A stretch of 64,000 nucleotides of DNA from an uncultured Bacteroidales bacterium. Lineage in GTDB: Bacteria; Bacteroidota; Bacteroidia; Bacteroidales; F082. A program made the translations under genes and the position numbers. A model generated the notes under the pieces. The model was not told the DNA's origin, did no database searches, and saw nothing but the letters and a program-made list of their open reading frames with translations. Positions 1-64,000 of this stretch are shown one piece after another (within the stretch, counting starts at the first letter, position 1; every line of letters starts with the position of its first letter). The stretch covers positions 62,001-126,000 of the forward strand of contig CAMYXP010000007.1 in assembly GCA_947303085.1 (NCBI GenBank), written 5' to 3'.

Positions 1-867
1 GCTCATACGGGCAGTAGCCTCTGTTTGTCCGTACATCACGAAAAAACGCTTTCCTTTCTCCTTGGCATGCTCAATGTATTCCTTGGCAATATCCTTATTC
101 AGTTTGCCACCTGCCTGAGTCATGGTTTTCAAGTAAGGCAAATCCATGCGGAAGAAGCGCAGCATCTTCAGCATTTCGTAGGTGTAAGGCACACCGGCAA
201 TGGAAGTAGCTTTCTGCTCTTTCAGGAAACTCCAAAACTCACGCTGGGCCACTGTTCCTTCAGTCAGCAACAAAGTTGCTCCTTTAATCAAGTGGCTATT
301 GATTACCGAAACACCATAGCTGTAATAGGACGGCAATGTTGTGATAGGCCGCTCGTTCTCATCAATCTCCAGATATTCGGCAATTGATTCTGCATTGGCC
401 AAAACATTTACCGCAGACAATCTTACAAACTTGGGAGAGCCTGTGCTGCCCGAAGTGGTGAGACAAAGTGCCAATTCAGGATTGATTTCTGGTTTCGCGA
501 CTTCCACCTCATAGCTCATCTTCTGCAATGAAAAGGTCGCAAATTTATAGATGGTCTTACCCCCAATGCTTTCAGTTTTGTCCGATGAAATCCATATATA
601 CTCCGGCTGATAGATGGTTATAAGGTTTTGCAATACTGAAATATCTTTACTACCATCCAACAGCACGATGGGAATATGATGTTCCATGCATGCCACATAG
701 CCCACCAGCGAGCCAAGCCTGTTTTCACAAAGACAGAAAACAAGTCCTTTCTTTGTGACAGCTTTGGCGAACACACCCGCCTCAGCGCTCAATTCGCCAT
801 AACTTAACCGCTCTCCTTTATCTGTAATGAAAGCGGTATTATTCTGATATCTATCTAAATCAAACAT
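1..867 (-). CDS. AMP-dependent acyl/amino-acid ligase, N-terminal part (cut by window edge)
   Basis: Reading leftwards from the ATG at 867, this open frame runs to the window edge without a stop, giving 289 residues. It carries the adenylate-forming signature LTTSGSTGSPK at about residues 136-146 and, just before the edge, YGQTEA (motif A5), so it belongs to the ANL superfamily that activates carboxylic acids as acyl-AMP. Only the N-terminal domain is visible; the C-terminal lid domain lies outside. It starts 2 nt after the stop of the upstream hydrolase and sits in an operon with an acyl carrier protein, so a likely role is loading an acyl group on that carrier. The substrate cannot be read from the sequence. 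Confidence 0.85.
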   Translation of the reverse strand, partial: MFDLDRYQNNTAFITDKGERLSYGELSAEAGVFAKAVTKKGLVFCLCENRLGSLVGYVACMEHHIPIVLLDGSKDISVLQNLITIYQPEYIWISSDKTESIGGKTIYKFATFSLQKMSYEVEVAKPEINPELALCLTTSGSTGSPKFVRLSAVNVLANAESIAEYLEIDENERPITTLPSYYSYGVSVINSHLIKGATLLLTEGTVAQREFWSFLKEQKATSIAGVPYTYEMLKMLRFFRMDLPYLKTMTQAGGKLNKDIAKEYIEHAKEKGKRFFVMYGQTEATARMS

Positions 868-869
868 AA

Positions 870-1568
870 TCAAATGTTTTTTGTATCTTTCAAAACAAAT
901 GGATCACCATGCCCAGGCATGATAATCGTATCTTTTGGCAATGCCCTCAAATAAGGCAATGCTTTTTTCTCGTAATCATCTTTTACACTTTCACGGAAAC
1001 TGAGAATTACAGGATTATGCTGCAAAAGAGTGTCTCCCGTGAAAACCATCTTATCAAAAAGTTTGTAACAAGAAGCCCCCGGGCAATGTCCTGGGGTTGA
1101 TGTTACTTGAAACTCAAGCTCCCCTATTTTTAGTCTATCTTCTTTATCAAAAGTTTTATCAACTATAATGGTGTAGGGTACAAATCTTTCTTTGAAATCC
1201 TTATACCTGTGACCGCCATCTTGTTTGTCCATATTTGCCCATACTAAAGCTATCAAAGCTGGATTATTCCCCTTTTTTGTCTGGATAACTTCAGCGCAGT
1301 TTTTCTGGCAATACAAATCCGCTCCAGTATGGTTAACCAACCAGTTTACCCCATTGGTATGATCGTAATGTTCATGGGTCAACAGGATATGGACCTTTTC
1401 TATACATTTTTCATGTAACAGTTGAAGCAGTTTATTGTTTTCATTAGGATCAAAAACCACGGCTTCCTTTCCTGTTATTAATACATACATATTGGTGTTT
1501 ACAGGAGCGAACTTGCTCCTGTAAACCAATACGTCTTTGTCTTGAATTTTGAAAGAGAATAAATCCAT
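870..1568 (-). CDS. Metallo-beta-lactamase-fold hydrolase
   Basis: A 232-residue protein with the zinc-binding HxHxDH motif as THEHYDH (residues 64-70), later GHCPGAS and TGDTLL, and a C-terminal MPGHGDP. Together these supply the metal ligands of glyoxalase-II-like hydrolases. There is no signal peptide, so it should be cytosolic. Its ATG overlaps the last base of the ACP gene upstream, and the ligase gene follows 2 nt later. The setting suggests hydrolysis of a thioester on the carrier protein, an editing or release role, but that is inference; the family also includes lactonases and phosphodiesterases. Confidence 0.85.
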   Translation of the reverse strand: MDLFSFKIQDKDVLVYRSKFAPVNTNMYVLITGKEAVVFDPNENNKLLQLLHEKCIEKVHILLTHEHYDHTNGVNWLVNHTGADLYCQKNCAEVIQTKKGNNPALIALVWANMDKQDGGHRYKDFKERFVPYTIIVDKTFDKEDRLKIGELEFQVTSTPGHCPGASCYKLFDKMVFTGDTLLQHNPVILSFRESVKDDYEKKALPYLRALPKDTIIMPGHGDPFVLKDTKNI

Positions 1569-1804
1569 TAAAACTTTACGTCATATTTGGACAAAATCTC
1601 CTGAGCTTTTTCAAAAGAACTCATATCAATAATATCGTCAGTGTCAAGCTGGATATCGAACTCATCTTCAATAGCAGCCACAAGCGACATGTGACCTACA
1701 GAGTCCCACTGATCGATTCCTTGATACTGAAGTCCTTTGGTTTTTTCGGCATCAATTCCAAATGATTCGACGAATACTTTCGTCAACTTTTCTAAATTAG
1801 TCAT
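1568..1804 (-). CDS. Acyl carrier protein
   Basis: A 78-residue acidic protein with the phosphopantetheine attachment site in DQWDSVGHM, the modified serine being Ser35. Length and helix pattern fit stand-alone acyl carrier proteins. It lies between the NeuB-like synthase gene (32 nt upstream) and the hydrolase gene (1-base overlap), so it is probably a dedicated carrier of this polysaccharide locus, not the housekeeping fatty-acid AcpP. Candidate partners are the ligase at 1-867 and the FabZ-like protein at 4655-5128. Confidence 0.9.
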   Translation of the reverse strand: MTNLEKLTKVFVESFGIDAEKTKGLQYQGIDQWDSVGHMSLVAAIEDEFDIQLDTDDIIDMSSFEKAQEILSKYDVKF

Positions 1805-1836
1805 AATTGATAAAATTTAAAAGTTATTAATAATGA

Positions 1837-2868
1837 TTATTCGTAATCTTCTCTTGTTATCAGAATGTCACCTTTGACATCCCTCACAAGTTTCTTGCCC
1901 ACCAGTGAATCAAGTTCATCGGCAGGAATACCCGTGCCAGGTCGTTTTGCGTCCAAATCATCAATGGTCAAAACATGACCTGCAGGCAAATCCTTGGTCA
2001 AGATGATACTGCGACGCATTTTCTCCATCTGTTCCTGTTCGGCTTGTCGTACCACACGCTCCTTATTGCCAAGTGCAATCTGAGTGTTCAAGCAACAACG
2101 CACCATTTGAGCCATTTCTTCAGGTTCTGTGGCCATCTGGTTGTCCATACCAATCTTCTTGCTATCAAGTGTGAGATGTTTCTCAATCAATGCAGCACCA
2201 AAAGCAGTTGCTGCCACAGCCATTTCCACACCGTGAGAGTGATCGGAAAATCCAATAGGATAATTTGGGAACTCTTCACGCAAACCTAAGATATTATTCA
2301 AATGAATGGTATCAATCTCTGGAGGATAAATTGAAATACAGTGTAATAAGCATATCTGATTGTTACCCTCGTTTTCAATCGTCTTTACTGCTTTACGGAC
2401 CTCCTCAATAGTACTCATACCCGTTGACAACACGATAGGCACTTTTTTTCTCGCTATGTAGCGCAAATACTTGAGGTTATTCGAATCCATCGAAGCTATC
2501 TTCACAAATGGAGCCTTACACTCATCAATTAGGAAATCGACTTCAGGGCAACTGTATGGAGTTGAAGAGAAGTCAATTCCATGCTCTCTAGCGAAGGCAG
2601 CCATTTCCTTCAACTGCTCTGCTGACAAAGAGAATTTTGAGACAATGCGTTTGGCAATCGGATTATCCTTATAATAACTGGCAGAATATAACGATTCGGC
2701 TGACCAAGACTGGAATTTCACACAGTCACAACCAGCTTCTGCCGCAGCAATTATCATTTGTTTGGCAACTTCCACGTCACCATTATGACTGGAATTAACC
2801 TCCGCCACAAAGTATGGCTTGCCGTAATCAGACAGTTCCCTTCCGGAACGTAATTGTATTTTTGCCAT
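1837..2868 (-). CDS. NeuB-family nonulosonate (sialic-acid-like) synthase
   Basis: A 343-residue protein of the NeuB/PseI/LegI family, which condenses phosphoenolpyruvate with a C6 amino sugar to a nonulosonic acid. Visible motifs are AEVNSSHNGD near the N terminus, LSTGMS, LLHCISIYP, GFSDHSHG and EKHLTLD in the TIM barrel, then a C-terminal SAF (antifreeze-like) domain from about residue 280 with RRSIILTKDLPAG and KRPGTGIP. Length is normal for the family. It starts 2 nt after the thiamine-diphosphate enzyme gene. A 2-epimerase (NeuC-like) and a CMP-sugar synthetase were not found in the window, so the exact acid is unknown. Confidence 0.88.
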   Translation of the reverse strand: MAKIQLRSGRELSDYGKPYFVAEVNSSHNGDVEVAKQMIIAAAEAGCDCVKFQSWSAESLYSASYYKDNPIAKRIVSKFSLSAEQLKEMAAFAREHGIDFSSTPYSCPEVDFLIDECKAPFVKIASMDSNNLKYLRYIARKKVPIVLSTGMSTIEEVRKAVKTIENEGNNQICLLHCISIYPPEIDTIHLNNILGLREEFPNYPIGFSDHSHGVEMAVAATAFGAALIEKHLTLDSKKIGMDNQMATEPEEMAQMVRCCLNTQIALGNKERVVRQAEQEQMEKMRRSIILTKDLPAGHVLTIDDLDAKRPGTGIPADELDSLVGKKLVRDVKGDILITREDYE

Positions 2869-2870
2869 AT

Positions 2871-4652
2871 TTATAAATCTATTGGTTCAATTATCATTTC
2901 ATTCTTTAGCAGTTCTCTATCCATAAACGGCATTTGGTCTTCAAGCGGACGAGTTACAAACTTGCGCTGTGCGTTGAAACCAGCTCCATTACGGATATAC
3001 ACTTGATCTTCCACGGCCATCACCTCACAAAGAACAGGGCCCTCCATATTCAGCACTTTTTCCAATTTGCTGTCCAGTTCCGAGATGTCGTTTATTTTTA
3101 CATAAGGGATTTTGAAACAATGAGCCACATCCTTGAAATCAGGGGTGGTAACACCATTCTCAGGATTGGTGCCAATGGTTCTGTTACGGAATAGTTCAAC
3201 CTGACGAGTGCGAATAACGGAATAAACCTTGTTATTGATGATAATTATCTTTATACCCATCTTATTGGCACTTATGGTCTGCATTTCCTGGATATTCATC
3301 ATAACAGAACCATCTCCAATTACAGCAACCACATCGTGTCCGCAACTATACCAAGCACCCATGGAAGCTGGAAGAGCAACGCCCATGCAACCCTGAGAAG
3401 CAGGATGCAGACAACGTTGACCATCTTTAAGACCAATTACTGAAGGTACTATCACTTCCTCCAAACCTGCATCCGTCAGAACAACTGCATTATCTTTCAG
3501 ATGTTTGGTCAGATGGTCAGCAAAGTCATAGATATCCACTTTGTCTTTGCTTTTGAATGCATCTTCACACTTTGGGAACACTTGTTTCCAGTGTTTGCAT
3601 TTATCTTGCCACTCTTTACTTGTCTCGTCAATATTTCCTTTTAGCAATGACTCAATAAAGAATTTAGCATCGGAGAGGATGAGTTTATCAATTTTTACAG
3701 TTCCTTTTGAATGTTCATTCTCGTCTATGTCCACCACAATCAATTTGGCAGCACGTGCAAACTTATCATACTGAGAATCTGTAAGCATTGGAGATAATCT
3801 GCATCCAATGGAAACCACCAAGTCGGAGTTCTGTACTGTGAAGTTTCCTGCACGCGTCCCTCCAATAGTTCCCACAGTACCCATTGACAATTCGTGACTG
3901 ATACCGTATGTATCAACCGCAGAAGCAGAGAAGCATACAGGTACTTTTGTTGTTTCTGCCAACCTTTTGAATTGTTCAATACCAAGAGAAGCACGAATAC
4001 CACTACCTATCAAAAAAACAGGACGTTTAGCCTCTTTCAAAGCATCGGCCACAAACTTGATTTCTTCAGCAGAAGCATGCTTGACAGATTCGTCTCCATT
4101 CCAACGAGAAAGCTGTTCAGGCTCCACACGAGCATTCTGTACATCCACAGGAATATCCAACCAAACAGGACCTTTCACTCCATGTGTAGCATAGTATATG
4201 GCTTTATCCATTTCTTCGCCAATCTTATTGGCATCGGTAATGATGTTTGCATACTTGGTGATGGGCTTTACTATGGGAATGACATTCGCTTCCTGTGAAC
4301 CCCATGTGCGGATATTCTTACCTGTATATGCAACCGTTTCGTGCAACTTGTTCTGTCCCGATATAAAGATTACAGGTACGCCATCCTGCCATGCGTTCAA
4401 TACGCCAGTCACCGCATTTGTGGATGCACAACCAGTAGAGACAAGGGCTGCTCCCATTTTATCATTATACTGCGAATATGCGACTGCGGCATATGCAGCG
4501 GCTTGTTCATGGTGGACGGAGATGGGAGTAATAACTTCGTTCTTTGCCACAGCATCAGATAAGTAAAGAATGCCGCGACCTGTGATGAGGAAAATGTGTT
4601 TTACACCCTCATCAACTATTCTTTGGATGACGTAATCTGCAAGTCTAACCAT
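2871..4652 (-). CDS. Thiamine-diphosphate-dependent enzyme, acetolactate-synthase-like
   Basis: A 593-residue protein with the three-domain ThDP fold of the IlvB/YerE/decarboxylase group. The N-terminal pyrimidine-binding domain has SVHHEQAAAYAA with the glutamate that activates the cofactor. The C-terminal pyrophosphate-binding domain has VIGDGSVMMNIQEMQT followed by INNKVYSV, the usual GDG-x(24-28)-N motif. Members of this superfamily in O-antigen loci can add two-carbon units to keto-sugars (YerE type), while others act on pyruvate. Here it sits 2 nt from the FabZ-like gene upstream and 2 nt from the NeuB-like gene downstream, so it belongs to the same pathway. No small regulatory subunit is present. 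Confidence 0.85.
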   Translation of the reverse strand: MVRLADYVIQRIVDEGVKHIFLITGRGILYLSDAVAKNEVITPISVHHEQAAAYAAVAYSQYNDKMGAALVSTGCASTNAVTGVLNAWQDGVPVIFISGQNKLHETVAYTGKNIRTWGSQEANVIPIVKPITKYANIITDANKIGEEMDKAIYYATHGVKGPVWLDIPVDVQNARVEPEQLSRWNGDESVKHASAEEIKFVADALKEAKRPVFLIGSGIRASLGIEQFKRLAETTKVPVCFSASAVDTYGISHELSMGTVGTIGGTRAGNFTVQNSDLVVSIGCRLSPMLTDSQYDKFARAAKLIVVDIDENEHSKGTVKIDKLILSDAKFFIESLLKGNIDETSKEWQDKCKHWKQVFPKCEDAFKSKDKVDIYDFADHLTKHLKDNAVVLTDAGLEEVIVPSVIGLKDGQRCLHPASQGCMGVALPASMGAWYSCGHDVVAVIGDGSVMMNIQEMQTISANKMGIKIIIINNKVYSVIRTRQVELFRNRTIGTNPENGVTTPDFKDVAHCFKIPYVKINDISELDSKLEKVLNMEGPVLCEVMAVEDQVYIRNGAGFNAQRKFVTRPLEDQMPFMDRELLKNEMIIEPIDL

Positions 4653-4654
4653 TC

Positions 4655-5128
4655 TTATTTTTCTTTAGGTTTGAACTGATTTAACACATCTGGAATACCA
4701 ATCAAAAATTCTGCCGACACGGCTTCTTCGCCATCGACATATCCTACCGCAGAACCAATTGCCAAGCCACGACGGTAAGATTTAAGATTGGCCTCAATAT
4801 CAACTCTCATTCCTGGTACAAGTTTCTTTTTGTACTTAACATTGTAGTTAAGTGCGGCTGTTTTCTTACCTTTATTCTCCGGGATTGTAAGGAATGTCAT
4901 CAGAAAAACCTGAACAAGCATTTCCGACTGAATGAAACCAGGCATATTGGGCTCATCGGCAAAATGGCATGGGAAATACCACTCGTTGTAGGATAAACAT
5001 TTATGGCCTTTGGCCGATTTACCGACCACTACCTCATCGATATAATCAATAAACAGACACGGATATCTGTTCTGCTGGTACTGTTGGATTTCAACAACGT
5101 CTAGATTTTTTAAAACTGTATTTTCCAT
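4655..5128 (-). CDS. FabZ-like hot-dog dehydratase/thioesterase
   Basis: A 157-residue single hot-dog-fold protein resembling 3-hydroxyacyl-ACP dehydratases. The family active-site stretch HFPGxPxMPG is present in altered form as HFADEPNMPGF, keeping the histidine and MPG; the following helix continues QSEMLVQV. Substitutions next to the histidine mean dehydratase activity should not be assumed. It is 2 nt upstream of the ThDP enzyme gene and shares an operon with an acyl carrier protein, so it may act on a carrier-bound acyl chain used to decorate a sugar. Confidence 0.72.
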   Translation of the reverse strand: MENTVLKNLDVVEIQQYQQNRYPCLFIDYIDEVVVGKSAKGHKCLSYNEWYFPCHFADEPNMPGFIQSEMLVQVFLMTFLTIPENKGKKTAALNYNVKYKKKLVPGMRVDIEANLKSYRRGLAIGSAVGYVDGEEAVSAEFLIGIPDVLNQFKPKEK

Positions 5129-5141
5129 ATTTCTAAAACAA

Positions 5142-5804
5142 TTATTTCTTTTTTCTCATGAAATAATGAATAAACTCTCCCATTTCCATTGCTGGATTTC
5201 CTAATAAATGTTTTCCTGAACCAATAGATTTCATAACAACTGAACCAACACCAATAACATTATCGTCACCTACTTTACAGAGATTATGAACGCTACATCG
5301 ATTTCCAAACATATTATAACTACCAATTGTAGTCCTGGAACCAACAAAAGAACTAGCCATCAAATTATAATCACCCACAACAGTCTCATGAGCGACATAA
5401 GCATTAAATAGAATATTGAAATCCCCAATACACGCCATAGGCTCTATAACTGTATGTGGATAAATAATATTCCCTACACCAATTGTCGAGTGACTGAGAT
5501 TAACAGATGGATGAACTAAATTAGGAAATTCCTTAATGTGATAGGCATTGATTAAATTCTTTGTTACAATCTCATGTATCCTCGGATTAGCCATAACATT
5601 ATTGATTACAACACAATTCTTTAATTTATCAATTAACAAGTCATCAGAACCAAGTACAGGATAACCAAGAATAACATTCCCATGTTTTGTTTTATCTTTT
5701 TCCAGGAAGCCTAAAAAATTATATATCTTTTTTTCCGCATTGATTTCTTCAATAAGACGAACAATATTAATGCCACCTGAACCTACTACAACTAAATCTT
5801 TCAT
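5142..5804 (-). CDS. NeuD-like sugar O/N-acyltransferase (left-handed beta-helix)
   Basis: A 220-residue protein with an N-terminal PglD/NeuD-type nucleotide-sugar-binding half (DLVVVGSGG at the start) and a C-terminal hexapeptide-repeat half (repeated V-G-x-x-N units such as STIGVGNIIYP and KVGDDNVIGVGS), ending LLGNPAMEMG. Such enzymes use acetyl-CoA to acylate a 4-amino sugar or a nonulosonate. It lies 17 nt downstream of a DegT aminotransferase gene, the usual order when the transferase makes the amine and this enzyme caps it. Confidence 0.85.
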   Translation of the reverse strand: MKDLVVVGSGGINIVRLIEEINAEKKIYNFLGFLEKDKTKHGNVILGYPVLGSDDLLIDKLKNCVVINNVMANPRIHEIVTKNLINAYHIKEFPNLVHPSVNLSHSTIGVGNIIYPHTVIEPMACIGDFNILFNAYVAHETVVGDYNLMASSFVGSRTTIGSYNMFGNRCSVHNLCKVGDDNVIGVGSVVMKSIGSGKHLLGNPAMEMGEFIHYFMRKKK

Positions 5805-5821
5805 TTGTTTAATGTATTATA

Positions 5822-6961
5822 TTACTTAATCTCTTTATTAGCCTTTTCCAATGTATCGCAGATGAAGTCAACCTGCTCGGAAGTCAAAGCGGCATACATC
5901 GGGAGGGTGATTTCATTGTCGGTCACATAGTCGGTCTGTGGCAGCACAGCACCCAACTCCTTGTAGGTTGAGAAATGATGCACAGCAGGATAGTGTACAC
6001 TGGTCTGGACGCCGGCAGCATGGATGTACTCGCGAATCTTGTTGCGACGCTCCTTGTTGCTGTTGAGCAGAACGACTGGGAAGATATAGTTGCTCACAAA
6101 CTCGGTGTTGTCGGCAAACGGCACCACAACGCCTTCTACCTTGCTCAGACGGTCAACATACTGCTTGCGTACCTTGATACGGGTGTCCAAGTCGCCAGGA
6201 AGTTTCTTCAGCTGCTCGATGGCAATGGCGGCACGGATGTCGTCCATACGGAAGTTGTAGCCCAGGCAGGTGATGTCGTACTCAGTGGCGTGGCCGCTGG
6301 CACGCTGGTAGCTCATGGTGCTCATGCCGTGACTGCGGATAAGGCGGGCTTTCTTCTCCATTTCCTCGTTGTTGGTGATGAACATACCGCCCTCACCAGT
6401 GCTGATGTTCTTGTTGGAGAAGAAACTGAAAGCAGCGCAGTCGCCAATGGTGCCAAGTTTCTTGCCCTTATATTCCGACAGAGGGCCATGGCAAGCATCC
6501 TCAACGACTTTGAGGTTGTGCTTGCGGGCAATGGCCATAATCTCGTCCATACGGGCAGGGAAGCCAGCCATGTGGACGATGACGATACCTTTGGTCTTGG
6601 GTGTAATCTTACGCTCGAGGTCGGCAGGATCCATATTGATGTGGTCTGGGCCGACGATGTCTGCAAACACAGGTGTGGCACCCACATAGCGGATGCAGTT
6701 CACGCTGGCCGCAAAGGTGAGCGAAGGCACTATCACCTCATCGCCCGGACCGAAGCCGCACACCATGCAACAGACGTGTAGGGCATCGGTGCAGTTGCTC
6801 ATCGAAACTGCATACTTCACCTTCCACATGTCGATAAACATCTGTTCTAATTCAGCGTTCTTGGGGCCTGTGGAAATCCAGCCCGACTTGATAGTGTCAT
6901 ACGCTGCCTGAGCCTCGCGCTCGTCGAAGTTCAGATTAAAAAGAGGAATTTTGTATGCCAT
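5822..6961 (-). CDS. DegT/DnrJ/EryC1/StrS-family sugar aminotransferase
   Basis: A 379-residue PLP enzyme of the family that transaminates UDP- or dTDP-linked keto-sugars. It shows the family N terminus (IPLFNLNFDEREAQA), VEDACHGP (the aspartate contacting the pyridine nitrogen) and SFFSNKNISTGEGGM with the PLP-binding lysine. Length is standard. It sits between the disrupted acyltransferase gene and the NeuD-like gene; the probable substrate is the 4-keto product of the CapD/FlaA1-type dehydratase at 8500-9708. A LegC- or PglE-like role is an inference from order, not from a diagnostic residue. Confidence 0.88.
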   Translation of the reverse strand: MAYKIPLFNLNFDEREAQAAYDTIKSGWISTGPKNAELEQMFIDMWKVKYAVSMSNCTDALHVCCMVCGFGPGDEVIVPSLTFAASVNCIRYVGATPVFADIVGPDHINMDPADLERKITPKTKGIVIVHMAGFPARMDEIMAIARKHNLKVVEDACHGPLSEYKGKKLGTIGDCAAFSFFSNKNISTGEGGMFITNNEEMEKKARLIRSHGMSTMSYQRASGHATEYDITCLGYNFRMDDIRAAIAIEQLKKLPGDLDTRIKVRKQYVDRLSKVEGVVVPFADNTEFVSNYIFPVVLLNSNKERRNKIREYIHAAGVQTSVHYPAVHHFSTYKELGAVLPQTDYVTDNEITLPMYAALTSEQVDFICDTLEKANKEIK

Positions 6962-6964
6962 AAT

Positions 6965-7961
6965 TTAAAAGATATTGTCGTTTTTAATATGTATTTTTAA
7001 GTGGTTATTTATAAGTTTCCATAATAGCAGACGCAGTTGATCCGTGATAATACTTGCAACAAAAACCAGAGCGATTGCCAATGCCCAATAAGCAACTACT
7101 TGAAATCCATCATAATTATCGTATAGATATTTGAACTGCTTTGTATAAAGGAAAAAGATTGCACCATGTCCAAACAGAATTGCCAATGTTGATTTTGCTA
7201 TATGGTTTATAAACTTGGAGTTGAATGTTTTATTTTCAAACATCATAAAAAATGCCACCGATGACAGAATGACTATTGGGTTGCTGTATGCATAAACTAT
7301 CGAATTGGCATCACCATGACCTATCTTTTGAAGAAAAAAAGCTGAACAACCAAGAACCAGAGAACATATAGTATAAATCACAACACTATACTTCTTAAAC
7401 CATTGAGGAACTCCGTACAATCTTATCGCTCTGGCCAGCAGGTACAATATCATAAATGAGAAAACTGAGTAGCCTAGTTGTGACCCCAAACTCACTGCTG
7501 GTCTTGGAGGTATCAAATCAAACCACACCTCAATGCAAACCAATGAAATTACCCCCCCCCCATAACACCCTCTCACTCACTGTATTACAGAATAAATTAA
7601 GCATTGGAGTAAGGAATAACAGAGCTATGTACGAAGGAATGAACCAGTTTGAATAGGTGACGAAAAACAAATGATAATATGTGATGGGTTCACCAAACTC
7701 ATAACGACATAGCACTTTTACAATCATCCAAAACAAACAGATGAATGCCAAATTGATAAGACTTGTTTTCTTGGGGGATGCCGAAAAGTAACCTGTTATC
7801 AAAATAAACACATTTACACCGACAATAGTGAAACCTTCAAGTAGAAGCGCCCCCAAGGACATGTCAGCCCCTAATGACTGCTGTGTTGTATGAACAAGCA
7901 TCACCAACAATATAGAGGCAATACGGCAAAGTTCAATGTTTGATTGTCTTGTTTTTCCCAT
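6965..7961 (-). CDS. Acyltransferase-3 family membrane protein, frameshifted at a G10 tract (probable phase-off state)
   Basis: Translation from the ATG at 7961 begins MGKTRQSNIELCRIAS, typical of acyltransferase-3 membrane O-acyltransferases, and runs about 140 residues with several membrane segments. After TGG GGG GGG GGT the frame enters a stop. A second frame, open from the same spot to 6965, continues the hydrophobic protein for about 200 residues. The two halves meet exactly at a run of ten G on the coding strand; nine or twelve G would give one protein of about 330 residues, normal for the family. The product would O-acylate a cell-surface polysaccharide. A sequencing slip in the homopolymer would look the same. 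Confidence 0.75.
7552..7561. repeat. Homopolymer of ten C (G10 on coding strand), candidate phase-variation switch
   Basis: Ten consecutive C on the plus strand (G on the coding strand) sit at the only frame break of the acyltransferase gene 6965-7961. Frame arithmetic shows that 9 or 12 G joins the two halves and 10 does not. I noticed no other homopolymer of this length interrupting a gene in the window. Confidence 0.7.
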
Positions 7962-7963
7962 TT

Positions 7964-8497
7964 TTATTTTTGGTTTGCAAAGTATCGCCAGAGCGGTTCC
8001 AGCATCACAGCCTCGGCAATGCGTCCGTCAAGCATTATCTGGTTTAATTGTTGTTTTGTCAGTAATTGTATTTTAATTTCTTCTGTTTTTTCTGGTTTTG
8101 GGCTTTGTATGCGTTCAACATCAGTTGCTATGAAGTGGTAGCATTTGGTAGTTGAACCACTAGCATTAGGAACGCTCATGCCGAATGCCGACCAGTTGCC
8201 TCCCGTAAAGCCTGTTTCTTCCAAAAGTTCACGTTTAGCTGTTTCCATCGGTGTTTCACCCTCATCCACCATACCGGCACATAGTTCTAAACAAACCTTT
8301 TGAATGCCGTGACGGTACTGCTCTTCAATGATGTATTTACCTTCTTTGGTAATAGCAATCACATTAACCCAATCAGGAGCCTCGGTAACATAGAAGTCAG
8401 GCACTACCACACCATTGGGTAGTTTGACCACATCTTTCCTAACCTTGAACCAAGGGCAGGTGAATGGGTATGAGCTATCGAGAATTTGCCAGTTCAC
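7964..8497 (-). CDS. NUDIX hydrolase
   Basis: A 177-residue protein carrying a full Nudix box, G-MVDEGE-TPMETA-KRELLEETGF, with the metal-binding REL-EE core. It resembles the ADP-ribose/sugar-nucleotide pyrophosphatase group. The frame opens with GTG at 8497 (no in-frame ATG nearby), 2 nt after the stop of the dehydratase gene, and ends 2 nt before the acyltransferase start, so it is tightly embedded in the sugar operon. It may trim a nucleotide sugar or a nucleotide by-product of this pathway. Confidence 0.85.
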   Translation of the reverse strand: MNWQILDSSYPFTCPWFKVRKDVVKLPNGVVVPDFYVTEAPDWVNVIAITKEGKYIIEEQYRHGIQKVCLELCAGMVDEGETPMETAKRELLEETGFTGGNWSAFGMSVPNASGSTTKCYHFIATDVERIQSPKPEKTEEIKIQLLTKQQLNQIMLDGRIAEAVMLEPLWRYFANQK

Positions 8498-8499
8498 AA

Positions 8500-9708
8500 T
8501 TACATTTTTTGATCTAAATTCTTTCCCTTTTCTTCGTGCTCAAAGTTAGGGATAAACTCTTTGATGGCATCGACCACCTGTGCCTTGGTGAAGTCTTCCT
8601 TCTCGAAAACGGCTTCAAGTTTCTTAAAAAAGCAATCAACTTCCTGCATATCATGACGTGTAGTCTGCTCTACTACTCCGAGAGCTTGGAATCGCTGCAT
8701 GTCAATCTTTTCGCCTGGCACATAGAACTCCTCGTAAGCTTTCTCACCTGTTGTATCACTCTTAAAATACACCACAGGGTATGTATCACTGTCAAATCCC
8801 ATCTTTGCTGCGTACTGCTTGGCTTCCGCATCATTTATGCATTCTTTCTTAGCAAAGCCTTCACTCTTCACAAAATCATCACATATTACACTAAAGGTCA
8901 GCATTTGGTCTTCACCCAATTTCGGAAAGAATACCTCGCCGCCGTTGCCTAAGATGCAGGCCAGCATGCAAATTTGACCGGACTCTTCGGGCGAAACAAA
9001 ATAACGTTTCACATCGCTCGGGGCTGCCAGCGGTTGCTTCTTTTGTAGGCGGTGAATCCAGCCATCAGGCAAAGAACCGTTGCTGAAGGCGACGTTGGCA
9101 AAGCGGGCCGTGGTCACCTTGAAGTACTTGTTGTAGGCCATTACCAGATCCTCCATGATACGCTTTGAGGCACCCATGATGTTGACGGGGTTGGCGGCCT
9201 TGTCGGTGGAGACGCAGAAGAAATGCTTTGGAGGATAGACGGTCAGCAAATCCATCAGTTTCTTAGCCTTGATGTCGTTGTTCTCTATCAATGCCTGAAC
9301 GCTATAGCGGTCTTTCTCTGAACGTACATGTTTGTGGGCACTGAAATTGGCTACAATGTCGAAGCCTTTCTCCTCACGGAAAATCCTTTCGAAAATCGGA
9401 TCAGCGAAGTTCAGGGTGTAGCAGCGGAATTCATCAGGCACATACAGTCCCTGTGTGCTGCGAACATCGCGAACCAACTCGGCCAAACCGTTCTCATTGA
9501 GGTCAACCACTACAACAGATTTGGGCTCGAAGCGCAACACCGCCTTGATGAAACTGGAACCTATGGAACCGGCACCTCCGATTACACAAACCTTCTTGCC
9601 CTTGATCTCTTGGGTCAGTTTCTCCTTGTTAGCCTCAATATCAGGGGCAAACATACTTACCGGACGAAACGTCACACTATCCGTTATAAACTTTTCTAAA
9701 TTGAACAT
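8500..9708 (-). CDS. CapD/FlaA1-type UDP-sugar 4,6-dehydratase or epimerase
   Basis: A 402-residue extended SDR protein. The NAD-binding glycine motif is IGGAGSIGSS near residue 45. VSTDKAANPVNIMGASK carries the catalytic region with MxxxK in place of YxxxK, which is characteristic of the FlaA1/CapD group. It lacks the N-terminal membrane domain of the long PglF/WbpM members, so it is a soluble short form with a C-terminal extension. It probably makes the 4-keto-6-deoxy sugar used by the DegT aminotransferase downstream. It follows the UDP-HexNAc dehydrogenase gene by 9 nt. Confidence 0.85.
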   Translation of the reverse strand: MFNLEKFITDSVTFRPVSMFAPDIEANKEKLTQEIKGKKVCVIGGAGSIGSSFIKAVLRFEPKSVVVVDLNENGLAELVRDVRSTQGLYVPDEFRCYTLNFADPIFERIFREEKGFDIVANFSAHKHVRSEKDRYSVQALIENNDIKAKKLMDLLTVYPPKHFFCVSTDKAANPVNIMGASKRIMEDLVMAYNKYFKVTTARFANVAFSNGSLPDGWIHRLQKKQPLAAPSDVKRYFVSPEESGQICMLACILGNGGEVFFPKLGEDQMLTFSVICDDFVKSEGFAKKECINDAEAKQYAAKMGFDSDTYPVVYFKSDTTGEKAYEEFYVPGEKIDMQRFQALGVVEQTTRHDMQEVDCFFKKLEAVFEKEDFTKAQVVDAIKEFIPNFEHEEKGKNLDQKM

Positions 9709-9717
9709 AAACTTTTA

Positions 9718-10986
9718 TTACAGTCTACCGTCAACAATGTTTCTATCCAACGTACACTTCACATCAAAGATAACGTGTTTCTCTTTGAGGAGACTTGTAA
9801 CATCCAAACCTTCGAACTTCTTGTGAGCAACTGCAGCGATGCAAGCATCGAACCTCTGGGTGGGAAGCTCATTCACCACCTTGATGCCATACTCATGCTC
9901 CACGATGGCAGGATTGGCCCACGGGTCGTAAACGGTGATGTTGAGGTTGTATTCCTTCAAGGCCTTGTAGATGTCGATCACCTTGGTGTTGCGCACATCG
10001 GGACAGTTCTCCTTGAAGGTGAAACCGAGGATGAGGATGTTGGAGTTGAGCACCTGTATGCCCTTCTTCAGCATCAGCTTGATGGTTTCGGTGGCGACAT
10101 ACTCGCCCATGCCATCGTTCATGCGGCGACCGGCAAGGATGATCTCGGGATTATAGCCGTGACGTTGGGCGCACTGGGCCAGATAGTAGGGATCAACGCC
10201 TATGCAGTGACCACCTACCAGACCAGGACGGAATGGCAGGAAGTTCCACTTGGTGCCAGCAGCTTCGAGAACATCGAGGGTATCGATACCCATCTTGTTG
10301 AAGATTTTGGAGAGTTCATTGACGAAAGCAATGTTGATGTCGCGCTGGGAGTTCTCAATAACCTTTGCAGCCTCAGCAACTTTCATTGTCGGAGCCAAGT
10401 GGGTACCGGCAGTGATTACGCTGGCATAAACCTCGTTCACGTACTTGCCAATTTCAGGTGTAGAACCAGAGGTCACCTTCTTGATATGCTCCACGGTGTG
10501 CTGCTTGTCACCCGGGTTGATACGCTCGGGGCTGTAGCCACCGTAAAAGTCAACATTCATTTTCAAGCCTGAGACCTTTTCAACTACAGGTATGCACTCG
10601 TCTTCGGTAACGCCTGGATATACTGTTGATTCGTAAACCACCACATCGCCTTTGCCGATGACCTTACCAACAGTAGTTGATGCACCAACTAATGGAGTCA
10701 AATCGGGGTTATTATCACTATCAACAGGTGTAGGAACAGCCACGATGTAGAAGTTACAGTCGCGAATCTTCTCAATGTCGCTGGTACAGATGAAGCCGTG
10801 GTTGTTGATGGCATCCTGCAGGAGATCGTCAGCCACTTCGAGGGTGGCATCATGGCCGGCCATCAAAGCGTCGCAACGCTTCTGGTTCATATCGAAACCA
10901 ACAGTGGGGTATTTGGTGCTGAATAAACGGGCAAGAGGCAGACCCACATAGCCCAAGCCGATAACACAAATCTTAGTGTCTTTCAT
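9718..10986 (-). CDS. UDP-N-acetylhexosamine 6-dehydrogenase (WbpA/TviB-like)
   Basis: A 422-residue nucleotide-sugar dehydrogenase. It has an N-terminal Rossmann motif VIGLGYVGLPLA, TPTPVD-type substrate loops (AVPTPVDSD), the catalytic cysteine in GGHCIGVDPYYL and a C-terminal UDP-binding domain starting around ILGFTFKENCPDVRN. The details match WbpA/WbpO/TviB, which oxidise UDP-GlcNAc or UDP-GalNAc to the uronic acid, more than glucose-specific Ugd. It lies between an epimerase gene and the CapD-type gene, so N-acetylhexosaminuronic acid is a likely component of the polymer. Confidence 0.88.
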   Translation of the reverse strand: MKDTKICVIGLGYVGLPLARLFSTKYPTVGFDMNQKRCDALMAGHDATLEVADDLLQDAINNHGFICTSDIEKIRDCNFYIVAVPTPVDSDNNPDLTPLVGASTTVGKVIGKGDVVVYESTVYPGVTEDECIPVVEKVSGLKMNVDFYGGYSPERINPGDKQHTVEHIKKVTSGSTPEIGKYVNEVYASVITAGTHLAPTMKVAEAAKVIENSQRDINIAFVNELSKIFNKMGIDTLDVLEAAGTKWNFLPFRPGLVGGHCIGVDPYYLAQCAQRHGYNPEIILAGRRMNDGMGEYVATETIKLMLKKGIQVLNSNILILGFTFKENCPDVRNTKVIDIYKALKEYNLNITVYDPWANPAIVEHEYGIKVVNELPTQRFDACIAAVAHKKFEGLDVTSLLKEKHVIFDVKCTLDRNIVDGRL

Positions 10987-11013
10987 TGTTATATGTTTTT
11001 TATTGTTAATCGT

Positions 11014-11988
11014 TTATAAGTTCGCTTTGTACCATTCAATTGCTTCTGCAAGACCTTTGGCAAAGTCATATTGCGGGTCGTAACCAAGAAGACGTTTTGC
11101 CTTGCTGATGTCTGCATTGCTATGCTTAATGTCACCTGCACGGTCAGGGCCAAAGATAGGTTCAATATTCTTACCAAGGGCTTTGGTCAGGTCATAGTAA
11201 ATATCAATCAGATACTCACGACCACCATAAGCCACATTGAAGGCTTCGCCACTGGCCTCATCTGGAGCCAAACAAGCTTTGAGGTTAGCTTCAATGACAT
11301 TTTCAATATAGGTGAAGTCACGGCTCTGCTTTCCATCGCCATTGATGGTTGGACGCTCATCATTCAAGAGCTGCTTGATGAACTTGGGGATTACTGCAGC
11401 ATACGCCCCATGCGGATCTTGACGACGGCCAAATACATTGAAATAACGAAGGCCTATGTTCTTTAAGCCATAGTGCTTGTGATATTGCTTGCCCCACTCC
11501 TCATCACAACGCTTGCTGAGAGCATACGGGCTGAGGAGGTTACCTTCAACACCTTCCTTCTTAGGCAAGTGTGCTTCATCGCCATACACCGAACTTGAGG
11601 ATGCATACACAAAGGTCTTCACGCCTTTCTGTCTTGCAGCCTCCATCATGTTCAGTGTGCCTTGAATGTTGTTGGCACAGTAGAACAGAGGCATTTCAAT
11701 GCTGCGAGGAACACTGCCCCACGCTGCTTCGTTCATCACGTAGTCAACACCCTCACAAGCCTTCATACATGTGTCAAGGTCTTTGATGTCGCCCTTGATG
11801 AACTCGTAGTTAGGATTGTCCTTAAACATATCCACATTGGCCTGCTTGCCAGTAGAAAGGTCGTCAAGGCAACGCACGCGATGCCCCAGTTTCAAAATAG
11901 CTTCACATAGGTTGGAACCAATAAATCCGGCACCACCCGTCACCAAGAAAAGTGTGTTAGCAGGAAATGATAATTCAGTATAACGCAT
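11014..11988 (-). CDS. NAD-dependent sugar epimerase (WbpP/TviC-like UDP-HexNAc 4-epimerase)
   Basis: A 324-residue extended SDR protein, started at the ATG at 11988 because the open frame upstream runs into the ugd gene. Motifs are [12 protein letters not shown] (NAD binding), ASSSSVYGD, and YALSKRCDE with the catalytic YxxxK; near the C terminus lie DPQYDFAKGL and EAIEWYK. It fits UDP-GlcNAc or UDP-GlcNAcA 4-epimerases found next to TviB/WbpA dehydrogenases. The order ugd, epimerase, UDP-HexNAc dehydrogenase suggests a supply of uronic-acid sugar nucleotides. Confidence 0.86.
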   Translation of the reverse strand: MRYTELSFPANTLFLVTGGAGFIGSNLCEAILKLGHRVRCLDDLSTGKQANVDMFKDNPNYEFIKGDIKDLDTCMKACEGVDYVMNEAAWGSVPRSIEMPLFYCANNIQGTLNMMEAARQKGVKTFVYASSSSVYGDEAHLPKKEGVEGNLLSPYALSKRCDEEWGKQYHKHYGLKNIGLRYFNVFGRRQDPHGAYAAVIPKFIKQLLNDERPTINGDGKQSRDFTYIENVIEANLKACLAPDEASGEAFNVAYGGREYLIDIYYDLTKALGKNIEPIFGPDRAGDIKHSNADISKAKRLLGYDPQYDFAKGLAEAIEWYKANL

Positions 11989-12010
11989 TTTCTTATTCTG
12001 TTTTATAAAA

Positions 12011-13309
12011 TTAATCCCGTTTGAAAATATCTCGTGTGTAAACTTTATTGATGACATCATCCAAGCACGCATCATAGCGATTGGCAATAATGGCCTTGCT
12101 CTGTGATTTAAACTTTTCAAGGTCATTCACAACCAATGAGCCAAAGAAGGTGCTTCCGTCTTCAAGAGTAGGCTCATAAATAACGACCTCTGCACCTTTG
12201 GCCTTAATGCGCTTCATTATACCTTGAATGGCAGACTGTCGGAAATTATCAGAGTTGCTCTTCATCGTCAGACGATAAACACCAATAACGCACTTCTGTT
12301 CCTTACCAGCATCGTAATTACTGCTTGCCTCATAGTATCCAGCTCTACGCAAAACGGCATCAGCGATGTAGTCTTTACGCGTGCGGTTGCTCTCGACTAT
12401 CGCATGGATAAGATCTTCAGGAACATCCTCGTAGTTGGCAAGTAGTTGTTTGGTATCCTTCGGCAAACAATATCCGCCATAGCCAAAACTAGGGTTGTTG
12501 TAATGCGTTCCAATACGCGGGTCAAGGCCGACACCTTCTATAATGGCTTGGGTGTCGAGACCTTTCATTTCAGCGTAGGTATCAAGTTCATTGAAATAAC
12601 TAACACGCAGGGCTAAGTATGTATTGGCGAAAAGCTTCACTGCTTCAGCCTCTTTCATTCCGATAAACAAAGTTGGCACGTCTTGCCTGATGGCTGCTTC
12701 TTTGAGCAATTGAGCAAACACATGGGCACGTTCTGTAAGCCATTCAAGGTTAGTAAGCGCAAGGATAGCTTCATTCTCTTCCTTAAACTCTTCTCCCATC
12801 ATTTTAGGAATACCAACGATGATTCTTGAAGGATAAAGATTGTCATAAAGAGCTTTGCTCTCGCGAAGAAACTCAGGGCTAAAAAGCAAATTGAACTTCT
12901 TTATGCCCTTTTGCTGGTATTTGACATACAAGCTGCGAGTATAACCAACAGGAATAGTGGATTTAATAACCATTACGGCATCGGGATTCACTTTCATCAC
13001 AGCGTCGATGACGGCTTCTACTGCTGATGTGTCAAAGAAGTTCTTTTGTGTGTCGTAATTGGTCGGGGCTGCAATAACCACAAAATCAGCATCCTTATAA
13101 CCAGTTTCCTGATCAAGGGTGGCTTTCAAATTGAGTGGTTTGGTAGCCAAATACTCTTCAATATAGTCATCTTGGATAGGTGATTTTTTGTTGTTCACCA
13201 TGTCAACACGCTCAGGAACTACATCCACAGCGGTAACTTCATTGTGTTGTGCCAACAATGTGGCGATGCTCATGCCCACATAGCCGGTGCCAGCTACTGA
13301 AATTTTCAT
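12011..13309 (-). CDS. ugd: UDP-glucose 6-dehydrogenase (copy 1)
   Basis: A 432-residue UDP-glucose dehydrogenase converting UDP-glucose to UDP-glucuronate with two NAD. It begins [42 protein letters not shown] is the family substrate stretch, and the catalytic cysteine is in [16 protein letters not shown] close paralogue lies at 19136-20440: most residues are the same, but the DNA differs at many synonymous sites, so the copies are not a recent duplication. A structured leader element (13354-13485) precedes the start codon by about 45 nt. Confidence 0.93.
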
Positions 13310-13339
13310 ATTATTAGAGTATATTATTCTTTTTTTCTA

Positions 13340-13375
13340 TTAAATCAGGTACAGACCCGCAGGGAATTGAACCAT
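13340..13375 (-). CDS. Possible leader mini-ORF (MVQFPAGL..., 11 codons)
   Basis: An ATG at 13375 opens an 11-codon frame starting MVQFPAGL and ending TAA 30 nt before the ugd start. The same eight residues open a 15-codon frame at 14207, before the CapD-like gene, and the two base differences within those eight codons are both at third positions. It overlaps the 3' arm of hairpin 1 of the leader element, so conservation could equally reflect RNA structure. Confidence 0.22.
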   Translation of the reverse strand: MVQFPAGLYLI

Positions 13376-13485
13376 TTTTGAGAGACCAGCGGGTCACCCT
13401 ATAATTTTGGGGCATTTAGGCTGTGTGGATGACCTTCCTGCCCCACAGCGGCCATCGGCTGCGCGTAAAGACCGATGAAGCCGCT
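13354..13485 (-). promoter_or_regulatory. Candidate structured RNA leader, copy A (upstream of ugd)
   Basis: Two hairpins can be drawn. Hairpin 1 pairs GACCCGC (13354-13360) with GCGGGTC (13389-13395) around a conserved GGGAATTGAACCA/TGAGAGACCA loop. Hairpin 2 pairs AGCGGC+CATCGG (13447-13458) with CCGATG+GCCGCT (13472-13485), with an AA bulge and the 13-nt loop CTGCGCGTAAAGA. The block GGCTGTGTGGATGACC lies between. Copy B at 14186-14362 keeps the loops and the middle block but changes stem bases in a compensating way. It precedes the ugd start codon by about 45 nt, so it is probably a 5' untranslated regulatory RNA. Confidence 0.55.
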
Positions 13486-13493
13486 ATGTCTGT

Positions 13494-14153
13494 TTATAGA
13501 TTTGTCAAATCATCACGCTCAAAGCCAGGATTGTAGCAGGTTTGGCAGAAATAACCGCCATCCTGTTGCTTAACCAAGTCACCATTTTTTGCACTTACAA
13601 AGGTGTAATCAATCAAAGCTATAATGTCGTCATCCTTGCGGGCGCTGCAGACTGTTGTTTTTGCGCTCTTCATTTGATAACGTCCTTGCGCTATGACAAC
13701 TTTCTCCAACAGTGCTGCCAGCAGGTCAGGGGTGCGATACAAAGGCTCTTCATAAGTAGGAATGAGTATAACCACTTTCTCCACACTATGCTCGATAGCC
13801 GACAGCATCACGTTATCAACTGAGTCAAGCAAGTCCCGACAGGCATCGGCAGGATAGGATTCAATGTCGGTAACGGTTTTCAGAGTTGGTATGCACAGTA
13901 CAAGATCAACGCCTGGCATAGAGTCGTCTACAGATTCGATGTCGTTCGTGTCTGCACAATAGTATTTCACCCTAGATGCCGCATCAGGATTCTGTGACAG
14001 AAGTTCATCACGCATAGCCACAAGACGTTCTTCGTTGTTATCAAACACACGGATCTCTTTGGCACCGTTGTCCAAGGCGTGTTGTATCACTTCTCGCCCC
14101 ACTCTTTCCGAACCCCCTGCAATCAACAATGTTTTATCTTTATATACGTTCAT
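13494..14153 (-). CDS. Shortened CapD/FlaA1-like Rossmann protein
   Basis: A 219-residue protein starting MNVYKDKTLLIAGGSERVG, with a Rossmann fold like the N-terminal half of CapD/FlaA1 proteins (GAKEIRVFDNNEERL is the usual second strand and helix). The family VSTDKAxxPxxxMGxSK region is absent, and the C-terminal substrate domain is missing or reduced; the protein ends in a short segment with a C-x2-C pair. The catalytic Lys cannot be identified, so it is either a degenerate dehydratase or a protein of another role. It is bracketed by the two copies of the leader element, one before it and one before ugd. Confidence 0.55.
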   Translation of the reverse strand: MNVYKDKTLLIAGGSERVGREVIQHALDNGAKEIRVFDNNEERLVAMRDELLSQNPDAASRVKYYCADTNDIESVDDSMPGVDLVLCIPTLKTVTDIESYPADACRDLLDSVDNVMLSAIEHSVEKVVILIPTYEEPLYRTPDLLAALLEKVVIAQGRYQMKSAKTTVCSARKDDDIIALIDYTFVSAKNGDLVKQQDGGYFCQTCYNPGFERDDLTNL

Positions 14154-14159
14154 AACGTT

Positions 14160-14207
14160 TTAGTTTTTCTTATCTAAAGATGGCAGGCCCGCTGGGAATT
14201 GAACCAT
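14160..14207 (-). CDS. Possible leader mini-ORF (MVQFPAGL..., 15 codons)
   Basis: An ATG at 14207 opens a 15-codon frame beginning MVQFPAGL and ending TAA 6 nt before the start codon of the shortened CapD-like gene. The first eight residues match the mini-ORF before ugd. It overlaps hairpin 1 of leader copy B. Translation is unproven. Confidence 0.22.
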   Translation of the reverse strand: MVQFPAGLPSLDKKN

Positions 14208-14362
14208 TGTATGAGAGACCAGCGGGTTCCCCGCCCCTTTATTATCTTTTTTATTCATGCGGCTTGACTGACAGGCCCTGCGGCTGTGTGGATGACCACA
14301 GGTACCTGCCGTCGAACAAGAGCCACAGGCTGCGCGTAAAGACCTGTAGGCTCTGTGCCGCA
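14186..14362 (-). promoter_or_regulatory. Candidate structured RNA leader, copy B (upstream of CapD-like gene)
   Basis: Same architecture as copy A. Hairpin 1 pairs CCCGCTGG (14188-14195) with CCAGCGGG (14219-14226). Hairpin 2 pairs AGAGCC+ACAGG (14319-14329) with CCTGT+GGCTCT (14343-14354, one bulged A) around the same loop CTGCGCGTAAAGA. An extra outer stem TGCGGC/GCCGCA (14279-14284 with 14357-14362) closes the hairpin-2 domain together with a TGTGG-ATGA-CCACA hairpin. It ends about 35 nt before the start codon at 14153. Confidence 0.55.
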
Positions 14363-14370
14363 ATGTTTCT

Positions 14371-14619
14371 ATTTCAGCCCCTTGGTTGTTGGATTATACT
14401 TTATCTTTTATTTCAAATTATGCTTATGTGACAGTATACCTTCTTATCCGTCCAGCCCCGGACCAGCCGTTTATGCAGCATCCGTCGGACCACCTCCCAA
14501 CATCAACCAGCCGCCATCGCCATCACCTTGCCATCGCCTTTCAAACCTTCCGCAATCTTGTTGCGCAAAGCATCAACCTCCAACCTTCTTTCATGCTATA
14601 TCCCTGCTTGATGTATGCT
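14371..14619. other. Non-coding spacer with a possible coding remnant
   Basis: No gene is evident in this spacer. On the minus strand, a stretch near 14505-14595 reads as about 30 sense codons (including EVDALRNKIAEGLK) after a stop and without a start codon, which could be the tail of a decayed gene. No promoter of the Bacteroidetes type was recognised here. Confidence 0.3.
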
Positions 14620-15918
14620 TTACTTCTCAATTGCCTCTTTGATGCAGTCCACAATGTAACGGACATCCTCATCCGTGACATACGGGCCTGCGGGGAGGCA
14701 CATGCCAATCTTGAAGATGGCTTCCTCCACACCGTTGGTATAGACGTCGCAACCGGCATAGACGGGCTGCTTGTGCATGGGCTTCCACACGGGTCGGCAC
14801 TCGACTTTCTTGCCCAGCATCCACACACGCATGGCCTCGACGTTGTCGTTGGGCTGGCAGTCGGTGACGGGACTATCGACCTGATGGATGACGCCCGCGG
14901 CACCGCCCACAGCGGTCTTGATGACTTCCCGGTAGGCGTTCTCCTGCCCACGGACCTTCACGCTGGGGTCGAGGGTCATGGTGCAGAGCCAGTAGTTGCT
15001 GTCGAAGGCTGAAGTCTGAGGGCTGAAGGCTGAGGGCTGCTTGTGGATGGTTATGCCTTCCACATCCTTTAGCAGTTCTTCGTAGAGGGCTTGCACGTGA
15101 CGGTGGTGGGCGATGTGCTGATTGAGCACGGTCATCTGGCCGCGACCGATACCGGCACAGACGTTGCTCATACGGTAGTTGAAGCCTATGGCGGTATGCT
15201 GGTAGTAGGGATAGGCATCACGGGCCTGGGTGGCCAGCCACATGATCTGGTTGGCATCCTCGGGCGTGCGGCAGATGAGGGCTCCGCCACCGCTGGTGGT
15301 GATCATCTTGTTGCCGTTGAAGGAGAGGACTCCGTACTTGCCAAAGGTGCCCAGCACCTGACCGCCAAAGCGCGAGCCCATACCCTCGGCAGCATCCTCG
15401 ATGACAGGGATGCCATAGCGGTCGGCAATGGCCATGATGCGGTCGATACGGTAGGGCATGCCGTAGAGCGCCACGGGCACGATGGCCTTGGGGTAGCGGC
15501 CGGTACGGGCCTTGCGGTCGAGGATGGCCTGCTCGAGCAGCTCGGGGTCCATGTTCCAGGTGTCCTTCTCGGAACCGATGAACACGGGCTTGGCGCCACA
15601 ATAGGTGATGGGGTGCGAGGAGGCGCAGAAGGTGAAGCTCTGCACGCACACCTCGTCGCCAGGGCCCACGCCACAGGCCAGCAGCGCCAGATGGACGGCA
15701 CCCGTGCCCGAGGAGAGGCAGACGACGGTGCGGTCGAGGGGGGCGCTGCCGTCGATTTTGCTATTGGCGAAGTCGGCCAGGTCTTTTTCAAACGCATTGA
15801 CATTGGGTCCCATCGGCACCACCCAGTTGGTATCGAAGGCTTCCTTGACGTATTTCTGCTCCCAGCCCTCTTCCGACATGTGCGCCAGGCACAGGTAAAT
15901 AGTTTTTCTTTCAGACAT
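14620..15918 (-). CDS. DegT/DnrJ/EryC1/StrS-family aminotransferase, GC-rich
   Basis: A 432-residue PLP aminotransferase of the sugar-aminotransferase family. It has the PLP lysine Lys204 in SFNGNKMITTSGGG, VIEDAAEGMGSRFGG before it, and a family-typical C terminus (FKIGMCLPAGPYV). It is about 50 residues longer than the first DegT protein, partly because of an in-frame low-complexity insertion near residue 300 (KQPSAFSPQTSAF) encoded by the repeat at 15005-15039. The gene is visibly richer in G and C than its neighbours, with many GGC, GCC and CTG codons, suggesting separate acquisition. Probable substrate: a nucleotide-linked keto-sugar. Confidence 0.87.
   Translation of the reverse strand: MSERKTIYLCLAHMSEEGWEQKYVKEAFDTNWVVPMGPNVNAFEKDLADFANSKIDGSAPLDRTVVCLSSGTGAVHLALLACGVGPGDEVCVQSFTFCASSHPITYCGAKPVFIGSEKDTWNMDPELLEQAILDRKARTGRYPKAIVPVALYGMPYRIDRIMAIADRYGIPVIEDAAEGMGSRFGGQVLGTFGKYGVLSFNGNKMITTSGGGALICRTPEDANQIMWLATQARDAYPYYQHTAIGFNYRMSNVCAGIGRGQMTVLNQHIAHHRHVQALYEELLKDVEGITIHKQPSAFSPQTSAFDSNYWLCTMTLDPSVKVRGQENAYREVIKTAVGGAAGVIHQVDSPVTDCQPNDNVEAMRVWMLGKKVECRPVWKPMHKQPVYAGCDVYTNGVEEAIFKIGMCLPAGPYVTDEDVRYIVDCIKEAIEK
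15005..15039. repeat. Short tandem-like repeat (GGCTGA[A/G]G units) inside a coding region
   Basis: Imperfect copies of GGCTGAAG/GGCTGAGG/TCTGAGG follow one another inside the DegT gene and encode the extra KQPSAFSPQTSAF segment in frame. It resembles small dispersed repeats that insert in genes without breaking them. Confidence 0.5.
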
Positions 15919-16288
15919 AATATTGTAGTGATTGATTTATTATCGCATTAATCGGCCTTCGGCCATCAGATAGTTTGGTTAACTTCGTTGACTTTATTCG
16001 CTGCATTGTCTTTTCTTCAGCGGTGCTCATGACCTTTGGTTCTCGCTCGGGATAGCTCAAGCCGCTGGCTTGGCTCTCCGCTCGCTTACTCGCAAAGTTC
16101 GGCAGGCTCACCATAAATCGTTGTTCGCAGGTTTATTTCGAACACGAATGGCACAAACCGAAGGTCGACGACCGATAGTGGAGTCAATTACACGAATTTT
16201 TGCGCTGACGCGCTTTTTTTTGTCACACAGATAGCACGGATAGCACAGAAATTTGCGGCTGGGGGGGTATAACTGTAATTTTTCCTTT
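15919..16288. repeat. Gene-free stretch made of dispersed-repeat remnants
   Basis: No convincing gene. Visible pieces are the small hairpin CGGCCTTCGGCC (near 15952), and a block CTCGCTCGGGATAGCTCAAG...GGCTCTCCGCTCGCTTACTCG (near 16040-16095) of the type scattered through Prevotella-like genomes. Near 16135-16255 lie ACACGAATGGCACAAACC, a CGCTGACGCGC palindrome and GATAGCACGGATAGCACAG, like the common CACGGATTTCACAGAT repeats. A 67-codon frame over the left part is repeat-derived and not called. Confidence 0.45.
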
Positions 16289-16774
16289 TTATACGAACCT
16301 CCTCTTCATAAAACACCTCACTTTCCCATAAGCCGCGCTTTCGATGGTATATGGTGTGCCATGTTGAATGTCGCAATTCTCACCTAATTTGCTGGTCCAA
16401 CAGCCATTGTTCTTCTGTCTGGAAGCATGGGTGCATATATCCCACTTGTCTGGCCTTGCATATAATGCTATCTTCCTATACCCTTGTTCAAAATCACCAT
16501 TATCGCAACATTCATATCCTTTTAATCGAAAGGCTTTTATGAAGTTTTCAATTGATGGTAGCTGAATTTCATCGGTTGGCCAGTAATGAACACCATCTAA
16601 GAAATCATAATTACCCGTGTTTGGCCACATCCATCTGTCATTTATATTATATGCCCAGGCAATGCAATTATATTTTGATGTAGCTTTGCTTGTTATATCA
16701 AAATCTTTGTCATTCTTTAATTCTGGGAAATAACATATAAGTTCATTCTTTATCTGCTCAACTCTCTCGCCCAT
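16289..16774 (-). CDS. DUF7689-like protein of unknown function
   Basis: A 161-residue protein with an invariant-looking pattern YNCIAWAYN, YWPTDE, GYECCDNGDFEQGYRKIALYA, THASRQ, WTSKLGENCDIQH and YGKVRCFMKR. The ordered Cys, His and Asp/His residues look like a papain-like or amidase active site, but this is a visual guess. I believe it matches a family named DUF7689. Its ATG lies 25 nt inside the end of the upstream gene, so the two are translationally coupled and probably act together. The gene is low in GC and followed by repeat remnants. Confidence 0.6.
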   Translation of the reverse strand: MGERVEQIKNELICYFPELKNDKDFDITSKATSKYNCIAWAYNINDRWMWPNTGNYDFLDGVHYWPTDEIQLPSIENFIKAFRLKGYECCDNGDFEQGYRKIALYARPDKWDICTHASRQKNNGCWTSKLGENCDIQHGTPYTIESAAYGKVRCFMKRRFV

Positions 16775-17199
16775 AGTTTACAAGCTTCAGGAATTGTGGT
16801 ATTTGGATTATTGGAAACTTTCCTATGATAAATATAATTTAATGCCCAAACCAACGTTGATGGGTTACTACTAATTTCTTCCAATATGAAAGGTACTGCG
16901 TCTTCTCCCATGGCAACAATTGCTTTAAAAGCATCATGATCAACAATATCATTAACAGACGACAAAAAACGAGAATCTTTTTCCCATCTTTCATAAAAAG
17001 ACCGAAATCTTAATTTTGAGATATATGTCATTAAGTTCTCAGAATCAGCCTGTTTCATGGAATCGAACATCACCTTGTCGGTAATTGTCGAATAGATACC
17101 GCTGTAATTGTCTACAGCCGAATAGACAGGCAATGTCGCAGCCATTCCTAATGACAATGTGATTGGTTTCATTATTCTCGACACCTTTGTCAGTTGCAT
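16750..17199 (-). CDS. Small helical protein of unknown function (middle gene of an overlapping trio)
   Basis: A 149-residue protein with a weak hydrophobic N-terminal stretch (IMKPITLSLGMAATLPVY) and a helical C-terminal half (KAIVAMGEDAVPFILEEI, then ALNYIYHRKVS) reminiscent of HEAT-type helices. No catalytic motif is apparent. It overlaps the upstream TIGR04255-like gene by 10 nt and the downstream DUF7689-like gene by 25 nt, an arrangement typical of co-acting proteins such as toxin-antitoxin or defence cassettes. Function unknown. Confidence 0.6.
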   Translation of the reverse strand: MQLTKVSRIMKPITLSLGMAATLPVYSAVDNYSGIYSTITDKVMFDSMKQADSENLMTYISKLRFRSFYERWEKDSRFLSSVNDIVDHDAFKAIVAMGEDAVPFILEEISSNPSTLVWALNYIYHRKVSNNPNTTIPEACKLWARELSR

Positions 17200-17924
17200 A
17201 ATTCCTTTGTTTTATCAGTTATTGAATCAAAAAATATCTTGTTTTTAATCTCTCTAAGATTTGAAATACATGACAATATAGTCTCTTTGTCGTAAAAAAG
17301 TGACTGTCTATCTAATACGTCGATATCCAACAAATATGCGAACTTGTTTGAAAAATCACTTTCAACACTTTGATTAACAATAGCATATACGTTGGTTTGT
17401 GGAATATCATATTGCAAACGGAAGCCATATTGCCTAAGAGGGAACAACGTTTCACCATTTTTCGAAATTACAGTTGTGAAATAATCCTCAGGTTTTTCAA
17501 ACTCGTCTAACAAAAACCTGTTTATAAATCTGATTGAAGTTCTTTTAATATCGACATTCCCAAGAACATTTGAAAAAACATCAAGAACACTTTCAACCTG
17601 TTTTATAAAATTATCCCATCCGTTATACAACAATTCGCTGATATATGTCAATGTATCTTCAAGAATTTCTACTCTCTCCTTTTGATCCGATGTCAAATAA
17701 ATGTAGCTTTTTATTTTAGCATCAGAAGTACCATTCAACCTTGATTTGCCAAGAGGAATACTCGTGTTGTCCAAATTCAAGCCAACCTCGATGTTGTCTT
17801 TTCTTATAGGGAATTTGTGTCTAAGCAACGTGTCGGTTTTATCATAAACATTCATTTCCACAGCACTAAACTTCAGTTGAAATAATGCCAATTTTACAGG
17901 GGGATTGTTTAAAGACGGATACAT
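17190..17924 (-). CDS. TIGR04255-family protein
   Basis: A 244-residue protein started at the ATG at 17924; the frame extends 3 codons further only through TTG. MYPSLNNPPVKLALFQLKF near the N terminus and RFINRFLL in the middle match the sporadically distributed TIGR04255 family, which has no known activity but often sits in variable regions. It is the first gene of a three-gene overlapping cassette with the helical protein and the DUF7689-like protein. Confidence 0.65.
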   Translation of the reverse strand: MYPSLNNPPVKLALFQLKFSAVEMNVYDKTDTLLRHKFPIRKDNIEVGLNLDNTSIPLGKSRLNGTSDAKIKSYIYLTSDQKERVEILEDTLTYISELLYNGWDNFIKQVESVLDVFSNVLGNVDIKRTSIRFINRFLLDEFEKPEDYFTTVISKNGETLFPLRQYGFRLQYDIPQTNVYAIVNQSVESDFSNKFAYLLDIDVLDRQSLFYDKETILSCISNLREIKNKIFFDSITDKTKELCN

Positions 17925-18034
17925 TGTTACCAATAATTAACAAATTTCTAATCACAAAATACAAATATTTATATAGATACCTTTAACAATAAAACTATTA
18001 TACCACTCCGCAATTGTCTTTTTATTTCTATCCA

Positions 18035-18070
18035 CAGCCCTAAGCCGTAGCCTAAGCCACGGCTCAGGGT
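18035..18070. repeat. Inverted repeat AGCCGT/ACGGCT downstream of the lipoprotein gene
   Basis: AGCCGT and ACGGCT, separated by about ten bases and flanked by CCTA/CAGG, form a hairpin just after the stop of the lipoprotein gene 18078-18956. There is no T-run on either side, so it is not a textbook terminator, though it may protect or end the transcript. Confidence 0.35.
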
Positions 18071-18077
18071 AGATTCT

Positions 18078-18956
18078 TTAGAATGGCACTTCGTTGCCTT
18101 CCAGCCAATCGGAATCAACCTGAAAGGTTGCCGATGAGGTACCGGCCGTAAAGACCTGTCCACGTAACGTGGTAATTCGGTTTCGCCTCAGAGGAACATT
18201 AGGTACTACCTTTGTAAATAATACATTTTCGCCAGCATCAAGCGCCTCAATGGTGATGGTCATCGTCTGCTCATCAGTAGCCAGGAACGCGTAGTTGCCT
18301 ACATCGAGGGTCGTCACGGCACTACTAGGAGTGTTGGTGACCGCAAACCCACTGTTGACCGTGGCCAAACCCGTGGTTGGATTGAAACTCTTGCCACCGG
18401 CACTGTAGGTGGTGCGGATTTTCGTCACACTGGCCGTACGTTCATCGGTAGAAACGATGTGAAGCTTGGCGATGATACGGCTCATCGTAACATTGAGGTC
18501 GAGTGGCGTTGAGCTTGTAACCGTCACACTCTGCGTCGCGCAGAACGTTTCACGAGCACGCTCAGATGTGTAGCCTGCCGACGTTGGACTGTTTAACTCA
18601 AACACATCTCCGACTGAATACCCGCGACCAATAACTACCATAGTATAGTTGCCAATAGGCAGGTCGCACTCAAACGAGCCGAACGTGGTGTAGGTGCTTC
18701 CGTCATCACGCATTTGCGTGTGCTTGTAAACCTCAGTCGTCCCTTCATAGAACGCAAGGTCGATGGCACCAACATTGATGTATTCGCCTATCGGCTCCCC
18801 ATCTCGAGTGGGAAATTCCCCCTCGGTGATTGTAAAATCGTTGACACCAACGCAAATGTGGGCAAAACCCTCTGGTTGACTTGTAGTCAACACCTCTTTT
18901 TTGCTGCAGCTCACCACCAGCAAGCTGACAGCCAGCATAAAAAATAGCTTTTTCAT
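18078..18956 (-). CDS. FimA/Mfa-type fimbrillin-like lipoprotein
   Basis: A 292-residue exported protein with a lipoprotein signal (MKKLFFMLAVSLLVVSC, lipobox cysteine Cys17). Two beta-rich domains follow, with features of Bacteroidales fimbrillins: LPIGNYTMVVIGRG in the N-terminal domain, and TPLDLNVTMSRIIAKLHIV then RNRITTLRGQVF further on. It could be a fimbrial tip or minor subunit, or a surface lipoprotein co-regulated with the capsule. No other fimbrial genes are adjacent. It has its own Bacteroidetes-type promoter at 18988-19018, so it is probably transcribed independently of ugd copy 2. Confidence 0.7.
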   Translation of the reverse strand: MKKLFFMLAVSLLVVSCSKKEVLTTSQPEGFAHICVGVNDFTITEGEFPTRDGEPIGEYINVGAIDLAFYEGTTEVYKHTQMRDDGSTYTTFGSFECDLPIGNYTMVVIGRGYSVGDVFELNSPTSAGYTSERARETFCATQSVTVTSSTPLDLNVTMSRIIAKLHIVSTDERTASVTKIRTTYSAGGKSFNPTTGLATVNSGFAVTNTPSSAVTTLDVGNYAFLATDEQTMTITIEALDAGENVLFTKVVPNVPLRRNRITTLRGQVFTAGTSSATFQVDSDWLEGNEVPF

Positions 18957-18987
18957 AAATGTTGAATTTAAAGTTACTTGTACGCTG

Positions 18988-19018
18988 CAAAAGTACGAAT
19001 AAAACTCATTGCTTCAAC
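18988..19018 (-). promoter_or_regulatory. Bacteroidetes sigma-type promoter for the fimbrillin-like gene
   Basis: On the minus strand, GTTG (plus 19015-19018) is followed after 19 nt by TACTTTTG (plus 18988-18995), the TTG-N19-TAnnTTTG pattern. It lies about 30 nt before the ATG at 18956. Confidence 0.65.
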
Positions 19019-19135
19019 ATTTTTTTGAAAAAATTTTTATGCTAACTTATTGATTATCTATATATTATATGTTATATATTAATATATTGTTATATACGCG
19101 CGCGATACTTATTTTTTATTACTACGCCTTTCTTA

Positions 19136-20440
19136 TCAATCCCTCTTAAAAATATCTCTCGTATAAACTTTCTCCATCACATCGTCCAAGCAACTATCAT
19201 ATCTGTTTGCAATAATTGCCTGACTCTGTTCTTTAAACTTCTTCAAATCATTAACCACCAAACTTCCGAAGAATGTGCTGCCGTCTTCCAATGTAGGCTC
19301 GTAGATAATCACCTGTGCGCCTTTGGCTTTGATACGCTTCATCACTCCTTGAATAGCCGATTGACGGAAGTTGTCGCTATTGCTCTTCATGGTGAGACGA
19401 TAAACTCCGATTGTCGGAGTTTGGTGCTCTGCGCCATACTGGTTGTTGGTCGAGTAGGCATAGTAGCCTGCCATTTTGAGAACCTGGTCGGCAATGAAAT
19501 CTTTTCTTGTTCTGTTGCTCTCGACAATGGCCGTCATCATATTCTGCGGAACGTCCTCGTAGTTAGCCAGAAGTTGCTTTGTATCTTTCGGGAGGCAGTA
19601 ACCGCCATAACCGAAACTTGGGTTGTTATAATGAGAACCAATACGCGGGTCAAGACCAATGCCGTCGATAATAGCTTGAGTATCAAGACCTTTCATCTCT
19701 GCGTACGTGTCAAGCTCGTTGAAGTAAGAAACTCTTAATGCCAGATAGGTGTTGGCGAAGAGCTTCACGGCTTCAGCTTCTTTCATGCCTACAAACAGCA
19801 TCGGCACATCCGTCTTGATAGCTGCCTCTTGTAGAAGCTTAGCGAATACGTGAGCACGCTCGGTGAGCCAATCAATATCAGTCAAAGCTTTGATAGCCTC
19901 ATTTTCCTCTTGATATTCAACACCTTTCATCATCTTCGGGATACCAACGATTATACGGCTAGGGTAGAGATTATCGTAGAGGGCTTTGCTCTCGCGAAGG
20001 AACTCAGGGCTAAAGAGCAGGTTGAATTTCTTAACACCTTTTGCGGCATACTTCACATACAAACTTCTCGTGTAGCCAACAGGAATAGTCGATTTGATAA
20101 CCATCACCGCCTCCGAATTCACCTTCAGCACAGAATCGATAACAGCCTCCACCGCAGAAGTATCGAAGAAATTCTTCTGGCTGTCGTAGTTTGTTGGAGC
20201 GGCTATCACAACAAACTCAGCATCCTTGTAACCAGCCTTCTGGTCAAGAGTAGCCTTGAGGTTTAAAGGCTTTGTTGCCAAATATTCCTCAATATAATCG
20301 TCCTGAATTGGCGACTTTTTGTTGTTCACCATGTCAACACGCTCTTGAACCACATCGACAGCGGTTACTTCATTATGTTGAGCGAGCAGAGTGGCAATAC
20401 TCATGCCCACATAGCCTGTTCCTGCTACTGAAATTTTCAT
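19136..20440 (-). CDS. ugd: UDP-glucose 6-dehydrogenase (copy 2)
   Basis: A 434-residue protein nearly the same as ugd copy 1 at 12011-13309: [35 protein letters not shown] and the catalytic cysteine in [15 protein letters not shown]. Differences cluster around residues 180-210 and 325-345. DNA divergence at third positions is extensive. Unlike copy 1 it has no structured leader; it follows the YhcH-type gene by 75 nt and is followed by an AT-rich spacer (19020-19130). Two copies imply high or separately controlled UDP-glucuronate demand, or the joining of two polysaccharide loci. Confidence 0.93.
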
Positions 20441-20515
20441 ATATCAGTTTTAATTATTTACTTTGTTTAAAGTCTGTGGGTAAATCCCCGCAAGATTAAC
20501 AGAAAAAGCTGTTCT

Positions 20516-20971
20516 TTATCCAACTGCCACTTTCACCACAACTTTCTTTACCATCTGAGGCTCATCGACACACAACTGAGGCATGTGACCGTCTTGCGGG
20601 AAGAAGATGGCAAAATAGCCATTGCCAATTATCATCTCCTGTGCTTTAACGCCATCCTCATTATAGTAAGCCGCATCTTTTTCTTCACTATAAGGCGTGG
20701 ATTCTGTCAACTTTTCTATCGGATAACAAGCAATACGCTCCTCGCCTTTCAAAAGATATTGAATATCAATGTTCTTTCTATGTGCCTCAAAACCAACCTC
20801 GTTCTTAACCTTAGTCTTATATTCAGAAACTATGGCTTTCACCCGAGAAGTAATCTGATAGGTGCCAGGAGCGATATCAGGAGATAGCTGGTGCAAGAAT
20901 TCCAATCCTGCATAGATATCAGGTGATAGATTTTTGTAAAGTGATATGTTGGAGAGGTGGTCGAAGATCAT
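20516..20971 (-). CDS. YhcH/YjgK/YiaL-family protein (sugar anomerase-like cupin)
   Basis: A 151-residue cupin-type protein with the family motifs FEAHRKNIDIQYLLKGEE and FAIFFPQDGHMPQL, which provide the metal-binding histidines and glutamate of the YhcH fold. Family members include an N-acetylneuraminate anomerase, which would fit the presence of a NeuB-like synthase in the same locus, but other sugars are possible. Its start overlaps the last base of the AbiH-like gene, indicating a shared transcript. Confidence 0.83.
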   Translation of the reverse strand: MIFDHLSNISLYKNLSPDIYAGLEFLHQLSPDIAPGTYQITSRVKAIVSEYKTKVKNEVGFEAHRKNIDIQYLLKGEERIACYPIEKLTESTPYSEEKDAAYYNEDGVKAQEMIIGNGYFAIFFPQDGHMPQLCVDEPQMVKKVVVKVAVG

Positions 20972-22086
20972 TATTTCTTATTTTTAGAACTAATAGCTTC
21001 CATTGTTTCGACAAGTCGCTCTAACGTATTAGGAGCAGACTTGCCCATTAGCTTTTCTTCAGGCGTGCGATCATCGACCTTTATGTTGAAAATTGAATCG
21101 TTTATTGATACAAAGATACGTTGAGCTATACTGCTTTTAAGAGGCTCTTCCAGCCCAACATTGGTCATTAACCTGTCTTTTTCTATCTGCATTTGGTATT
21201 CCAACTTGTGACCGTTATTTGCAAAATTAAGCATCTTATCAACATGTGAATATATAATCACATATAAGTCGTTTCTGCTATGCAATTCATCACAAATCAT
21301 TTTCCACCAGAGCTTATCTGTTTCGCCAAAGGAAAGTCCATAACAACATATCAACTGAGCATTGTTTATCAGTGAACTACACTTGTTGGTGTGAGCAACA
21401 CCGTATGTATGGTTGTTCGCCGGTTTTACCAAAGCATTAGTGATATAAGTGAGTTTGCGCAGTTGGTCGTTCTCAATTTGCGAAGCGTCGTTCACACCCA
21501 GAACCATACGAGAGTCGTAATAGCCGTGAACATGAATCGGTTCGTGAATCTCATAACTTGAGGTTTGAACTGGGAATTGCCCAACAAGATGCTCAACGGT
21601 TCGAGTGTAATTGAATGTAATAATGTCAATTACATTGGGGGTTCTAAGCCAAATGTTTTTTCTATTATTATCAATTTGTTCCTTTTCAAAATCGCGCAGA
21701 TGACGCTCGGGAGCAACAATGTCGTTTAAGAACTGTTTCTTCGCATTATCAGCAAAGAAACTGCGTTTATCTTGATCGGCAATATACTCTGAAAGCTTTT
21801 CGCGAATGTCATCATTAATAATATCGAACTCAAACTGCATTCGACGCATATCTGAACTTGTTTTTCCAAGTTGGGCCATATGTTTCCCAAAACGCAGTTC
21901 CAACTGTGACCAAAGGTTAAATCTTTTATTTATATCATCCTTGAGGCGTTTGATACAGACCTTATCTATATCGCTCAAAGCTTCAGGATAAGGTTGGTCG
22001 AGGTAATACCTTAAAAAATCAGGATAGCCGGTATTCAGCCCCACATGCAAATCAAATCCGTTACCAAACAAATATAAAACTCTCAT
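20971..22086 (-). CDS. AbiH-family protein (phage abortive-infection type)
   Basis: A 371-residue protein with the AbiH signature LFGNGFDLHVGLNTGYPDF at the N terminus, FNYTRTVE near the middle, and CYGLSFGETDKLWW towards the C terminus. AbiH was first described as a lactococcal abortive-infection protein; its mechanism is unresolved. Length is within the family range. It lies 33 nt after an unknown 255-residue gene and overlaps the YhcH-type gene by one base, so a defence-type gene is carried inside a surface-polysaccharide operon. Confidence 0.8.
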   Translation of the reverse strand: MRVLYLFGNGFDLHVGLNTGYPDFLRYYLDQPYPEALSDIDKVCIKRLKDDINKRFNLWSQLELRFGKHMAQLGKTSSDMRRMQFEFDIINDDIREKLSEYIADQDKRSFFADNAKKQFLNDIVAPERHLRDFEKEQIDNNRKNIWLRTPNVIDIITFNYTRTVEHLVGQFPVQTSSYEIHEPIHVHGYYDSRMVLGVNDASQIENDQLRKLTYITNALVKPANNHTYGVAHTNKCSSLINNAQLICCYGLSFGETDKLWWKMICDELHSRNDLYVIIYSHVDKMLNFANNGHKLEYQMQIEKDRLMTNVGLEEPLKSSIAQRIFVSINDSIFNIKVDDRTPEEKLMGKSAPNTLERLVETMEAISSKNKK

Positions 22087-22119
22087 CTTACATCAAACTA
22101 TAATAAATAGCATCAATAA

Positions 22120-22887
22120 TTAAGAAGATTTTTTTATTTCTCCAGCTATCTCACCCAATTTATTTCTTGCATTCTTCTTTTTCTCCTCCATCTGACGAAC
22201 ATGTTCTCGGTCGTCAAGAATAAGTTCTATCACAGCTCTAACGATAGAAAAACAATTCAAACACTCTTCCTCTGTTAATGTATGGATACCCGCACTTAAT
22301 ACTCCGTATAAAGGTTTGTTCTCCATAATTACGTCTGGCAAATGATTAGACAGAAGTTTAAGTTTATTATCCATTTTACTTGTTTCGAACTGCGTTTTGT
22401 CAATCTCTCCTTTTTTGATTGCTTCTGCTGCAATTTCCTCAACCAAATGCTCGAAAACACGACGTAAATAAACAAACGACCCTGTTCCTATACCATTAGC
22501 AGCCAGTCCTATAGCTTTAGTAAAATCATTAATATAAGACTCTCCAAGTACTTTTTTATATTGTTTAACTTGAGCAATATGTATGTCTGCCATAGAAGGA
22601 TATTGACCGACTTTTTCTATATAATCTTCTTGCTTATCAAAATGAACCATTACATAAAAACGGTCTCCATAACGCTGACAAACGAAACACACGGTTTTTG
22701 TACCTTGAGATGGTAAATATTTAGAGTCTATTTGCTGATCCAACCTGAAAGTAGAATCAACACTTTTCAATGAATTATATCCGTCAATATGAGTATAACT
22801 ATTTGTTAAATCATCCAATATACTATTGCCAGACAATTTAATCTTTGTATATAAAGGTAAATCAAATATAAACTCTTGAGTAGTCAT
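22120..22887 (-). CDS. Protein of unknown function next to AbiH
   Basis: A 255-residue protein I do not recognise. The N-terminal part contains CFVCQRYGDRFYVMVHFDK, possibly a small beta domain with a C-x2-C pair. The C-terminal part is helical, with FVYLRRVFEHLVEEIAAEA and HTLTEEECLNCFSIVRAVIE, resembling the helical HEPN/DUF4145-like proteins often seen in defence loci, but no R-x4-H RNase motif is evident. It ends in a charged KKKNARNKLGEIAGEIKK tail. It lies 33 nt before abiH and may be its partner. Confidence 0.6.
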   Translation of the reverse strand: MTTQEFIFDLPLYTKIKLSGNSILDDLTNSYTHIDGYNSLKSVDSTFRLDQQIDSKYLPSQGTKTVCFVCQRYGDRFYVMVHFDKQEDYIEKVGQYPSMADIHIAQVKQYKKVLGESYINDFTKAIGLAANGIGTGSFVYLRRVFEHLVEEIAAEAIKKGEIDKTQFETSKMDNKLKLLSNHLPDVIMENKPLYGVLSAGIHTLTEEECLNCFSIVRAVIELILDDREHVRQMEEKKKNARNKLGEIAGEIKKSS

Positions 22888-23034
22888 ACTTATAATATTT
22901 ATACAAATGATTTATTCATGCTCTACCTTAATCAAGTTTTCTAATCATATCCTCTTTTCAAAGCCCAAGCTAAAACAGTCTCTTTCACTTTGTCTTAAAT
23001 CATTAATACTATGCTTTAGGCTAAAGTACAGTGC

Positions 23035-23313
23035 TTACTTCTCGTAATACCCTTTCTTACTGTATTGCGACCAGCGGAGGTACATATCCTGGTAGTGATC
23101 TTTGATAAACTCTGTGATACGTGATATCTCACGGTCGCTGAGAATGCCACGATTTTGAAGTACCGCATCACCGTTGCTCTTAACAAAGAACTTTGCCGAA
23201 CCACCCTCGGTAAGCTTACTATCGCTGGCATGAACGTGCATGCACTCAACAACACAGAACGACGTAAAATAGAGGTAATAACCCACCACCTTGAAATCGT
23301 AATACTTCGGCAT
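23035..23313 (-). CDS. DUF4160-family small protein
   Basis: A 92-residue protein with the DUF4160 pattern YYLYFTSFCVVECMHVHAS, KFFVKSNGDAVLQNRG and ITEFIKDHYQDMYLRWSQYS. The family is often next to DUF2442 proteins and is suspected to be part of toxin-antitoxin-like pairs; its activity is unknown. It starts 3 nt after the 73-residue gene, forming a trio with that gene and the DUF2442-like gene. A 147-nt gap follows before the next gene. Confidence 0.75.
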   Translation of the reverse strand: MPKYYDFKVVGYYLYFTSFCVVECMHVHASDSKLTEGGSAKFFVKSNGDAVLQNRGILSDREISRITEFIKDHYQDMYLRWSQYSKKGYYEK

Positions 23314-23316
23314 GGC

Positions 23317-23538
23317 TCAATCCTCCATATATTTAAGGTTCTGCTTCAAGTAACGGCTCACAATGAAGAGTTCTATGTCGTCCATAGTGGTTTCAAGCAC
23401 CTCGCCAGCAACGCTAAACACAACGGCCTTGTCAGGAGTGTTGAGATTGAGCACTTTTATACAATCGTCCTCACGAGTAAAAGCATATCCGTTGACGATA
23501 AAGTCAGCCTTGTCGGCAATGGTTTTGATATCAGGCAT
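23317..23538 (-). CDS. Small protein, middle gene of the DUF2442/DUF4160 trio
   Basis: A 73-residue acidic protein containing DFIVNGYAFTREDDCIKVLNL, a beta-hairpin-like region, and a C-terminal VSRYLKQNLKYMED. I recognise no family. It overlaps the DUF2442-like gene by 8 nt and ends 3 nt before the DUF4160 gene, so the three are almost certainly one functional unit. Confidence 0.65.
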   Translation of the reverse strand: MPDIKTIADKADFIVNGYAFTREDDCIKVLNLNTPDKAVVFSVAGEVLETTMDDIELFIVSRYLKQNLKYMED

Positions 23539-23821
23539 AATCTATACGTACGTTTTTGATAGGTTTCAAAAAAGCGGTGGGGTCGATATACAAACCTTCA
23601 AGGATTGGCTTGAGGTCAATATATTCCTCTTCAATCTCGGCATTGTGCTTATATTTGGCCATCACAACTAGGTAGCCGTCGTCCCATGTCACAACGTCAA
23701 CATAGCGCTCAAGGCTATAAGGCGCACGAAAGCGGATATTATACCCCCCGAAGCTGAAAGCTGTGAAGCCTTCGCTACTGCTGAGGACTGCCTCGTTGCT
23801 AGTTGTTGTTTGATTGTTCAT
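23531..23821 (-). CDS. DUF2442-like small protein
   Basis: A 96-residue protein whose C-terminal two thirds follows the DUF2442 pattern: a strand ending WDDGYLVVMAKY, then YIDLKPILEGLYIDP and LKPIKNVRIDY. DUF2442 proteins are small, often paired with DUF4160 proteins, and are of uncertain function. The N-terminal 20 residues are serine- and threonine-rich and probably unstructured. It lies 15 nt downstream of the lipocalin gene in the same direction. Confidence 0.65.
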   Translation of the reverse strand: MNNQTTTSNEAVLSSSEGFTAFSFGGYNIRFRAPYSLERYVDVVTWDDGYLVVMAKYKHNAEIEEEYIDLKPILEGLYIDPTAFLKPIKNVRIDYA

Positions 23822-23836
23822 ATATAATTGTTATTT

Positions 23837-24346
23837 TTATTCCTGCTCCACCCAAATCAACTTCTGAACATCATATCCTCTCCTCGTCGCCTCAGCCAAA
23901 ATCGTCCCCTTAACCTCATCGGTCAACTTAGGTGTACGCGAAAGTATCCAAAGATAACTATCATCACTGCCACCAACCAAAACCCATTGGTAATCTTCAT
24001 CCAAAAGCATAATGCGATAGTCGCCATAAAATGGACCGAAGAACGAAACTCTCAGAATTCTTGGAGTGTCAGTGAACTTAGCTTTGCCATTTGCTTTACT
24101 CGGTTTGCCGTCTTTGATACCGGTGTTCAACACAGCCACTTTGCCGTCTTCACGTAATGAATACTGTGCTTTACAGAATTGGATTCCTCTTTCAAATTTA
24201 TGGTCGAAACGGGCTATCTCGTACCATGTTCCGAGATATTTGTCAAGATTTAAATCGCCCGACACTGAATTGTCAATCTTGTTTTGAGCTTTGCAGCCAG
24301 TGAAAAAACAAAGACACATAATCAATAATGTTACGAGGTTTTTCAT
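23837..24346 (-). CDS. Blc-type lipocalin (outer-membrane lipoprotein)
   Basis: A 169-residue protein started at the ATG at 24346 because it gives a proper lipoprotein signal (MKNLVTLLIMCLCFFTGC). The lipocalin signature YLGTWYEIARFDHKFERG and the downstream SFFGPFYGDYRIMLLD are those of bacterial lipocalin Blc, which binds membrane lipids and is linked to envelope stress. A longer frame upstream overlaps the rubrerythrin end and is rejected. It lies 20 nt after rubrerythrin and is probably co-transcribed with it. Confidence 0.88.
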   Translation of the reverse strand: MKNLVTLLIMCLCFFTGCKAQNKIDNSVSGDLNLDKYLGTWYEIARFDHKFERGIQFCKAQYSLREDGKVAVLNTGIKDGKPSKANGKAKFTDTPRILRVSFFGPFYGDYRIMLLDEDYQWVLVGGSDDSYLWILSRTPKLTDEVKGTILAEATRRGYDVQKLIWVEQE

Positions 24347-24366
24347 AATCTTTATACCTTTTATTT

Positions 24367-24906
24367 TTAATAATTCTCCGCGTTTATCTCGAAATACGCC
24401 TGCGGATGGTTGCAAACCGGGCAGATTTGCGGGGCTTTCTTGCCGATGACTATATGACCGCAATTTGAGCATTTCCAGATTCTGTCGCCGTCGCGTGAGA
24501 AGACGATGCCTTCTTTTATGTTGTTCAAAAGTTTTTTATAACGTTCTTCGTGCTCCTTCTCGATGGCAGCCACCATCTCAAACTTGCGGGCAATCTCAGT
24601 GAAACCTTCCTCGCGTGCTTCTTTAGCCATGCGGGCATACATGTCGGTCCACTCGAAGTTCTCGCCTTCAGCGGCGGCTTTCAAGTTAGCCTCAGTGCCT
24701 GGCACCTCGCCGTCGTGCAGATACTTAAACCAAATCTTGGCATGTTCCTGCTCGTTGGCTGCCGTCTCCTCAAATATCTTCGAAATCTGGACATAGCCGT
24801 CTTTCTTGGCCTTCGAGGCAAAATATGTGTATTTGTTGCGTGCCATGGATTCGCCAGCGAAGGCTTCCATGAGATTCTTTTCGGTTTTACTTCCTTTTAA
24901 TTCCAT
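24367..24906 (-). CDS. Rubrerythrin
   Basis: A 179-residue protein with an N-terminal four-helix ferritin-like di-iron domain (ExxH motifs in AANEQEHAK and [11 protein letters not shown]) and a C-terminal rubredoxin domain with CSNCGH and CPVCNH. It reduces hydrogen peroxide in anaerobes. Unusually, it sits 14 nt downstream of rmlA inside a polysaccharide operon, where it would be co-expressed with the surface polymer genes. Confidence 0.93.
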
Positions 24907-24920
24907 AGTGTAATGTTTTA

Positions 24921-25850
24921 TTATTCTTTAAATGTTTCAGAGTTTATTTCATTCTTCATCTCGTCAATAACTTTCAAAAGATACTGTCCATACTGGTTTT
25001 TCAGCATCGGCTGTGCCAATTCACGCATCTTTTCTTCAGTGATCCAGCCGTTGCGATAGGCGATGCCCTCGAGACAAGCTATCTTCAAACCTTGGCGTTT
25101 CTCGATAACCTCAACAAATGTTGATGCTTCGCTTAATGAGTCGTGTGTACCAGTGTCAAGCCAAGCAAAACCGCGACCGAAGACTTGAACTTTTAATTCT
25201 CCATCTTCCAAAAAACGTTGATTGACAGTAGTAATTTCAAGTTCTCCACGGGCGGATGGCTTAATATTCTTGGCAACTTCAACAACCTTGTTCGGATAGA
25301 AATACAATCCTACAACAGCATAATTCGACTTCGGATTTTTAGGTTTTTCTTCGATACTTAAGCAATTGCCTTGTTTGTCGAACTCAGCTACGCCATATCT
25401 TTCAGGATCACTCACCCAATATCCGAAAACTGTCGCTTTTCCGGTCCCTGAGCCTGTCGAAGGGCCTTCAACCTCTTTCACAGCTTCCTTAAGCATCTTT
25501 GTCAAGCCGCTTCCGTGGAATATGTTATCGCCCAAAACCAAGCAGGCGCTGTCGTTTCCGATGAACTTCTCGCCTATGATGAATGCCTGCGCTAAACCAT
25601 CAGGACTTGGCTGCTCGGCATACTCGAAATGCACACCGTAATCGCTGCCATCACCCAAAAGCCTTTTAAATCCCGGCAAATCGTAAGGCGTCGAGATAAT
25701 CAAAATATCTCTAATTCCTGCCAGCATTAAAACCGAAATCGGATAATACACCATCGGCTTGTCGTAAATCGGCAAGAGTTGCTTGCTAACGCCTTTTGTT
25801 ATTGGATATAAACGTGTGCCGGAACCACCAGCGAGAACTATGCCTTTCAT
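24921..25850 (-). CDS. rmlA: Glucose-1-phosphate thymidylyltransferase
   Basis: A 309-residue nucleotidyltransferase making dTDP-glucose, the first step to dTDP-rhamnose or other dTDP sugars. It opens [17 protein letters not shown], with [10 protein letters not shown] and CLVLGDNIF following. Around residues 128-136 it carries an extra GPSTGSGTG encoded by a repeat (25442-25466) inserted in frame between the usual KE and KATVFGYWV segments. That makes it slightly longer than usual and probably leaves a surface loop. It starts 2 nt after rmlB. rmlC and rmlD are not in this window, so the end product may differ from rhamnose. Confidence 0.93.
25442..25466. repeat. Palindromic dispersed repeat inserted in frame in rmlA
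   Basis: The sequence includes CCCTGAGCCTGTCGAAGGG, whose ends CCCT and AGGG can pair. It encodes GPSTGSGTG in rmlA and resembles the short TTCGACAGGCTCAG elements scattered in many Bacteroidetes genomes, usually between genes. Confidence 0.6.
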
Positions 25851-25852
25851 TT

Positions 25853-26986
25853 TTACCTATTCTTATACATCTCCTCGTAGTACTTCTGATAATCGCCGCT
25901 CGTAACGTTATCCATCCAAGCCTGATTTTCCAAATACCATTTCACGGTCTTCTCAATGCCTTCCTCAAACTGCAGCGACGGCTCCCAACCAAGTTCACGC
26001 TGAAGCTTCGTCGAGTCGATGGCATAACGCATATCGTGTCCGGCACGGTCGGTCACAAAGGTGATGAGCTCCATGTCTTCGCCTTCTTTACGACCCAAAA
26101 GTCTGTCGACTGTGTTGATGACAACCTTAATAATATCAATGTTTTTCCACTCATTAAAACCACCGATGTTGTATGTCTCGGCTATCGTTCCCTTATGGAA
26201 AATCAAATCAATCGCTCTTGCATGGTCTTCAACATACAACCAGTCGCGTACATTCTCGCCTTTGCCGTAAACCGGCAATGGCTTTCTATGACGGATATTA
26301 TTGATAAATAATGGAATAAGCTTCTCGGGGAACTGATAAGGACCGTAGTTGTTTGAGCAGTTTGTCACTATCGTCGGCATGCCGTAGGTGTCATGGAAAG
26401 CTCTAACAAAGTGGTCGGAGCTCGCCTTTGCAGCTGAATATGGCGAATGTGGCTGATATTTCAAGTCTTCGGTAAAGAACTTGCTTCCGTACGCCAAATG
26501 ATGCTTTCCGCTACTTGCTTTTGTCGTAAACGGAGGCTCAATTCCTTCAGGATCAGTGAGTTCCAAGGCTCCATAAACCTCATCGGTCGAGATATGGTAG
26601 AAACGTTTGCCTTCCCATTTTTCCGGCAACTCCTCCCAATAAAGCTTAGCCGCCTGAAGCATAGAAAGCGTTCCCATAACATTGGTCTGCGCAAAGGTGA
26701 ACGGGTCTTTAATTGACCTATCAACGTGGCTCTCTGCTGCGAGGTGAATCACTCCGTCGACGTTGTATTTCTTGAAGATTCCCATTATCGTCTCGAAGTC
26801 GCAGATATCAGCCTTCACAAAGGTGTAATTCGGCTTATTCTCAATATCTTTCAAGTTTGCCAAATTACCCGCGTAAGTCAGCTTGTCGACGTTAATAATA
26901 TGATACTCAGGGTATTTGTTCACAAAAAGTCGCACAACATGACTTCCAATGAAACCTGCGCCGCCAGTAATGATAATGTTCTTCAT
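25853..26986 (-). CDS. rmlB: dTDP-glucose 4,6-dehydratase
   Basis: A 377-residue SDR enzyme: [19 protein letters not shown] (NAD binding), [14 protein letters not shown] stretch as [20 protein letters not shown] with the catalytic YxxxK, and [18 protein letters not shown]. It converts dTDP-glucose to the 4-keto-6-deoxy sugar. It is slightly longer than usual because of a glycine- and lysine-rich loop near residues 150-165. It follows the UpxY gene by 24 nt and overlaps nothing downstream (2-nt gap to rmlA). Confidence 0.94.
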
Positions 26987-27010
26987 ATTTTTAGGTTTAA
27001 TTTTCTATGC

Positions 27011-27598
27011 TTAAATCTGATATTCTTTGTGTTTCACTTCTTTCTTAGTTTCCAATTTCTCGACATCCGAGGCATTCAACGCTACTGTTGCCACTGCCGC
27101 AATTCCTTCTATCTTTACGACCACTCGTTTCTCGTGACGATTCGGCATTCTCACATAAATGCCTTCAACTCCTTCGAACGGACCTGTTAAGATTCTGACT
27201 CTGTCGCCTTTCTTCAAATCGATGTTCGGGTCGACAGGCTTCGAACCCATGGTTCTGACAACCTTCATGAAATCAGCCATCTGCTTGTCTGGCACATACT
27301 GCGGCTCACTCAACACACCCTTTGCATCCTTCCCCATCATGAAACGCAGATAATCGAGCTTGGTCTGCTTAAGTTTCAAGATATTTTCGTATGAGTCGCG
27401 AATGAAGATGTAATTGTGAATCAACGGCTCCGTCTTCCACCCTATCGAAACACCCTTATCATTGCGAATCCTCGTCCTCACAGTCGGCACATAATGCTCA
27501 ATCTGCAACTCCTCTAAAGCCTTCGATGCCGCTATTTCACGCTGATAAGTCACACGCAAGACATACCAAGCTACCGCATTTTTCTCAATTATATCCAT
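27011..27598 (-). CDS. upxY: UpxY-type NusG-family transcription antiterminator
   Basis: A 195-residue protein, started at the ATG at 27598. The N-terminal NusG (NGN) domain begins AWYVLRVTYQREIAASKAL and EELQIEHYVPTVR; the C-terminal KOW domain has DRVRILTGPFEGVEGIYVR. In Bacteroides, UpxY proteins are the first gene of each capsule operon and let RNA polymerase pass early terminators in their own operon. Here it is likewise the first gene, preceded by a roughly 150-nt leader and a TATCTTTG box, so the 27 kb of leftward genes may be under its control. Confidence 0.88.
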   Translation of the reverse strand: MDIIEKNAVAWYVLRVTYQREIAASKALEELQIEHYVPTVRTRIRNDKGVSIGWKTEPLIHNYIFIRDSYENILKLKQTKLDYLRFMMGKDAKGVLSEPQYVPDKQMADFMKVVRTMGSKPVDPNIDLKKGDRVRILTGPFEGVEGIYVRMPNRHEKRVVVKIEGIAAVATVALNASDVEKLETKKEVKHKEYQI

Positions 27599-27753
27599 TA
27601 TTAAAGAGGCACAGTTACAGAACCGAGCATATCTCGGGGACATCGAAATCGCTTATGTTATTGGATTTCAATCATTTATAAAATCTTATTGGGATTATTA
27701 CCTGTCTTCGACCAGTTTCACTACCTGATGCTCAGGGCAAAATTAGCCAATTG
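27599..27753 (-). promoter_or_regulatory. Leader region of the polysaccharide operon
   Basis: The stretch between the -7 box and the UpxY start is free of genes and contains a small hairpin, CCGAG (27623-27627) with CTCGG (27633-27637). By analogy with Bacteroides capsule operons, such a leader is where UpxY acts; no other signal was read. Confidence 0.45.
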
Positions 27754-27761
27754 CAAAGATA
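27754..27761 (-). promoter_or_regulatory. Promoter -7 box (TATCTTTG) for the UpxY operon
   Basis: On the minus strand TATCTTTG fits the TAnnTTTG box. A matching TTG at the expected distance is not evident because the upstream sequence is a poly-A/T run. No flanking inverted repeats typical of invertible capsule promoters were seen. Confidence 0.5.
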
Positions 27762-27800
27762 AATATTATTTTTTTACGATTTACATTTTTTTCAAAAATG

Positions 27801-27841
27801 TAATAAAAAAAATTAGGAGACGTCTCTTGAACATCTCCTAA
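27801..27841 (-). terminator. Terminator after tRNA-Gln
   Basis: On the minus strand TTAGGAGA (plus 27834-27841) pairs with TCTCCTAA (plus 27813-27820) and is followed by a run of T, just after the tRNA 3' end. Confidence 0.75.
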
Positions 27842-27848
27842 ACCATTG

Positions 27849-27921
27849 TTGCCCAACCAGGGTTCGAACCTAGACTTTACTGATCCAGAGTCAGTCGTGT
27901 TGCCAATTACACCATTGGGCA
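27849..27921 (-). tRNA. tRNA-Gln (anticodon CTG)
   Basis: A complete cloverleaf on the minus strand: acceptor TGCCCAA/TTGGGCA, anticodon stem ACTGA/TCAGT around loop CTCTGGA (anticodon CTG), T arm CTAGG-TTCGAAC-CCTGG, discriminator A. CCA is not encoded. It lies just upstream of the polysaccharide operon leader. Confidence 0.92.
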
Positions 27922-27949
27922 TTTCCGACCGCAAAATTACACATAATTT

Positions 27950-29890
27950 TTATTCGTGTGACAAAAATTTTGTTTTTTTCTTATCTTGCTGATACTCACT
28001 GACTTGCCAAGCCGATTCACCATATTTTTGCATCTCTTCAGCCACTTCCGGATACTCGGAAATATGATTTTTCTTGTCTTTTTCCACATATCTGTACAAT
28101 CCTTTCCGCTCATCACCCGGCTTGTTAATGAACAGCCACTCGCCATCTAAAACCCCGTATTTGTCGTCACCCATGAAATAAACATAACGCCTGCTCTCGT
28201 TCAACAAATCGATGCCGAAACTATTGTTGACATACGACTTCCCTAAGATGCCCATCACCGTCGGGAAGATATCCATCTGACTCGCAATCGATTCATTTAC
28301 AGTCGGTTGCAACACTTTTGGCATATAAAACACCAGCGGACTGTGGAAATAGCTCAACGGGATGGAATAGTCGGCCCCCATAGTGGCACCATGGTCGGCG
28401 ACAAACACAAACAAAGTGTTGTCAAACCAAGGCTTCTGCGATGCCATCTCTATGAATCTCCGCAATGACCAGTCGGCATACTCCACAATCTGATGCTTTA
28501 TCTCGGTGCTGCAAGGCTCGAAATAATCTGGCAAATAATACGGACCATGGTCGGAAGCCGTCATCATAGCCGCAAAGAAAGGCTTGCCGTTGGCCGCCAT
28601 CTCGTCGTAGATATCCATCGAAAACCTGAACATGTAATCGTCGGGAACTCCCAGCGTGGTCTTGACTTCCGCGACAGGGTAGTCGGCCTGCGAAACGATG
28701 CACTCCACGCCGTTGTAACTCAAAAACCCCGCCACATTGTCGAACTCCTTGTCGTGAGTGGTGAAATAGGCTGTCTGGTAGCCGTTTTTCTGCAATGTCG
28801 CCGCAATGCCGTCGTATTGCAACACCGGAATCCTTTTCAAAGCCTGATTTCGGAACACCACCGGATATGAGGTGAAAGTGGTGTAAATGCCGCAGTAGGT
28901 GTGAGTGCCGCTTGTGTAACAGTTGCTGAAACTCAACGACTTATCCATCAACTCATCAAGGAATGGTGTAAGGTTGTTGGTGTTGCCTCCATGAGCCGTT
29001 TTCATGTAGCTCATGCCTTCCATTATCACCACGATAACATTGTAATCGTTTGATACGCTGTCGCTTACAATTTTTCTCGCTATCGGAAATTCTTCATCGG
29101 GATTATCGATACCAAAATTCTTTTGCACATTATTGATTGCAGCCTCATCCGACATAAACCTAACTTTCTGATTATCTGGGTCTTTGGCATCGAGCCAGCT
29201 GCGAGCAAGGGTGAAATTCGGATTCAGACCGAGCTGGTTGAGCATGGCGTTGTTCCCAAAATATGCCGTTCCCACCATTATCGGCGACTTCTCGTTCAAC
29301 CTGCCGCGCATGCCTATGAAAACCAATCCCCAAAGCAACACCGTCGCCACGCCATACCGCACATAACTCACTGATTCCCATCCTGTTGAGCGTTTCATTA
29401 TTCTGTTTGTAAAAAACCAGAAAACAAAGCCGCAAACAAGCACCGGAAGCATCATGAGGATGTAGGTCGGCTCCTCGAAAATCATCTTGAAAACGAAGAC
29501 GCTGTCGCCGGTCGCCATCCACTCGAAAGCAGTGATATTGAATCTGTCGAAGAACTGTTCGAAATACGGAATATCGGCTGCACAGATGCCGAAAGTGATT
29601 GTGAAAAGTATTGTTAATGTTATAGTATAAATATTTTCAAAAACTCGGCTTTTCTTACCGAAATAAGAGAATATCGTAAGTATTATTGTAGGTATCGCAA
29701 TCACAAATCCAATAGTTACGACATCGAATCGAATGCCCATCACAAAGGCCTGAATCACCTCCCAAGCGGTAGTCGAACCGACCCTGTCGAGGTTCAGACA
29801 CAAAAGAGCGATTCTGAAAGCGGTGTAAATCGCAATAAGAATTACGTATAGTTTAAATGTTATCGTAAAAAAAACAGGTATTCGCTTCAT
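27950..29890 (-). CDS. LTA-synthase-like membrane sulfatase/phosphoglycerol transferase
   Basis: A protein of about 646 residues with five N-terminal membrane segments (first FFTITFKLYVILIAIYTAF) and a large extracytoplasmic sulfatase-fold domain. IVVIMEGMSYMKT supplies the first metal ligand, SGTHTYCGIYT the probable threonine nucleophile, and later come DHGATMGADY and SPLVFYMP. Gram-negative members transfer phosphoglycerol or phosphoethanolamine to envelope glycans. The start at 29890 (MKRIPVFF) is preferred; four codons further upstream lie in the end of an inserted repeat element. Confidence 0.86.
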   Translation of the reverse strand: MKRIPVFFTITFKLYVILIAIYTAFRIALLCLNLDRVGSTTAWEVIQAFVMGIRFDVVTIGFVIAIPTIILTIFSYFGKKSRVFENIYTITLTILFTITFGICAADIPYFEQFFDRFNITAFEWMATGDSVFVFKMIFEEPTYILMMLPVLVCGFVFWFFTNRIMKRSTGWESVSYVRYGVATVLLWGLVFIGMRGRLNEKSPIMVGTAYFGNNAMLNQLGLNPNFTLARSWLDAKDPDNQKVRFMSDEAAINNVQKNFGIDNPDEEFPIARKIVSDSVSNDYNVIVVIMEGMSYMKTAHGGNTNNLTPFLDELMDKSLSFSNCYTSGTHTYCGIYTTFTSYPVVFRNQALKRIPVLQYDGIAATLQKNGYQTAYFTTHDKEFDNVAGFLSYNGVECIVSQADYPVAEVKTTLGVPDDYMFRFSMDIYDEMAANGKPFFAAMMTASDHGPYYLPDYFEPCSTEIKHQIVEYADWSLRRFIEMASQKPWFDNTLFVFVADHGATMGADYSIPLSYFHSPLVFYMPKVLQPTVNESIASQMDIFPTVMGILGKSYVNNSFGIDLLNESRRYVYFMGDDKYGVLDGEWLFINKPGDERKGLYRYVEKDKKNHISEYPEVAEEMQKYGESAWQVSEYQQDKKKTKFLSHE

Positions 29891-29896
29891 ATACAA

Positions 29897-29934
29897 CGTC
29901 ATTTCGAGCGTAACGAAGTGGAGTCGAGAAATCC
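29897..29934. repeat. Left inverted repeat of the GIY-YIG element
   Basis: CGTCATTTCGAGCGTAACG then AAGTGGAGTCGAGAAATCC; imperfect inverted match to 30281-30328. It encodes the last residues of the GIY-YIG protein (LDSTSLRSK). Confidence 0.7.
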
Positions 29935-30264
29935 TCGTTTAACGTAATCTGGTATCATGTCATCAACACTAATAATTTCATTATCATTTACCAAACTAAC
30001 CCATCCTGGATTTATTGAATTAATCAGATTCTCTTTTTTCTTTCTACTCCACTTTTTTAATTGTTTTTCTCTTTCTATTGCTTGATTAATATCATTAAAT
30101 TTTTCATAATATATACATGTTCCACAATTATATTTATCAGTAAATGAATCTGGAATCAAATGATTCTTATGCTCATAAACTCTTTTTATTAAATCGTTTG
30201 TAACTCCTATATAAAGAGTCGTTCTATCAAAATTGGTTACTATGTATATATAACTTTCCTTCAT
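29899..30264 (-). CDS. GIY-YIG endonuclease-domain protein
   Basis: A 121-residue single-domain GIY-YIG nuclease: YIYIVTNFDRTTLYIGVTNDL holds the GIY-YIG-like pair, RVYEHKN the next catalytic region, then YEKFNDINQAIEREKQLKKW typical of the UvrC-like YhbQ subgroup. The C terminus is written by the left inverted repeat, meaning gene and repeat have evolved as one unit. It is AT-rich compared with its neighbours. Probable role: nicking at the repeat to move the element; other members may act in repair. Confidence 0.88.
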   Translation of the reverse strand: MKESYIYIVTNFDRTTLYIGVTNDLIKRVYEHKNHLIPDSFTDKYNCGTCIYYEKFNDINQAIEREKQLKKWSRKKKENLINSINPGWVSLVNDNEIISVDDMIPDYVKRGFLDSTSLRSK

Positions 30265-30280
30265 TGCTTTTGTAAAAAAA

Positions 30281-30328
30281 GGATTTCTCCACTTCGCTCC
30301 ACTACGTTACGCTCCGGTCGAAATGACG
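30281..30328. repeat. Right inverted repeat of the GIY-YIG element
   Basis: GGATTTCTCCACTTCG ... CGAAATGACG; read in reverse complement it matches the left repeat at 29897-29934 with a 10-nt difference made of extra CCGGA and GCGAAGTGG pieces. Confidence 0.7.
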
Positions 30329-30329
30329 A

Positions 30330-31670
30330 CTAGCGAAATAGTTTCTCAACCTCCTTGATTGCATTCGGGAGCGCCAGAACCACAACTCTGTCTTCAGCTT
30401 CTATTTGGAAGTCGCCGCTCGCGATGTAGCTGATCTCGCCTCGTATGATGCCGCCGATGATGGCTCCTTCAGGCAGATGTAACCTGTTGATAGGCCGCAT
30501 AGTAGCCGCACATCCGTCAGGCACCATAAACTCCATGATGTCGGCGTCGATGCCGCTCAGGCACTTCAAAGTCGAGACGTTGTCGCCCAAGGTGTAGCGC
30601 ACTATGTAGCTCGCCGCGATGAGTTTCTTATTAATAATGGTGTCGATACCGATGCTCTGCGAGATGTCGATATAATCGATGTTGTCGACCAAAGCGATGG
30701 TCTTCTTCACTCCGTAAGCCTTGGCCTGCAAGCATGTCAGGATGTTGGTCTCGGTGTTCTCCGTGACAGCGATGAAAGCGTCAACGCTCTTGATGCCTTC
30801 TTCCTCGAGCATATCCACGTCGCGCGCGTCGGCGTTGACGACCAAGGTGTTCGACAGCGCGCTGGTCAGCTCATAGCAACGGTTCTTGTCTTGCTCGATA
30901 ATCTTGATATCCATATCGTTCTCGAGACGTTTCGCTGTGATACGACCCACACGTCCGCCACCGATAATCATCACGTTGCGGATGTTGTATTTCTGTTTGC
31001 CGCTCAGCGTCATTAGCTCGCGCATAGCCGTCGGCTTGGTGATGACATAAACCATGTCGCCCGCCTTCAGCGTGTCGCCGTCGTGCGGAATGAAAGTATT
31101 CTGACGACGATGTATCGCAACCAGCTTAAAATCAATATGTTTAAACCGTTCGGCCAGTTCGCCGAGGGTCTTGTCGATGACCTTGGCGTTCTCGTCGAGT
31201 TTCATCATATACATCTCGAGTTTGCCACCCGCGAAGTCGTATGCCTCGGTGGCGGCAGTCTGCTTAATCAAGGTCGTAATCTCTTGAGCTGCAATATCTT
31301 CAGGCGAGATGATACCGTCGATTCCGAGGTCCTGATATATTCGCCACGACTCCGGACTGAGGTTTTCCATGGTGTTGACGCGTACGATGACTCGTTTGGC
31401 ACCGAGTTTCTTCGCCAAGATACCTGTCAGGAGGTTGATATGCTCGTCGTGAAGCACCGCTATGACCATGTCGGCCTTCTTCACGTTGGCTTTCTGCAAA
31501 ACCTTGATAGAGGTGGAGTCTCCCGCTATCGTCATAAGGTCGGAGTGCGACTCCATCATCTTCAAAAGCTCCTCATGAGGGTCAACAATTGTGATGTTAT
31601 GGTCGCTGCGCTCCAAGGCCTCTGCCAAGTGCATGCCAACTTCACCGTCACCTGCAATGATAATATCCAT
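30330..31670 (-). CDS. trkA: Potassium-uptake regulatory subunit TrkA
   Basis: A 446-residue cytosolic protein made of two RCK units, each a Rossmann domain plus TrkA-C domain. The first begins IIIAGDGEVGMHLAEAL and the second VMIIGGGRVGRITAKRL; both are NAD/NADH-binding motifs. It gates a TrkH potassium channel. No trkH is adjacent in the window. It overlaps nothing and starts 1 nt after the amidase stop; the GIY-YIG element lies right after its 3' end. Confidence 0.93.
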   Translation of the reverse strand: MDIIIAGDGEVGMHLAEALERSDHNITIVDPHEELLKMMESHSDLMTIAGDSTSIKVLQKANVKKADMVIAVLHDEHINLLTGILAKKLGAKRVIVRVNTMENLSPESWRIYQDLGIDGIISPEDIAAQEITTLIKQTAATEAYDFAGGKLEMYMMKLDENAKVIDKTLGELAERFKHIDFKLVAIHRRQNTFIPHDGDTLKAGDMVYVITKPTAMRELMTLSGKQKYNIRNVMIIGGGRVGRITAKRLENDMDIKIIEQDKNRCYELTSALSNTLVVNADARDVDMLEEEGIKSVDAFIAVTENTETNILTCLQAKAYGVKKTIALVDNIDYIDISQSIGIDTIINKKLIAASYIVRYTLGDNVSTLKCLSGIDADIMEFMVPDGCAATMRPINRLHLPEGAIIGGIIRGEISYIASGDFQIEAEDRVVVLALPNAIKEVEKLFR

Positions 31671-31671
31671 A

Positions 31672-32466
31672 TTAATCCCAATCTTTTGCTACCGTGAAAT
31701 AATCACGAAACGCTGTTAATTCTTCTTTATTTAATTCTGCTGAGAACATGTTTTCGCCTTCTTCCGCTTTTGCCACCACTCGTCCTTTCATGTTCAAAAC
31801 CATGCTCTCACCTTTATATTTTATGTTGCTGTCGTCGATTCCAACACGGTTTACTCCAACGATATACGATTGATTTTCAATGGCTCTAGCCTTCAGAAGC
31901 GTATTCCACACCTCCGATTTCTTTTCAGGCCATTCGGCAGTGTAAATCGCCAGGTCGTATTCGAATTTTCCGTCTTTGAAACTATTACGGTTCCATACCG
32001 GGAATCGCATGTCGTAGCACACAAACGGCCTGATTCGCCAGCCTTTATACTCTATCGTGATGCGCTCTTCTCCGTTGTTCAGCCCTATCTCACCGCCCAT
32101 CGTAAAGAGATGCCGCTTGTTGTAAACATAAAAATTCCAGTTCGGCTCCATCCAAATAAAACTGTTGTAGAAGCCGCTCTTCATAGAATTTGAACAACAT
32201 TTGTGATCACCGGTTTTTGTGATAATAGTTCCGCAAACAGCGCAGTTTTTCTCCCTAGCCACTTTCTCCATCCACTCCATAGTAACGCCGCCAAGCTCCT
32301 CAGCAAACTCATTCGGATCGGCAGGAAAGCCGGTAGTAAACGTCTCCGGCAACACTATAACATCAGTGTTTTCAACGCTTTTCAGCATCTCGTCGAGATG
32401 TTGGCGATTCGTTTCAGGCTCCCGAGCCACGACGTCAAACTGAACACATGTTACTTTCAAATTCAT
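31672..32466 (-). CDS. Carbon-nitrogen hydrolase (omega-amidase/Nit2-like)
   Basis: A protein of about 264 residues, started at MNLKVTCVQFD (ATG 32466); three more codons are open upstream. The nitrilase-superfamily Glu-Lys-Cys triad is visible: Glu in VLPETFTTGF, Lys in YNKRHLFTMG, Cys in RPFVCYDMRFP. The sequence fits the YafV/omega-amidase branch, which hydrolyses alpha-ketoglutaramate. It is cytosolic and probably co-transcribed with trkA. Confidence 0.88.
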   Translation of the reverse strand: MNLKVTCVQFDVVAREPETNRQHLDEMLKSVENTDVIVLPETFTTGFPADPNEFAEELGGVTMEWMEKVAREKNCAVCGTIITKTGDHKCCSNSMKSGFYNSFIWMEPNWNFYVYNKRHLFTMGGEIGLNNGEERITIEYKGWRIRPFVCYDMRFPVWNRNSFKDGKFEYDLAIYTAEWPEKKSEVWNTLLKARAIENQSYIVGVNRVGIDDSNIKYKGESMVLNMKGRVVAKAEEGENMFSAELNKEELTAFRDYFTVAKDWD

Positions 32467-32516
32467 AAAAATCATTAAAAAATCTTACAAAAATAATACT
32501 TTTATCATTTTTTTAC

Positions 32517-32524
32517 TACTTTTG
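32517..32524 (+). promoter_or_regulatory. Promoter -7 box TACTTTTG before the beta-barrel gene
   Basis: TACTTTTG fits TAnnTTTG and lies 18 nt before the ATG at 32543. The upstream TTG element is not clear. Confidence 0.45.
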
Positions 32525-32542
32525 TAAAAATTTTTTTGAAAA

Positions 32543-33325
32543 ATGAATAAGAAATTAACGTTTTTAGTATGCCTTCTGGCAATATTAGGGCTGAAGTTAT
32601 CGGCACAAAACGACATTCATTTCGGAGTTTTCACAGGCGGAAGTGTCAACTGGATGAACATTGACAAGTCGTTGTATTATGACGACGACAAGCCTATTAC
32701 TATCTACGACTTAGTCGGCGACAAAATCGACAGCGTATATTATCTTAACATAAACGACGCTAAAGTCACGCCAAACGGAGGTTTTATCCTCGGTGGATTA
32801 TTTGAGTATAAAATCAACGACATGCTCGGACTGCAGTTTGAACTTTTTTATAATCAATATGGTTATAATATAAAAGGAAGTGTCGATGTTCAAAACCATG
32901 GTGACGACAGCTATGAAACCTACGATTATCATGCAAAAATGAAAATCAGCAATTTCAGCGCTGCATTGCTTATGAAGATTTACGCTTGCGACTATCTTTC
33001 GATTGACCTCGGAGCTCAGCCAAGTTATTGTTTCAGAGCAACTAAGGAAGGAAAACGAGGCATCGAACAGTTCAATATCGCATACAAAGACAACGAATAC
33101 AACACTTTGAACTTCAGCGCGACGGGAGGTTTGACAGGTTATTACCGCAATTTCTTCCTCTCGGCTCGTTACAGCATTGGTTTTGTCGATGTTTTAAAGG
33201 CAAAATCTCCATATTATGTTGAAAACCTCGCTAACGAGGATGATAACAACATCAAATTCAACTACGATGATGCTAAATCGACGACCAACTCGTTTCAAAT
33301 AACATTAGGATATCGGTTTAGATAG
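32543..33325 (+). CDS. PorT-type outer-membrane beta-barrel protein
   Basis: A 260-residue exported protein with signal peptide MNKKLTFLVCLLAILGLKLSAQ. Alternating amphipathic strands follow (FGVFTGGSVNW, LGLQFELFYNQYGYNI, FFLSARYSIGFVDV), and it ends in an aromatic-rich strand, QITLGYRF, as in outer-membrane barrels. The family is the PorT/OmpA-barrel-like group common in Bacteroidetes; substrate or partner unknown. It starts a rightward pair with the exosortase-like gene 17 nt downstream. Confidence 0.8.
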   Translation: MNKKLTFLVCLLAILGLKLSAQNDIHFGVFTGGSVNWMNIDKSLYYDDDKPITIYDLVGDKIDSVYYLNINDAKVTPNGGFILGGLFEYKINDMLGLQFELFYNQYGYNIKGSVDVQNHGDDSYETYDYHAKMKISNFSAALLMKIYACDYLSIDLGAQPSYCFRATKEGKRGIEQFNIAYKDNEYNTLNFSATGGLTGYYRNFFLSARYSIGFVDVLKAKSPYYVENLANEDDNNIKFNYDDAKSTTNSFQITLGYRFR

Positions 33326-33342
33326 TTGACCTCTCATAAAAA

Positions 33343-33939
33343 ATGGAAATAACCCGACAAAAAATCAAAGAGCTTTACGCCGACAAGCGATATCAGTCGT
33401 TGTTCGACGTGGGGTTGTTTTTTGTGTTGATTTTCAGTTTCCACATACTTTATGTCATTTGGAACGAACACCTTGATTATTGGCCTATCAAAGGCACTGT
33501 CGACAGGCTCTTCGCTTGGGCCTCAGCGTTGCTTTTCGACCAAAGCACTTGGGTTTTGGATCATGTTTTCCGCGTCGATTTCTTCACAACGGGCCATTCG
33601 ATAGTGTTTCTTAACCACGAAGACGCTTATTCGATGGTGACGGTGGCGCCTGAATGCACTAGCCTGAAGCAATGGATGCACTGGCTCTTCCTCATGCTCA
33701 TATTCCCGGGACCGTGGAAGCACAAGGCATGGTACATACCGCTCGGCCTGGTGATCGTTGAGCTCACCAACGTGGTTCGCATCGTCGGAATCACCTTGTT
33801 TTTAAGGCCATTCCCGAACTCATTCGCCTTAGCTCACGACGTTATCTTCAAGATAATGTTCTACGTGGTAATCTTCCTGATGTGGGCAATCTGGAATGAT
33901 TATTTTCACCATAAAAAGATTAAACGTCAAACTACATAA
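33343..33939 (+). CDS. Exosortase/archaeosortase-family membrane protease-transpeptidase
   Basis: A 198-residue integral membrane protein with about five hydrophobic segments. The family catalytic residues are visible: the cysteine in VAPECTSLKQW, the arginine in LTNVVRIVGI and a histidine in LAHDVIFK. Exosortases cut proteins at a C-terminal sorting signal, typically before surface attachment. No obvious PEP-CTERM-like target is encoded in this window; the beta-barrel gene just upstream may be functionally linked. Length is that of the compact Bacteroidetes forms. Confidence 0.82.
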   Translation: MEITRQKIKELYADKRYQSLFDVGLFFVLIFSFHILYVIWNEHLDYWPIKGTVDRLFAWASALLFDQSTWVLDHVFRVDFFTTGHSIVFLNHEDAYSMVTVAPECTSLKQWMHWLFLMLIFPGPWKHKAWYIPLGLVIVELTNVVRIVGITLFLRPFPNSFALAHDVIFKIMFYVVIFLMWAIWNDYFHHKKIKRQTT

Positions 33940-33999
33940 ATCAGTCTGGAAGAAAGCTTCGCATTAATCCAAGGCCTGATTTATTGTCGTTTGACTTTT
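33926..33999. terminator. Convergent terminator region between the exosortase and ClC genes
   Basis: GTCAAAC (33926-33932) pairs with GTTTGAC (33989-33995), followed by T5. An inner stem AAATCAG/CTGATTT (33938-33944 with 33976-33982) and a small GAAG/CTTC hairpin lie inside. It is placed at the end of two convergent genes. Confidence 0.5.
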
Positions 34000-34002
34000 T
34001 CG

Positions 34003-35796
34003 TTATTCTGCAGATATTTCTTTCAGCATCGCCTGATAAGTAGTAAAGACATTGGCGCGCGAGATGTAGCCGAGATATTTACCGTCGTCGATAATCGGGA
34101 TGTTGTATTTGTGCGACTCTTCGAATTTCTTCACCACACTCTCCATCGACTCTTCCGGATTTATGATATAATCGGGATATACCATGATTTTCTCGATAGA
34201 AGTGTTGTAGATGCTCGTGTCGAACATATATTTTCGCACGTCGTCAAAGAGGATATGCCCTTTGAACTCACCGTTTTCGGTCACCACCGGAAAGATGTTG
34301 CGCGACGATGCCGCTATGATTGGAATCAGATCGCCCAAGGTTTGATCAGGACGTATGCTGATGAAGTTTGTCTCGATCAAGTGATTGGTAGTCATCATGC
34401 TAAGGATGGTCTCGTCCTTGTTGAACGACACCTTCACGCCTTTTTCAGCTATGCTGCGGGTGTAAATTGATTCCTTGAAAAAGATTCGGTTGATGGCAAG
34501 CGAAAGTGCCGCCACAATCATCAGCGGAACCATCAGCGAATATCCGTTTGTTATCTCCGCGATGAGGAAGATGCCTGTCAGAGGGGCATGAAGCATAGCT
34601 GCCACGAGACCGCTCATTCCCACGAGGGCAAATTTCGAAACATCAAGGTTGCCTATACCTAAATTATTGATAATCAAGGCATAAACCATGCCCGTCATAG
34701 CACCGAGGAACAATGCCGGAGCGAAAGTGCCTCCCACACCGCCTGCAGCGAATGTCAACGAGGTGGCAAACGCCTTGCATAAGATTATCACCACGAAAAT
34801 CAGAATCACAATCCAGATGTTGTCGGAGAACGGTTCGAAAATCGTGTTGAACAGAATCATATCCGACTTGCCGTTCAGTGCCGCGTTGATGGTTTCGTAA
34901 CCCTCGCCGTACAGCGACGGGAACAAGAAAATAAGCACACCTAGTCCCAAAGCCGCGATCACGAAGCGTTTCCAAGGGTTTTCAATCTTGCGGAACTTCT
35001 TGTCGACATCGAAATAAACCTTCATGAAATAAGCCGACACGAGTCCGACCACTATACCTAAACCCACGTAATACAATGAGTTAGACGGGATAAACGACTC
35101 AGCGATAGTGATATCGTATTCGAGAGCTCTGCCAAGCAGATAATAAGAGGTGAGGATAGCCACGAAGGCCGAGATGATAATCGGAACGAGCGCCGTCATG
35201 GAGATGTCGATCATGAAGACCTCCATCGCGAACACCACGCCGGTGATAGGAGCCTGGAAGATTGCTGCGAGAGCCGAGGCACCTCCCATGCCTATCAACA
35301 CGTTGATTTGCTTTTGGTTAAGTCGCAGAAGCTGTCCGATGTTGGAGCCTATTGAGCCGCCTGTCGACACCGACGGGCCTTCCAATCCGACCGAACCGCC
35401 GAAGCCAACCGTGAGCGCGCTGGTGATGATTGACGAGAAGGTGGTGTAGGGCTGCACTATGCCTTTGTTGCGCGACAAAGCATACAAAAGTCCGGGGATT
35501 CCATGCCCCACCTCGCGCTTGATAATAAATCGTATCACTATGATTGTCAATAAGATACCTATTGCAGGTAAGATAAAGAACATCAAATCTAAATTTCTGT
35601 CGAGCGTCCTGATGTAGAAAAACAGGTCGCGGATTGAGTGGGTGAAGAATTTTATCAAAACAGCGGCGAGACCGGCTAAAAATCCTGTCGGGATAGCCAA
35701 AATCATCATGAACTGCCGGTCGGACAAATGAGCTAACCGCCACCTGTTCAATGACTTAAAAAAATATCTCGCTCGTGTCTTTAACTTTAATCTCAT
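34003..35796 (-). CDS. ClC-family chloride channel/antiporter with CBS domains
   Basis: A 597-residue protein. The ClC membrane core has GHGIPGLLYAL, GSVGLEGPSVSTGG with the gating glutamate, and GGVGGTFAPALFLG. A C-terminal pair of CBS domains starts at about residue 460, the first including TLGDLIPIIAASSRNIFPVV and the second EESHKYNIPIIDDGKYLGYI. The gene is monocistronic and diverges from xth. A CAAAAATA on the plus strand (35801-35808) gives a TATTTTTG box almost touching the start, so the message may have a very short leader or start at a later ATG. Confidence 0.92.
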   Translation of the reverse strand: MRLKLKTRARYFFKSLNRWRLAHLSDRQFMMILAIPTGFLAGLAAVLIKFFTHSIRDLFFYIRTLDRNLDLMFFILPAIGILLTIIVIRFIIKREVGHGIPGLLYALSRNKGIVQPYTTFSSIITSALTVGFGGSVGLEGPSVSTGGSIGSNIGQLLRLNQKQINVLIGMGGASALAAIFQAPITGVVFAMEVFMIDISMTALVPIIISAFVAILTSYYLLGRALEYDITIAESFIPSNSLYYVGLGIVVGLVSAYFMKVYFDVDKKFRKIENPWKRFVIAALGLGVLIFLFPSLYGEGYETINAALNGKSDMILFNTIFEPFSDNIWIVILIFVVIILCKAFATSLTFAAGGVGGTFAPALFLGAMTGMVYALIINNLGIGNLDVSKFALVGMSGLVAAMLHAPLTGIFLIAEITNGYSLMVPLMIVAALSLAINRIFFKESIYTRSIAEKGVKVSFNKDETILSMMTTNHLIETNFISIRPDQTLGDLIPIIAASSRNIFPVVTENGEFKGHILFDDVRKYMFDTSIYNTSIEKIMVYPDYIINPEESMESVVKKFEESHKYNIPIIDDGKYLGYISRANVFTTYQAMLKEISAE

Positions 35797-35853
35797 GTCG
35801 CAAAAATAAAAAATGAATTTTTATATTGAATGTTTTTTTTCAAAAATTTTGAT

Positions 35854-35861
35854 TATTTTTG
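35854..35861 (+). promoter_or_regulatory. Promoter -7 box TATTTTTG before xth
   Basis: TATTTTTG lies 17 nt before the ATG at 35879; a clear TTG element is not seen at 19-20 nt upstream. Confidence 0.4.
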
Positions 35862-35878
35862 CATTGTGAATTAATGGA

Positions 35879-36640
35879 ATGAGAATTATCAGCTATAACG
35901 TAAACGGAATTCGGGCGGCGATCTCGAAAGGATTGCTCGAGTGGCTTGACACGGTCTCGCCTGATGTCGTGTGTTTCCAAGAGCTTAAGGCGACACCCGA
36001 CCAGATTCCTGTTATGGAGATAGAGGCGATGGGTTATCACAGCTATTGGTTCCCAGCTCAGAAAAAAGGCTACAGCGGAGTTGGAATTCTCACAAAAAAA
36101 GAACCCGACAGCGTAGTTTTTGGCATGAACAACAAAAAATATGACGACGAAGGACGATTTTTGAGAGCCGATTTCGGCGATTTGTCGGTTGTGAGCGTGT
36201 ATCATCCTTCAGGCACCACGGGTGAGGAACGTCAGGATTTCAAGATGGAATGGCTCGACTTCTTCAGAAAATACGTCAACGAGCTGAGGAAAACGCGTCC
36301 GAACCTAGTACTTTCGGGCGATTACAACATCTGCCACGAGGCCATCGACATCCACGACCCTGTCAGAAACGCCACAAGCTCAGGATTTTTGCCGGAGGAA
36401 CGCCAGTGGTTTACCGATTTTTTAAGCGACGGCTATATCGACAGCTTCCGTCATCTCTGCAAAGAGCCAAACCATTATTCATGGTGGAGCTACAGAGCCA
36501 ATGCAAGAGCCAACAACAAAGGCTGGCGCATTGATTATCATATAGTTACTGATTCGTTAAAGGATCAATTATCAGGAGCGGCGATACTTCCAGAAGCAAA
36601 ACACTCCGACCATTGCCCAATTTTAGTTGAAATAAAATAA
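35879..36640 (+). CDS. xth: Exodeoxyribonuclease III
   Basis: A 253-residue AP endonuclease/3' exonuclease: MRIISYNVNGIRAAI at the N terminus, CFQELKATPDQIP with the metal-binding glutamate, LSGDYNICHEAIDIHDP, and HSDHCPILVEI at the C terminus. It repairs abasic sites in DNA. It is the first of a rightward cluster with the VanX-like gene (10 nt later) and mnmA. Confidence 0.94.
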   Translation: MRIISYNVNGIRAAISKGLLEWLDTVSPDVVCFQELKATPDQIPVMEIEAMGYHSYWFPAQKKGYSGVGILTKKEPDSVVFGMNNKKYDDEGRFLRADFGDLSVVSVYHPSGTTGEERQDFKMEWLDFFRKYVNELRKTRPNLVLSGDYNICHEAIDIHDPVRNATSSGFLPEERQWFTDFLSDGYIDSFRHLCKEPNHYSWWSYRANARANNKGWRIDYHIVTDSLKDQLSGAAILPEAKHSDHCPILVEIK

Positions 36641-36650
36641 AGTTTAAAAT

Positions 36651-37529
36651 ATGTTAGATCAATTAATCACTTGGTTTGAAAAACACAAACAATTCTTCAT
36701 CGACAATATCCCGAATTTCATTATCGGAGCGGTGGTTCTCATCATCTTGATTTGGGTTATTTGGTATTTCAAATCAAAGAGAAGAAGAAGACACTTCAGA
36801 TTCCATTGGCATCACTTCACATACGCCATCGGCTTGAGAAAAATCATGTCGAGACGTTATGTCGGCAAGGTTCACGTACACGAATGCTTCGACCCGCTCG
36901 TCGACTTTTTGCCTCACCGTCATATCATTTTCAATAAAGAGACACTCGAAGAGCCTATCCTTGTGAGAAAAGAGGTGCTTTTCAAGCTTTACAGAATCGC
37001 CGATCGACTTCCAGAGGGCGTCAACCTCAAGATTTACAAGGTTTTCCTTTCGAGAATCAAGATGAACGAGGCTTTTGAGGCAGCCATCGCCAAGGTCACC
37101 AAAGACAAGCCGGGCATTGGCCGTCATGAGGCTATCGTACTTGCGAAATACAAGAGCGACGACCCGAAGGGCAGCTTGGGCGGACACGAGACAGGCGGCG
37201 CCGTCGACGTGGCGTTGTGCGACGACAATGGCGTTGACTTCAACTACGGCACCAAGTTCCACGAATACAACGACTCCACATTCACCTACAGCAGCCATAT
37301 CACCAAGGAACAGAGGAAAAACCGCAAGAATCTTGTCAAACTCATGAAGAAACAAGACTTCGTCAACTTCCCTGGCGAGTGGTGGCATTTCTCCTACGGC
37401 GACCGCATGTGGGCGGCCTACAAAGGCAAGCGCGACGGCGGTATCTACGGCTCGGCAGAGACGGAGATGGGCGGCAAATACGGCTTCACCATCCCTGTCA
37501 ACAGAACCATCTACGAGAGACGTAAATAA
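36651..37529 (+). CDS. Membrane-anchored VanX-like D-Ala-D-Ala dipeptidase (M15 family)
   Basis: A 292-residue protein with one N-terminal membrane segment (NFIIGAVVLIILIWVIWYF) followed by RRRRH, so the catalytic part may stay on the cytoplasmic side by the positive-inside rule. The M15 zinc motif is present as GGHETGGAVDVAL, with the later EWWHFSYGD providing Glu and His. VanX-type enzymes split D-Ala-D-Ala for peptidoglycan turnover. A membrane anchor is unusual for this family. Its stop overlaps the ATG of mnmA (TAATG). Confidence 0.82.
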   Translation: MLDQLITWFEKHKQFFIDNIPNFIIGAVVLIILIWVIWYFKSKRRRRHFRFHWHHFTYAIGLRKIMSRRYVGKVHVHECFDPLVDFLPHRHIIFNKETLEEPILVRKEVLFKLYRIADRLPEGVNLKIYKVFLSRIKMNEAFEAAIAKVTKDKPGIGRHEAIVLAKYKSDDPKGSLGGHETGGAVDVALCDDNGVDFNYGTKFHEYNDSTFTYSSHITKEQRKNRKNLVKLMKKQDFVNFPGEWWHFSYGDRMWAAYKGKRDGGIYGSAETEMGGKYGFTIPVNRTIYERRK

Positions 37530-38590
37530 TGGAGATAGCAGCGTTGGTTTCGGGCGGTGTCGACAGCTCCGTGATAGTGCCTCTCCTCAAGGAGCAAGGC
37601 TTTGACCCTCATATCTTTTACATCAAGATAGGCCTCGAAGGCAAGGAAGACCTCATGGACTGCCCTGCCGAGGAAGATATTGAGATCACGACGTTCATCG
37701 CACAAAAATACGGCTGCAAATTCGACATCATCGACCTTCAGAAAGAATACTACGACCGCGTGGCGCGCTACACCATGGACTCGGTACGAAAGGGGCTCAC
37801 ACCAAACCCCGACGTGATGTGCAACCGATTCATCAAGTTCGGAGCTTTCGAAGAAAAGGCCGGCTATCAGTTCGACCGCATCGCCACGGGACATTACGCT
37901 CAGCAATGGATTGACGATCAGGGAGTTGCGTGGCTTGGCACAGCAGTCGACACCTTCAAGGACCAGACCGATTTCTTGGCAAGGATAACGTATGCTCAGC
38001 TAAAAAAAGCGATGTTTCCTGTTGGAGGTATCCCGAAAAGCGAGGTGCGTCAACTAGCCGAGAAATATGGTTTGCCAAGTGCGCAACGTCATGATTCTCA
38101 AGGTATTTGCTTCCTTGGAAAAATCAACTACAACGACTATATCCGTGAATACGTAGGCGAAAAAGAAGGCGACATCATTGAACTTGAGACAGGCAAGAAG
38201 CTTGGCAAGCACAAAGGATTCTGGTTCCACACCATCGGACAGCGCAAGGGCTTAGGACTAGGCGGCGGTCCCTGGTTTGTGGTGAAGAAAGACACTGAGC
38301 AGAACATTGTCTACGTGTCGCAAGGCTACGACCCCGAGGCACAATACACCAACAAGATTGAACTCGTCGACGTGCAGGCGATGAATCCCGTCATCAAATT
38401 CAATGAGGGTGAGAAAATTCGCTATAAAATCCGTCATCAACCTGAGTTCCGAACAGGAACGCTCAGCATTACAGAAAAAGGCTTGCTCATCAACTCTGAC
38501 GTGATGATTTCGGGCGTCGCGAGCGGACAGTTCGGCACGATTTATCACGCTACGGAGCCTGTGGTGCTGGGGAGCGGGGTTATTGAATAG
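37529..38590 (+). CDS. mnmA: tRNA-specific 2-thiouridylase
   Basis: A 353-residue PP-loop ATPase: ALVSGGVDSSVIVPLL (ATP loop), NPDVMCNRFIKFGAF with the first catalytic cysteine, GICFLGKINY with the second, then a C-terminal beta-barrel. It thiolates U34 of Lys, Glu and Gln tRNAs. The start overlaps the VanX-like stop; the 3' end overlaps the convergent TIR gene by 11 nt. Confidence 0.9.
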   Translation: MEIAALVSGGVDSSVIVPLLKEQGFDPHIFYIKIGLEGKEDLMDCPAEEDIEITTFIAQKYGCKFDIIDLQKEYYDRVARYTMDSVRKGLTPNPDVMCNRFIKFGAFEEKAGYQFDRIATGHYAQQWIDDQGVAWLGTAVDTFKDQTDFLARITYAQLKKAMFPVGGIPKSEVRQLAEKYGLPSAQRHDSQGICFLGKINYNDYIREYVGEKEGDIIELETGKKLGKHKGFWFHTIGQRKGLGLGGGPWFVVKKDTEQNIVYVSQGYDPEAQYTNKIELVDVQAMNPVIKFNEGEKIRYKIRHQPEFRTGTLSITEKGLLINSDVMISGVASGQFGTIYHATEPVVLGSGVIE

Positions 38591-39710
38591 AGATGATATC
38601 CGACTCGCCGCAAGGCATCACGATGGCCGGAGTGCTCAACTGGAACGTTGCATTCAATTGATACTTTTGCTTTTGCGATTCAAGAGGCATAAACACGGAT
38701 ACATAGCCTTCTTCGTTTGACACAGCCTCGACGCCATCAATTTTAATCACGGCATTGGCAACAAATTCCTCTTTTTTCGGATTCCAGACAAAGAAATGAA
38801 CGTCGCCGTAGACTTTTGGGTTGCGGCTGATGTCTAGAACAACTTTTTTCGACAAATTTAGAACCGTGTCGACAGCGAGAAAATCGCGACACGAAATAGT
38901 GAACTGTGCCTGTTTTTTCAAGAAACGGTGCGGGATGTTGGTGAAAACCACAGGCGAGTCAATGGTTCGGATAGTGTCGGTCTTCATCTCGTTGTCGAGA
39001 ATCATAGTAATTACCGCGTTTTGCAACGGAGGCAGGTTTTCGTTGTGTACGGATGCCTCGTTAAGGCTGATTTTCACATCCACAGGCTGGTTTTTCGTCC
39101 AAACGACGAGCAACGATGCCAAAATCAGCAACCCGGCGAATGTCCCAGCCGTTATTTTTGTGATGAGCTGGCGTTTGTGTCGGCCCCAAATCGAGTCGAA
39201 CTCCACGCCGAGCAATTTAGAGATGAGCTGAACGTAGGCGCGTTCGCGGTTGAGCCATGGCTGACGGTAAATTTTCTCGTTAATGTTGGCGCCTAGTATC
39301 TCGGGCAATCCAAGTTTGTTGATTATCGGGTTGAAGCATTCTTGTTTTGGATCAATGCTATGTGGCGATCCTTCAACAATAAAAAAATGAATATCTTTAG
39401 TGCGTCCGAGGCTGTGAAAAAACTCTATTTCTTTGCCAACCCATTCTGATTGGGCCGAATATGGCGAGCAGATAACTATAAGATGCCGTGACGAGCGCAG
39501 GCGTTCTTGCAGCTCCTCGCTGAGACCTCCCGGCTGAATGTCGGTTGGAGCAAAAAACACTGGTTTTATTGGATTGCGCGGCAATTTGTGTTCACTGCAC
39601 AGCGTAGCCGGCAAACGATAACGTTCCAGTTTCTTTTGCAGTCGCTTACCCCACTCGATGTCATGAGATGAGTAGGAAATAAAGGCAAAATATTTAAAAG
39701 CTTCGGACAT
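38580..39710 (-). CDS. Membrane-anchored TIR-domain protein
   Basis: A 376-residue protein. Residues 1-140 are a TIR domain: KYFAFISYSSHD at the start and SPYSAQSEWVGKE with Glu94 at the position of the NADase catalytic glutamate. One membrane segment follows at about 184-205 (ITAGTFAGLLILASLLVVW), then a beta-rich C-terminal region with two carboxypeptidase-regulatory-like segments (NAVITMILDNEM; NAVIKIDGVEAVSNEEGYV) probably in the periplasm. It is the last gene of an AAA-TPR-TIR operon, 5 nt after the TPR gene. Role inferred: signalling or NAD-cleaving effector. Confidence 0.8.
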   Translation of the reverse strand: MSEAFKYFAFISYSSHDIEWGKRLQKKLERYRLPATLCSEHKLPRNPIKPVFFAPTDIQPGGLSEELQERLRSSRHLIVICSPYSAQSEWVGKEIEFFHSLGRTKDIHFFIVEGSPHSIDPKQECFNPIINKLGLPEILGANINEKIYRQPWLNRERAYVQLISKLLGVEFDSIWGRHKRQLITKITAGTFAGLLILASLLVVWTKNQPVDVKISLNEASVHNENLPPLQNAVITMILDNEMKTDTIRTIDSPVVFTNIPHRFLKKQAQFTISCRDFLAVDTVLNLSKKVVLDISRNPKVYGDVHFFVWNPKKEEFVANAVIKIDGVEAVSNEEGYVSVFMPLESQKQKYQLNATFQLSTPAIVMPCGESDIISIQ

Positions 39711-39715
39711 GACGG

Positions 39716-41911
39716 TTATTTCTTTTTGGATTCTTTGAGTTTGGCTTGGACTTCTTCTAATCTGTTTTTAACTTTAATCGTTTGTGGATTATCTTCACCT
39801 AAAATCGATTTGTATATTGTCAAATTTTTTTGATAGTACTCATCTGCTTTCTGTAAATTACCTGTTGTGTAATATATTCCTCCTATATTTCCATATGTAC
39901 CAGCAACATCTAAGTTATTGGGGCCTAATAGTTTCAATCTTACATCCAATGCCATATTATAATATTCCAAGGCCTTTTCGTAATCTCCACTAGTCTCAAC
40001 CATTACGCCTAAGTTATTATAACAAGTCGCTGTGCTAGAATGTTCGTATCCAAATAATCCTAAATAAATGTCAAGAGCCATAGCATTATATTCTACAGCT
40101 TTGTCAATATTCCCCATTTTAAAATAAATCGCCGCTAAATTACTATATGAAGTTGCAATATCTTCATGTTCGTTTTTATATATTGCTTTACGTATTTCAA
40201 GCGACTTTATTGTATATTCCAATGCCATGTCTAAATTTCCCATATAGATATACACAATTGCGATATTGTTATAGAACGTAGCTATGTTTTGATGTTGTTC
40301 TCCTATGATATTTTTATATATACCAACAGCTTTTTTCATGTATTCCAATGCTGTAGACAGGTCTCTCATTTTGAGATAAACATATCCTATATTATTATAT
40401 GACTGTGCAATATCAGGATGTTCCTCTCCTAATATCTTTTCACGTATTTCTATTGCCTTATTATTAAACTCTATTGCCAAGTCAAATTTATTCAAATTGT
40501 CATACACATATGCTATATTACTATATGATACAGCCATCTCTAAAAGCTTACTATCTCCATAATTCTCTTGTATGTGTAAAGTCTTTAAATAAAAATCTAA
40601 TGCTTTATTATAATCATTCAAATAACAATAAACACTTCCAAGATTATTATAAGTACTTGTATATCTGATACTATCTTCTATATGATTTTGAATCAATATA
40701 TTCAATGCCTTTGAATGGTATTCCAAAGATTTATCATACATACCCATATCACAATATACAGTCCCCAAATTATTATAATAACTTACGATATTATTATTGG
40801 GATCTGAAACATTTTTAAGATTATCTATCGCTAATTCATAATATTCTTTTGCATTTTGCAAATCTCCTAAATGATGATAAACATGCCCTATATTATTATT
40901 GACAGAAGCCAATTGTTCATAATTTTTTATGTTTTGCAAATTAATGTTATGCAAACTTGATGTATAATAGTTTAAAGCCAAATCATAGTCTGCAAGATAA
41001 AGACGAACAAAGGTTGCTACATCGTTCATCCATTCCACTTTCGTAGTATCCAACTTCACCCTTTCCTCCAAATAATACGCCGCCGAATCGTTCTTGTGCT
41101 CCAATTTGTATATCTCAAACAAGTCGTAATAGTCTTTCGCCAGATCGTCGAGTTTCTTTTGGGCCGCCAACTCGCTCTTCTCCAATTTCCTGCTTCTCTT
41201 TGTTATCTCCTCTCGCTCCTTGGCGTTCGCCTCCAGGTGCCTCTTCAAGTCCTCGGCACGCTCCGTCAAGTCTCCCTTCGACATTATCATATTCTTGGCC
41301 TTCAACAAATCGCCGCTCAATATATATGACTTTATCTGAAGCTCAAACTCGCTCAACTGGTCAAAATCCATCTTCGAATACCTGTCAACCATCTCCTCTA
41401 CAAGCTTTTGACTCTCGTTCTGCATGTCAACTATCTCCTGAAGTCTTTTATAGTATTCCTCCTCGGTTATCTTGTTCTCCTTCTTCAGTTGTTTAACCTC
41501 GGCGCGAAGTTTGGTTATCATTGCGTTCTGGGCTTCGTTTATCTTCCTGAAGTTGTCCATTCGTTCTTCTATCTGCTGATCCTTGGTTTCTAGAGCTATC
41601 ACAAGCTTGTTTTTCGAATAACTATATTGCTTGGATAACAAGTCTGGGTCAATGAGAACATAACCGTTTTTGGAAACGCTCTCAAGATAATATGTCTGGT
41701 CTGGCATCGGGAACGAAAAATCGCCTCTCTTGTCGCTCATCACCTCGTTGCGGTCTTTAACTTTGACAACAACTTCGCTTAAAGGTGTGCCTGGCATAAG
41801 TTTGCCTTCATTGTCAAGACGACCTTTGGTCTTGACGTAGCCCTTCTGGGTTTGCGCAAAGCAGGCAGTTGCAAAAAATAATGTTAGCGCAACAAATAGC
41901 AGTTTTTTCAT
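39716..41911 (-). CDS. Exported TPR-repeat protein
   Basis: A 731-residue protein with a signal peptide (MKKLLFVALTLFFATACFAQ) and an N-terminal carboxypeptidase-regulatory-like beta domain (LSEVVVKVKDRNEVM...GDFSFPM). A charged coiled-coil stretch follows at about residues 105-260, then ten or more tetratricopeptide repeats of the 42-residue kinesin-light-chain type (for example ATCYNNLGVMVETSGDYEKA). The repeat part is very AT-rich. It is probably a periplasmic scaffold. It lies 22 nt after the AAA gene and 5 nt before the TIR gene. Confidence 0.85.
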   Translation of the reverse strand: MKKLLFVALTLFFATACFAQTQKGYVKTKGRLDNEGKLMPGTPLSEVVVKVKDRNEVMSDKRGDFSFPMPDQTYYLESVSKNGYVLIDPDLLSKQYSYSKNKLVIALETKDQQIEERMDNFRKINEAQNAMITKLRAEVKQLKKENKITEEEYYKRLQEIVDMQNESQKLVEEMVDRYSKMDFDQLSEFELQIKSYILSGDLLKAKNMIMSKGDLTERAEDLKRHLEANAKEREEITKRSRKLEKSELAAQKKLDDLAKDYYDLFEIYKLEHKNDSAAYYLEERVKLDTTKVEWMNDVATFVRLYLADYDLALNYYTSSLHNINLQNIKNYEQLASVNNNIGHVYHHLGDLQNAKEYYELAIDNLKNVSDPNNNIVSYYNNLGTVYCDMGMYDKSLEYHSKALNILIQNHIEDSIRYTSTYNNLGSVYCYLNDYNKALDFYLKTLHIQENYGDSKLLEMAVSYSNIAYVYDNLNKFDLAIEFNNKAIEIREKILGEEHPDIAQSYNNIGYVYLKMRDLSTALEYMKKAVGIYKNIIGEQHQNIATFYNNIAIVYIYMGNLDMALEYTIKSLEIRKAIYKNEHEDIATSYSNLAAIYFKMGNIDKAVEYNAMALDIYLGLFGYEHSSTATCYNNLGVMVETSGDYEKALEYYNMALDVRLKLLGPNNLDVAGTYGNIGGIYYTTGNLQKADEYYQKNLTIYKSILGEDNPQTIKVKNRLEEVQAKLKESKKK

Positions 41912-41933
41912 AGTAGTTAGTTTTATGATAAGT

Positions 41934-43055
41934 TTAGAATTCTTTTTGTATCCATATTCCCATAATTGGGTCAGATAACTTTATCTCTTTGTTTTCTTCA
42001 AAAACCAACTCCTTGTCAATCAACGATTTGCGAACTATAGCAATGTTCGCCGACGAGTTGAGTTTATAGGATTCAATAATATTGGCCGATGAAAACCCCG
42101 AATGCACTCCATCGGCGACAGCTCGCAAGAAATTCATCTGATAAGCGGTCAGGTTCTCTGTCTTGCTTTCGAACACATCGCGACATTGGTCAACAAGCTC
42201 ATTCAACGCGTCGGTTAGTATATCGTCACTAACCACTCCTTCTGTTCGCTGAAAAACATACCACGACAGTTGCTGCACATACGACGAGTTGCCGTCAACC
42301 TTCCCGACAATCCATTCAGCCTGTTCGCCAGTGATAGATTTATCAGCCGCCTTGAATTTATCTGTAATATATTTCACCCAATACTCTATCGGGATTCTTT
42401 GCAAATAAATGATGTCACCAAATTTATAAAAAGGTTTTGACGTGTCGTCGAAAAGCGATTCCATCATGTGCATTTTGCTTCCGAACAGACAATATGATGC
42501 CATCTCATGATGCTGCCAAATCGAGCGAAGTTGTGTTTGAAACTGAAGAGAATCCTGAAACCTTCCTATTTGCTGAAACTCATCGATGCAAACCATCACT
42601 CGAATGTTTTTCTTTTTTGCAATCTTTTCGGGCAATTGCAGCAAATCTTCCATTGAGTTCTCCTTTTGTTTGAATTGCAACTTGAACGACATCTCACCCG
42701 ACATGTCCGCAGACGCATCAACTCCAAAGCTTAAACGGCTCAAAAATGCCTTGGCATTATCAAACCACTCTTCCATTTTGTTGGAAGTCTGCGTAAGAAC
42801 CGCCGAGGCATATCGCTCACAAAAATCATCGGCGCAACGACATTGATGAACATCAACATACACTATTTTCAAATCATCACCCTCAACTATGGTCTTTGCT
42901 TTCTTCACCAACGATGTCTTACCCCATCTGCGCGGAGACATAATGAAGGTATTCACTCCATATTTAAAGTTCGACACCAGTTTTTCTGTCTCTTTTTCTC
43001 TATCTGTAAAAGCGTCGCCGCTCACTGTTTTACCAAATACAAAAGGCGTTCTCAT
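41934..43055 (-). CDS. AAA ATPase (archaeal-ATPase-like)
   Basis: A 373-residue cytosolic ATPase. Walker A is SPRRWGKTSLV (residues 40-50), Walker B RVMVCIDEFQQIG with Asp158-Glu159, followed by a winged-helix-like C terminus. This matches the DUF-type archaeal ATPases seen in bacterial conflict and regulatory loci, a branch related to STAND proteins. The start TTTTGAGA-ATG is 49 nt downstream of a good promoter (43104-43133). It is the first gene of the AAA-TPR-TIR operon. Confidence 0.85.
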   Translation of the reverse strand: MRTPFVFGKTVSGDAFTDREKETEKLVSNFKYGVNTFIMSPRRWGKTSLVKKAKTIVEGDDLKIVYVDVHQCRCADDFCERYASAVLTQTSNKMEEWFDNAKAFLSRLSFGVDASADMSGEMSFKLQFKQKENSMEDLLQLPEKIAKKKNIRVMVCIDEFQQIGRFQDSLQFQTQLRSIWQHHEMASYCLFGSKMHMMESLFDDTSKPFYKFGDIIYLQRIPIEYWVKYITDKFKAADKSITGEQAEWIVGKVDGNSSYVQQLSWYVFQRTEGVVSDDILTDALNELVDQCRDVFESKTENLTAYQMNFLRAVADGVHSGFSSANIIESYKLNSSANIAIVRKSLIDKELVFEENKEIKLSDPIMGIWIQKEF

Positions 43056-43277
43056 TTTGTAATAATTTTATTACTAAGTTGATTATTACTAATAAATTTA
43101 TTGCAAAAATACACATTATTTTATTACACACAACTATTTTGAAAATTTTATTTTTATTCTCCGAGTTTTTGTTCTACCTCAGAGATTTTGTCTTTTATAT
43201 ATATGGTTTTATCATAATCCGATTCGTATTTTTCTGATTATATTATTTTCATATTTTGCAAAACTACTAATTATTAT
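43056..43277. other. Spacer with promoter and a short coding-like tail
   Basis: Besides the promoter, the minus strand at about 43155-43235 reads as about 25 sense codons (YDKTIYIKDKISEVEQKLGE then stop) without a usable start, perhaps the end of a decayed small gene. Otherwise it is AT-rich with nothing else recognised. Confidence 0.3.
43104..43133 (-). promoter_or_regulatory. Promoter for the AAA-TPR-TIR operon
   Basis: On the minus strand TTG (plus 43131-43133), 19 nt, then TATTTTTG (plus 43104-43111): an exact TTG-N19-TAnnTTTG match, 49 nt before the AAA start codon. Confidence 0.7.
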
Positions 43278-44441
43278 TCACTTTCCCAATTGTTTTTTGC
43301 ATTCTTTACCTTTATCATCCAAAATCACTGCTCCCAACAAACCTTCGCAGAGGTAGCGGTCAGCTGAGAGAGCGGTGATATCGTCGTAAATTGGCTGAGT
43401 AATAAGATTCCCGTCATAATCAATAAGACCGTAAGAATTGCCTGAAGTGTAATAAGCCATCAGGTTGGCCACAGCTGGTTTGAAATAACCATCATTATCA
43501 AGCTCGTTACTCTCATATTTCAGCTTCATAACACCAACGTAGTTACAAGCATTTACAACGTTTCCGTCGAAATCAAAGATCATGTCGAAATAGTCGGTGG
43601 TTCTGGCATAGACGAGTTCTTTTTGTGAATCGATTTTGATGTCGTAGTAGTCATTTGCAAGCAATTCTTCACCTTTTGCATTGATCAATCCTTCTTCACC
43701 ATCAATGTTTTCTGTTTTCCAGAAGCCTGATTTTTCATGGTAAAGATAATAATACTCAGGTTCAACGACCCATTCACCATGTTTGTTGATGAGTCCTACA
43801 CGTTCGTTATCACCCATCACGGCACACAGGCCATCGTGGAAACAGTAGCTGTCGATACGCTCAGTGTATGGGAAATTATGGTCAATAGCCGCATTGCCAT
43901 TATGGTCGATGAATGTGAGCACGCCATCTTTATAAACGCAAGCCACGTCTTCAGAAAACACCCAAGCTTTGTCATATTGCGCCGGAATTGCCAGTTCGCC
44001 AGTAAAACGGTTGAAATAGCCACGTTTTCTGTTGGAAACGAAAAATTCGAGACTGTCGCCATCGAATGATTTGCAAATCATATTAACATCAGTAATAGTC
44101 CTTACACCAGTGGTCATATTATAGATGTAGCCACCATCGTATGCATCGTGATATATGACATAAGGACTCACATAGGTGTTGTTGTATTCGTGACAATAAT
44201 TCACTGAGCGATACCTATTCGTTTGGATTTTCTCTTGTATAAAACATACAAAAGCACAAGTAAACACTATTGCTATGATAAGCATTGTAAGGCTTGCGCT
44301 GAAAGCGAAAACTCGCCATACTATTTTACCGAATGTCGTTCCTTCTTTGTAGCCGAACAACTTTGCCACCCACACGGCGGCTTGCTTGATGCCTCTGCCG
44401 ATAACGGCGAAGAAGAGGCGTGGAGAAATGTGATTTTTCAT
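43278..44441 (-). CDS. WG-repeat membrane protein
   Basis: A 387-residue protein with one membrane segment near residues 44-72 (VFAFSASLTMLIIAIVFTCAFVCF) and a following extracytoplasmic part built of WG-type beta repeats, such as YGLIDYDGNLITQPIYDDI, VGLINKHGEWVVEPEY and LTFIDHNGNAAID. WG repeats are thought to bind ligands or carbohydrates; no enzyme motif is present. It follows the zinc-ribbon gene by 38 nt and is probably the last gene of the M48 operon. Confidence 0.82.
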   Translation of the reverse strand: MKNHISPRLFFAVIGRGIKQAAVWVAKLFGYKEGTTFGKIVWRVFAFSASLTMLIIAIVFTCAFVCFIQEKIQTNRYRSVNYCHEYNNTYVSPYVIYHDAYDGGYIYNMTTGVRTITDVNMICKSFDGDSLEFFVSNRKRGYFNRFTGELAIPAQYDKAWVFSEDVACVYKDGVLTFIDHNGNAAIDHNFPYTERIDSYCFHDGLCAVMGDNERVGLINKHGEWVVEPEYYYLYHEKSGFWKTENIDGEEGLINAKGEELLANDYYDIKIDSQKELVYARTTDYFDMIFDFDGNVVNACNYVGVMKLKYESNELDNDGYFKPAVANLMAYYTSGNSYGLIDYDGNLITQPIYDDITALSADRYLCEGLLGAVILDDKGKECKKQLGK

Positions 44442-44479
44442 GATAATTAGTTTTTAAAAATAATTGTTAAAATAGTTTA

Positions 44480-44977
44480 TTATATAATTCTATAACATTT
44501 ATTACAAGTCTTTGCTCCTAAAGGCAGAATTGCGCCACAATTTGTGCAATATCTTCCCGATACGCATGATGCTGTTGCCAATGAACTTTTTAATACACCT
44601 CTTTCAGCCGCCGCCAAAGCACGATCATCCATTTCAGATTGTTGTATGAGACCCCATGCTTGGGTTAATACCACTGGCCAGAACAAAAACATAGCAATTG
44701 CAGCTGGTATAATCTGCTGCCCAAAGATTCCTACGTGTGCGTCAAATAAAACGCCGTCGCTTTGTGGTGTGAGTGATACATTCAAAGCAGTTTTCATTCC
44801 AAGAATAGCTTTAAAAAAGCCTCCTTTTGATATGCTTATGTCGCATCCACCATTGACATTATTCATCAATTCTACATCGAATTCATCTTTGATAAATTCT
44901 TGTCTTATTGATTCTGCAATAACAGGTATCTGCCTCTCCGTTGCAGACAACACTACTTTTTGATTAAATGTTCCCAT
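44480..44977 (-). CDS. Zinc-ribbon membrane protein
   Basis: A 165-residue protein with a beta-rich N-terminal domain, one hydrophobic segment (IIPAAIAMFLFWPVVLTQAW, about residues 89-109) and a C-terminal zinc ribbon (YCTNCG...CNKCY). No family name recognised. It starts 18 nt after the M48 protease gene, which also ends in a zinc ribbon, so the two may share partners. Confidence 0.65.
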   Translation of the reverse strand: MGTFNQKVVLSATERQIPVIAESIRQEFIKDEFDVELMNNVNGGCDISISKGGFFKAILGMKTALNVSLTPQSDGVLFDAHVGIFGQQIIPAAIAMFLFWPVVLTQAWGLIQQSEMDDRALAAAERGVLKSSLATASCVSGRYCTNCGAILPLGAKTCNKCYRII

Positions 44978-44995
44978 ATTTCTGTAATTATTGGT

Positions 44996-45874
44996 TTATA
45001 ATCTATTTCCACAATATTGGCAAAACTTCCAGCCATCATCAACAACATTATTGCAGTTTGGACAGACATGTTTTGATTTGCCAGGCATTAGTTTAGCATT
45101 TTTTAATCTTTTATACTGCTCACTTTCTCCCCATTTCATTATTTCCCGAACACGTACGGCGGCAAAAGGGTGATTAAGTCCGGCAATAACAGCTATTTGC
45201 AAGGCTTTATTCCAAAGATTGCTGTTTTGAATATTGTCGTAATCATCGGCTTGTTTTGCCCATTCTTCAAAATTTATCTTTGATGTTATCTTTTGTGGGC
45301 CACCAGCCAGTCTTGCCATGACTTTAGTCACAGTCTCTGGTGATGTTACAATGCTAGCAGCTCTATCGGCGGAAAGTTCACTCTTACGATACCAATACAT
45401 CATCGCATATTGCACTGGCATGGCAAGATTACCTAAAACGCCCAACACATCAACACCCTTTGTAATCCACTGTGCTATAGTATGATACAGAACATGACGA
45501 CATAATATGTGTCCACACTCATGAGCAATAACAGCATCAAGTTCTTCATTACTCATCATTTCCAACAATCCCGATGTAACGGTTATGAAGATACGAGTAT
45601 CGCCATATGTCCACGCATTTGGATTTGGATCCATCTGAAGATAGAATTCCGGCTCATTAATGCCAAGTTTTTGACATATTGGTGGCAAATGTTTATATAT
45701 TTCAGGCAGTTGTTTTTCTGACAGTCTGATCGACGAAGCCATATTAACGCCATATTGCATGGTCTCAAGACCTACAACCAACGCTTTCTTTACAATCATG
45801 GTAAAACCTGGAATGCTTTGCATCTGTTCCAAAGCAGCTCTGTCTTCAGGATGTATAAAATCGTTTGCTTGCAT
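44996..45874 (-). CDS. M48-family metalloprotease with C-terminal zinc ribbon
   Basis: A protein of about 292 residues (start chosen at MQANDFIHPED; an in-frame ATG 4 codons earlier is possible). The catalytic zinc motif HECGH is in AVIAHECGHILCRH, and the third ligand glutamate in KSELSADRAAS, as in HtpX/Ste24 proteases. The C terminus is CPNCNNVV...CQYCGNRL, a zinc ribbon. A weak hydrophobic segment follows the active site. It starts an operon with the zinc-ribbon and WG genes, suggesting regulated proteolysis in an envelope-linked pathway. Confidence 0.87.
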   Translation of the reverse strand: MQANDFIHPEDRAALEQMQSIPGFTMIVKKALVVGLETMQYGVNMASSIRLSEKQLPEIYKHLPPICQKLGINEPEFYLQMDPNPNAWTYGDTRIFITVTSGLLEMMSNEELDAVIAHECGHILCRHVLYHTIAQWITKGVDVLGVLGNLAMPVQYAMMYWYRKSELSADRAASIVTSPETVTKVMARLAGGPQKITSKINFEEWAKQADDYDNIQNSNLWNKALQIAVIAGLNHPFAAVRVREIMKWGESEQYKRLKNAKLMPGKSKHVCPNCNNVVDDGWKFCQYCGNRL

Positions 45875-45960
45875 ATTTAATCTCATTTATTAAATCAATT
45901 TCCATACAATAAGAGTACGCAAACACAATAAATCTATCACTTGCTATAACTTTATTTATA

Positions 45961-45982
45961 AAAAAAGGCGATCGAAATCGCC
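45961..45982 (-). terminator. Terminator with TTCG loop after a 21-codon ORF
   Basis: On the minus strand GGCGAT-TTCG-ATCGCC is followed by at least six T. It lies 14 nt after the stop of the mini-ORF at 45997-46062. Confidence 0.85.
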
Positions 45983-45996
45983 TTTAATATTGTCTT

Positions 45997-46062
45997 TTAG
46001 TTAATAAAAACTTCAATAAGTTTTTTTGCAATACAATGCAGTGCAATTTGCCAGAATTCCAT
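45997..46062 (-). CDS. Possible 21-residue hydrophobic peptide
   Basis: Minus-strand ATG at 46062 opens MEFWQIALHC..., an amphipathic 21-residue peptide with one cysteine, two lysines and a hydrophobic C terminus, stopping 14 nt before a strong terminator. A similarly built 23-codon ORF followed directly by a terminator lies at 48970-49041 in the same island. The ORF-plus-terminator layout hints that it is a real transcript unit, but translation is unproven. Confidence 0.35.
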   Translation of the reverse strand: MEFWQIALHCIAKKLIEVFIN

Positions 46063-46105
46063 AGTTTTAATTATTTAAGTTAAACATTTCTTTTATTTAT
46101 AACGC

Positions 46106-46291
46106 TTACAGTAACATCAGAATACCAAGTACAGATCCGACAATAGCACTAATGAGATAATGTTTAGCTGGTTCCGGTTTGACATCTTGATTGATGAAGA
46201 ATGCAACATAGCCAACGATTGGTAACACTACGGATGCTATTACTAATCCGATACTTGTCTCTTGAACTGCTGTGGTGTTTTGTGTTGTCAT
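46106..46291 (-). CDS. Small two-helix membrane protein
   Basis: A 61-residue protein (start MTTQNTTAVQE at 46291) with two hydrophobic helices, LVIASVVLPIVGYVAFF and YLISAIVGSVLGILMLL, separated by a short charged loop. It resembles DUF4190-like small membrane proteins. It lies between the RyR gene and the M48 operon; function unknown. Confidence 0.6.
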   Translation of the reverse strand: MTTQNTTAVQETSIGLVIASVVLPIVGYVAFFINQDVKPEPAKHYLISAIVGSVLGILMLL

Positions 46292-46403
46292 TTTTTTATA
46301 CACTGTTCCGTGTCGTGCGCAACTGTTAATTTTTTATTTATTGTTACTTGTTTGTTTTTCTTTTTTCATCTATGTAGAGTATGTACTATTGAAAAAAATA
46401 CCA

Positions 46404-46700
46404 CTATTTTATTTTTTTTATTTTATATCCAAGTTTTATCATGGTTTTCAATGTTCCAATGCTGGTGTTTCTGTCATATTCCTTTTCCTCTTCCGAAAGA
46501 TTCTCGTAAGGGACAAGGCATGGATGCGTCTTGGCGACATCATTACGCTGCGCACCGTATTTCCAACCTTGTGCAATACGCTTTGCTGCCCACGTCTCGT
46601 GTGTGTTCTTCGCGAGCTTTTCGCCCAATATATTGATGTCGTCCGTAAGTTCAACATCACTTGTGTCGACTGGGGCTGGTATGTATGTGTTGTGTGTCAT
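46404..46700 (-). CDS. Stand-alone RyR-domain protein
   Basis: A 98-residue protein that is almost entirely one RyR (ryanodine-receptor repeat) domain: TYIPAPVDTSDVELTDDI, NTHETWAAKRIAQGW, HPCLVPYENLSEEEKEYDR and TLKTMIKLGYKI are the conserved blocks. Bacterial RyR domains have been proposed, from genome context, to sense nucleotide-type ligands; none is proven here. It is separated from the larger RyR fusion gene by a terminator, so it may be made in different amounts. Confidence 0.85.
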   Translation of the reverse strand: MTHNTYIPAPVDTSDVELTDDINILGEKLAKNTHETWAAKRIAQGWKYGAQRNDVAKTHPCLVPYENLSEEEKEYDRNTSIGTLKTMIKLGYKIKKIK

Positions 46701-46754
46701 CTCTTTTTTCTATAATAGAGTTTCTGCTTCAGCATTTTCTATCAGTTATTAATT

Positions 46755-46783
46755 AAAAAAAGCGAATTCTTTTAGAATCCGCT
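46755..46783 (-). terminator. Terminator after the papain-like/RyR gene
   Basis: On the minus strand AGCGGATTCT pairs with AGAATTCGCT (one G-T wobble) across a three-base loop, followed by a T-run. It separates the two RyR genes. Confidence 0.75.
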
Positions 46784-46814
46784 TTATTATGTCAAAGACA
46801 ACGTCTGTCTATTT

Positions 46815-47885
46815 CTATCTGAAATCTTTCCACGACAGCTGCTTGCCGCAGTTATGGCAGAAGTTGTCGCTTGGTTCTATTACCTCTCCGCAGTCAGGAC
46901 AGCGATACATACTATTAATATTCACCAAGCGATATCCAAGTCGTTTTATTAGTTTTATTGTACTTGTTGCCATGCGACGATCAGGTTCTTTGTCTTTTTC
47001 GTCAAGCATAAAATACGGCACAAGATAATGATTATGTCCTTTTTCCTCATGTCCATCTTTATCCAACGGAGCATAAACGTATCCTTCCTTGATTTTGTCA
47101 ACAGCCCAAGTATCGTGAGCATTTTCCGCCACAAACTCTATCAGTTCTTCCAAATCATTGTTCAACTTTATTTTGTTTACGTCGATCGGTTGTGGATTAT
47201 ATTCTTGAGCAAAACGTTTCTCACGAGCTGTGACCATATAGTTTCTCGATTCAGCCCATGCGTTTTCAAACGTTTCAAGGTCGTAAACGCTCATCTCTTC
47301 ATCATTAGCCGGATTGTAAATGGAGATTTTTTTTGCTGTTTTATCAATCGAAAGCACAACAACTGCATGATTTGGATTGTCGTCAAAGTTAAAGTCCTTT
47401 GAAAAAATGTCGATTTCTCCACCAGAAAGGGTTTTCCCGTTAACGACCACAATAACGCTATATTCCTTTAAAGCCTTTTCCAGATAATCGATGGTTGCAT
47501 TATATTGCCTATTCACCAGAAATCCTTCATGCTCCATAAGTTTTCCCATATTAAACAAAGGTGTGCCTTCGTTACGCAGCCAGTAGTTGCGTTTTGATTC
47601 CTTTGCAAGAGCGTTTTCTTCAACTTTGTGGCCTGCTCTTTTTATTATAAAAGACTCACATTGGAAATCACACAGGTTTTTGCCATCATCGGCCGCCATG
47701 CTGCTAATCGGTATAAAGCTGCCATAATCCTCCATTTGTTCGTTGGTGTATGTCATACGTCTGTTTGTGACTACATATTCCTCCAACTGTTGATCAACAG
47801 CAATAGCGGAAAGTATTTCCATTGTTTCATCAGCTGACGATTCCCCTGAAAGGAACTTATCCATTTTATCTTTTGATACGGTCAT
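46815..47885 (-). CDS. Papain-like (C39-like) peptidase / RyR / zinc-ribbon fusion protein
   Basis: A 356-residue protein in three parts. Residues 1-65 are helical, like the N terminus of anti-sigma factors encoded after sigma genes. Residues 66-225 look like a C39-type papain-fold domain with candidate Cys76 in DFQCESF, His173 in NHAVVVL and Asp195 in NPAND. Residues 230-325 are an RyR domain (NAHDTWAVDKIKEGY, HYLVPYFMLDEKDKEPDRR), followed by a zinc ribbon CPDCG...CHNCG. It lies 60 nt after the sigma-like gene. Inferred role: sensor or protease controlling that factor. Confidence 0.72.
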   Translation of the reverse strand: MTVSKDKMDKFLSGESSADETMEILSAIAVDQQLEEYVVTNRRMTYTNEQMEDYGSFIPISSMAADDGKNLCDFQCESFIIKRAGHKVEENALAKESKRNYWLRNEGTPLFNMGKLMEHEGFLVNRQYNATIDYLEKALKEYSVIVVVNGKTLSGGEIDIFSKDFNFDDNPNHAVVVLSIDKTAKKISIYNPANDEEMSVYDLETFENAWAESRNYMVTAREKRFAQEYNPQPIDVNKIKLNNDLEELIEFVAENAHDTWAVDKIKEGYVYAPLDKDGHEEKGHNHYLVPYFMLDEKDKEPDRRMATSTIKLIKRLGYRLVNINSMYRCPDCGEVIEPSDNFCHNCGKQLSWKDFR

Positions 47886-47945
47886 GATATGTTTGTTTTT
47901 ATGATGAAGAGTCTATCTTTTTCAAAAATCTACCATTTGTTTTAT

Positions 47946-48848
47946 TTATTTCTGTTTTTCAAGCTTCCGCTGCTCTTTAATCTCCCTGCGTTCTTCTTTC
48001 TCATCAATCTTTGTCTCTCGTTTTGCTGTTTTCAGCAACACGTTATAAGCTTTCACAATTTCTCTTTTCAGAACAACATAGTTAACATTCTTTTCAAGAG
48101 CTAGTTCTTTGATACTCAAGCCACTGAAAAAGAATTCGTTTAACAGTTTTGCTTGATTTACAGGCAAATCAGCCTCAAATGTTTTATAAAGATGCTTTCC
48201 TCTGTATTTTATATCCGACAAAGCAATGCCTATCAGCTGATCCCATGCTCGCTTGTAGTCCCTGTTGATATCATCTACACTTTTATTATATTCTTCTGCC
48301 AACAATTCCCTGTCAACATCCTCCAGCTTTATGGCGCATAGCAAATCTCTATAATACTCATTGCTGATCTGGTTTATATATACACTGATTTGGGTTCGTG
48401 CCCAATCTGACGACGAATGGGGCTCTTCTACATCCTCTCTGTCGGTAATCTCAACCTTTTCGCCGAATTCTTCTTCGTAATACAATCCGATATGCTCATC
48501 TATGCTTTTCCTGTTTTTTTTGATAAAATTATCAGCGGTAATAAAAAGCCAGTTTTTCAAATCCTCAACAGCAAGCAATGTCTCTGGTTTTATGCTGACA
48601 ACATATAATGCAAAAAGCGAATAAAATGAATTGTAAATATCTTGAAAGCCATCCACTACACTTTTATACCTGTCATCGCTAGGATTAAACCATTTTCTGA
48701 CAGCATTCTCAACAGCAGAAACATACGGGTTCTTTACATATTTGGTTGTATGCCCCTCATAAATAGCGGCACCACGTAACACGAGCGATATATACCTGTC
48801 ATCTCGTTTTATAAGACCGTTGATAATCTGTTTTTCTGCACTATTCAT
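47946..48848 (-). CDS. Sigma-70-like (ECF-type) factor, divergent
   Basis: A protein of about 300 residues starting MNSAEKQIINGL at 48848. The longer frame is excluded because the promoter at 48878-48907 puts the transcript start downstream of it. The N-terminal half has a region-2-like helix set (FNPSDDRYKSVVDGFQDIYN...LKNWLFITADNFIKKN). The C-terminal half has a region-4-like helix-turn-helix (LNEFFFSGLSIKELALEKN, VVLKREIVKAYNVLL), and a charged tail follows. It is longer than usual ECF sigma factors. It precedes the papain-like/RyR gene as sigma genes precede anti-sigma genes. Confidence 0.7.
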   Translation of the reverse strand: MNSAEKQIINGLIKRDDRYISLVLRGAAIYEGHTTKYVKNPYVSAVENAVRKWFNPSDDRYKSVVDGFQDIYNSFYSLFALYVVSIKPETLLAVEDLKNWLFITADNFIKKNRKSIDEHIGLYYEEEFGEKVEITDREDVEEPHSSSDWARTQISVYINQISNEYYRDLLCAIKLEDVDRELLAEEYNKSVDDINRDYKRAWDQLIGIALSDIKYRGKHLYKTFEADLPVNQAKLLNEFFFSGLSIKELALEKNVNYVVLKREIVKAYNVLLKTAKRETKIDEKEERREIKEQRKLEKQK

Positions 48849-48877
48849 AAAAACACAAAAACATATGATTTGAGATG

Positions 48878-48907
48878 CAAAGATATAGAAAAAAGACAAA
48901 ACTCCAA
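48878..48907 (-). promoter_or_regulatory. Promoter for the sigma-like gene
   Basis: On the minus strand TTG (plus 48905-48907), 19 nt, then TATCTTTG (plus 48878-48885). It matches the Bacteroidetes consensus and decides the start codon of the gene at 48848. Confidence 0.75.
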
Positions 48908-48941
48908 ATAATCTTTTTGAAGATATAAATATTATAAAAAC

Positions 48942-48963
48942 AAACGGGAGATATCTCCCGTTT
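48942..48963. terminator. Bidirectional terminator, perfect 11+11 palindrome
   Basis: AAACGGGAGAT is followed directly by its reverse complement ATCTCCCGTTT, with T-rich flanks on both sides. It lies just after the stop of the 23-codon ORF and upstream of the sigma-like promoter. Confidence 0.8.
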
Positions 48964-48969
48964 TATTCT

Positions 48970-49041
48970 TTAGTTCTTAATTTCTCTGTAGATTGTGCGA
49001 CATAAGACATATAAGAAAGCCGCCATCATTCCTGTACTCAT
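48970..49041 (-). CDS. Possible 23-residue peptide
   Basis: Minus-strand ATG at 49041 opens MSTGMMAAFLYVLC..., a short hydrophobic peptide with one cysteine and a basic C-terminal half, ending 6 nt before the palindromic terminator. It has the same size, cysteine and terminator layout as the ORF at 45997-46062. It could be a membrane-active or signalling peptide, or a chance ORF. Confidence 0.35.
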   Translation of the reverse strand: MSTGMMAAFLYVLCRTIYREIKN

Positions 49042-49117
49042 AGTGTTTTACTTTTTTTGATTCACTTTTGTTTTTAATATACTGAAGAGGAATCTGTTTC
49101 TTTTTGTATATTATTTA

Positions 49118-49237
49118 TTACTGCATTATTTTATTGTTTTCGTTGTTGCCGAGCATCGGTAGTACCATGTTTGACTGCCCATTGTTAACATAGTATTTGA
49201 GAATTTCCATTTCCACTCTTGCTAAATATGTTTTCAT
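49118..49237 (-). CDS. Possible 39-residue peptide
   Basis: Minus-strand ATG at 49237 opens MKTYLARVEMEILKYYVNNG..., an amphipathic N-terminal helix followed by an asparagine-rich tail, 24 nt downstream of the secreted 145-residue gene. No family recognised. Its position in an otherwise gene-free 410-nt stretch with two other signals makes it plausible. Confidence 0.35.
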   Translation of the reverse strand: MKTYLARVEMEILKYYVNNGQSNMVLPMLGNNENNKIMQ

Positions 49238-49261
49238 GACTATTTATTTTTTGATTACAAT

Positions 49262-49699
49262 TTAACTTTTGTTCTCATTCTTTCTTTTGATTTCAGCTAA
49301 GTAGTAGTTAGGCTCGCCCTCAAATTCATTGATGATGTTGTATGAATAATCGTAGATATAATCCGTATATGGGCATTCCCAACATGCATTTGTGCCATCA
49401 GGATATGTTACAAACACCCTGTCACCACGGTGCCAATACCAATTAGATGGTCCTATAACAAAACCGTCGCCATATCCAGAAATAAAAACTGTAGTGTTGG
49501 TTGAAACACTGTTATAATAACTGACTGTCGTAACTTTGATTACACCGCTTGTATTGAAATTATTTGTTGCAGTGAAATAGCAGTGACCATCATTGAGGAT
49601 TACAAATTCGCCCCACAGCTGTGCTGATGCGATATTGCTGGTAACAAACAATGCTGCTAAGAGCATGAGTCTTTTGAAGTTTTTAGTGTAGTTTTTCAT
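49262..49699 (-). CDS. Small secreted protein of unknown function
   Basis: A 145-residue protein with a signal peptide ending around SNIASAQLWG. The mature part is rich in aromatic residues and glycine, with CYFTATNNF, WYWHRGDRVFVTYPDG and CWECPYT, suggesting a beta-sandwich with possible disulfides. I recognise no family. It lies between the TIR-WD40 gene and the tiny ORFs and is read in the same direction. Confidence 0.6.
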   Translation of the reverse strand: MKNYTKNFKRLMLLAALFVTSNIASAQLWGEFVILNDGHCYFTATNNFNTSGVIKVTTVSYYNSVSTNTTVFISGYGDGFVIGPSNWYWHRGDRVFVTYPDGTNACWECPYTDYIYDYSYNIINEFEGEPNYYLAEIKRKNENKS

Positions 49700-49787
49700 C
49701 GTGTTTTATTTTTTAAGTTAATAATCTTGTTAATTTCAACTTAAAAGAGTCACACTTTTGAAAAAAATATCACCAAAATGGAAAATT

Positions 49788-52082
49788 TTATTCTAAATAA
49801 TACAACTTTTTTTCTTCCTCCGTAAGAGGTCTGTCTTTAAAGCGCTCGCAAGTTTGGTCGATGAGCTCCTGAAGAGGAGGGAAGTTCCATACTTTTAATT
49901 CACCGTAATCAAGCGATACGGTTGCAAAAGTTTTGTTATCAGGACCATAAACAACGTATTTGTTTTGCACATCTACTATGCTTTGTACACAAACACCAGA
50001 TTTATAATCCCATATCTTTATTGTACTGTCATGCGAAACAGTAATCAGATATTTATCATCATCGCTTAGTGTAAAACCATATATTTTTGCAGTGTGACCC
50101 AAAAATGTTCTTAGTCTCTTACCTGTTTTAATATCTGACACACATATTGTATTTATATCTATAGTGATTATCTCTTTGCCATCATGGCTCGTCATTGAAA
50201 CATTGCTTTCTGGACAAATGTTAGCGTTTACATTACTAGTTTTTTCCGCTGACAGCCTTTCCCCCGACAGAACATCACAAACCCAAATACTATCGTTTGA
50301 ATAACATGTAATATGCTGCCCATCCTGACTATAACTAGGAGGATTTTTTACTGAATATATATTAAAGCTTTTAACTTTATCATAACTGCCATCCACATTA
50401 CCGACATCCCAAACTCTGACAGTATAGTCAACTGAACCAGTTACAATCCTTTTTGAATCAGGACTAAAATGAGGAGAGGTTACATATATTGTATGACCTT
50501 TTAATATTTCCATGCAATTACCTGAAGTAACGTCCCACAATCTTGTTGTAGCATCATCTGAACTTGAAGCAACCATATTACCATCATTACTAAAGCTTGC
50601 ATATTGAACACTTTTAGTATGTCCTTTCAAAGTATGAATACACTCCATCGTATCAAAATCCCAAATCTTTACAGTACAATCTACCGAAGCCGATACTATA
50701 TATCGTCCATCAGGACTAAACTCAACTGATTGCACGTTTTTTTGATGTCCAAATAATGTTTTTATGCAAACTCCACGATTAGCATCCCAAACCTTAACCG
50801 TCCTATCAGCTGAAGCTGAGACTATTTTTTGTCCATCGGGTGAATATACAGCACATTCAACCATTTTTTCATGACCTTTTAATACCTTTAGACATTCACC
50901 GGTCACTACATCCCAAATCCTAATAGTTTTATCTCTTGATGAAGACAACAAATGCTTCCCATCAGGACTAAATGCAACTGAATAAACTCCGTTTTCATGG
51001 CCATAAAGAGTATTTAAGATTTTCAATGAATCTATATCCCATATTATAACTGTCTTGTCATCAGAACATGAAGCTATTTTTGATAAATCATGATTAAATA
51101 CCGCTTTGTTTACATGATTGCTATGACCATAAAATGTTTTTAAACATACTCCATTACTGGCATCCCATAGTTTTATTGTTTTGTCGTATGATGTGGATAA
51201 TATATATTGTCCATCGTTGCTAAAAAAAGTACTGGTCACAGCCGCCGTATGTCCGACAAAAACAGCGGAATTGTATGTTGTTGCAGTTCTTAGTGCAGAT
51301 TCAAACTCAGGAACATAATTCTCATTATCATATTTATTATTCAAAAGATAACTGAGTGCAATGATTCTTGCCAAATATGAATCATTTTTTGCTGTTGTTT
51401 TAATTTTTTCTGACACAAGACGTGATTGCTCCTCCATCATCTTCCAATCCTTCTCTTTTATCTCAACATTTTGCCTCCAAATCCAACCAGCCACACCTGT
51501 CATCACAAGAAAACCAATGATACTTGCTGAAATAATCCAACTGCGACGTCTTCTTTTCTCCCTCTCCTGCCGCTGCCACAACTCATCGAACTGCAAACCG
51601 AACATACTGGCGACTACTTTCACTGCCGCGGCATCACGCCCCATCTCGTTGATATTTACTCCCAACAACTCCTGTTCCTTAGGCAACTTTCTGAGAGACA
51701 ACGGAAAACATTCTTCTTCAACATTTTCTGAATATGGCGCACCTCCCACGATAAAAGGAATGATCTTGTCTATGCGTCCCATTTCAATAAATGACTGCAC
51801 CTCCTTGCCGACCCATTCCGACTGCGCGGCTCGTGGAGAGCATATTACAATAAGGTATTGTGAGTTTTCAAGCGCATTTTTAATCTCTTCAGCCAAAACA
51901 CCTCCTGCCAAATCAGACGTATCCCTGAATATAGGTCTTATCTCCTTCGGCAAATCGCTTCTTCCATTAAGATTTGAAGGTAATTTGTAATGCTCCAACT
52001 TGTGCTGCAGCCACTTCGCCCACGCCTCATCCTCTCGCTTATAGCTTATGAAGGCAAAATACTTTTTGTCGATGACGGTCAT
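49788..52082 (-). CDS. TIR-domain / WD40-repeat membrane protein
   Basis: A 764-residue protein, started at the ATG at 52082 because the promoter at 52119-52149 lies inside the longer open frame. Residues 1-140 are a TIR domain (YFAFISYKREDEAWAKWL; SPRAAQSEWVGKE with Glu94 as the likely NADase residue). A basic stretch and one membrane segment follow (about 181-202), then about ten WD40 repeats with GH...WD endings (for example HTLKGHTKSVQYASFSNDG). WD40 would be outside the cytoplasm by the positive-inside rule. It shares TIR and linker design with the protein at 38580-39710. Confidence 0.87.
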   Translation of the reverse strand: MTVIDKKYFAFISYKREDEAWAKWLQHKLEHYKLPSNLNGRSDLPKEIRPIFRDTSDLAGGVLAEEIKNALENSQYLIVICSPRAAQSEWVGKEVQSFIEMGRIDKIIPFIVGGAPYSENVEEECFPLSLRKLPKEQELLGVNINEMGRDAAAVKVVASMFGLQFDELWQRQEREKRRRRSWIISASIIGFLVMTGVAGWIWRQNVEIKEKDWKMMEEQSRLVSEKIKTTAKNDSYLARIIALSYLLNNKYDNENYVPEFESALRTATTYNSAVFVGHTAAVTSTFFSNDGQYILSTSYDKTIKLWDASNGVCLKTFYGHSNHVNKAVFNHDLSKIASCSDDKTVIIWDIDSLKILNTLYGHENGVYSVAFSPDGKHLLSSSRDKTIRIWDVVTGECLKVLKGHEKMVECAVYSPDGQKIVSASADRTVKVWDANRGVCIKTLFGHQKNVQSVEFSPDGRYIVSASVDCTVKIWDFDTMECIHTLKGHTKSVQYASFSNDGNMVASSSDDATTRLWDVTSGNCMEILKGHTIYVTSPHFSPDSKRIVTGSVDYTVRVWDVGNVDGSYDKVKSFNIYSVKNPPSYSQDGQHITCYSNDSIWVCDVLSGERLSAEKTSNVNANICPESNVSMTSHDGKEIITIDINTICVSDIKTGKRLRTFLGHTAKIYGFTLSDDDKYLITVSHDSTIKIWDYKSGVCVQSIVDVQNKYVVYGPDNKTFATVSLDYGELKVWNFPPLQELIDQTCERFKDRPLTEEEKKLYYLE

Positions 52083-52118
52083 AATGATATCTTTACCCAA
52101 CAATAAAAATTGTCTTGG

Positions 52119-52149
52119 CAAAGATAGATACAAAATATTAAAAAAACAA
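52119..52149 (-). promoter_or_regulatory. Promoter for the TIR-WD40 gene
   Basis: On the minus strand TTG (plus 52147-52149), 20 nt, then TATCTTTG (plus 52119-52126), 36 nt before the chosen start codon. It stands back-to-back with the rightward promoter at 52154-52185. Confidence 0.72.
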
Positions 52150-52153
52150 TTTT

Positions 52154-52185
52154 TTTGTTTTTGTATTAAACTTTTTATATCTTTG
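52154..52185 (+). promoter_or_regulatory. Promoter for the membrane-protein gene
   Basis: TTTG (52154-52157), 20 nt, then TATCTTTG (52178-52185), 33 nt before the ATG at 52219; it fits the Bacteroidetes consensus well. Confidence 0.75.
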
Positions 52186-52218
52186 CATCGAAATACTAAC
52201 CTTAAAATAACTAAAAAC

Positions 52219-52821
52219 ATGAAAAAACTTGACATTAAAGAAGTGCTTACCGAAGGCGTAGGCATCGGAATTAAGAACTTTGTGTCACTCGTGTTGGCAT
52301 CAATTCTCTATTTCGTAACAATTTGGATCCCGTATCTCAACGTGGGTACAACAATCGCCATGAATTCAATTCCTGTTGAATTGAGCAAAGGTAACGTCAT
52401 CAACCCTCTCTTCATTTTTGACGCGAAATACCGCAAAAACATGGGCGAATTCTTCATCCTCATCGGCTTGGAGTTGATGGCAACAATCCCTGCATTCTTC
52501 ATGGGCATCATCCCTGGCATAGTATTGTCATATGCATGGGCTATCGCAATTTACCTGTTCATCGACAAAGATCTTCATGCTCTCGATGCACTACGTAAGT
52601 CAAACGAATACACATACGGCAACAAATGGCGCATGTTCTTCATCGGCCTCATCTTGAGTGTCGCTTTAGGCATCATCACAGCTATCTTTGGTTTGATTCC
52701 ATACGTTGGCGCCATTTTGAACTTTATCGTCTTCCTCATCTATTACCCAATCCAACTGGGCTGCAACGCTGTTATTTACAAACAGTTAACAACACCTGAA
52801 GAAGAAGTTAAAGCAGAATAA
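52219..52821 (+). CDS. Multi-pass membrane protein of unknown function
   Basis: A 200-residue protein started at MKKLDIKEVLTEG (52219), which is downstream of the promoter; the open frame upstream is excluded. It has about four to five hydrophobic helices (FVSLVLASILYFVTIWI, FFILIGLELMATIPAFFMGI, MFFIGLILSVALGIITAIFG) and resembles uncharacterised DUF975/YciC-like proteins. It diverges from the TIR-WD40 gene and is followed by a terminator, so it is monocistronic. Confidence 0.7.
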   Translation: MKKLDIKEVLTEGVGIGIKNFVSLVLASILYFVTIWIPYLNVGTTIAMNSIPVELSKGNVINPLFIFDAKYRKNMGEFFILIGLELMATIPAFFMGIIPGIVLSYAWAIAIYLFIDKDLHALDALRKSNEYTYGNKWRMFFIGLILSVALGIITAIFGLIPYVGAILNFIVFLIYYPIQLGCNAVIYKQLTTPEEEVKAE

Positions 52822-52850
52822 TCGTTTTATTTAAAAACAAAAAACAGAAA

Positions 52851-52878
52851 GGGGCGAATTTCATTCGCCCCTTTCTTA
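52851..52878. terminator. Terminator between the membrane-protein and EF-G genes
   Basis: GGGGCGAAT pairs with ATTCGCCCC across TTC and is followed by TTTCTTATTT; an A-rich left flank makes it usable for the leftward EF-G gene too. Confidence 0.82.
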
Positions 52879-52879
52879 T

Positions 52880-52952
52880 TTAACTATAAACTTGTAGAAC
52901 TCTAAACTTTTAAACTATAGAACTAATCTACACTTTAAACTCTAAACTCTAC
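52880..52952. repeat. Low-complexity ACTCTAAACT repeats
   Basis: Imperfect units such as AACTCTAAAC, AACTATAGAAC and ACTTTAAACTC follow one another between the terminator and the 3' end of the EF-G gene. Function unknown. Confidence 0.5.
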
Positions 52953-52953
52953 A

Positions 52954-55089
52954 CTAGTCTTCGTCTTTCTTCGACTCCTCGTAAGCCTTCAACAGCTTGG
53001 TCTGGACATCGGCCGGAACCTGAGCGTACTCAGCATATTCCATTGTGAATGAACCACGACCCGAGGTGAGTGAGCTCAATGATGTCGAATACTTGTCCAT
53101 CTCTGCCAACGGCACTTTTGCGCGGATAATCTGGTAGTGACGGTCTGAATCCATACCCATGATGATAGCGCGACGGCCCTGGAGGTCGGTGTTGACAGCA
53201 CCCATCATATCTTCAGGCATGCGAACTGTGAGATCGTAGATAGGTTCCATGATCTTAGGACCTGCTGCCTTGAATGCGATTGAGAATGCCATACGGCCAG
53301 CGATCTTAAATGCCATTTCGTTTGAATCAACCGGGTGCATCTTACCATCGTACACGTAGACGATGATGTCGCGGGCGTAAGAACCTGTAAGAGGACCTTC
53401 TTCGAGACGTTCGTTGATACCTTTCAAGATAGCCGGCATGAAACGTGCGTCGATAGCACCACCGACGATACAGTTCTTGAAGATGAGCTTGCCACCCCAT
53501 GGGAGGTCGTACTCCTGTGTATCACGGATCTGGAGATCTGTTGGGTCGGTGTAGCCCTCATAGTAAGGAGCCAAGCGCATGTGAACCTCACCGAACTGAC
53601 CCGAACCACCTGACTGTTTCTTGTGACGATAGTCGCCGTTAGCTGACTTGGTGATAGTCTCTCTGTAAGGAATCTTAGGTGATGCGAACTCAACAGCGAT
53701 CTTGTGGACGTTGTCGAGGTACCATTTGATTGTGTTGAGGTGATATTCACCCTGGCACTGGAGGATATTCTGTTTCAACTCGCGTGACATACCTGTGATG
53801 ATAGTCGGATCGGTCTTGTGCATATCGTTGAGGATACCACCAAGTTTCTCATCTTCCTGTGAGTTGACAGCTTTGATTGCGATTGAGAAGATAGGTGTCG
53901 GGAACTTCATCGCCGGGAATGCAGCGTCGGCAGCTTTAGCGTCGACGAGTGTGTCGTTCACGCGGACATCTTTCAACTTGATTGTTGAGATGATATCGCC
54001 AGCGCAAGCTTTCTCGACTCTCTCACGGTTCTTACCGTTTGAAATGAGGATCTGTGAGATACGTTCCTTGTTGCCTGTACGTGGGTTGACGAGGTCCTGA
54101 GCCTCTGACACTGTGCCACCGTAGATACGTGCCATAGCGACATCACCAACGTTCTGCTCGTTAGAGATCTTGAAGAAGAACATTGCTGTCGGCTCGCTCA
54201 CGTTGTTGTGGAACTCTGTGCCGTTTTCAGCCACGACTGGAGCGACGTGTGCAGGTGATGGGCAAGCGTTCACGATAAACTCAAGGAGACGTGTCACGCC
54301 GACACCGCCTTTAGCTGCACCGCACATGACAGGGAACATCTCGCGTTTTGCGATACCCATGCGGATACCTGCTTCCATATCTTCCTCTGAAAGTGTGCCT
54401 TCGTCGAAGAATTTCTCCATCAAAGCATCGTCGCCTTCTGCAGCGTGCTCGATGAGTTCGTTGTGAAGCTCTTCAGCTTTGTCGGCCAAGTTTGCAGGGA
54501 TGTCCTGAACCTCAGGAGCGCCGTTGCCGTTCTTGAAAACGAGCATCTTCTTTATGATGAGGTCGATGACAGCGTTGAAGCCCTCGCCTGTGTTCACTGG
54601 GAACTGGATAGGAGTAACCTTGTCACCGAAGTATTCCTTCAACTGATGAATGGTGTCGTCGAAGTTAGCGTTGTTGTGGTCGAGCTGGTTCATGAAGAAC
54701 ACCACCGGCTTGTTTGTGTTGGCGGCGTGTTTCCATGCGTTTTCTGTTGTAGCCTCAACACCTGACTGCGCATTGACTGTGAAAACAGCTGTGTCGGCAG
54801 CGCTCAAACAAGCGACGATATCGCCAGAGAAATCGCTAAAGCCAGGAGTATCCAAGATATTGATTTTCTTGTCGTTAAAGATTGTGTAGCACAAGCTGGC
54901 GTTAACAGAGATACCGCGTTCCATTTCGATTGGGCGGTAGTCTGACACTGTGTTTTTACTTGTAGTGTCGCCTTTTCTGTTGATGAGCTTGCCTTCGAAA
55001 ATCATATTTTCAGCAAGCGTGGTCTTTCCGGATTTAGCAGCTCCAATGAGAGCGATGTTCCGAATTTCGTCTGTCTGGAATACCTTCAT
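52954..55089 (-). CDS. Elongation factor G paralogue (EF-G2-like)
   Basis: A 711-residue five-domain EF-G homologue. GTPase motifs are altered: P loop GAAKSGKTT (16-24), switch II DTPGF with Phe84 where canonical EF-G has the catalytic His of DTPGH, and NQLD (134-137) in place of NKxD. Domain IV and V stretches (IPYRETITKSANGDYRHKKQSGG, SEMAFK-like DSNEMAFKIAG, VPLAEM) are intact. Bacteroides carry an EF-G paralogue reported to work without GTP hydrolysis, and this protein fits that type. It has its own -7 box at 55136-55143. Confidence 0.85.
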   Translation of the reverse strand: MKVFQTDEIRNIALIGAAKSGKTTLAENMIFEGKLINRKGDTTSKNTVSDYRPIEMERGISVNASLCYTIFNDKKINILDTPGFSDFSGDIVACLSAADTAVFTVNAQSGVEATTENAWKHAANTNKPVVFFMNQLDHNNANFDDTIHQLKEYFGDKVTPIQFPVNTGEGFNAVIDLIIKKMLVFKNGNGAPEVQDIPANLADKAEELHNELIEHAAEGDDALMEKFFDEGTLSEEDMEAGIRMGIAKREMFPVMCGAAKGGVGVTRLLEFIVNACPSPAHVAPVVAENGTEFHNNVSEPTAMFFFKISNEQNVGDVAMARIYGGTVSEAQDLVNPRTGNKERISQILISNGKNRERVEKACAGDIISTIKLKDVRVNDTLVDAKAADAAFPAMKFPTPIFSIAIKAVNSQEDEKLGGILNDMHKTDPTIITGMSRELKQNILQCQGEYHLNTIKWYLDNVHKIAVEFASPKIPYRETITKSANGDYRHKKQSGGSGQFGEVHMRLAPYYEGYTDPTDLQIRDTQEYDLPWGGKLIFKNCIVGGAIDARFMPAILKGINERLEEGPLTGSYARDIIVYVYDGKMHPVDSNEMAFKIAGRMAFSIAFKAAGPKIMEPIYDLTVRMPEDMMGAVNTDLQGRRAIIMGMDSDRHYQIIRAKVPLAEMDKYSTSLSSLTSGRGSFTMEYAEYAQVPADVQTKLLKAYEESKKDED

Positions 55090-55135
55090 TTTATCTAAAT
55101 TCTATATTTATTAATACTTTTTTTCAATGTGGCTG

Positions 55136-55143
55136 CAAAAGTA
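55136..55143 (-). promoter_or_regulatory. Promoter -7 box TACTTTTG before the EF-G paralogue
   Basis: TACTTTTG on the minus strand, 47 nt before the start codon at 55089. No TTG at the usual distance; the upstream part is A/T-rich. Confidence 0.5.
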
Positions 55144-55159
55144 CAAAAAATTTCTATAC

Positions 55160-56128
55160 CTATTTAAAATAAAAGGAATTAATTTTTACCCACTGCTCCT
55201 CTTTAAGCTTCGCACCAAGGTTTTGAATCACGTTTCCGGCGAGACAAGTGCCTAATTCACCGCTCTTTTTGAGGTCGTAGCCGTTAATCAATCCTGCCAT
55301 GAAACCGGCGGCGTACATGTCGCCAGCACCAGTGGTGTCGATGACATTCACCTTGTTGCATCCGACGGTCACTTTCTCATTGCCGCGCTTAATCATCGAG
55401 CCTTTGCTACCGACTTTCACGATTGCTATCTCGCAATGTTTTGAAAGGAATTCCAGAGTTTCTTCAGGAGTACTCTGTGTCAATGCCTTAGCCTCTTCCT
55501 CGTTAGCGAAAACGATGTCAATTTGAGGAATCAGCTCCATCAGGAAGTCGCGGTTATCTTCAACAACATTGTATGATGCGAGGTCCAAAACCACCTTACA
55601 GCCTGCCTGTTTTGCCAACTCGATCGCTTTCTTGAACAACGGACGGTTTGCTATGAGATAACCTTCAACATAGCAGTAGTCCCAGCCTTTGAAAATGTCC
55701 AAAGTGAGATGGCTGTCGCTCAACAAAACTGCTGCTCCGAGGTGAGTTGCGAAAGTGCGCTCGCCATCTGGTGAGATGATTGCCTGAGCAATGCCTGAAG
55801 GTACGTCGCCGTGGAACATTATCGGCTTCACTCCCACCGACTGCATAGCGTCGTCGAAGAACTTACCGACTTTGTCATTGCCAGTAAAACCAATGAATCC
55901 GGCCTCCACGCCGCACTTTGCCAATCCGTGAATTGTATTTGCCGCTGAACCGCCTGGAGCCATCGAGTTATCGAACTTCTCAAGAGTCTTTGCAACTTTT
56001 GCTGCAACTTTTTCATCAACGAGCTGCATCGAGCCTTTAGGAAGTCCCAACTCATTGAGGATGTTATCGTTGTCAATTCTCGTCAGGATATCAACGAGAG
56101 CGTTTCCAATACCTAATACTGATTTCAT
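55160..56128 (-). CDS. PfkB-family sugar/nucleoside kinase (adenosine-kinase-like)
   Basis: A 322-residue ribokinase-fold enzyme: GNALVDILTRID at the start, PGGSAANTIHGLAKCG (substrate and lid region), and DTTGAGDMYAAGFMAG with the catalytic aspartate. The adenosine-kinase-like subgroup is widespread in Bacteroidetes. It ends about 70 nt upstream of the EF-G start and is preceded by tRNA-Asn; substrate uncertain between nucleosides and sugars. Confidence 0.9.
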   Translation of the reverse strand: MKSVLGIGNALVDILTRIDNDNILNELGLPKGSMQLVDEKVAAKVAKTLEKFDNSMAPGGSAANTIHGLAKCGVEAGFIGFTGNDKVGKFFDDAMQSVGVKPIMFHGDVPSGIAQAIISPDGERTFATHLGAAVLLSDSHLTLDIFKGWDYCYVEGYLIANRPLFKKAIELAKQAGCKVVLDLASYNVVEDNRDFLMELIPQIDIVFANEEEAKALTQSTPEETLEFLSKHCEIAIVKVGSKGSMIKRGNEKVTVGCNKVNVIDTTGAGDMYAAGFMAGLINGYDLKKSGELGTCLAGNVIQNLGAKLKEEQWVKINSFYFK

Positions 56129-56195
56129 ACTGATAGAGTTAAAAAAAAGAATGAACGCCTGTTGGTATCCATTCTCTCAATTAATAACATGAAAC

Positions 56196-56217
56196 ATAAA
56201 AAATTACACTTTGTAAT
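56196..56217 (-). terminator. Terminator after tRNA-Asn
   Basis: On the minus strand ATTACA-AAG-TGTAAT is followed by a T-run, 9 nt after the tRNA end. Confidence 0.7.
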
Positions 56218-56225
56218 CTCTCTTG

Positions 56226-56299
56226 CGCCCCCTTCAGGACTTGAACCTGAGACCCCCTGATTAACAGTCAGATGCTCTAACCAACTGAGCTAAGGAGGC
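56226..56299 (-). tRNA. tRNA-Asn (anticodon GTT)
   Basis: Complete cloverleaf on the minus strand: acceptor GCCTCCT/AGGGGGC, D arm GCTCAGTTGGTTAGAGC, anticodon stem TCTGA/TCAGG around CTGTTAA (GTT), T arm TCAGG-TTCAAGT-CCTGA, discriminator G; CCA not encoded. It lies at the 3' border of the second polysaccharide operon. Confidence 0.93.
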
Positions 56300-56414
56300 T
56301 AACAACGGTTTTCTCCGTTTGCGAGTGCAAAAGTACGACGTTTTTCAATACGGGCGACAAAAATTTGAAGATATTTTTGAAAAAATTTTTAATTCCTTGA
56401 ATATCAATGTATTT

Positions 56415-57005
56415 TTATCCAAAAATGGTTTGCCAAAGTATTGAAATATCGCGCCAAACGCTCCAATTTTCGTAATATTCAAGGTTAATTTTTACCTTAT
56501 CGGGATAAATAACCTCGTCGTTATAGCGTTGCGGGTCGTCTTGTTGCGCCAAAATCCTGTCTTCGTGACGGTATTTTATCGAGGCCGGACCTGTCAAACC
56601 GGGACGCATCGCAAGTATTCTGCGGTCATCACCAACGAGCTTGTCGGCATAGCCAGGCACATCGGGACGGGGACCCACAAAGCTCATGTCACCTATTAAT
56701 ATATTTATAAGCTCCAAAAACGTGTCGACTTTGCTCTCGCGCAGCCATCGTCCGAATGGCAAAACCCTCTCATCTCCGGCAATGGTAACCGAACCTCCCG
56801 CTTCCGAATTATCAGCCAGCGTTCGTATCTTAAAGATTCTGAACAGCTTACCATCTTTTCCCACTCTCACCTGCCGATACAAAAACCTGCCTTTAGGCAT
56901 TCTGATTTTATGGATAATATATATAACTAGCAGCACTGGGGACAAAATCACCAGCAAAATCAGGGGAAAAACTCTATCAAAAATATATTTTATTATCATA
57001 TTCAT
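56415..57005 (-). CDS. Short initiating sugar transferase (PglC/WcaJ C-domain type)
   Basis: A protein of about 196 residues with one N-terminal membrane helix (PLILLVILSPVLLVIYII) and the bacterial sugar-transferase core: FRIFKIRTL, FLRESK-like WLRESKVD, LINILIGDMSFVGPRPDVPGY and MRPGLTGPASIKY. It transfers a sugar-1-phosphate to undecaprenyl phosphate. It follows the GNAT/FemAB-like gene by 62 nt containing a CTAATGG repeat. A longer enzyme of the same family is at 58330-59691. Confidence 0.9.
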   Translation of the reverse strand: MNMIIKYIFDRVFPLILLVILSPVLLVIYIIHKIRMPKGRFLYRQVRVGKDGKLFRIFKIRTLADNSEAGGSVTIAGDERVLPFGRWLRESKVDTFLELINILIGDMSFVGPRPDVPGYADKLVGDDRRILAMRPGLTGPASIKYRHEDRILAQQDDPQRYNDEVIYPDKVKINLEYYENWSVWRDISILWQTIFG

Positions 57006-57046
57006 CAATTTTAGCCACTAGGTTTTAGCCATTAGAATCCAACCCG

Positions 57047-57074
57047 CTAATGGCTAATGGCTAATAGCTAATGG
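57047..57074. repeat. Tandem heptamer repeat (CTAATGG x4)
   Basis: Four consecutive 7-base units, three CTAATGG and one CTAATAG, sit between the acetyltransferase-like and sugar-transferase genes; related single units lie just to the left on the other strand. Confidence 0.65.
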
Positions 57075-57865
57075 CTTTGATATCTATGCATATTTAGCAC
57101 CGCCTTCACATTTCTATTTCCAATAATATTCCTAAACGGCAACAAAACCCTCACTATTATTCCAAACCACCATTTATATCTTATTTTCAACTTGCAATAC
57201 GCTTTCCTGAACTTGAAATTCTGCTCCAAAAAAGGCTGTATGTTCGAATGCTCAGTGATGCTTCGTGAACCGTCTGTTACGTATTTAAATTTTTTTTCTC
57301 CAAGATAATACTCGTTCATTTTATAGAAAAAGCCGTAATAAGGATAAGAAGCATTATGCTTGTATTGTGGCAAAAAGCCTATTACTCCGTATTCACAAGA
57401 GTTTTCAAAGACATGAACAGCACAAAAACCGACCAAATCCTGCGTCTCCTTATCGAAAACGCCCCAATAATCGTAATTATATTTTTGGCAATGATCGAGA
57501 TATTCATTAAAAACAGTCTCGTTCATCGTGCGGTCTTTCACTTTATAATCTTTGAATGTGGCTTTGATTATCGGAAATCCATTTTCTCTAACAATTTGCT
57601 TATCAATGATTTTATAATCAAAAGCATCATTTGCGCGATGAATTTTTCTCCTCACATTCGACGACAGTTCCTCCATCCCGCCAAATGAGTCTTTAATGAG
57701 ATTCCAAAAATTGGTTTTCTGTCTACAGTCAAAATCATAAGTGTTGCGGACAAACAGACCTCCCTGTTTCAATAACGCTTTATATTGAGAATCAGAGAGT
57801 TCCTGTTCACAATCTGGAGCTAAATTATATCTCCAGGCATTTCTATATTTGACATAATCGAACAT
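57068..57865 (-). CDS. FemAB/GNAT-like acyltransferase
   Basis: A 265-residue protein (start MFDYVKYRNAW at 57865, just after the stop of the hexapeptide gene). The fold looks like a GNAT/FemAB-type domain: NVRRKIHRANDAFDYKII, then DLVGFCAVHVFENSCEYGVIG and a C-terminal KYVTDGSRSITEHSNIQPFLEQNFKFRKAYCKL. It probably adds an acyl or aminoacyl group to a sugar or peptide of the cell surface. The C-terminal LRVLLPFRNI part is hydrophobic and may touch the membrane. Confidence 0.65.
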   Translation of the reverse strand: MFDYVKYRNAWRYNLAPDCEQELSDSQYKALLKQGGLFVRNTYDFDCRQKTNFWNLIKDSFGGMEELSSNVRRKIHRANDAFDYKIIDKQIVRENGFPIIKATFKDYKVKDRTMNETVFNEYLDHCQKYNYDYWGVFDKETQDLVGFCAVHVFENSCEYGVIGFLPQYKHNASYPYYGFFYKMNEYYLGEKKFKYVTDGSRSITEHSNIQPFLEQNFKFRKAYCKLKIRYKWWFGIIVRVLLPFRNIIGNRNVKAVLNMHRYQSH

Positions 57866-57867
57866 TA

Positions 57868-58311
57868 TCAAATACTTCCTATGCATTTCGCTGGATTTCC
57901 TGCCCAAATTTCATTATCAGGAATATCACATGTTACCACGGAACCTGCCCCAACAATCGCGTTTTCTCCAATAGTTAATGGTTTTATTATCAATACATTC
58001 ATGCCAATATAAGCATTCTTCTTTATAAGCACATCTCCAATAGGATATCTGTTTCCAAGACGGTCTTCAGGAGTCATTTTATGCGGATCAAGATAATGAC
58101 TTATTATTTTGCTTCCTGTTGATATTATGACTCCTTCTTCAATAGTTATTCTTTCAGGTGCAAGTGTGTCAAACACAACTTGAGTTCCTATTTCCGTTTT
58201 TGACGGATTCAAAATTTTAACTCCGCCCCATTTGCAAACTCTCGACCTCCACCTCAACGATGGCATCGGCAAATGTTGCAATGTTAAAAAAAACAGATTG
58301 ATTATTCGCAT
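57868..58311 (-). CDS. Hexapeptide-repeat acetyltransferase
   Basis: A 147-residue left-handed beta-helix protein of the WcaB/CysE-like group: IEEGVIISTGSKIISH, IKKNAYIGMNVLIIKP, TIGENAIVGAGSVVTCDIPDNEIWAGNPAK. It uses acetyl-CoA to acetylate a sugar hydroxyl or amine. It ends 2 nt before the FemAB/GNAT-like start and follows the long sugar transferase gene by 18 nt. Confidence 0.87.
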   Translation of the reverse strand: MRIINLFFLTLQHLPMPSLRWRSRVCKWGGVKILNPSKTEIGTQVVFDTLAPERITIEEGVIISTGSKIISHYLDPHKMTPEDRLGNRYPIGDVLIKKNAYIGMNVLIIKPLTIGENAIVGAGSVVTCDIPDNEIWAGNPAKCIGSI

Positions 58312-58329
58312 ATTACTATAATTCGTTTT

Positions 58330-59691
58330 TCATCTATTAGCTGTAATCTTTCCTTCTTCCAAGCCTTCGGTGCTTTCTTTGATGAAAATAACCTTCAAAG
58401 TGAGAAGCAGAAGCTTCAAATCCATTAAAAGAGAGCAGTTTTCGACGTAAATCATGTCGAGTTTGAGCTTATCGTACGAAGTGGTGTTGTATTTTCCGTA
58501 AATCTGAGCATAACCCGTCAGTCCGGCTTTAACCTTCAGGCGGAACGCGAACTCAGGCACTTCTTTTGTATATTCATCAGCGATTTCAGGACGCTCCGGA
58601 CGCGGTCCCACGAAGCTCATATCGCCTTTTAAAATATTGAAAAACTGCGGAAGCTCATCCAGTCTAGTGGCTCTGATAAACCTGCCAACCGGCGTGATTC
58701 GGTCATCTTTTTCCGAAGCGAGTCGCGCCACTCCGTCTTTCTCGGCATTAGGTATCATGCTCCTGAATTTCAATATCTTAAACTTCCTACCATCTTTGGT
58801 ATATCGAGTCTGACGATAGAAAACCGGACCTCTGTCGTAAGCGAAAATCGCCAACGAGATGATTATCATCAATGGCGAGAGAATCAGCAAGCCCATAAAC
58901 GATAGAACAATATCGGCTAGTCGTTTGATGCCTCGCTCGGTGAAGGTCGCTGTTGAGTTGTTGCTATACAGCAAAGGTGTGTCGAAAACCGCCAGCGACT
59001 CGGCTCCTCTCAGAATGATATCTGAAATCTTCGGCGTAACATACACCCTCTTGCCTTTCGCGAAACAAATCTTCAAAATACGGTTTCTCGTCTCGCTAGG
59101 CACATCGTTGATCAAAACAGCGTCATAGTCTTCAACAACACGGCTAATCTCCTCAATATCAGCATCATAGCTAATCTCACCCGTCACATTGTACTTATCG
59201 TTCCTGGAATTGAACTTCGCTGACAGTTCATTATCATATTCTCCCTTGATATTCAATACTTTATAAGGTTTAAATACCTTGTAGAACAATGAAATTAGTA
59301 TAGCCGAGAAGATAATCAGCAGCACCACCTGCACCAAAAACAGCAGGAAATAATAGGCAAAAAACCGTTGCACATAGCTCAAGTAACCACCTATCATCAC
59401 TGTGAAAACGAAGTAAACGCCATTGGTGACAAGCATTCCGATAATCTGCGAGATTATCACGTTGGTTTTCTTGCTCACGCCAATCTTGAAACCCCCGAAA
59501 AAGCTCATGAAATACGCGGCAATCAGACCGTAGACCGCTATCACGAAATAGTTACCTTTCAACAGGAAAACCTTGTCGAGCATCACGTTGAACCTGGTGT
59601 ACCAAACGTAGGCGAAGCACAGCATCGTCAAGCCTGTGATAAACAAGCTCGCCACAAATCTGTACCACGATTTAATATTGTTATTTCCCAT
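58330..59691 (-). CDS. Long initiating sugar transferase (polyprenyl glycosylphosphotransferase)
   Basis: A 453-residue protein with four to five N-terminal membrane helices, a central Rossmann-like domain and a C-terminal sugar-transferase domain: GPVFYRQTRYTKDGRKFKI, FRSMIPNAEKDG, LPQFFNILKGDMSFVGPRPERPE and KAGLTGYAQIYGKYN. It loads the first sugar on undecaprenyl phosphate for exopolysaccharide or O-antigen. It starts 4 nt after the GT2 gene. Having two initiating enzymes in one operon is unusual. Confidence 0.92.
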   Translation of the reverse strand: MGNNNIKSWYRFVASLFITGLTMLCFAYVWYTRFNVMLDKVFLLKGNYFVIAVYGLIAAYFMSFFGGFKIGVSKKTNVIISQIIGMLVTNGVYFVFTVMIGGYLSYVQRFFAYYFLLFLVQVVLLIIFSAILISLFYKVFKPYKVLNIKGEYDNELSAKFNSRNDKYNVTGEISYDADIEEISRVVEDYDAVLINDVPSETRNRILKICFAKGKRVYVTPKISDIILRGAESLAVFDTPLLYSNNSTATFTERGIKRLADIVLSFMGLLILSPLMIIISLAIFAYDRGPVFYRQTRYTKDGRKFKILKFRSMIPNAEKDGVARLASEKDDRITPVGRFIRATRLDELPQFFNILKGDMSFVGPRPERPEIADEYTKEVPEFAFRLKVKAGLTGYAQIYGKYNTTSYDKLKLDMIYVENCSLLMDLKLLLLTLKVIFIKESTEGLEEGKITANR

Positions 59692-59695
59692 GGTT

Positions 59696-60457
59696 TTATT
59701 TTTTTATCAAACTCAAAATTCTTTCACAATAACGCCAGCTTTGCATGAAGAAATTACTCGGCATATTGTGCTCGCGCACGCAACGCATCCTCTCTTTCAT
59801 GATTTTGCGGTGCACTTTCAGTCCGTTCGACGAGGTGCCGCCGCTCCGCATGTTTACAAAAACATCGTTGATATACAACGTGTTAATATTTCCAATCCAT
59901 ATCATCTTCACAAACATGTCGTAGTCGGAGCAGATAGGATAGTCGAGGCTATAAAGCCCGAATTTGTCGTAACACTCACGTTTTACATAAAACGACGGAT
60001 GCGGCGGCATCTTGCCCCAACAGAGCTTCTCACGCTTAAAATCCTTGCCGGAAAATATCCTCACAGTCTTCGATGTGTCGTTCCAGCCGACATAGCGCAC
60101 GTCGGCGTAAACGCCTTCAATTTCAGGGTGTTTAGCAAATGCGGCGGCCACTTTTTCAAGCACTTTGTCGGAGGCGAACAGGTCGTCGCTGTTCAGAATG
60201 CCCACCACGTCGCCCTGCGCCATCTTCACGCCTTTGTTCATGGCGTCGTAAATGCCTTTGTCGGGCTCGGACACCCAACGCAATCGGCCTTCAAATCGTG
60301 GCTCAAACTCCTTCACGATGCCCATGGTGCCGTCTTTCGAGTTGCCGTCGACGATGATATAGTCAATATCCTTAAACGTCTGATTCAGAACGCCTTGCAT
60401 GGTATCGCGCAAGGTCTCCGCGCTGTTGTATGTGGCTGTAATTAAAGAAATTTTCAT
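59696..60457 (-). CDS. Family-2 glycosyltransferase
   Basis: A 253-residue GT2 enzyme: MKISLITATYNSAETLRDT, DIDYIIVDGNSKDGT, SEPDKGIYDAMNKG and GILNSDDLF with the metal-binding DD. It adds one sugar to the lipid-linked oligosaccharide. It lies 1 nt after licD. Confidence 0.92.
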   Translation of the reverse strand: MKISLITATYNSAETLRDTMQGVLNQTFKDIDYIIVDGNSKDGTMGIVKEFEPRFEGRLRWVSEPDKGIYDAMNKGVKMAQGDVVGILNSDDLFASDKVLEKVAAAFAKHPEIEGVYADVRYVGWNDTSKTVRIFSGKDFKREKLCWGKMPPHPSFYVKRECYDKFGLYSLDYPICSDYDMFVKMIWIGNINTLYINDVFVNMRSGGTSSNGLKVHRKIMKERMRCVREHNMPSNFFMQSWRYCERILSLIKK

Positions 60458-60458
60458 C

Positions 60459-61154
60459 TCACTTCAAATATTCGTCAAGCACTCCTCTGTTGAGGTATTT
60501 GTTGAAAATGCCTTGCGCTTTTTTCTCCAACATTCCTTTGTATAAAAACTTCGGCATGAATTGTTTCACCCACTGCATGGCTTTAAACTTCCAGATTTTC
60601 CACTTAGGTGTATGAAAATCAAGCCATTGGGCCGGCGTCATCCAGTCTTTGCCATACCAAAACTCCAGAGCGCCTCCAATATCGGCGGGCGCGCTGAATT
60701 TCACCCCCTTAAACTCCATATCCGCTTTATTTTCAAGGAATTTCTTCGGCAACGGCTCTCCGCAGTTTATCACAAGCTTGTCGTTAAACGGCTTAAAGAA
60801 ATAAACATCGATATATTCGCTGTTTCTGATGATTGAAATCAGGCCGCGGTCGTCCCAGCGCGCCACCTCAAAGCCGTGGTCGCGCAACTCAAACAACATC
60901 GACAAAAACACGTCAACGTCCTGAAAATCAGCACCTAAGTCGATGTCTTCATCATGGGCGATGAAGTCTTTTTCACGTGCAGCACCCAGCAAAGTGCCGT
61001 ATGCCAGAAAAAACCTGAAACCGTTTTTGTCGGCTATTTCCTTGAAAAGACAAAGGTTTTCGAAGGCTTTTTCCTTGTCGATCAGCTTCCAGCCCGGATA
61101 AATCGGGATGAGCTTGAATTTATATGTCCCTTTCGGGGTCCTGATTTTAGGCAT
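60459..61154 (-). CDS. LicD-family phospho-group transferase
   Basis: A 231-residue protein with the LicD core: FFLAYGTLLGAAREKDFIAHDEDIDLG, the DED/DxD metal site, then VYFFKPFNDKLVINCGEPLP. LicD enzymes transfer phosphocholine or related CDP-linked alcohol phosphates onto glycans. The neighbouring gene (1 nt upstream) encodes a nucleotidyltransferase-aminotransferase fusion that could make its CDP-linked donor. Confidence 0.88.
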   Translation of the reverse strand: MPKIRTPKGTYKFKLIPIYPGWKLIDKEKAFENLCLFKEIADKNGFRFFLAYGTLLGAAREKDFIAHDEDIDLGADFQDVDVFLSMLFELRDHGFEVARWDDRGLISIIRNSEYIDVYFFKPFNDKLVINCGEPLPKKFLENKADMEFKGVKFSAPADIGGALEFWYGKDWMTPAQWLDFHTPKWKIWKFKAMQWVKQFMPKFLYKGMLEKKAQGIFNKYLNRGVLDEYLK

Positions 61155-61155
61155 G

Positions 61156-62967
61156 TTACAAAGTTTTTAGCATTTCAACCAAACGGCTGTTGTCTTTGCG
61201 GTCACGAATCGCAATTCTGATGTAGTTCTTCCCGTCAAATGCCGATTTCGTCGAGCAGTCTTTTATCAAAATAACAGCTTTTTCAAGCAAAATACGCGTC
61301 AACTCAGTAGAGGTGTATTTCACAGTCACCTCACAAAGGAAATAATTGGCTTGCGATTTTATCACTCTCAAGAATGGAATCTTTTGTAACTCATTGAAAA
61401 ACAGCGTTCTTTCCTCGATAAACTTGTCGCACGCCTCTTGATAGTCTTTCTCGTATTTCGCAAAAATCTGCATGTAATACTCGGCAAACGAGTTGATGTT
61501 CCATATCGCGACGTCTTTCTTCATCTTTGCGATGATTTCCTTGTCGGAAGTGGCAAAAACACCGAGTCTCAAGCCTGGCACGCCATACGACTTGCTTATC
61601 GACTTCATCACCATCAGATTCGGGTTCGATTCAAGTATTTCATTGTGTAACAATGAGTTATCTTTATGATTTTCAGTAAAATCAACAAAACTCTCGTCAA
61701 CGATAATGCTTATTTTCCGCTCAGCAGCCCATTTTATCAAATCCAAAACATCTTTTTTCGGGATGTAATTGCCTGAAGGGTTGTCTGGGTTGACCAAAAG
61801 CAACAGTGAAATGCCTTTATTTGCAAAAAACAGCTTCAAATCATTGGCAGTATAAGAGAAATCAGCGTTTTGCGGAACAAACTTCACTATGTTTTCTTTC
61901 GACAAACGGTTTGGATATTCCTCAAAAGTCGGATAAACAACACCTATTTTCTTATCAGCAAACTGTTCCATTGCACTCTTGATAAGCTCGGCGGCGCCGT
62001 TGCCCACACAGACGTATTCCTGTTTGATATTGAAGTACTTACCAGCCAAAAGTGAGTTTACAAACATACCTGAAGGATATTCCTGCAGCAGCACGTCGAA
62101 GTTGGCTCGCAGCTCGTCTTTCATCTTAGGCGTCGGGAAATATGGATTCACTAAGTAACAGAAATCTAACATCCTCGGGAAACGCCAGTAACCTCCATAG
62201 CGTTTCATGTATTTCTTGAGCTTCAAATCGCCTTCTGCGAATATGGTCTCAGCTATGTCAAGGTCTTGAATATCATCGATTTCATACCATTTTTCATCGC
62301 CAATAGGCAAAGCCTTCAAACTCGATTTGTCAATCATCGTCAAGACTCGCAAAACCTCTTCGTAATACTCATTGTTGCCTTTCATCTGGCAATAAGCCTC
62401 AAGCAGCGGCAAATACTGATTGTTGATGTAGCTCTTGCTGAACTTGTAAATGTTGACGGTTTTGTAATATTTGTCGACTTCCGACTGCTTAAACTCTTTT
62501 TTCGATATGAAATTCAATATGTTACATTCATTGTCGATGGTAACCATGGTGCCGTCCATCCATTTCTCGTATTTTGCCACGAGTGCAATGTCAGGTTGTT
62601 GATTATCAACGAGTAAGCGCAGCATCGACTCCTCGTAAATCAAATCCGACTCAAGCAATATGGTGTCGTCTTCCTTGAATCTCTCTTTCGCCAATGCCAA
62701 CGAATAAATGTTGTTTGTTTTATCGTAAATCGGGTTGTTGACAAACTCAATATTCAAGTTTTTATATTGATTTTCAACGTGTTGCACCAGATTTTGAGCC
62801 TGATAGCCTACCACAATCACGATTCGTTTCAAATCGAGATGCGAAAGGTACGTCAAGACTCGGTCGATGAGTTTCACTCCGTTGATTTCCACCATGCATT
62901 TGGTGTTGTTTTTCGTCATCTCACCGAGACGGCGACCCATGCCGGCAGCTAAGATAATCGCTTGCAT
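61156..62967 (-). CDS. Nucleotidyltransferase / aminotransferase (or decarboxylase) fusion
   Basis: A 603-residue two-domain protein. Residues 1-230 are a LicC-like nucleotidyltransferase: IILAAGMGRRLGEMTKNNTKCMVEING with LLESDLIYEE. Residues 250-603 are a fold-type-I PLP enzyme of the HisC/CobD type: VGNGAAELIK, LLVNPDNPSGNYI, IIVDESFVDFTE and the PLP lysine in MKSISKSYGVPGLRLG. The pairing suggests synthesis of a CDP-activated amino-alcohol or phosphonate group for LicD next door. Known relatives include cytidylyltransferase-transaminase fusions acting on aminoethylphosphonate; the actual substrate is unknown. Confidence 0.82.
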   Translation of the reverse strand: MQAIILAAGMGRRLGEMTKNNTKCMVEINGVKLIDRVLTYLSHLDLKRIVIVVGYQAQNLVQHVENQYKNLNIEFVNNPIYDKTNNIYSLALAKERFKEDDTILLESDLIYEESMLRLLVDNQQPDIALVAKYEKWMDGTMVTIDNECNILNFISKKEFKQSEVDKYYKTVNIYKFSKSYINNQYLPLLEAYCQMKGNNEYYEEVLRVLTMIDKSSLKALPIGDEKWYEIDDIQDLDIAETIFAEGDLKLKKYMKRYGGYWRFPRMLDFCYLVNPYFPTPKMKDELRANFDVLLQEYPSGMFVNSLLAGKYFNIKQEYVCVGNGAAELIKSAMEQFADKKIGVVYPTFEEYPNRLSKENIVKFVPQNADFSYTANDLKLFFANKGISLLLLVNPDNPSGNYIPKKDVLDLIKWAAERKISIIVDESFVDFTENHKDNSLLHNEILESNPNLMVMKSISKSYGVPGLRLGVFATSDKEIIAKMKKDVAIWNINSFAEYYMQIFAKYEKDYQEACDKFIEERTLFFNELQKIPFLRVIKSQANYFLCEVTVKYTSTELTRILLEKAVILIKDCSTKSAFDGKNYIRIAIRDRKDNSRLVEMLKTL

Positions 62968-62968
62968 A

Positions 62969-63898
62969 TCACTTGGTTATTATTCTTTTCAGCCATCTTT
63001 TGAATCCAAAAGGAATGCACTGGTTGATTCTGTTATACAAAGTGTTGTTGTTTTTGTAGAATTTCTTGTCGAAATCGTAATTCGGAACCACATATTTCGG
63101 ATGTTGTAGCGGGAACCCTAGCTCGTGCGATGTCAAGTATTCGCTGGAATTTCCACCAATCGAGGTATGCGTAGCCCCTTCGCCGAAGCCGATGTTCGAA
63201 ATCAGACTCACCTTCGGATAAACCGTGAGCTGGTTTTGTGCCGCCTGAGAGAAGAAAAACTGCCAGTCCCATGCGCTAACAAATTGAGCGTCAATGGCTT
63301 TTAATCGGTATTTCCAATATCTCACGTCCACGCCTTCGTAACCCATGTTCTTGATTATCGAGTCGGCGTCTTTTGTGCCGCGCCATTCCATTTTCAAATC
63401 CATGTTTTTCCAAACTCTGCGCCACGTAGCCCATCCCCACGTCGATTTATATCTTGAAAAACAATAACTTCCGTCGATTTTGCATTTATCGTCGATAGGA
63501 TTATAACCTGCTATCAATCCGATTCGTTCGTCGTTTTTATATCGCTCGAGCATCTCCTCCACAAACGGGAAAAAGCTTTTTTGCGCCACACAGTCGTCCT
63601 CCAACACAATTCCAACCTCCTCGTTCTCGAAGAGCCAGTCGATGGCTGAACTCACGCCTAGCGAACACCCCACGTTTTTGTCCAGGAAACGTGTCTTCAC
63701 CTCGCAATCCCAGTCGACCATCGAAAGAATCTTATTCCGAAGATTTTCAACGACTTGCTTCTCTTCCGGACGATTTTCACGCGCTCCGTCGCAAGCCAGA
63801 TACAACTTCTCCGGCTGAACGTCACGAATCCTCGCGAACGTCTGCAAAACCACGTCCTCACGGTTGAAAAACACTAATAAAACCGGTATTTTATACAT
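62969..63898 (-). CDS. Glycosyltransferase (nucleotide-diphospho-sugar transferase fold)
   Basis: A 309-residue GT-A type protein: PVLLVFFNREDVVLQTFARI, LYLACDGARENRPEE, NVGCSLGVSSAIDWLFENEEVGIVLEDDC with the EDD metal site, and STWGWATWRRVW. It resembles the HlpA-like/GT group near many Bacteroidetes capsule operons. It lies 1 nt upstream of the fusion enzyme and 2 nt after the partial gene at the right edge. Confidence 0.87.
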   Translation of the reverse strand: MYKIPVLLVFFNREDVVLQTFARIRDVQPEKLYLACDGARENRPEEKQVVENLRNKILSMVDWDCEVKTRFLDKNVGCSLGVSSAIDWLFENEEVGIVLEDDCVAQKSFFPFVEEMLERYKNDERIGLIAGYNPIDDKCKIDGSYCFSRYKSTWGWATWRRVWKNMDLKMEWRGTKDADSIIKNMGYEGVDVRYWKYRLKAIDAQFVSAWDWQFFFSQAAQNQLTVYPKVSLISNIGFGEGATHTSIGGNSSEYLTSHELGFPLQHPKYVVPNYDFDKKFYKNNNTLYNRINQCIPFGFKRWLKRIITK

Positions 63899-63900
63899 AT

Positions 63901-64000
63901 CAATCAGCGTTTGCTTTGTTTTTCATCGAATAATAAATCTTAGGAAAATAAACATTCATAAACCTCCCGAACAAAACCATCGGCAGCCGCAAAGTCTCGT
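63901..64000 (-). CDS. C-terminal end of a gene cut by the right edge (probable glycosyltransferase)
   Basis: Minus-strand reading gives ETLRLPMVLFGRFMNVYFPK and then a basic tail to TGA at 63901; the rest lies outside the window. The hydrophobic-basic end, directly before a glycosyltransferase start, suggests another member of the same operon. The family cannot be decided. Confidence 0.45.

Follow-up and report, generated by a model that had tools for sequence, protein, structure and literature searches.

RyR and TIR genes are linked beyond chance in the bacterial genomes we surveyed. The window, by which we mean the whole stretch of 64,000 nucleotides analysed here, carries both in an inserted island, together with a peptidase and a sigma factor. 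The island is real and conserved, and probably represents a new form of nucleotide-signalling immunity. We give an even chance to the complete relay, in which a TIR-made second messenger would be read by RyR domains and would act through a sigma/protease arm, probably against phages.

The inserted segment is 14.4 kb long (38590..52954, unstranded) and lies between mnmA (plus strand, ending at 38590) and a fusA-type gene (minus strand, 3' end at 52954). Six of the 12 relatives inspected do not have it. In blastn searches of the junctions, homology to the window breaks off at 38589 and restarts at 52955 in two relatives (G137 and G070); the junctions are at 38571/52955 in G122 and at 38589/52943 in G082. 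From 40001 to 52000, each of the six 2-kb bins has a G+C content of 35-40%; the bin 38001-40000, made up largely of insert, has 45%, and the adjoining bins outside have 44-49%. The gene content claimed by an earlier, sequence-only reading was confirmed, with matching parts that are all on the minus strand: two membrane TIR proteins, a stand-alone RyR protein, a C39-peptidase/RyR fusion, an ECF-type sigma factor and helpers. What that account had overlooked are the probable anti-sigma domain, the channel versions of the locus and the insertion site. The features are:

38580..39710, minus strand: TIR protein with a transmembrane (TM) segment and a beta-type C-terminal domain (Pfam TIR_2 6e-11, ThsB_TIR 1e-6); the 3' end of the gene overlaps the end of mnmA
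39716..41911, minus strand: TPR protein (Pfam)
41934..43055, minus strand: ATPase of the ATPase_2 family (Pfam 7.9e-9)
43278..44441, minus strand: membrane WG-repeat protein (Pfam 2.6e-20)
44480..44977, minus strand: TM/zinc-ribbon protein paired with the M48 gene (Pfam and hydropathy)
44996..45886, minus strand: M48 metallopeptidase with zinc ribbon (Pfam 2e-18)
46106..46303, minus strand: two-TM protein of 65 aa (hydropathy)
46404..46700, minus strand: stand-alone RyR protein of 98 aa (PF02026, 125.1 bits; cut-off 27.4)
46759..46785, minus strand: terminator-like hairpin downstream of the C39-RyR gene, 12-pair stem and T-rich tail (consensus match only)
46815-47885, minus strand: C39-RyR fusion, whole gene
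46815..46913, minus strand: C-terminal zinc ribbon of the fusion (Zn_ribbon_3 1.4e-8)
46926..47201, minus strand: RyR domain of the fusion, residues 229-320 (PF02026 8.9e-24, 87.0 bits; cut-off 27.4)
47205..47687, minus strand: C39-type papain-fold cysteine peptidase of the fusion, residues 67-227 (C76, H173, N191)
47742..47885, minus strand: probable anti-sigma domain of the fusion, residues 1-48, three predicted helices (5-12, 18-30, 32-48)
47946..48848, minus strand: ECF-type sigma factor, divergent, with an additional HTH at its C-terminus (ORF from 48899, start probably at residue 18)
48942..48963, minus strand: terminator-like hairpin upstream of the sigma gene, 9-pair stem and T-rich tail (consensus match only)
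49262..49699, minus strand: 145-aa protein with a signal-like N-terminus (ORF only)
49788..52082, minus strand: TIR-TM-WD40 protein (WD40 and TIR_2 matches; 825-aa ORF, likely start at residue 62)

The Pfam scan covered ten of the 12 island proteins (all except the 98-aa RyR protein and the 65-aa one), and for the WD40 protein 25 of 55 families were listed; it gave no convincing family for the 145-aa protein. PADLOC, run on ten of the 12 proteins, recognised no system. Its matches were ThsB (2.5e-5) and SAVED_TIR (4e-8) in the TIR parts, TPR (1.2e-20) and HEAT-ARM_XIII (3.1e-21, in the WD40 part) in the repeats, and PDC-S27 (1.3e-5) for the ATPase; the remaining ones were weaker, and a Cas10d match on the M48 protein (0.0035) was taken as chance. 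Recurrence of the M48, WG, TPR and ATPase genes is limited to some loci. The pair of TM/zinc-ribbon and M48 genes recurs in other RyR loci, an ATPase_2-type ATPase is also found in the G120 and G049 islands, and a TPR gene adjoins the beta-domain-type TIR gene in the window; of seven other loci that have this type of TIR, six show the same neighbour. The carrier of the inserted cluster is a gut bacterium.

In the genome of the window, the only two RyR matches and the only two TIR_2 matches all fall inside the island. Across the genus, 22 of 33 RyR-bearing genomes have a TIR_2 match at most 10 kb from a RyR, where 0.95 would be expected (49 of 52 RyR matches counted, the three below cut-off being excluded), and 52 of the 105 TIR_2 matches fall within this distance. 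The other 11 RyR genomes lack a TIR_2 match at this distance, two of them lacking any. Named loci show the same association: a TIR was found in 26 of 44, compared to 1.4 expected (44 of 79, those with genomes searched). RyR is not a strictly TIR-bound domain, a reading we rejected since no TIR was found in the stretch covered for 38 of the 79 named stand-alone-RyR loci, some of the contigs being short. Five named loci are on the same contigs as genus loci; they were removed from the C39-fusion and residue counts but are still included in the 79-locus TIR tally and in the count of the TIR glutamate, which is kept in 128 of 129 aligned TIRs and is present, as part of SEWVGKE, in both window TIRs. 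As a control we used N6_Mtase: none of the 33 RyR genomes has a methylase within 20 kb of a RyR (150 of 190 matches used), which is why we rejected the idea that the linkage is a generic defence-island effect. The genome-neighbourhood check, for which the sequence-only reading had named in advance a lack of TIR-RyR co-occurrence as refutation, found the two genes together, and close together, in many genomes. The mnmA site itself holds a TIR and a RyR-fused protein in three distinct gene sets: that of the window, that of G049 (TIR-WD40, ATPase, TIR-WD40, RCK-channel-RyR) and that of G074 (TPR, TPR, TIR, an MscS-like protein judged so by eye, and a RyR-fused protein). Elsewhere, a cultured bacterium, Phocaeicola barnesiae DSM 18169, has a related locus (L081) with a RyR, a RyR-fused protein and a TIR. 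Neighbours of RyR genes in some loci include fucosidase, GH92, GH20, MATE and ABC-2 transporter genes.

The C39 part of the fusion has a papain-type fold and a Cys-His-Asp/Asn triad, which is conserved in the C39-RyR family with invariant catalytic Cys and His. A sigma gene adjoins the C39-RyR gene in 23/23 readable cases (L080, whose C39 copy lies at the edge of its contig, was not counted), and 22 of these pairs are co-directional; the sole divergent pair is also the one with the sole fusion protein that has no N-terminal domain. TIGR02937 matches 18 of 20 members of the sigma family (E <= 0.1), and the fold agrees with an ECF-type sigma factor. When the N-terminal family of the fusion was compared to the PDB, MucA/RseA came at ranks 2 and 3 (E 0.19 and 0.20, weak matches to two entries of one complex), and the sigma family profile matches the sigma chains in the same two entries. 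Weak family matches point the same way: zf-HC2 in 4/22 N-terminal domains (best 7e-4), RseA_N in 2/22 (best 8e-3) and anti-sigmaE in 2/22 (best 5e-3). The window fusion by itself gave none of these anti-sigma matches. The VIA-align rows on the fusion spanned its C39 part only, so that a missing anti-sigma row there is uninformative. In our estimate, the N-terminus of the fusion is probably an anti-sigma domain, and the fusion protein is quite likely the regulator of the adjoining sigma factor. A search upstream of 20 sigma genes revealed no shared ECF promoter motif above shuffles.

Both window RyR domains score above the curated PF02026 cut-off, and the one in the fusion is 40% identical to 3nrt (Foldseek). 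Their residues can be compared to RyDEP, a phage RyR-domain protein which, according to a 2026 preprint (PMC13232231), cleaves 2'/3'cADPR and binds and cleaves cADPR through H75, W78, H100 and D117. The preprint also reports that six of eight tested homologues bind 2'/3'cADPR, and that those besides DyoEdafos RyDEP left the signals uncleaved. All four residues are kept in the stand-alone RyR of the island (H34, W37, H59 and D76). The fusion keeps H257, W260 and D302; its H100 position falls within an HNH stretch, where the profile alignment places an H and MAFFT an N. With known duplicates removed, H75, W78, H100 and D117 are found in 90, 90, 81 and 90 of 90 stand-alone domains, and in 23, 23, 13 and 23 of 23 C39 fusions, H100 thus being replaced in 10/23 fusions; our estimates draw mainly on H75, W78 and D117. 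As the catalytic dyad of RyDEP is kept in the fused domains too, sensing and hydrolysis are indistinguishable from the residues. Overall, we consider it likely that RyR domains read or process a TIR product.

The relay we propose would start when infection or stress triggers the membrane TIRs, tuned via their WD40, TPR or beta domains; with their catalytic Glu, these may convert NAD to an ADPR-type signal. RyR domains would be the host receptors of this signal, a role we infer because of RyDEP and its binding residues. In the island one such receptor would be built into a single protein, of anti-sigma, C39 peptidase, RyR and zinc-ribbon parts, beside the ECF-type sigma factor. Signal binding would switch on the peptidase, which might cut the low-confidence, probably disordered linker, or the anti-sigma hold might be broken otherwise; either way the sigma factor would be freed and transcription changed. 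We lean slightly towards proteolysis as the switch, and somewhat more clearly towards a role in phage defence. The stand-alone RyR may buffer or hydrolyse the signal, as phage RyDEP does, although that it is an off-switch falls just short of an even chance. The earlier proposal, in which RyR proteins respond to a TIR nucleotide through protease action on a sigma factor, is partly supported: the retained RyDEP residues and the constant sigma neighbour strengthen it.

It is rather doubtful that the island merely joins independent defence modules at a shared insertion hotspot, with the TIRs being stand-alone NADases and the sigma/C39-RyR pair answering another cue, such as ATP/ADP or NAD status. 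Such modules would be separable, and indeed 7/23 C39-fusion loci have no nearby TIR in the stretch by HMM (5/14 named, 2/8 genus, 0/1 window), the terminator-like hairpins split the island into units, and human RyR3 Repeat12 binds adenine nucleotides (PMC13232231). However, a common restriction gene shows no RyR linkage in the methylase control, the mnmA site combines TIR and RyR-fused proteins in three different gene sets, and TIR_2 is present in all 23 C39-RyR genomes, though it occurs in 70 of the 99 genomes of the genus anyway.

The RyR domains might instead be purely host-protective, mopping up or cleaving TIR products for NAD salvage or leak control, with their fused partners regulated otherwise. 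The H/D dyad by which RyDEP hydrolyses cADPR is retained in every one of the 90 stand-alone domains; yet fusions to a channel, a C39 peptidase and other large proteins have the layout of sensors, and the uncleaved signals of the other RyDEP homologues also speak against this explanation, which we consider unlikely. Very unlikely, finally, is a stress or envelope response that has nothing to do with phages, in which RseA-like regulated proteolysis was recruited beside the TIRs. The anti-sigma matches do point to the envelope-stress pair AlgU-MucA, and M48 and WG/WD40 membrane proteins are encoded close by, but the C39-RyR protein has no TM segment by hydropathy, the island behaves as an insertion, and close RyR proteins are encoded on phage-type contigs.

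Among known systems, the island resembles Thoeris in having a TIR with a conserved Glu (ThsB_TIR, see above) beside a separate candidate sensor of an ADPR signal. It differs in its candidate sensor domain, RyR, and in having a sigma factor among its proposed outputs, and no ThsA-type effector domain (SIR2, SLOG, macro, caspase-like) is among the Pfam families listed for ten of the 12 island proteins. Craspase (TPR-CHAT Csx29) reportedly couples its protease arm to a sigma factor of ECF type, as the island would do, but no CRISPR gene or CHAT peptidase was recognised in the latter. RyDEP shares the Pfam domain and the aligned ligand and catalytic residues with the stand-alone RyR; it is, however, a phage counter-defence enzyme, whereas the RyR domains of the island are encoded by the host and joined to effectors. 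In type III CRISPR CalpL-CalpT-CalpS, PMC12751052 describes a nucleotide sensor-protease that acts on an anti-sigma factor and frees a sigma factor, and viruses that use a lone sensor domain as a counter-measure. Likewise, the island fusion joins a candidate nucleotide sensor to a protease with a sigma partner, and the RyR-only proteins of phages, such as RyDEP, parallel the lone viral sensor. The island has RyR rather than SAVED, a C39 papain fold rather than Lon, an anti-sigma domain apparently within the protease chain, and TIR rather than Cas10; Pfam matched neither Lon nor SAVED in ten of 12 proteins, and PADLOC SAVED_TIR matched TIR parts only. By analogy, the island may work like CalpL-CalpT-CalpS with a Thoeris-type signal, without being a member of that system.

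The stand-alone RyR matches the Repeat12 domain of animal ryanodine receptors, over four repeats (phmmer 7.3e-66). In sister loci, such as those of G049 and L046, an RCK-type channel of BK/CASTOR-like kind carries a divergent RyR; this channel is a 2-TM protein unlike the RyR pore, and Pfam on one channel-RyR member did not report the RyR part. The channel with its RyR could be the output there, replacing or accompanying the protease. A wider generalisation is possible, though we hold it to be doubtful: TIR-RyR would be a general second-messenger immune system of bacteria, whose hosts would perceive (cyclic) ADPR made by TIRs through RyR and would respond by an RyR-gated RCK channel and an RyR-triggered, sigma-freeing protease, phage RyDEP proteins would be captured host receptors, and the animal cADPR-RyR-ion-channel logic would have a bacterial immune ancestor.

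RyR was reportedly discussed within nucleotide-centred conflict systems by Burroughs in 2015, and the TIR-RyR link itself may have been proposed earlier. New here are the channel-RyR of the sister loci, the invariable sigma pairing, the anti-sigma-like N-terminus and the invariant Cys/His. Structures of bacterial RyR domains have been solved since 2010 (3nrt), and in the searchable literature we came across no test of what they do in their hosts. By title, PMC13232231 was the sole paper on RyR-domain function in phages or bacteria among the matches listed; 'ryr' and 'ryanodine' are absent from PMC7159879 and confined to the reference list in PMC8195603; neither these two papers nor the passages of PMC3482391 on cADPR toxins gave anything on a bacterial host role.

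If true, the relay would explain what phage RyDEP proteins evade, and would, to our knowledge, provide the first case of a TIR-made signal with an output in transcription. It would also offer small soluble proteins for asking whether RyR domains bind cADPR. Binding of cADPR by animal ryanodine receptors has long been debated. With the RCK-channel-RyR proteins, nucleotide gating of a bacterial RyR channel could be tested directly. In three further loci (L055, L063 and L102), the RyR fusion appears HD-like by eye.

The island is an insert between mnmA and a fusA-type gene: DNA homology with the relatives G137 and G070 ends at 38589 and resumes at 52955. An mnmA match was recovered in 38 of the 40 genus genomes searched, including that of the window (2.31 Mb, 99.88% complete), and we compared the mnmA neighbourhood in 12 relatives. 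fusA follows mnmA directly in G137, G070 and G048, and a single 184-aa gene separates the two in G122, G094 and G082. The stretches from G060, G087, G053 and G072 contain no fusA; that of G060 has a TIR and a C39-RyR gene 9-13 kb past mnmA. G049 and G074 carry other TIR/RyR sets at mnmA. That of G049 (locus L182) comprises a TIR-WD40 protein, an ATPase, a second TIR-WD40 protein and an RCK-channel-RyR protein. The G074 set (locus L183) runs off the contig end, leaving only the mnmA side visible, and includes two TPR proteins, a TIR, a 341-aa protein judged MscS-like by eye and a 369-aa protein in which a custom HMM detects a RyR part. Common to the three occupied sites are a TIR and a RyR-fused protein, and in this genus the mnmA-fusA junction seems to be a hotspot where TIR/RyR gene sets insert. 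No convincing integrase or transposase family match was found among the ten insert proteins scanned. The insert also holds an ORF for a 257-aa membrane protein (52048-52821, plus strand), which extends past position 52082, where the sequence-only reading had ended the island, and which was not found in the 12 fetched mnmA neighbourhoods.

The twelve minus-strand genes between mnmA and the fusA-type gene are separated by gaps of 5 to 362 bp. In order of transcription, with terminator-like hairpins, they are:

49788..52082, minus strand, gene 1: TIR-TM-WD40 protein
minus strand, gene 2: 145-aa protein, probably secreted
48963-48942, minus strand: hairpin bracketing the sigma and C39-RyR genes
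minus strand, gene 3: ECF-type sigma factor
46815-47885, minus strand, gene 4: C39/RyR/zinc-ribbon fusion
46785-46759, minus strand: hairpin on the other side of this bracket
46404..46700, minus strand, gene 5: 98-aa RyR protein
minus strand, gene 6: 65-aa two-TM protein
45985-45964, minus strand: hairpin after the small TM gene
minus strand, gene 7: M48 peptidase with zinc ribbon
minus strand, gene 8: TM/zinc-ribbon protein
minus strand, gene 9: WG-repeat membrane protein
minus strand, gene 10: ATPase
minus strand, gene 11: TPR protein
38580..39710, minus strand, gene 12 (last): TIR-TM-beta protein

Since these hairpins split the row, the island probably consists of several transcription units. 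The hairpin scan as a whole gave about what chance would give (10 against 9.2 expected); all that distinguishes these three is the length of their stems and their position between genes. In the RyR loci L034, L044, L048, L052, L079, L090 and L099 as well, an M48 zinc-ribbon peptidase and a TM/zinc-ribbon protein are near neighbours, whether or not the C39 fusion is present.

RyR (PF02026) occurs in 39 of 173 family genomes, 33 of them among the 99 genomes of the genus. At class level, 7 of 396 sampled genomes have a match (the window genome included; 4 above cut-off). TIR_2 is present in 31 of the 33 RyR genomes versus 39 of the 66 other genus genomes (Fisher p = 3e-4). Using the 49 RyR matches above cut-off and leaving out 3 below it, we found TIR_2 within 10 kb of RyR in 22/33 genomes, compared to 0.95 expected under random placement of RyR clusters, an assumption shared by all our co-localisation tests, which count related genomes separately. 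Within 5 kb the figure is 18/33, and 52 of 105 TIR_2 matches lie within 10 kb of RyR. The common restriction gene N6_Mtase, used as a control, was near RyR in 0/33 genomes even at 20 kb, among 150 of 190 matches listed. A TIR lies within the stretch in 41 of 79 named loci picked by RyR alone, at least five of which duplicate contigs of the genus loci. For 44 of these loci, mostly long stretches, whole genomes were searched for TIR_2; 26 hold a TIR versus 1.4 expected (2.8 with genome counts doubled), the loci being scored with a custom TIR HMM and the genomes with PF13676. The immediate neighbour of the stand-alone RyR is a TIR or a RyR-fused protein in 31 of the 61 named loci with a called stand-alone RyR, duplicates dropped, and in 40 one lies at most two genes away (15/24 and 18/24 in the genus). 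Neither was present in the stretch of 18/79 named loci. All 23 genomes with a C39-RyR carry TIR_2, yet TIR_2 is common in the genus (70/99), and 7 of the 23 C39-RyR loci have no nearby TIR by custom HMM. The genomes are mostly metagenome bins, and some named loci may carry wrong taxon labels. Stand-alone RyR genes also occur beside glycoside hydrolase or transporter genes with no TIR in the stretch (L076, L098, L110, L122 and L123).

According to a 2026 preprint (PMC13232231), the phage RyR-domain protein RyDEP cleaves 2'/3'cADPR, six of eight tested homologues bind these signals, and none of the homologues other than DyoEdafos RyDEP cleaved them; H75 and D117 form the RyDEP catalytic dyad, and W78 and H100 make contacts with the base and the phosphates. 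We confirmed this numbering on the RyDEP sequence itself. By alignment, the four residues correspond to H34, W37, H59 and D76 of the stand-alone RyR of the window. The fusion keeps the equivalents of H75, W78 and D117; its H100 position lies within an HNH stretch and is read as H by one aligner and as N by another. Conservation across all loci is as follows, known duplicates dropped and rows recruited by an HMM iterated on such domains.

Conservation of RyDEP ligand residues, in the order H75, W78, H100, D117
Stand-alone RyR: 90/90, 90/90, 81/90, 90/90
C39 fusions: 23/23, 23/23, 13/23, 23/23
Channel proteins: 42/43, 43/43, 42/43, 41/43
Other RyR fusions: 38/39, 39/39, 38/39, 36/39

Because these residues are conserved, ligand binding by the RyR domains is likely kept; they give no verdict on cleavage. 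All but one of the aligned TIR domains carry the TIR glutamate (128 of 129).

The N-terminus of the fusion is quite likely an anti-sigma domain, judging from weak matches and its strict pairing with a sigma gene. A profile of the first 75 residues of 22 C39-RyR members, searched against 177,635 PDB sequences, weakly matched MucA/RseA N-terminal domain chains at ranks two and three (8z6g_A, 0.19; 6in7_A, 0.20), which count as one hit since both are the AlgU-MucA complex; AF1502 ranked top (0.11). With the sigma profile, the sigma chains of these two structures score 0.032 and 0.036, behind 9n9q_C (0.0086). Single members weakly matched zf-HC2 (4/22, best 7e-4), RseA_N (2/22, 8e-3) and putative anti-sigmaE (2/22, 5e-3); the window fusion matches none of the three.

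Domains, residues, gene linkage and insertion are read from the sequence, and from these we infer every biochemical step of a possible relay. A triggered TIR would produce an ADPR-type signal, its binding by RyR would activate the C39 peptidase, and the anti-sigma hold would thereby be lost and the sigma factor released. The closest logic is that of CalpL-CalpT-CalpS (PMC12751052), where a lone sensor domain serves viruses as a counter-measure, a likeness that extends to the phage use of RyR.

In addition to a stand-alone RyR, many loci encode a channel-like protein, a candidate further output. A custom channel HMM matches 49 of 87 fused RyR proteins longer than 320 aa, and each of the eight long channel-like members examined is predicted to have two TM segments. 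An alignment of 16 matches BK (2.3e-7), CASTOR (3.9e-5) and DMI1 (6.6e-5), and at its end a ryanodine-receptor chain (0.0018). The RyR part of these proteins is divergent; in the channel-like protein of locus L046, Pfam reports no RyR and the K+ filter GYG was not seen. There is a second class of RyR-fused proteins (n=28), of which the eight examined each have three or four TM segments. Pfam finds no match in the one member scanned, so the assignment of a RyR end to this class depends on the custom HMM and the conserved residues. RyR is also fused to an N-terminal part with an HD-type motif, by eye, in L055:5448-7475, L063:2476-4506 and L102:10308-12008; these proteins may form a third type of RyR effector. 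Other nucleotide-signalling systems use SLATT domains as membrane effectors; the RyR neighbours L087:8059-9975 and L075:757-1329 show weak matches to DUF4231 (0.0019) and SLATT_5 (0.0018).

Finally, 237 phage records contain RyR matches, and in two of these records the match covers >80% of the query. The window protein shares 50-63% identity with RyR proteins on twelve IMG/VR contigs, among which L189 and L190 have the same gene map, as do L194 and L195. On L193, a contig that may be bacterial, a TIR and a RyR-fused gene adjoin the RyR. On the phage-type contigs L189-L192 and L199, genes of about 207, 293 and 401 aa, matching in size from contig to contig, come after the stand-alone RyR. The third of these genes in L190 encodes a phage adenylosuccinate synthetase (phrog_1211), and a phage DNA ligase is encoded close by.
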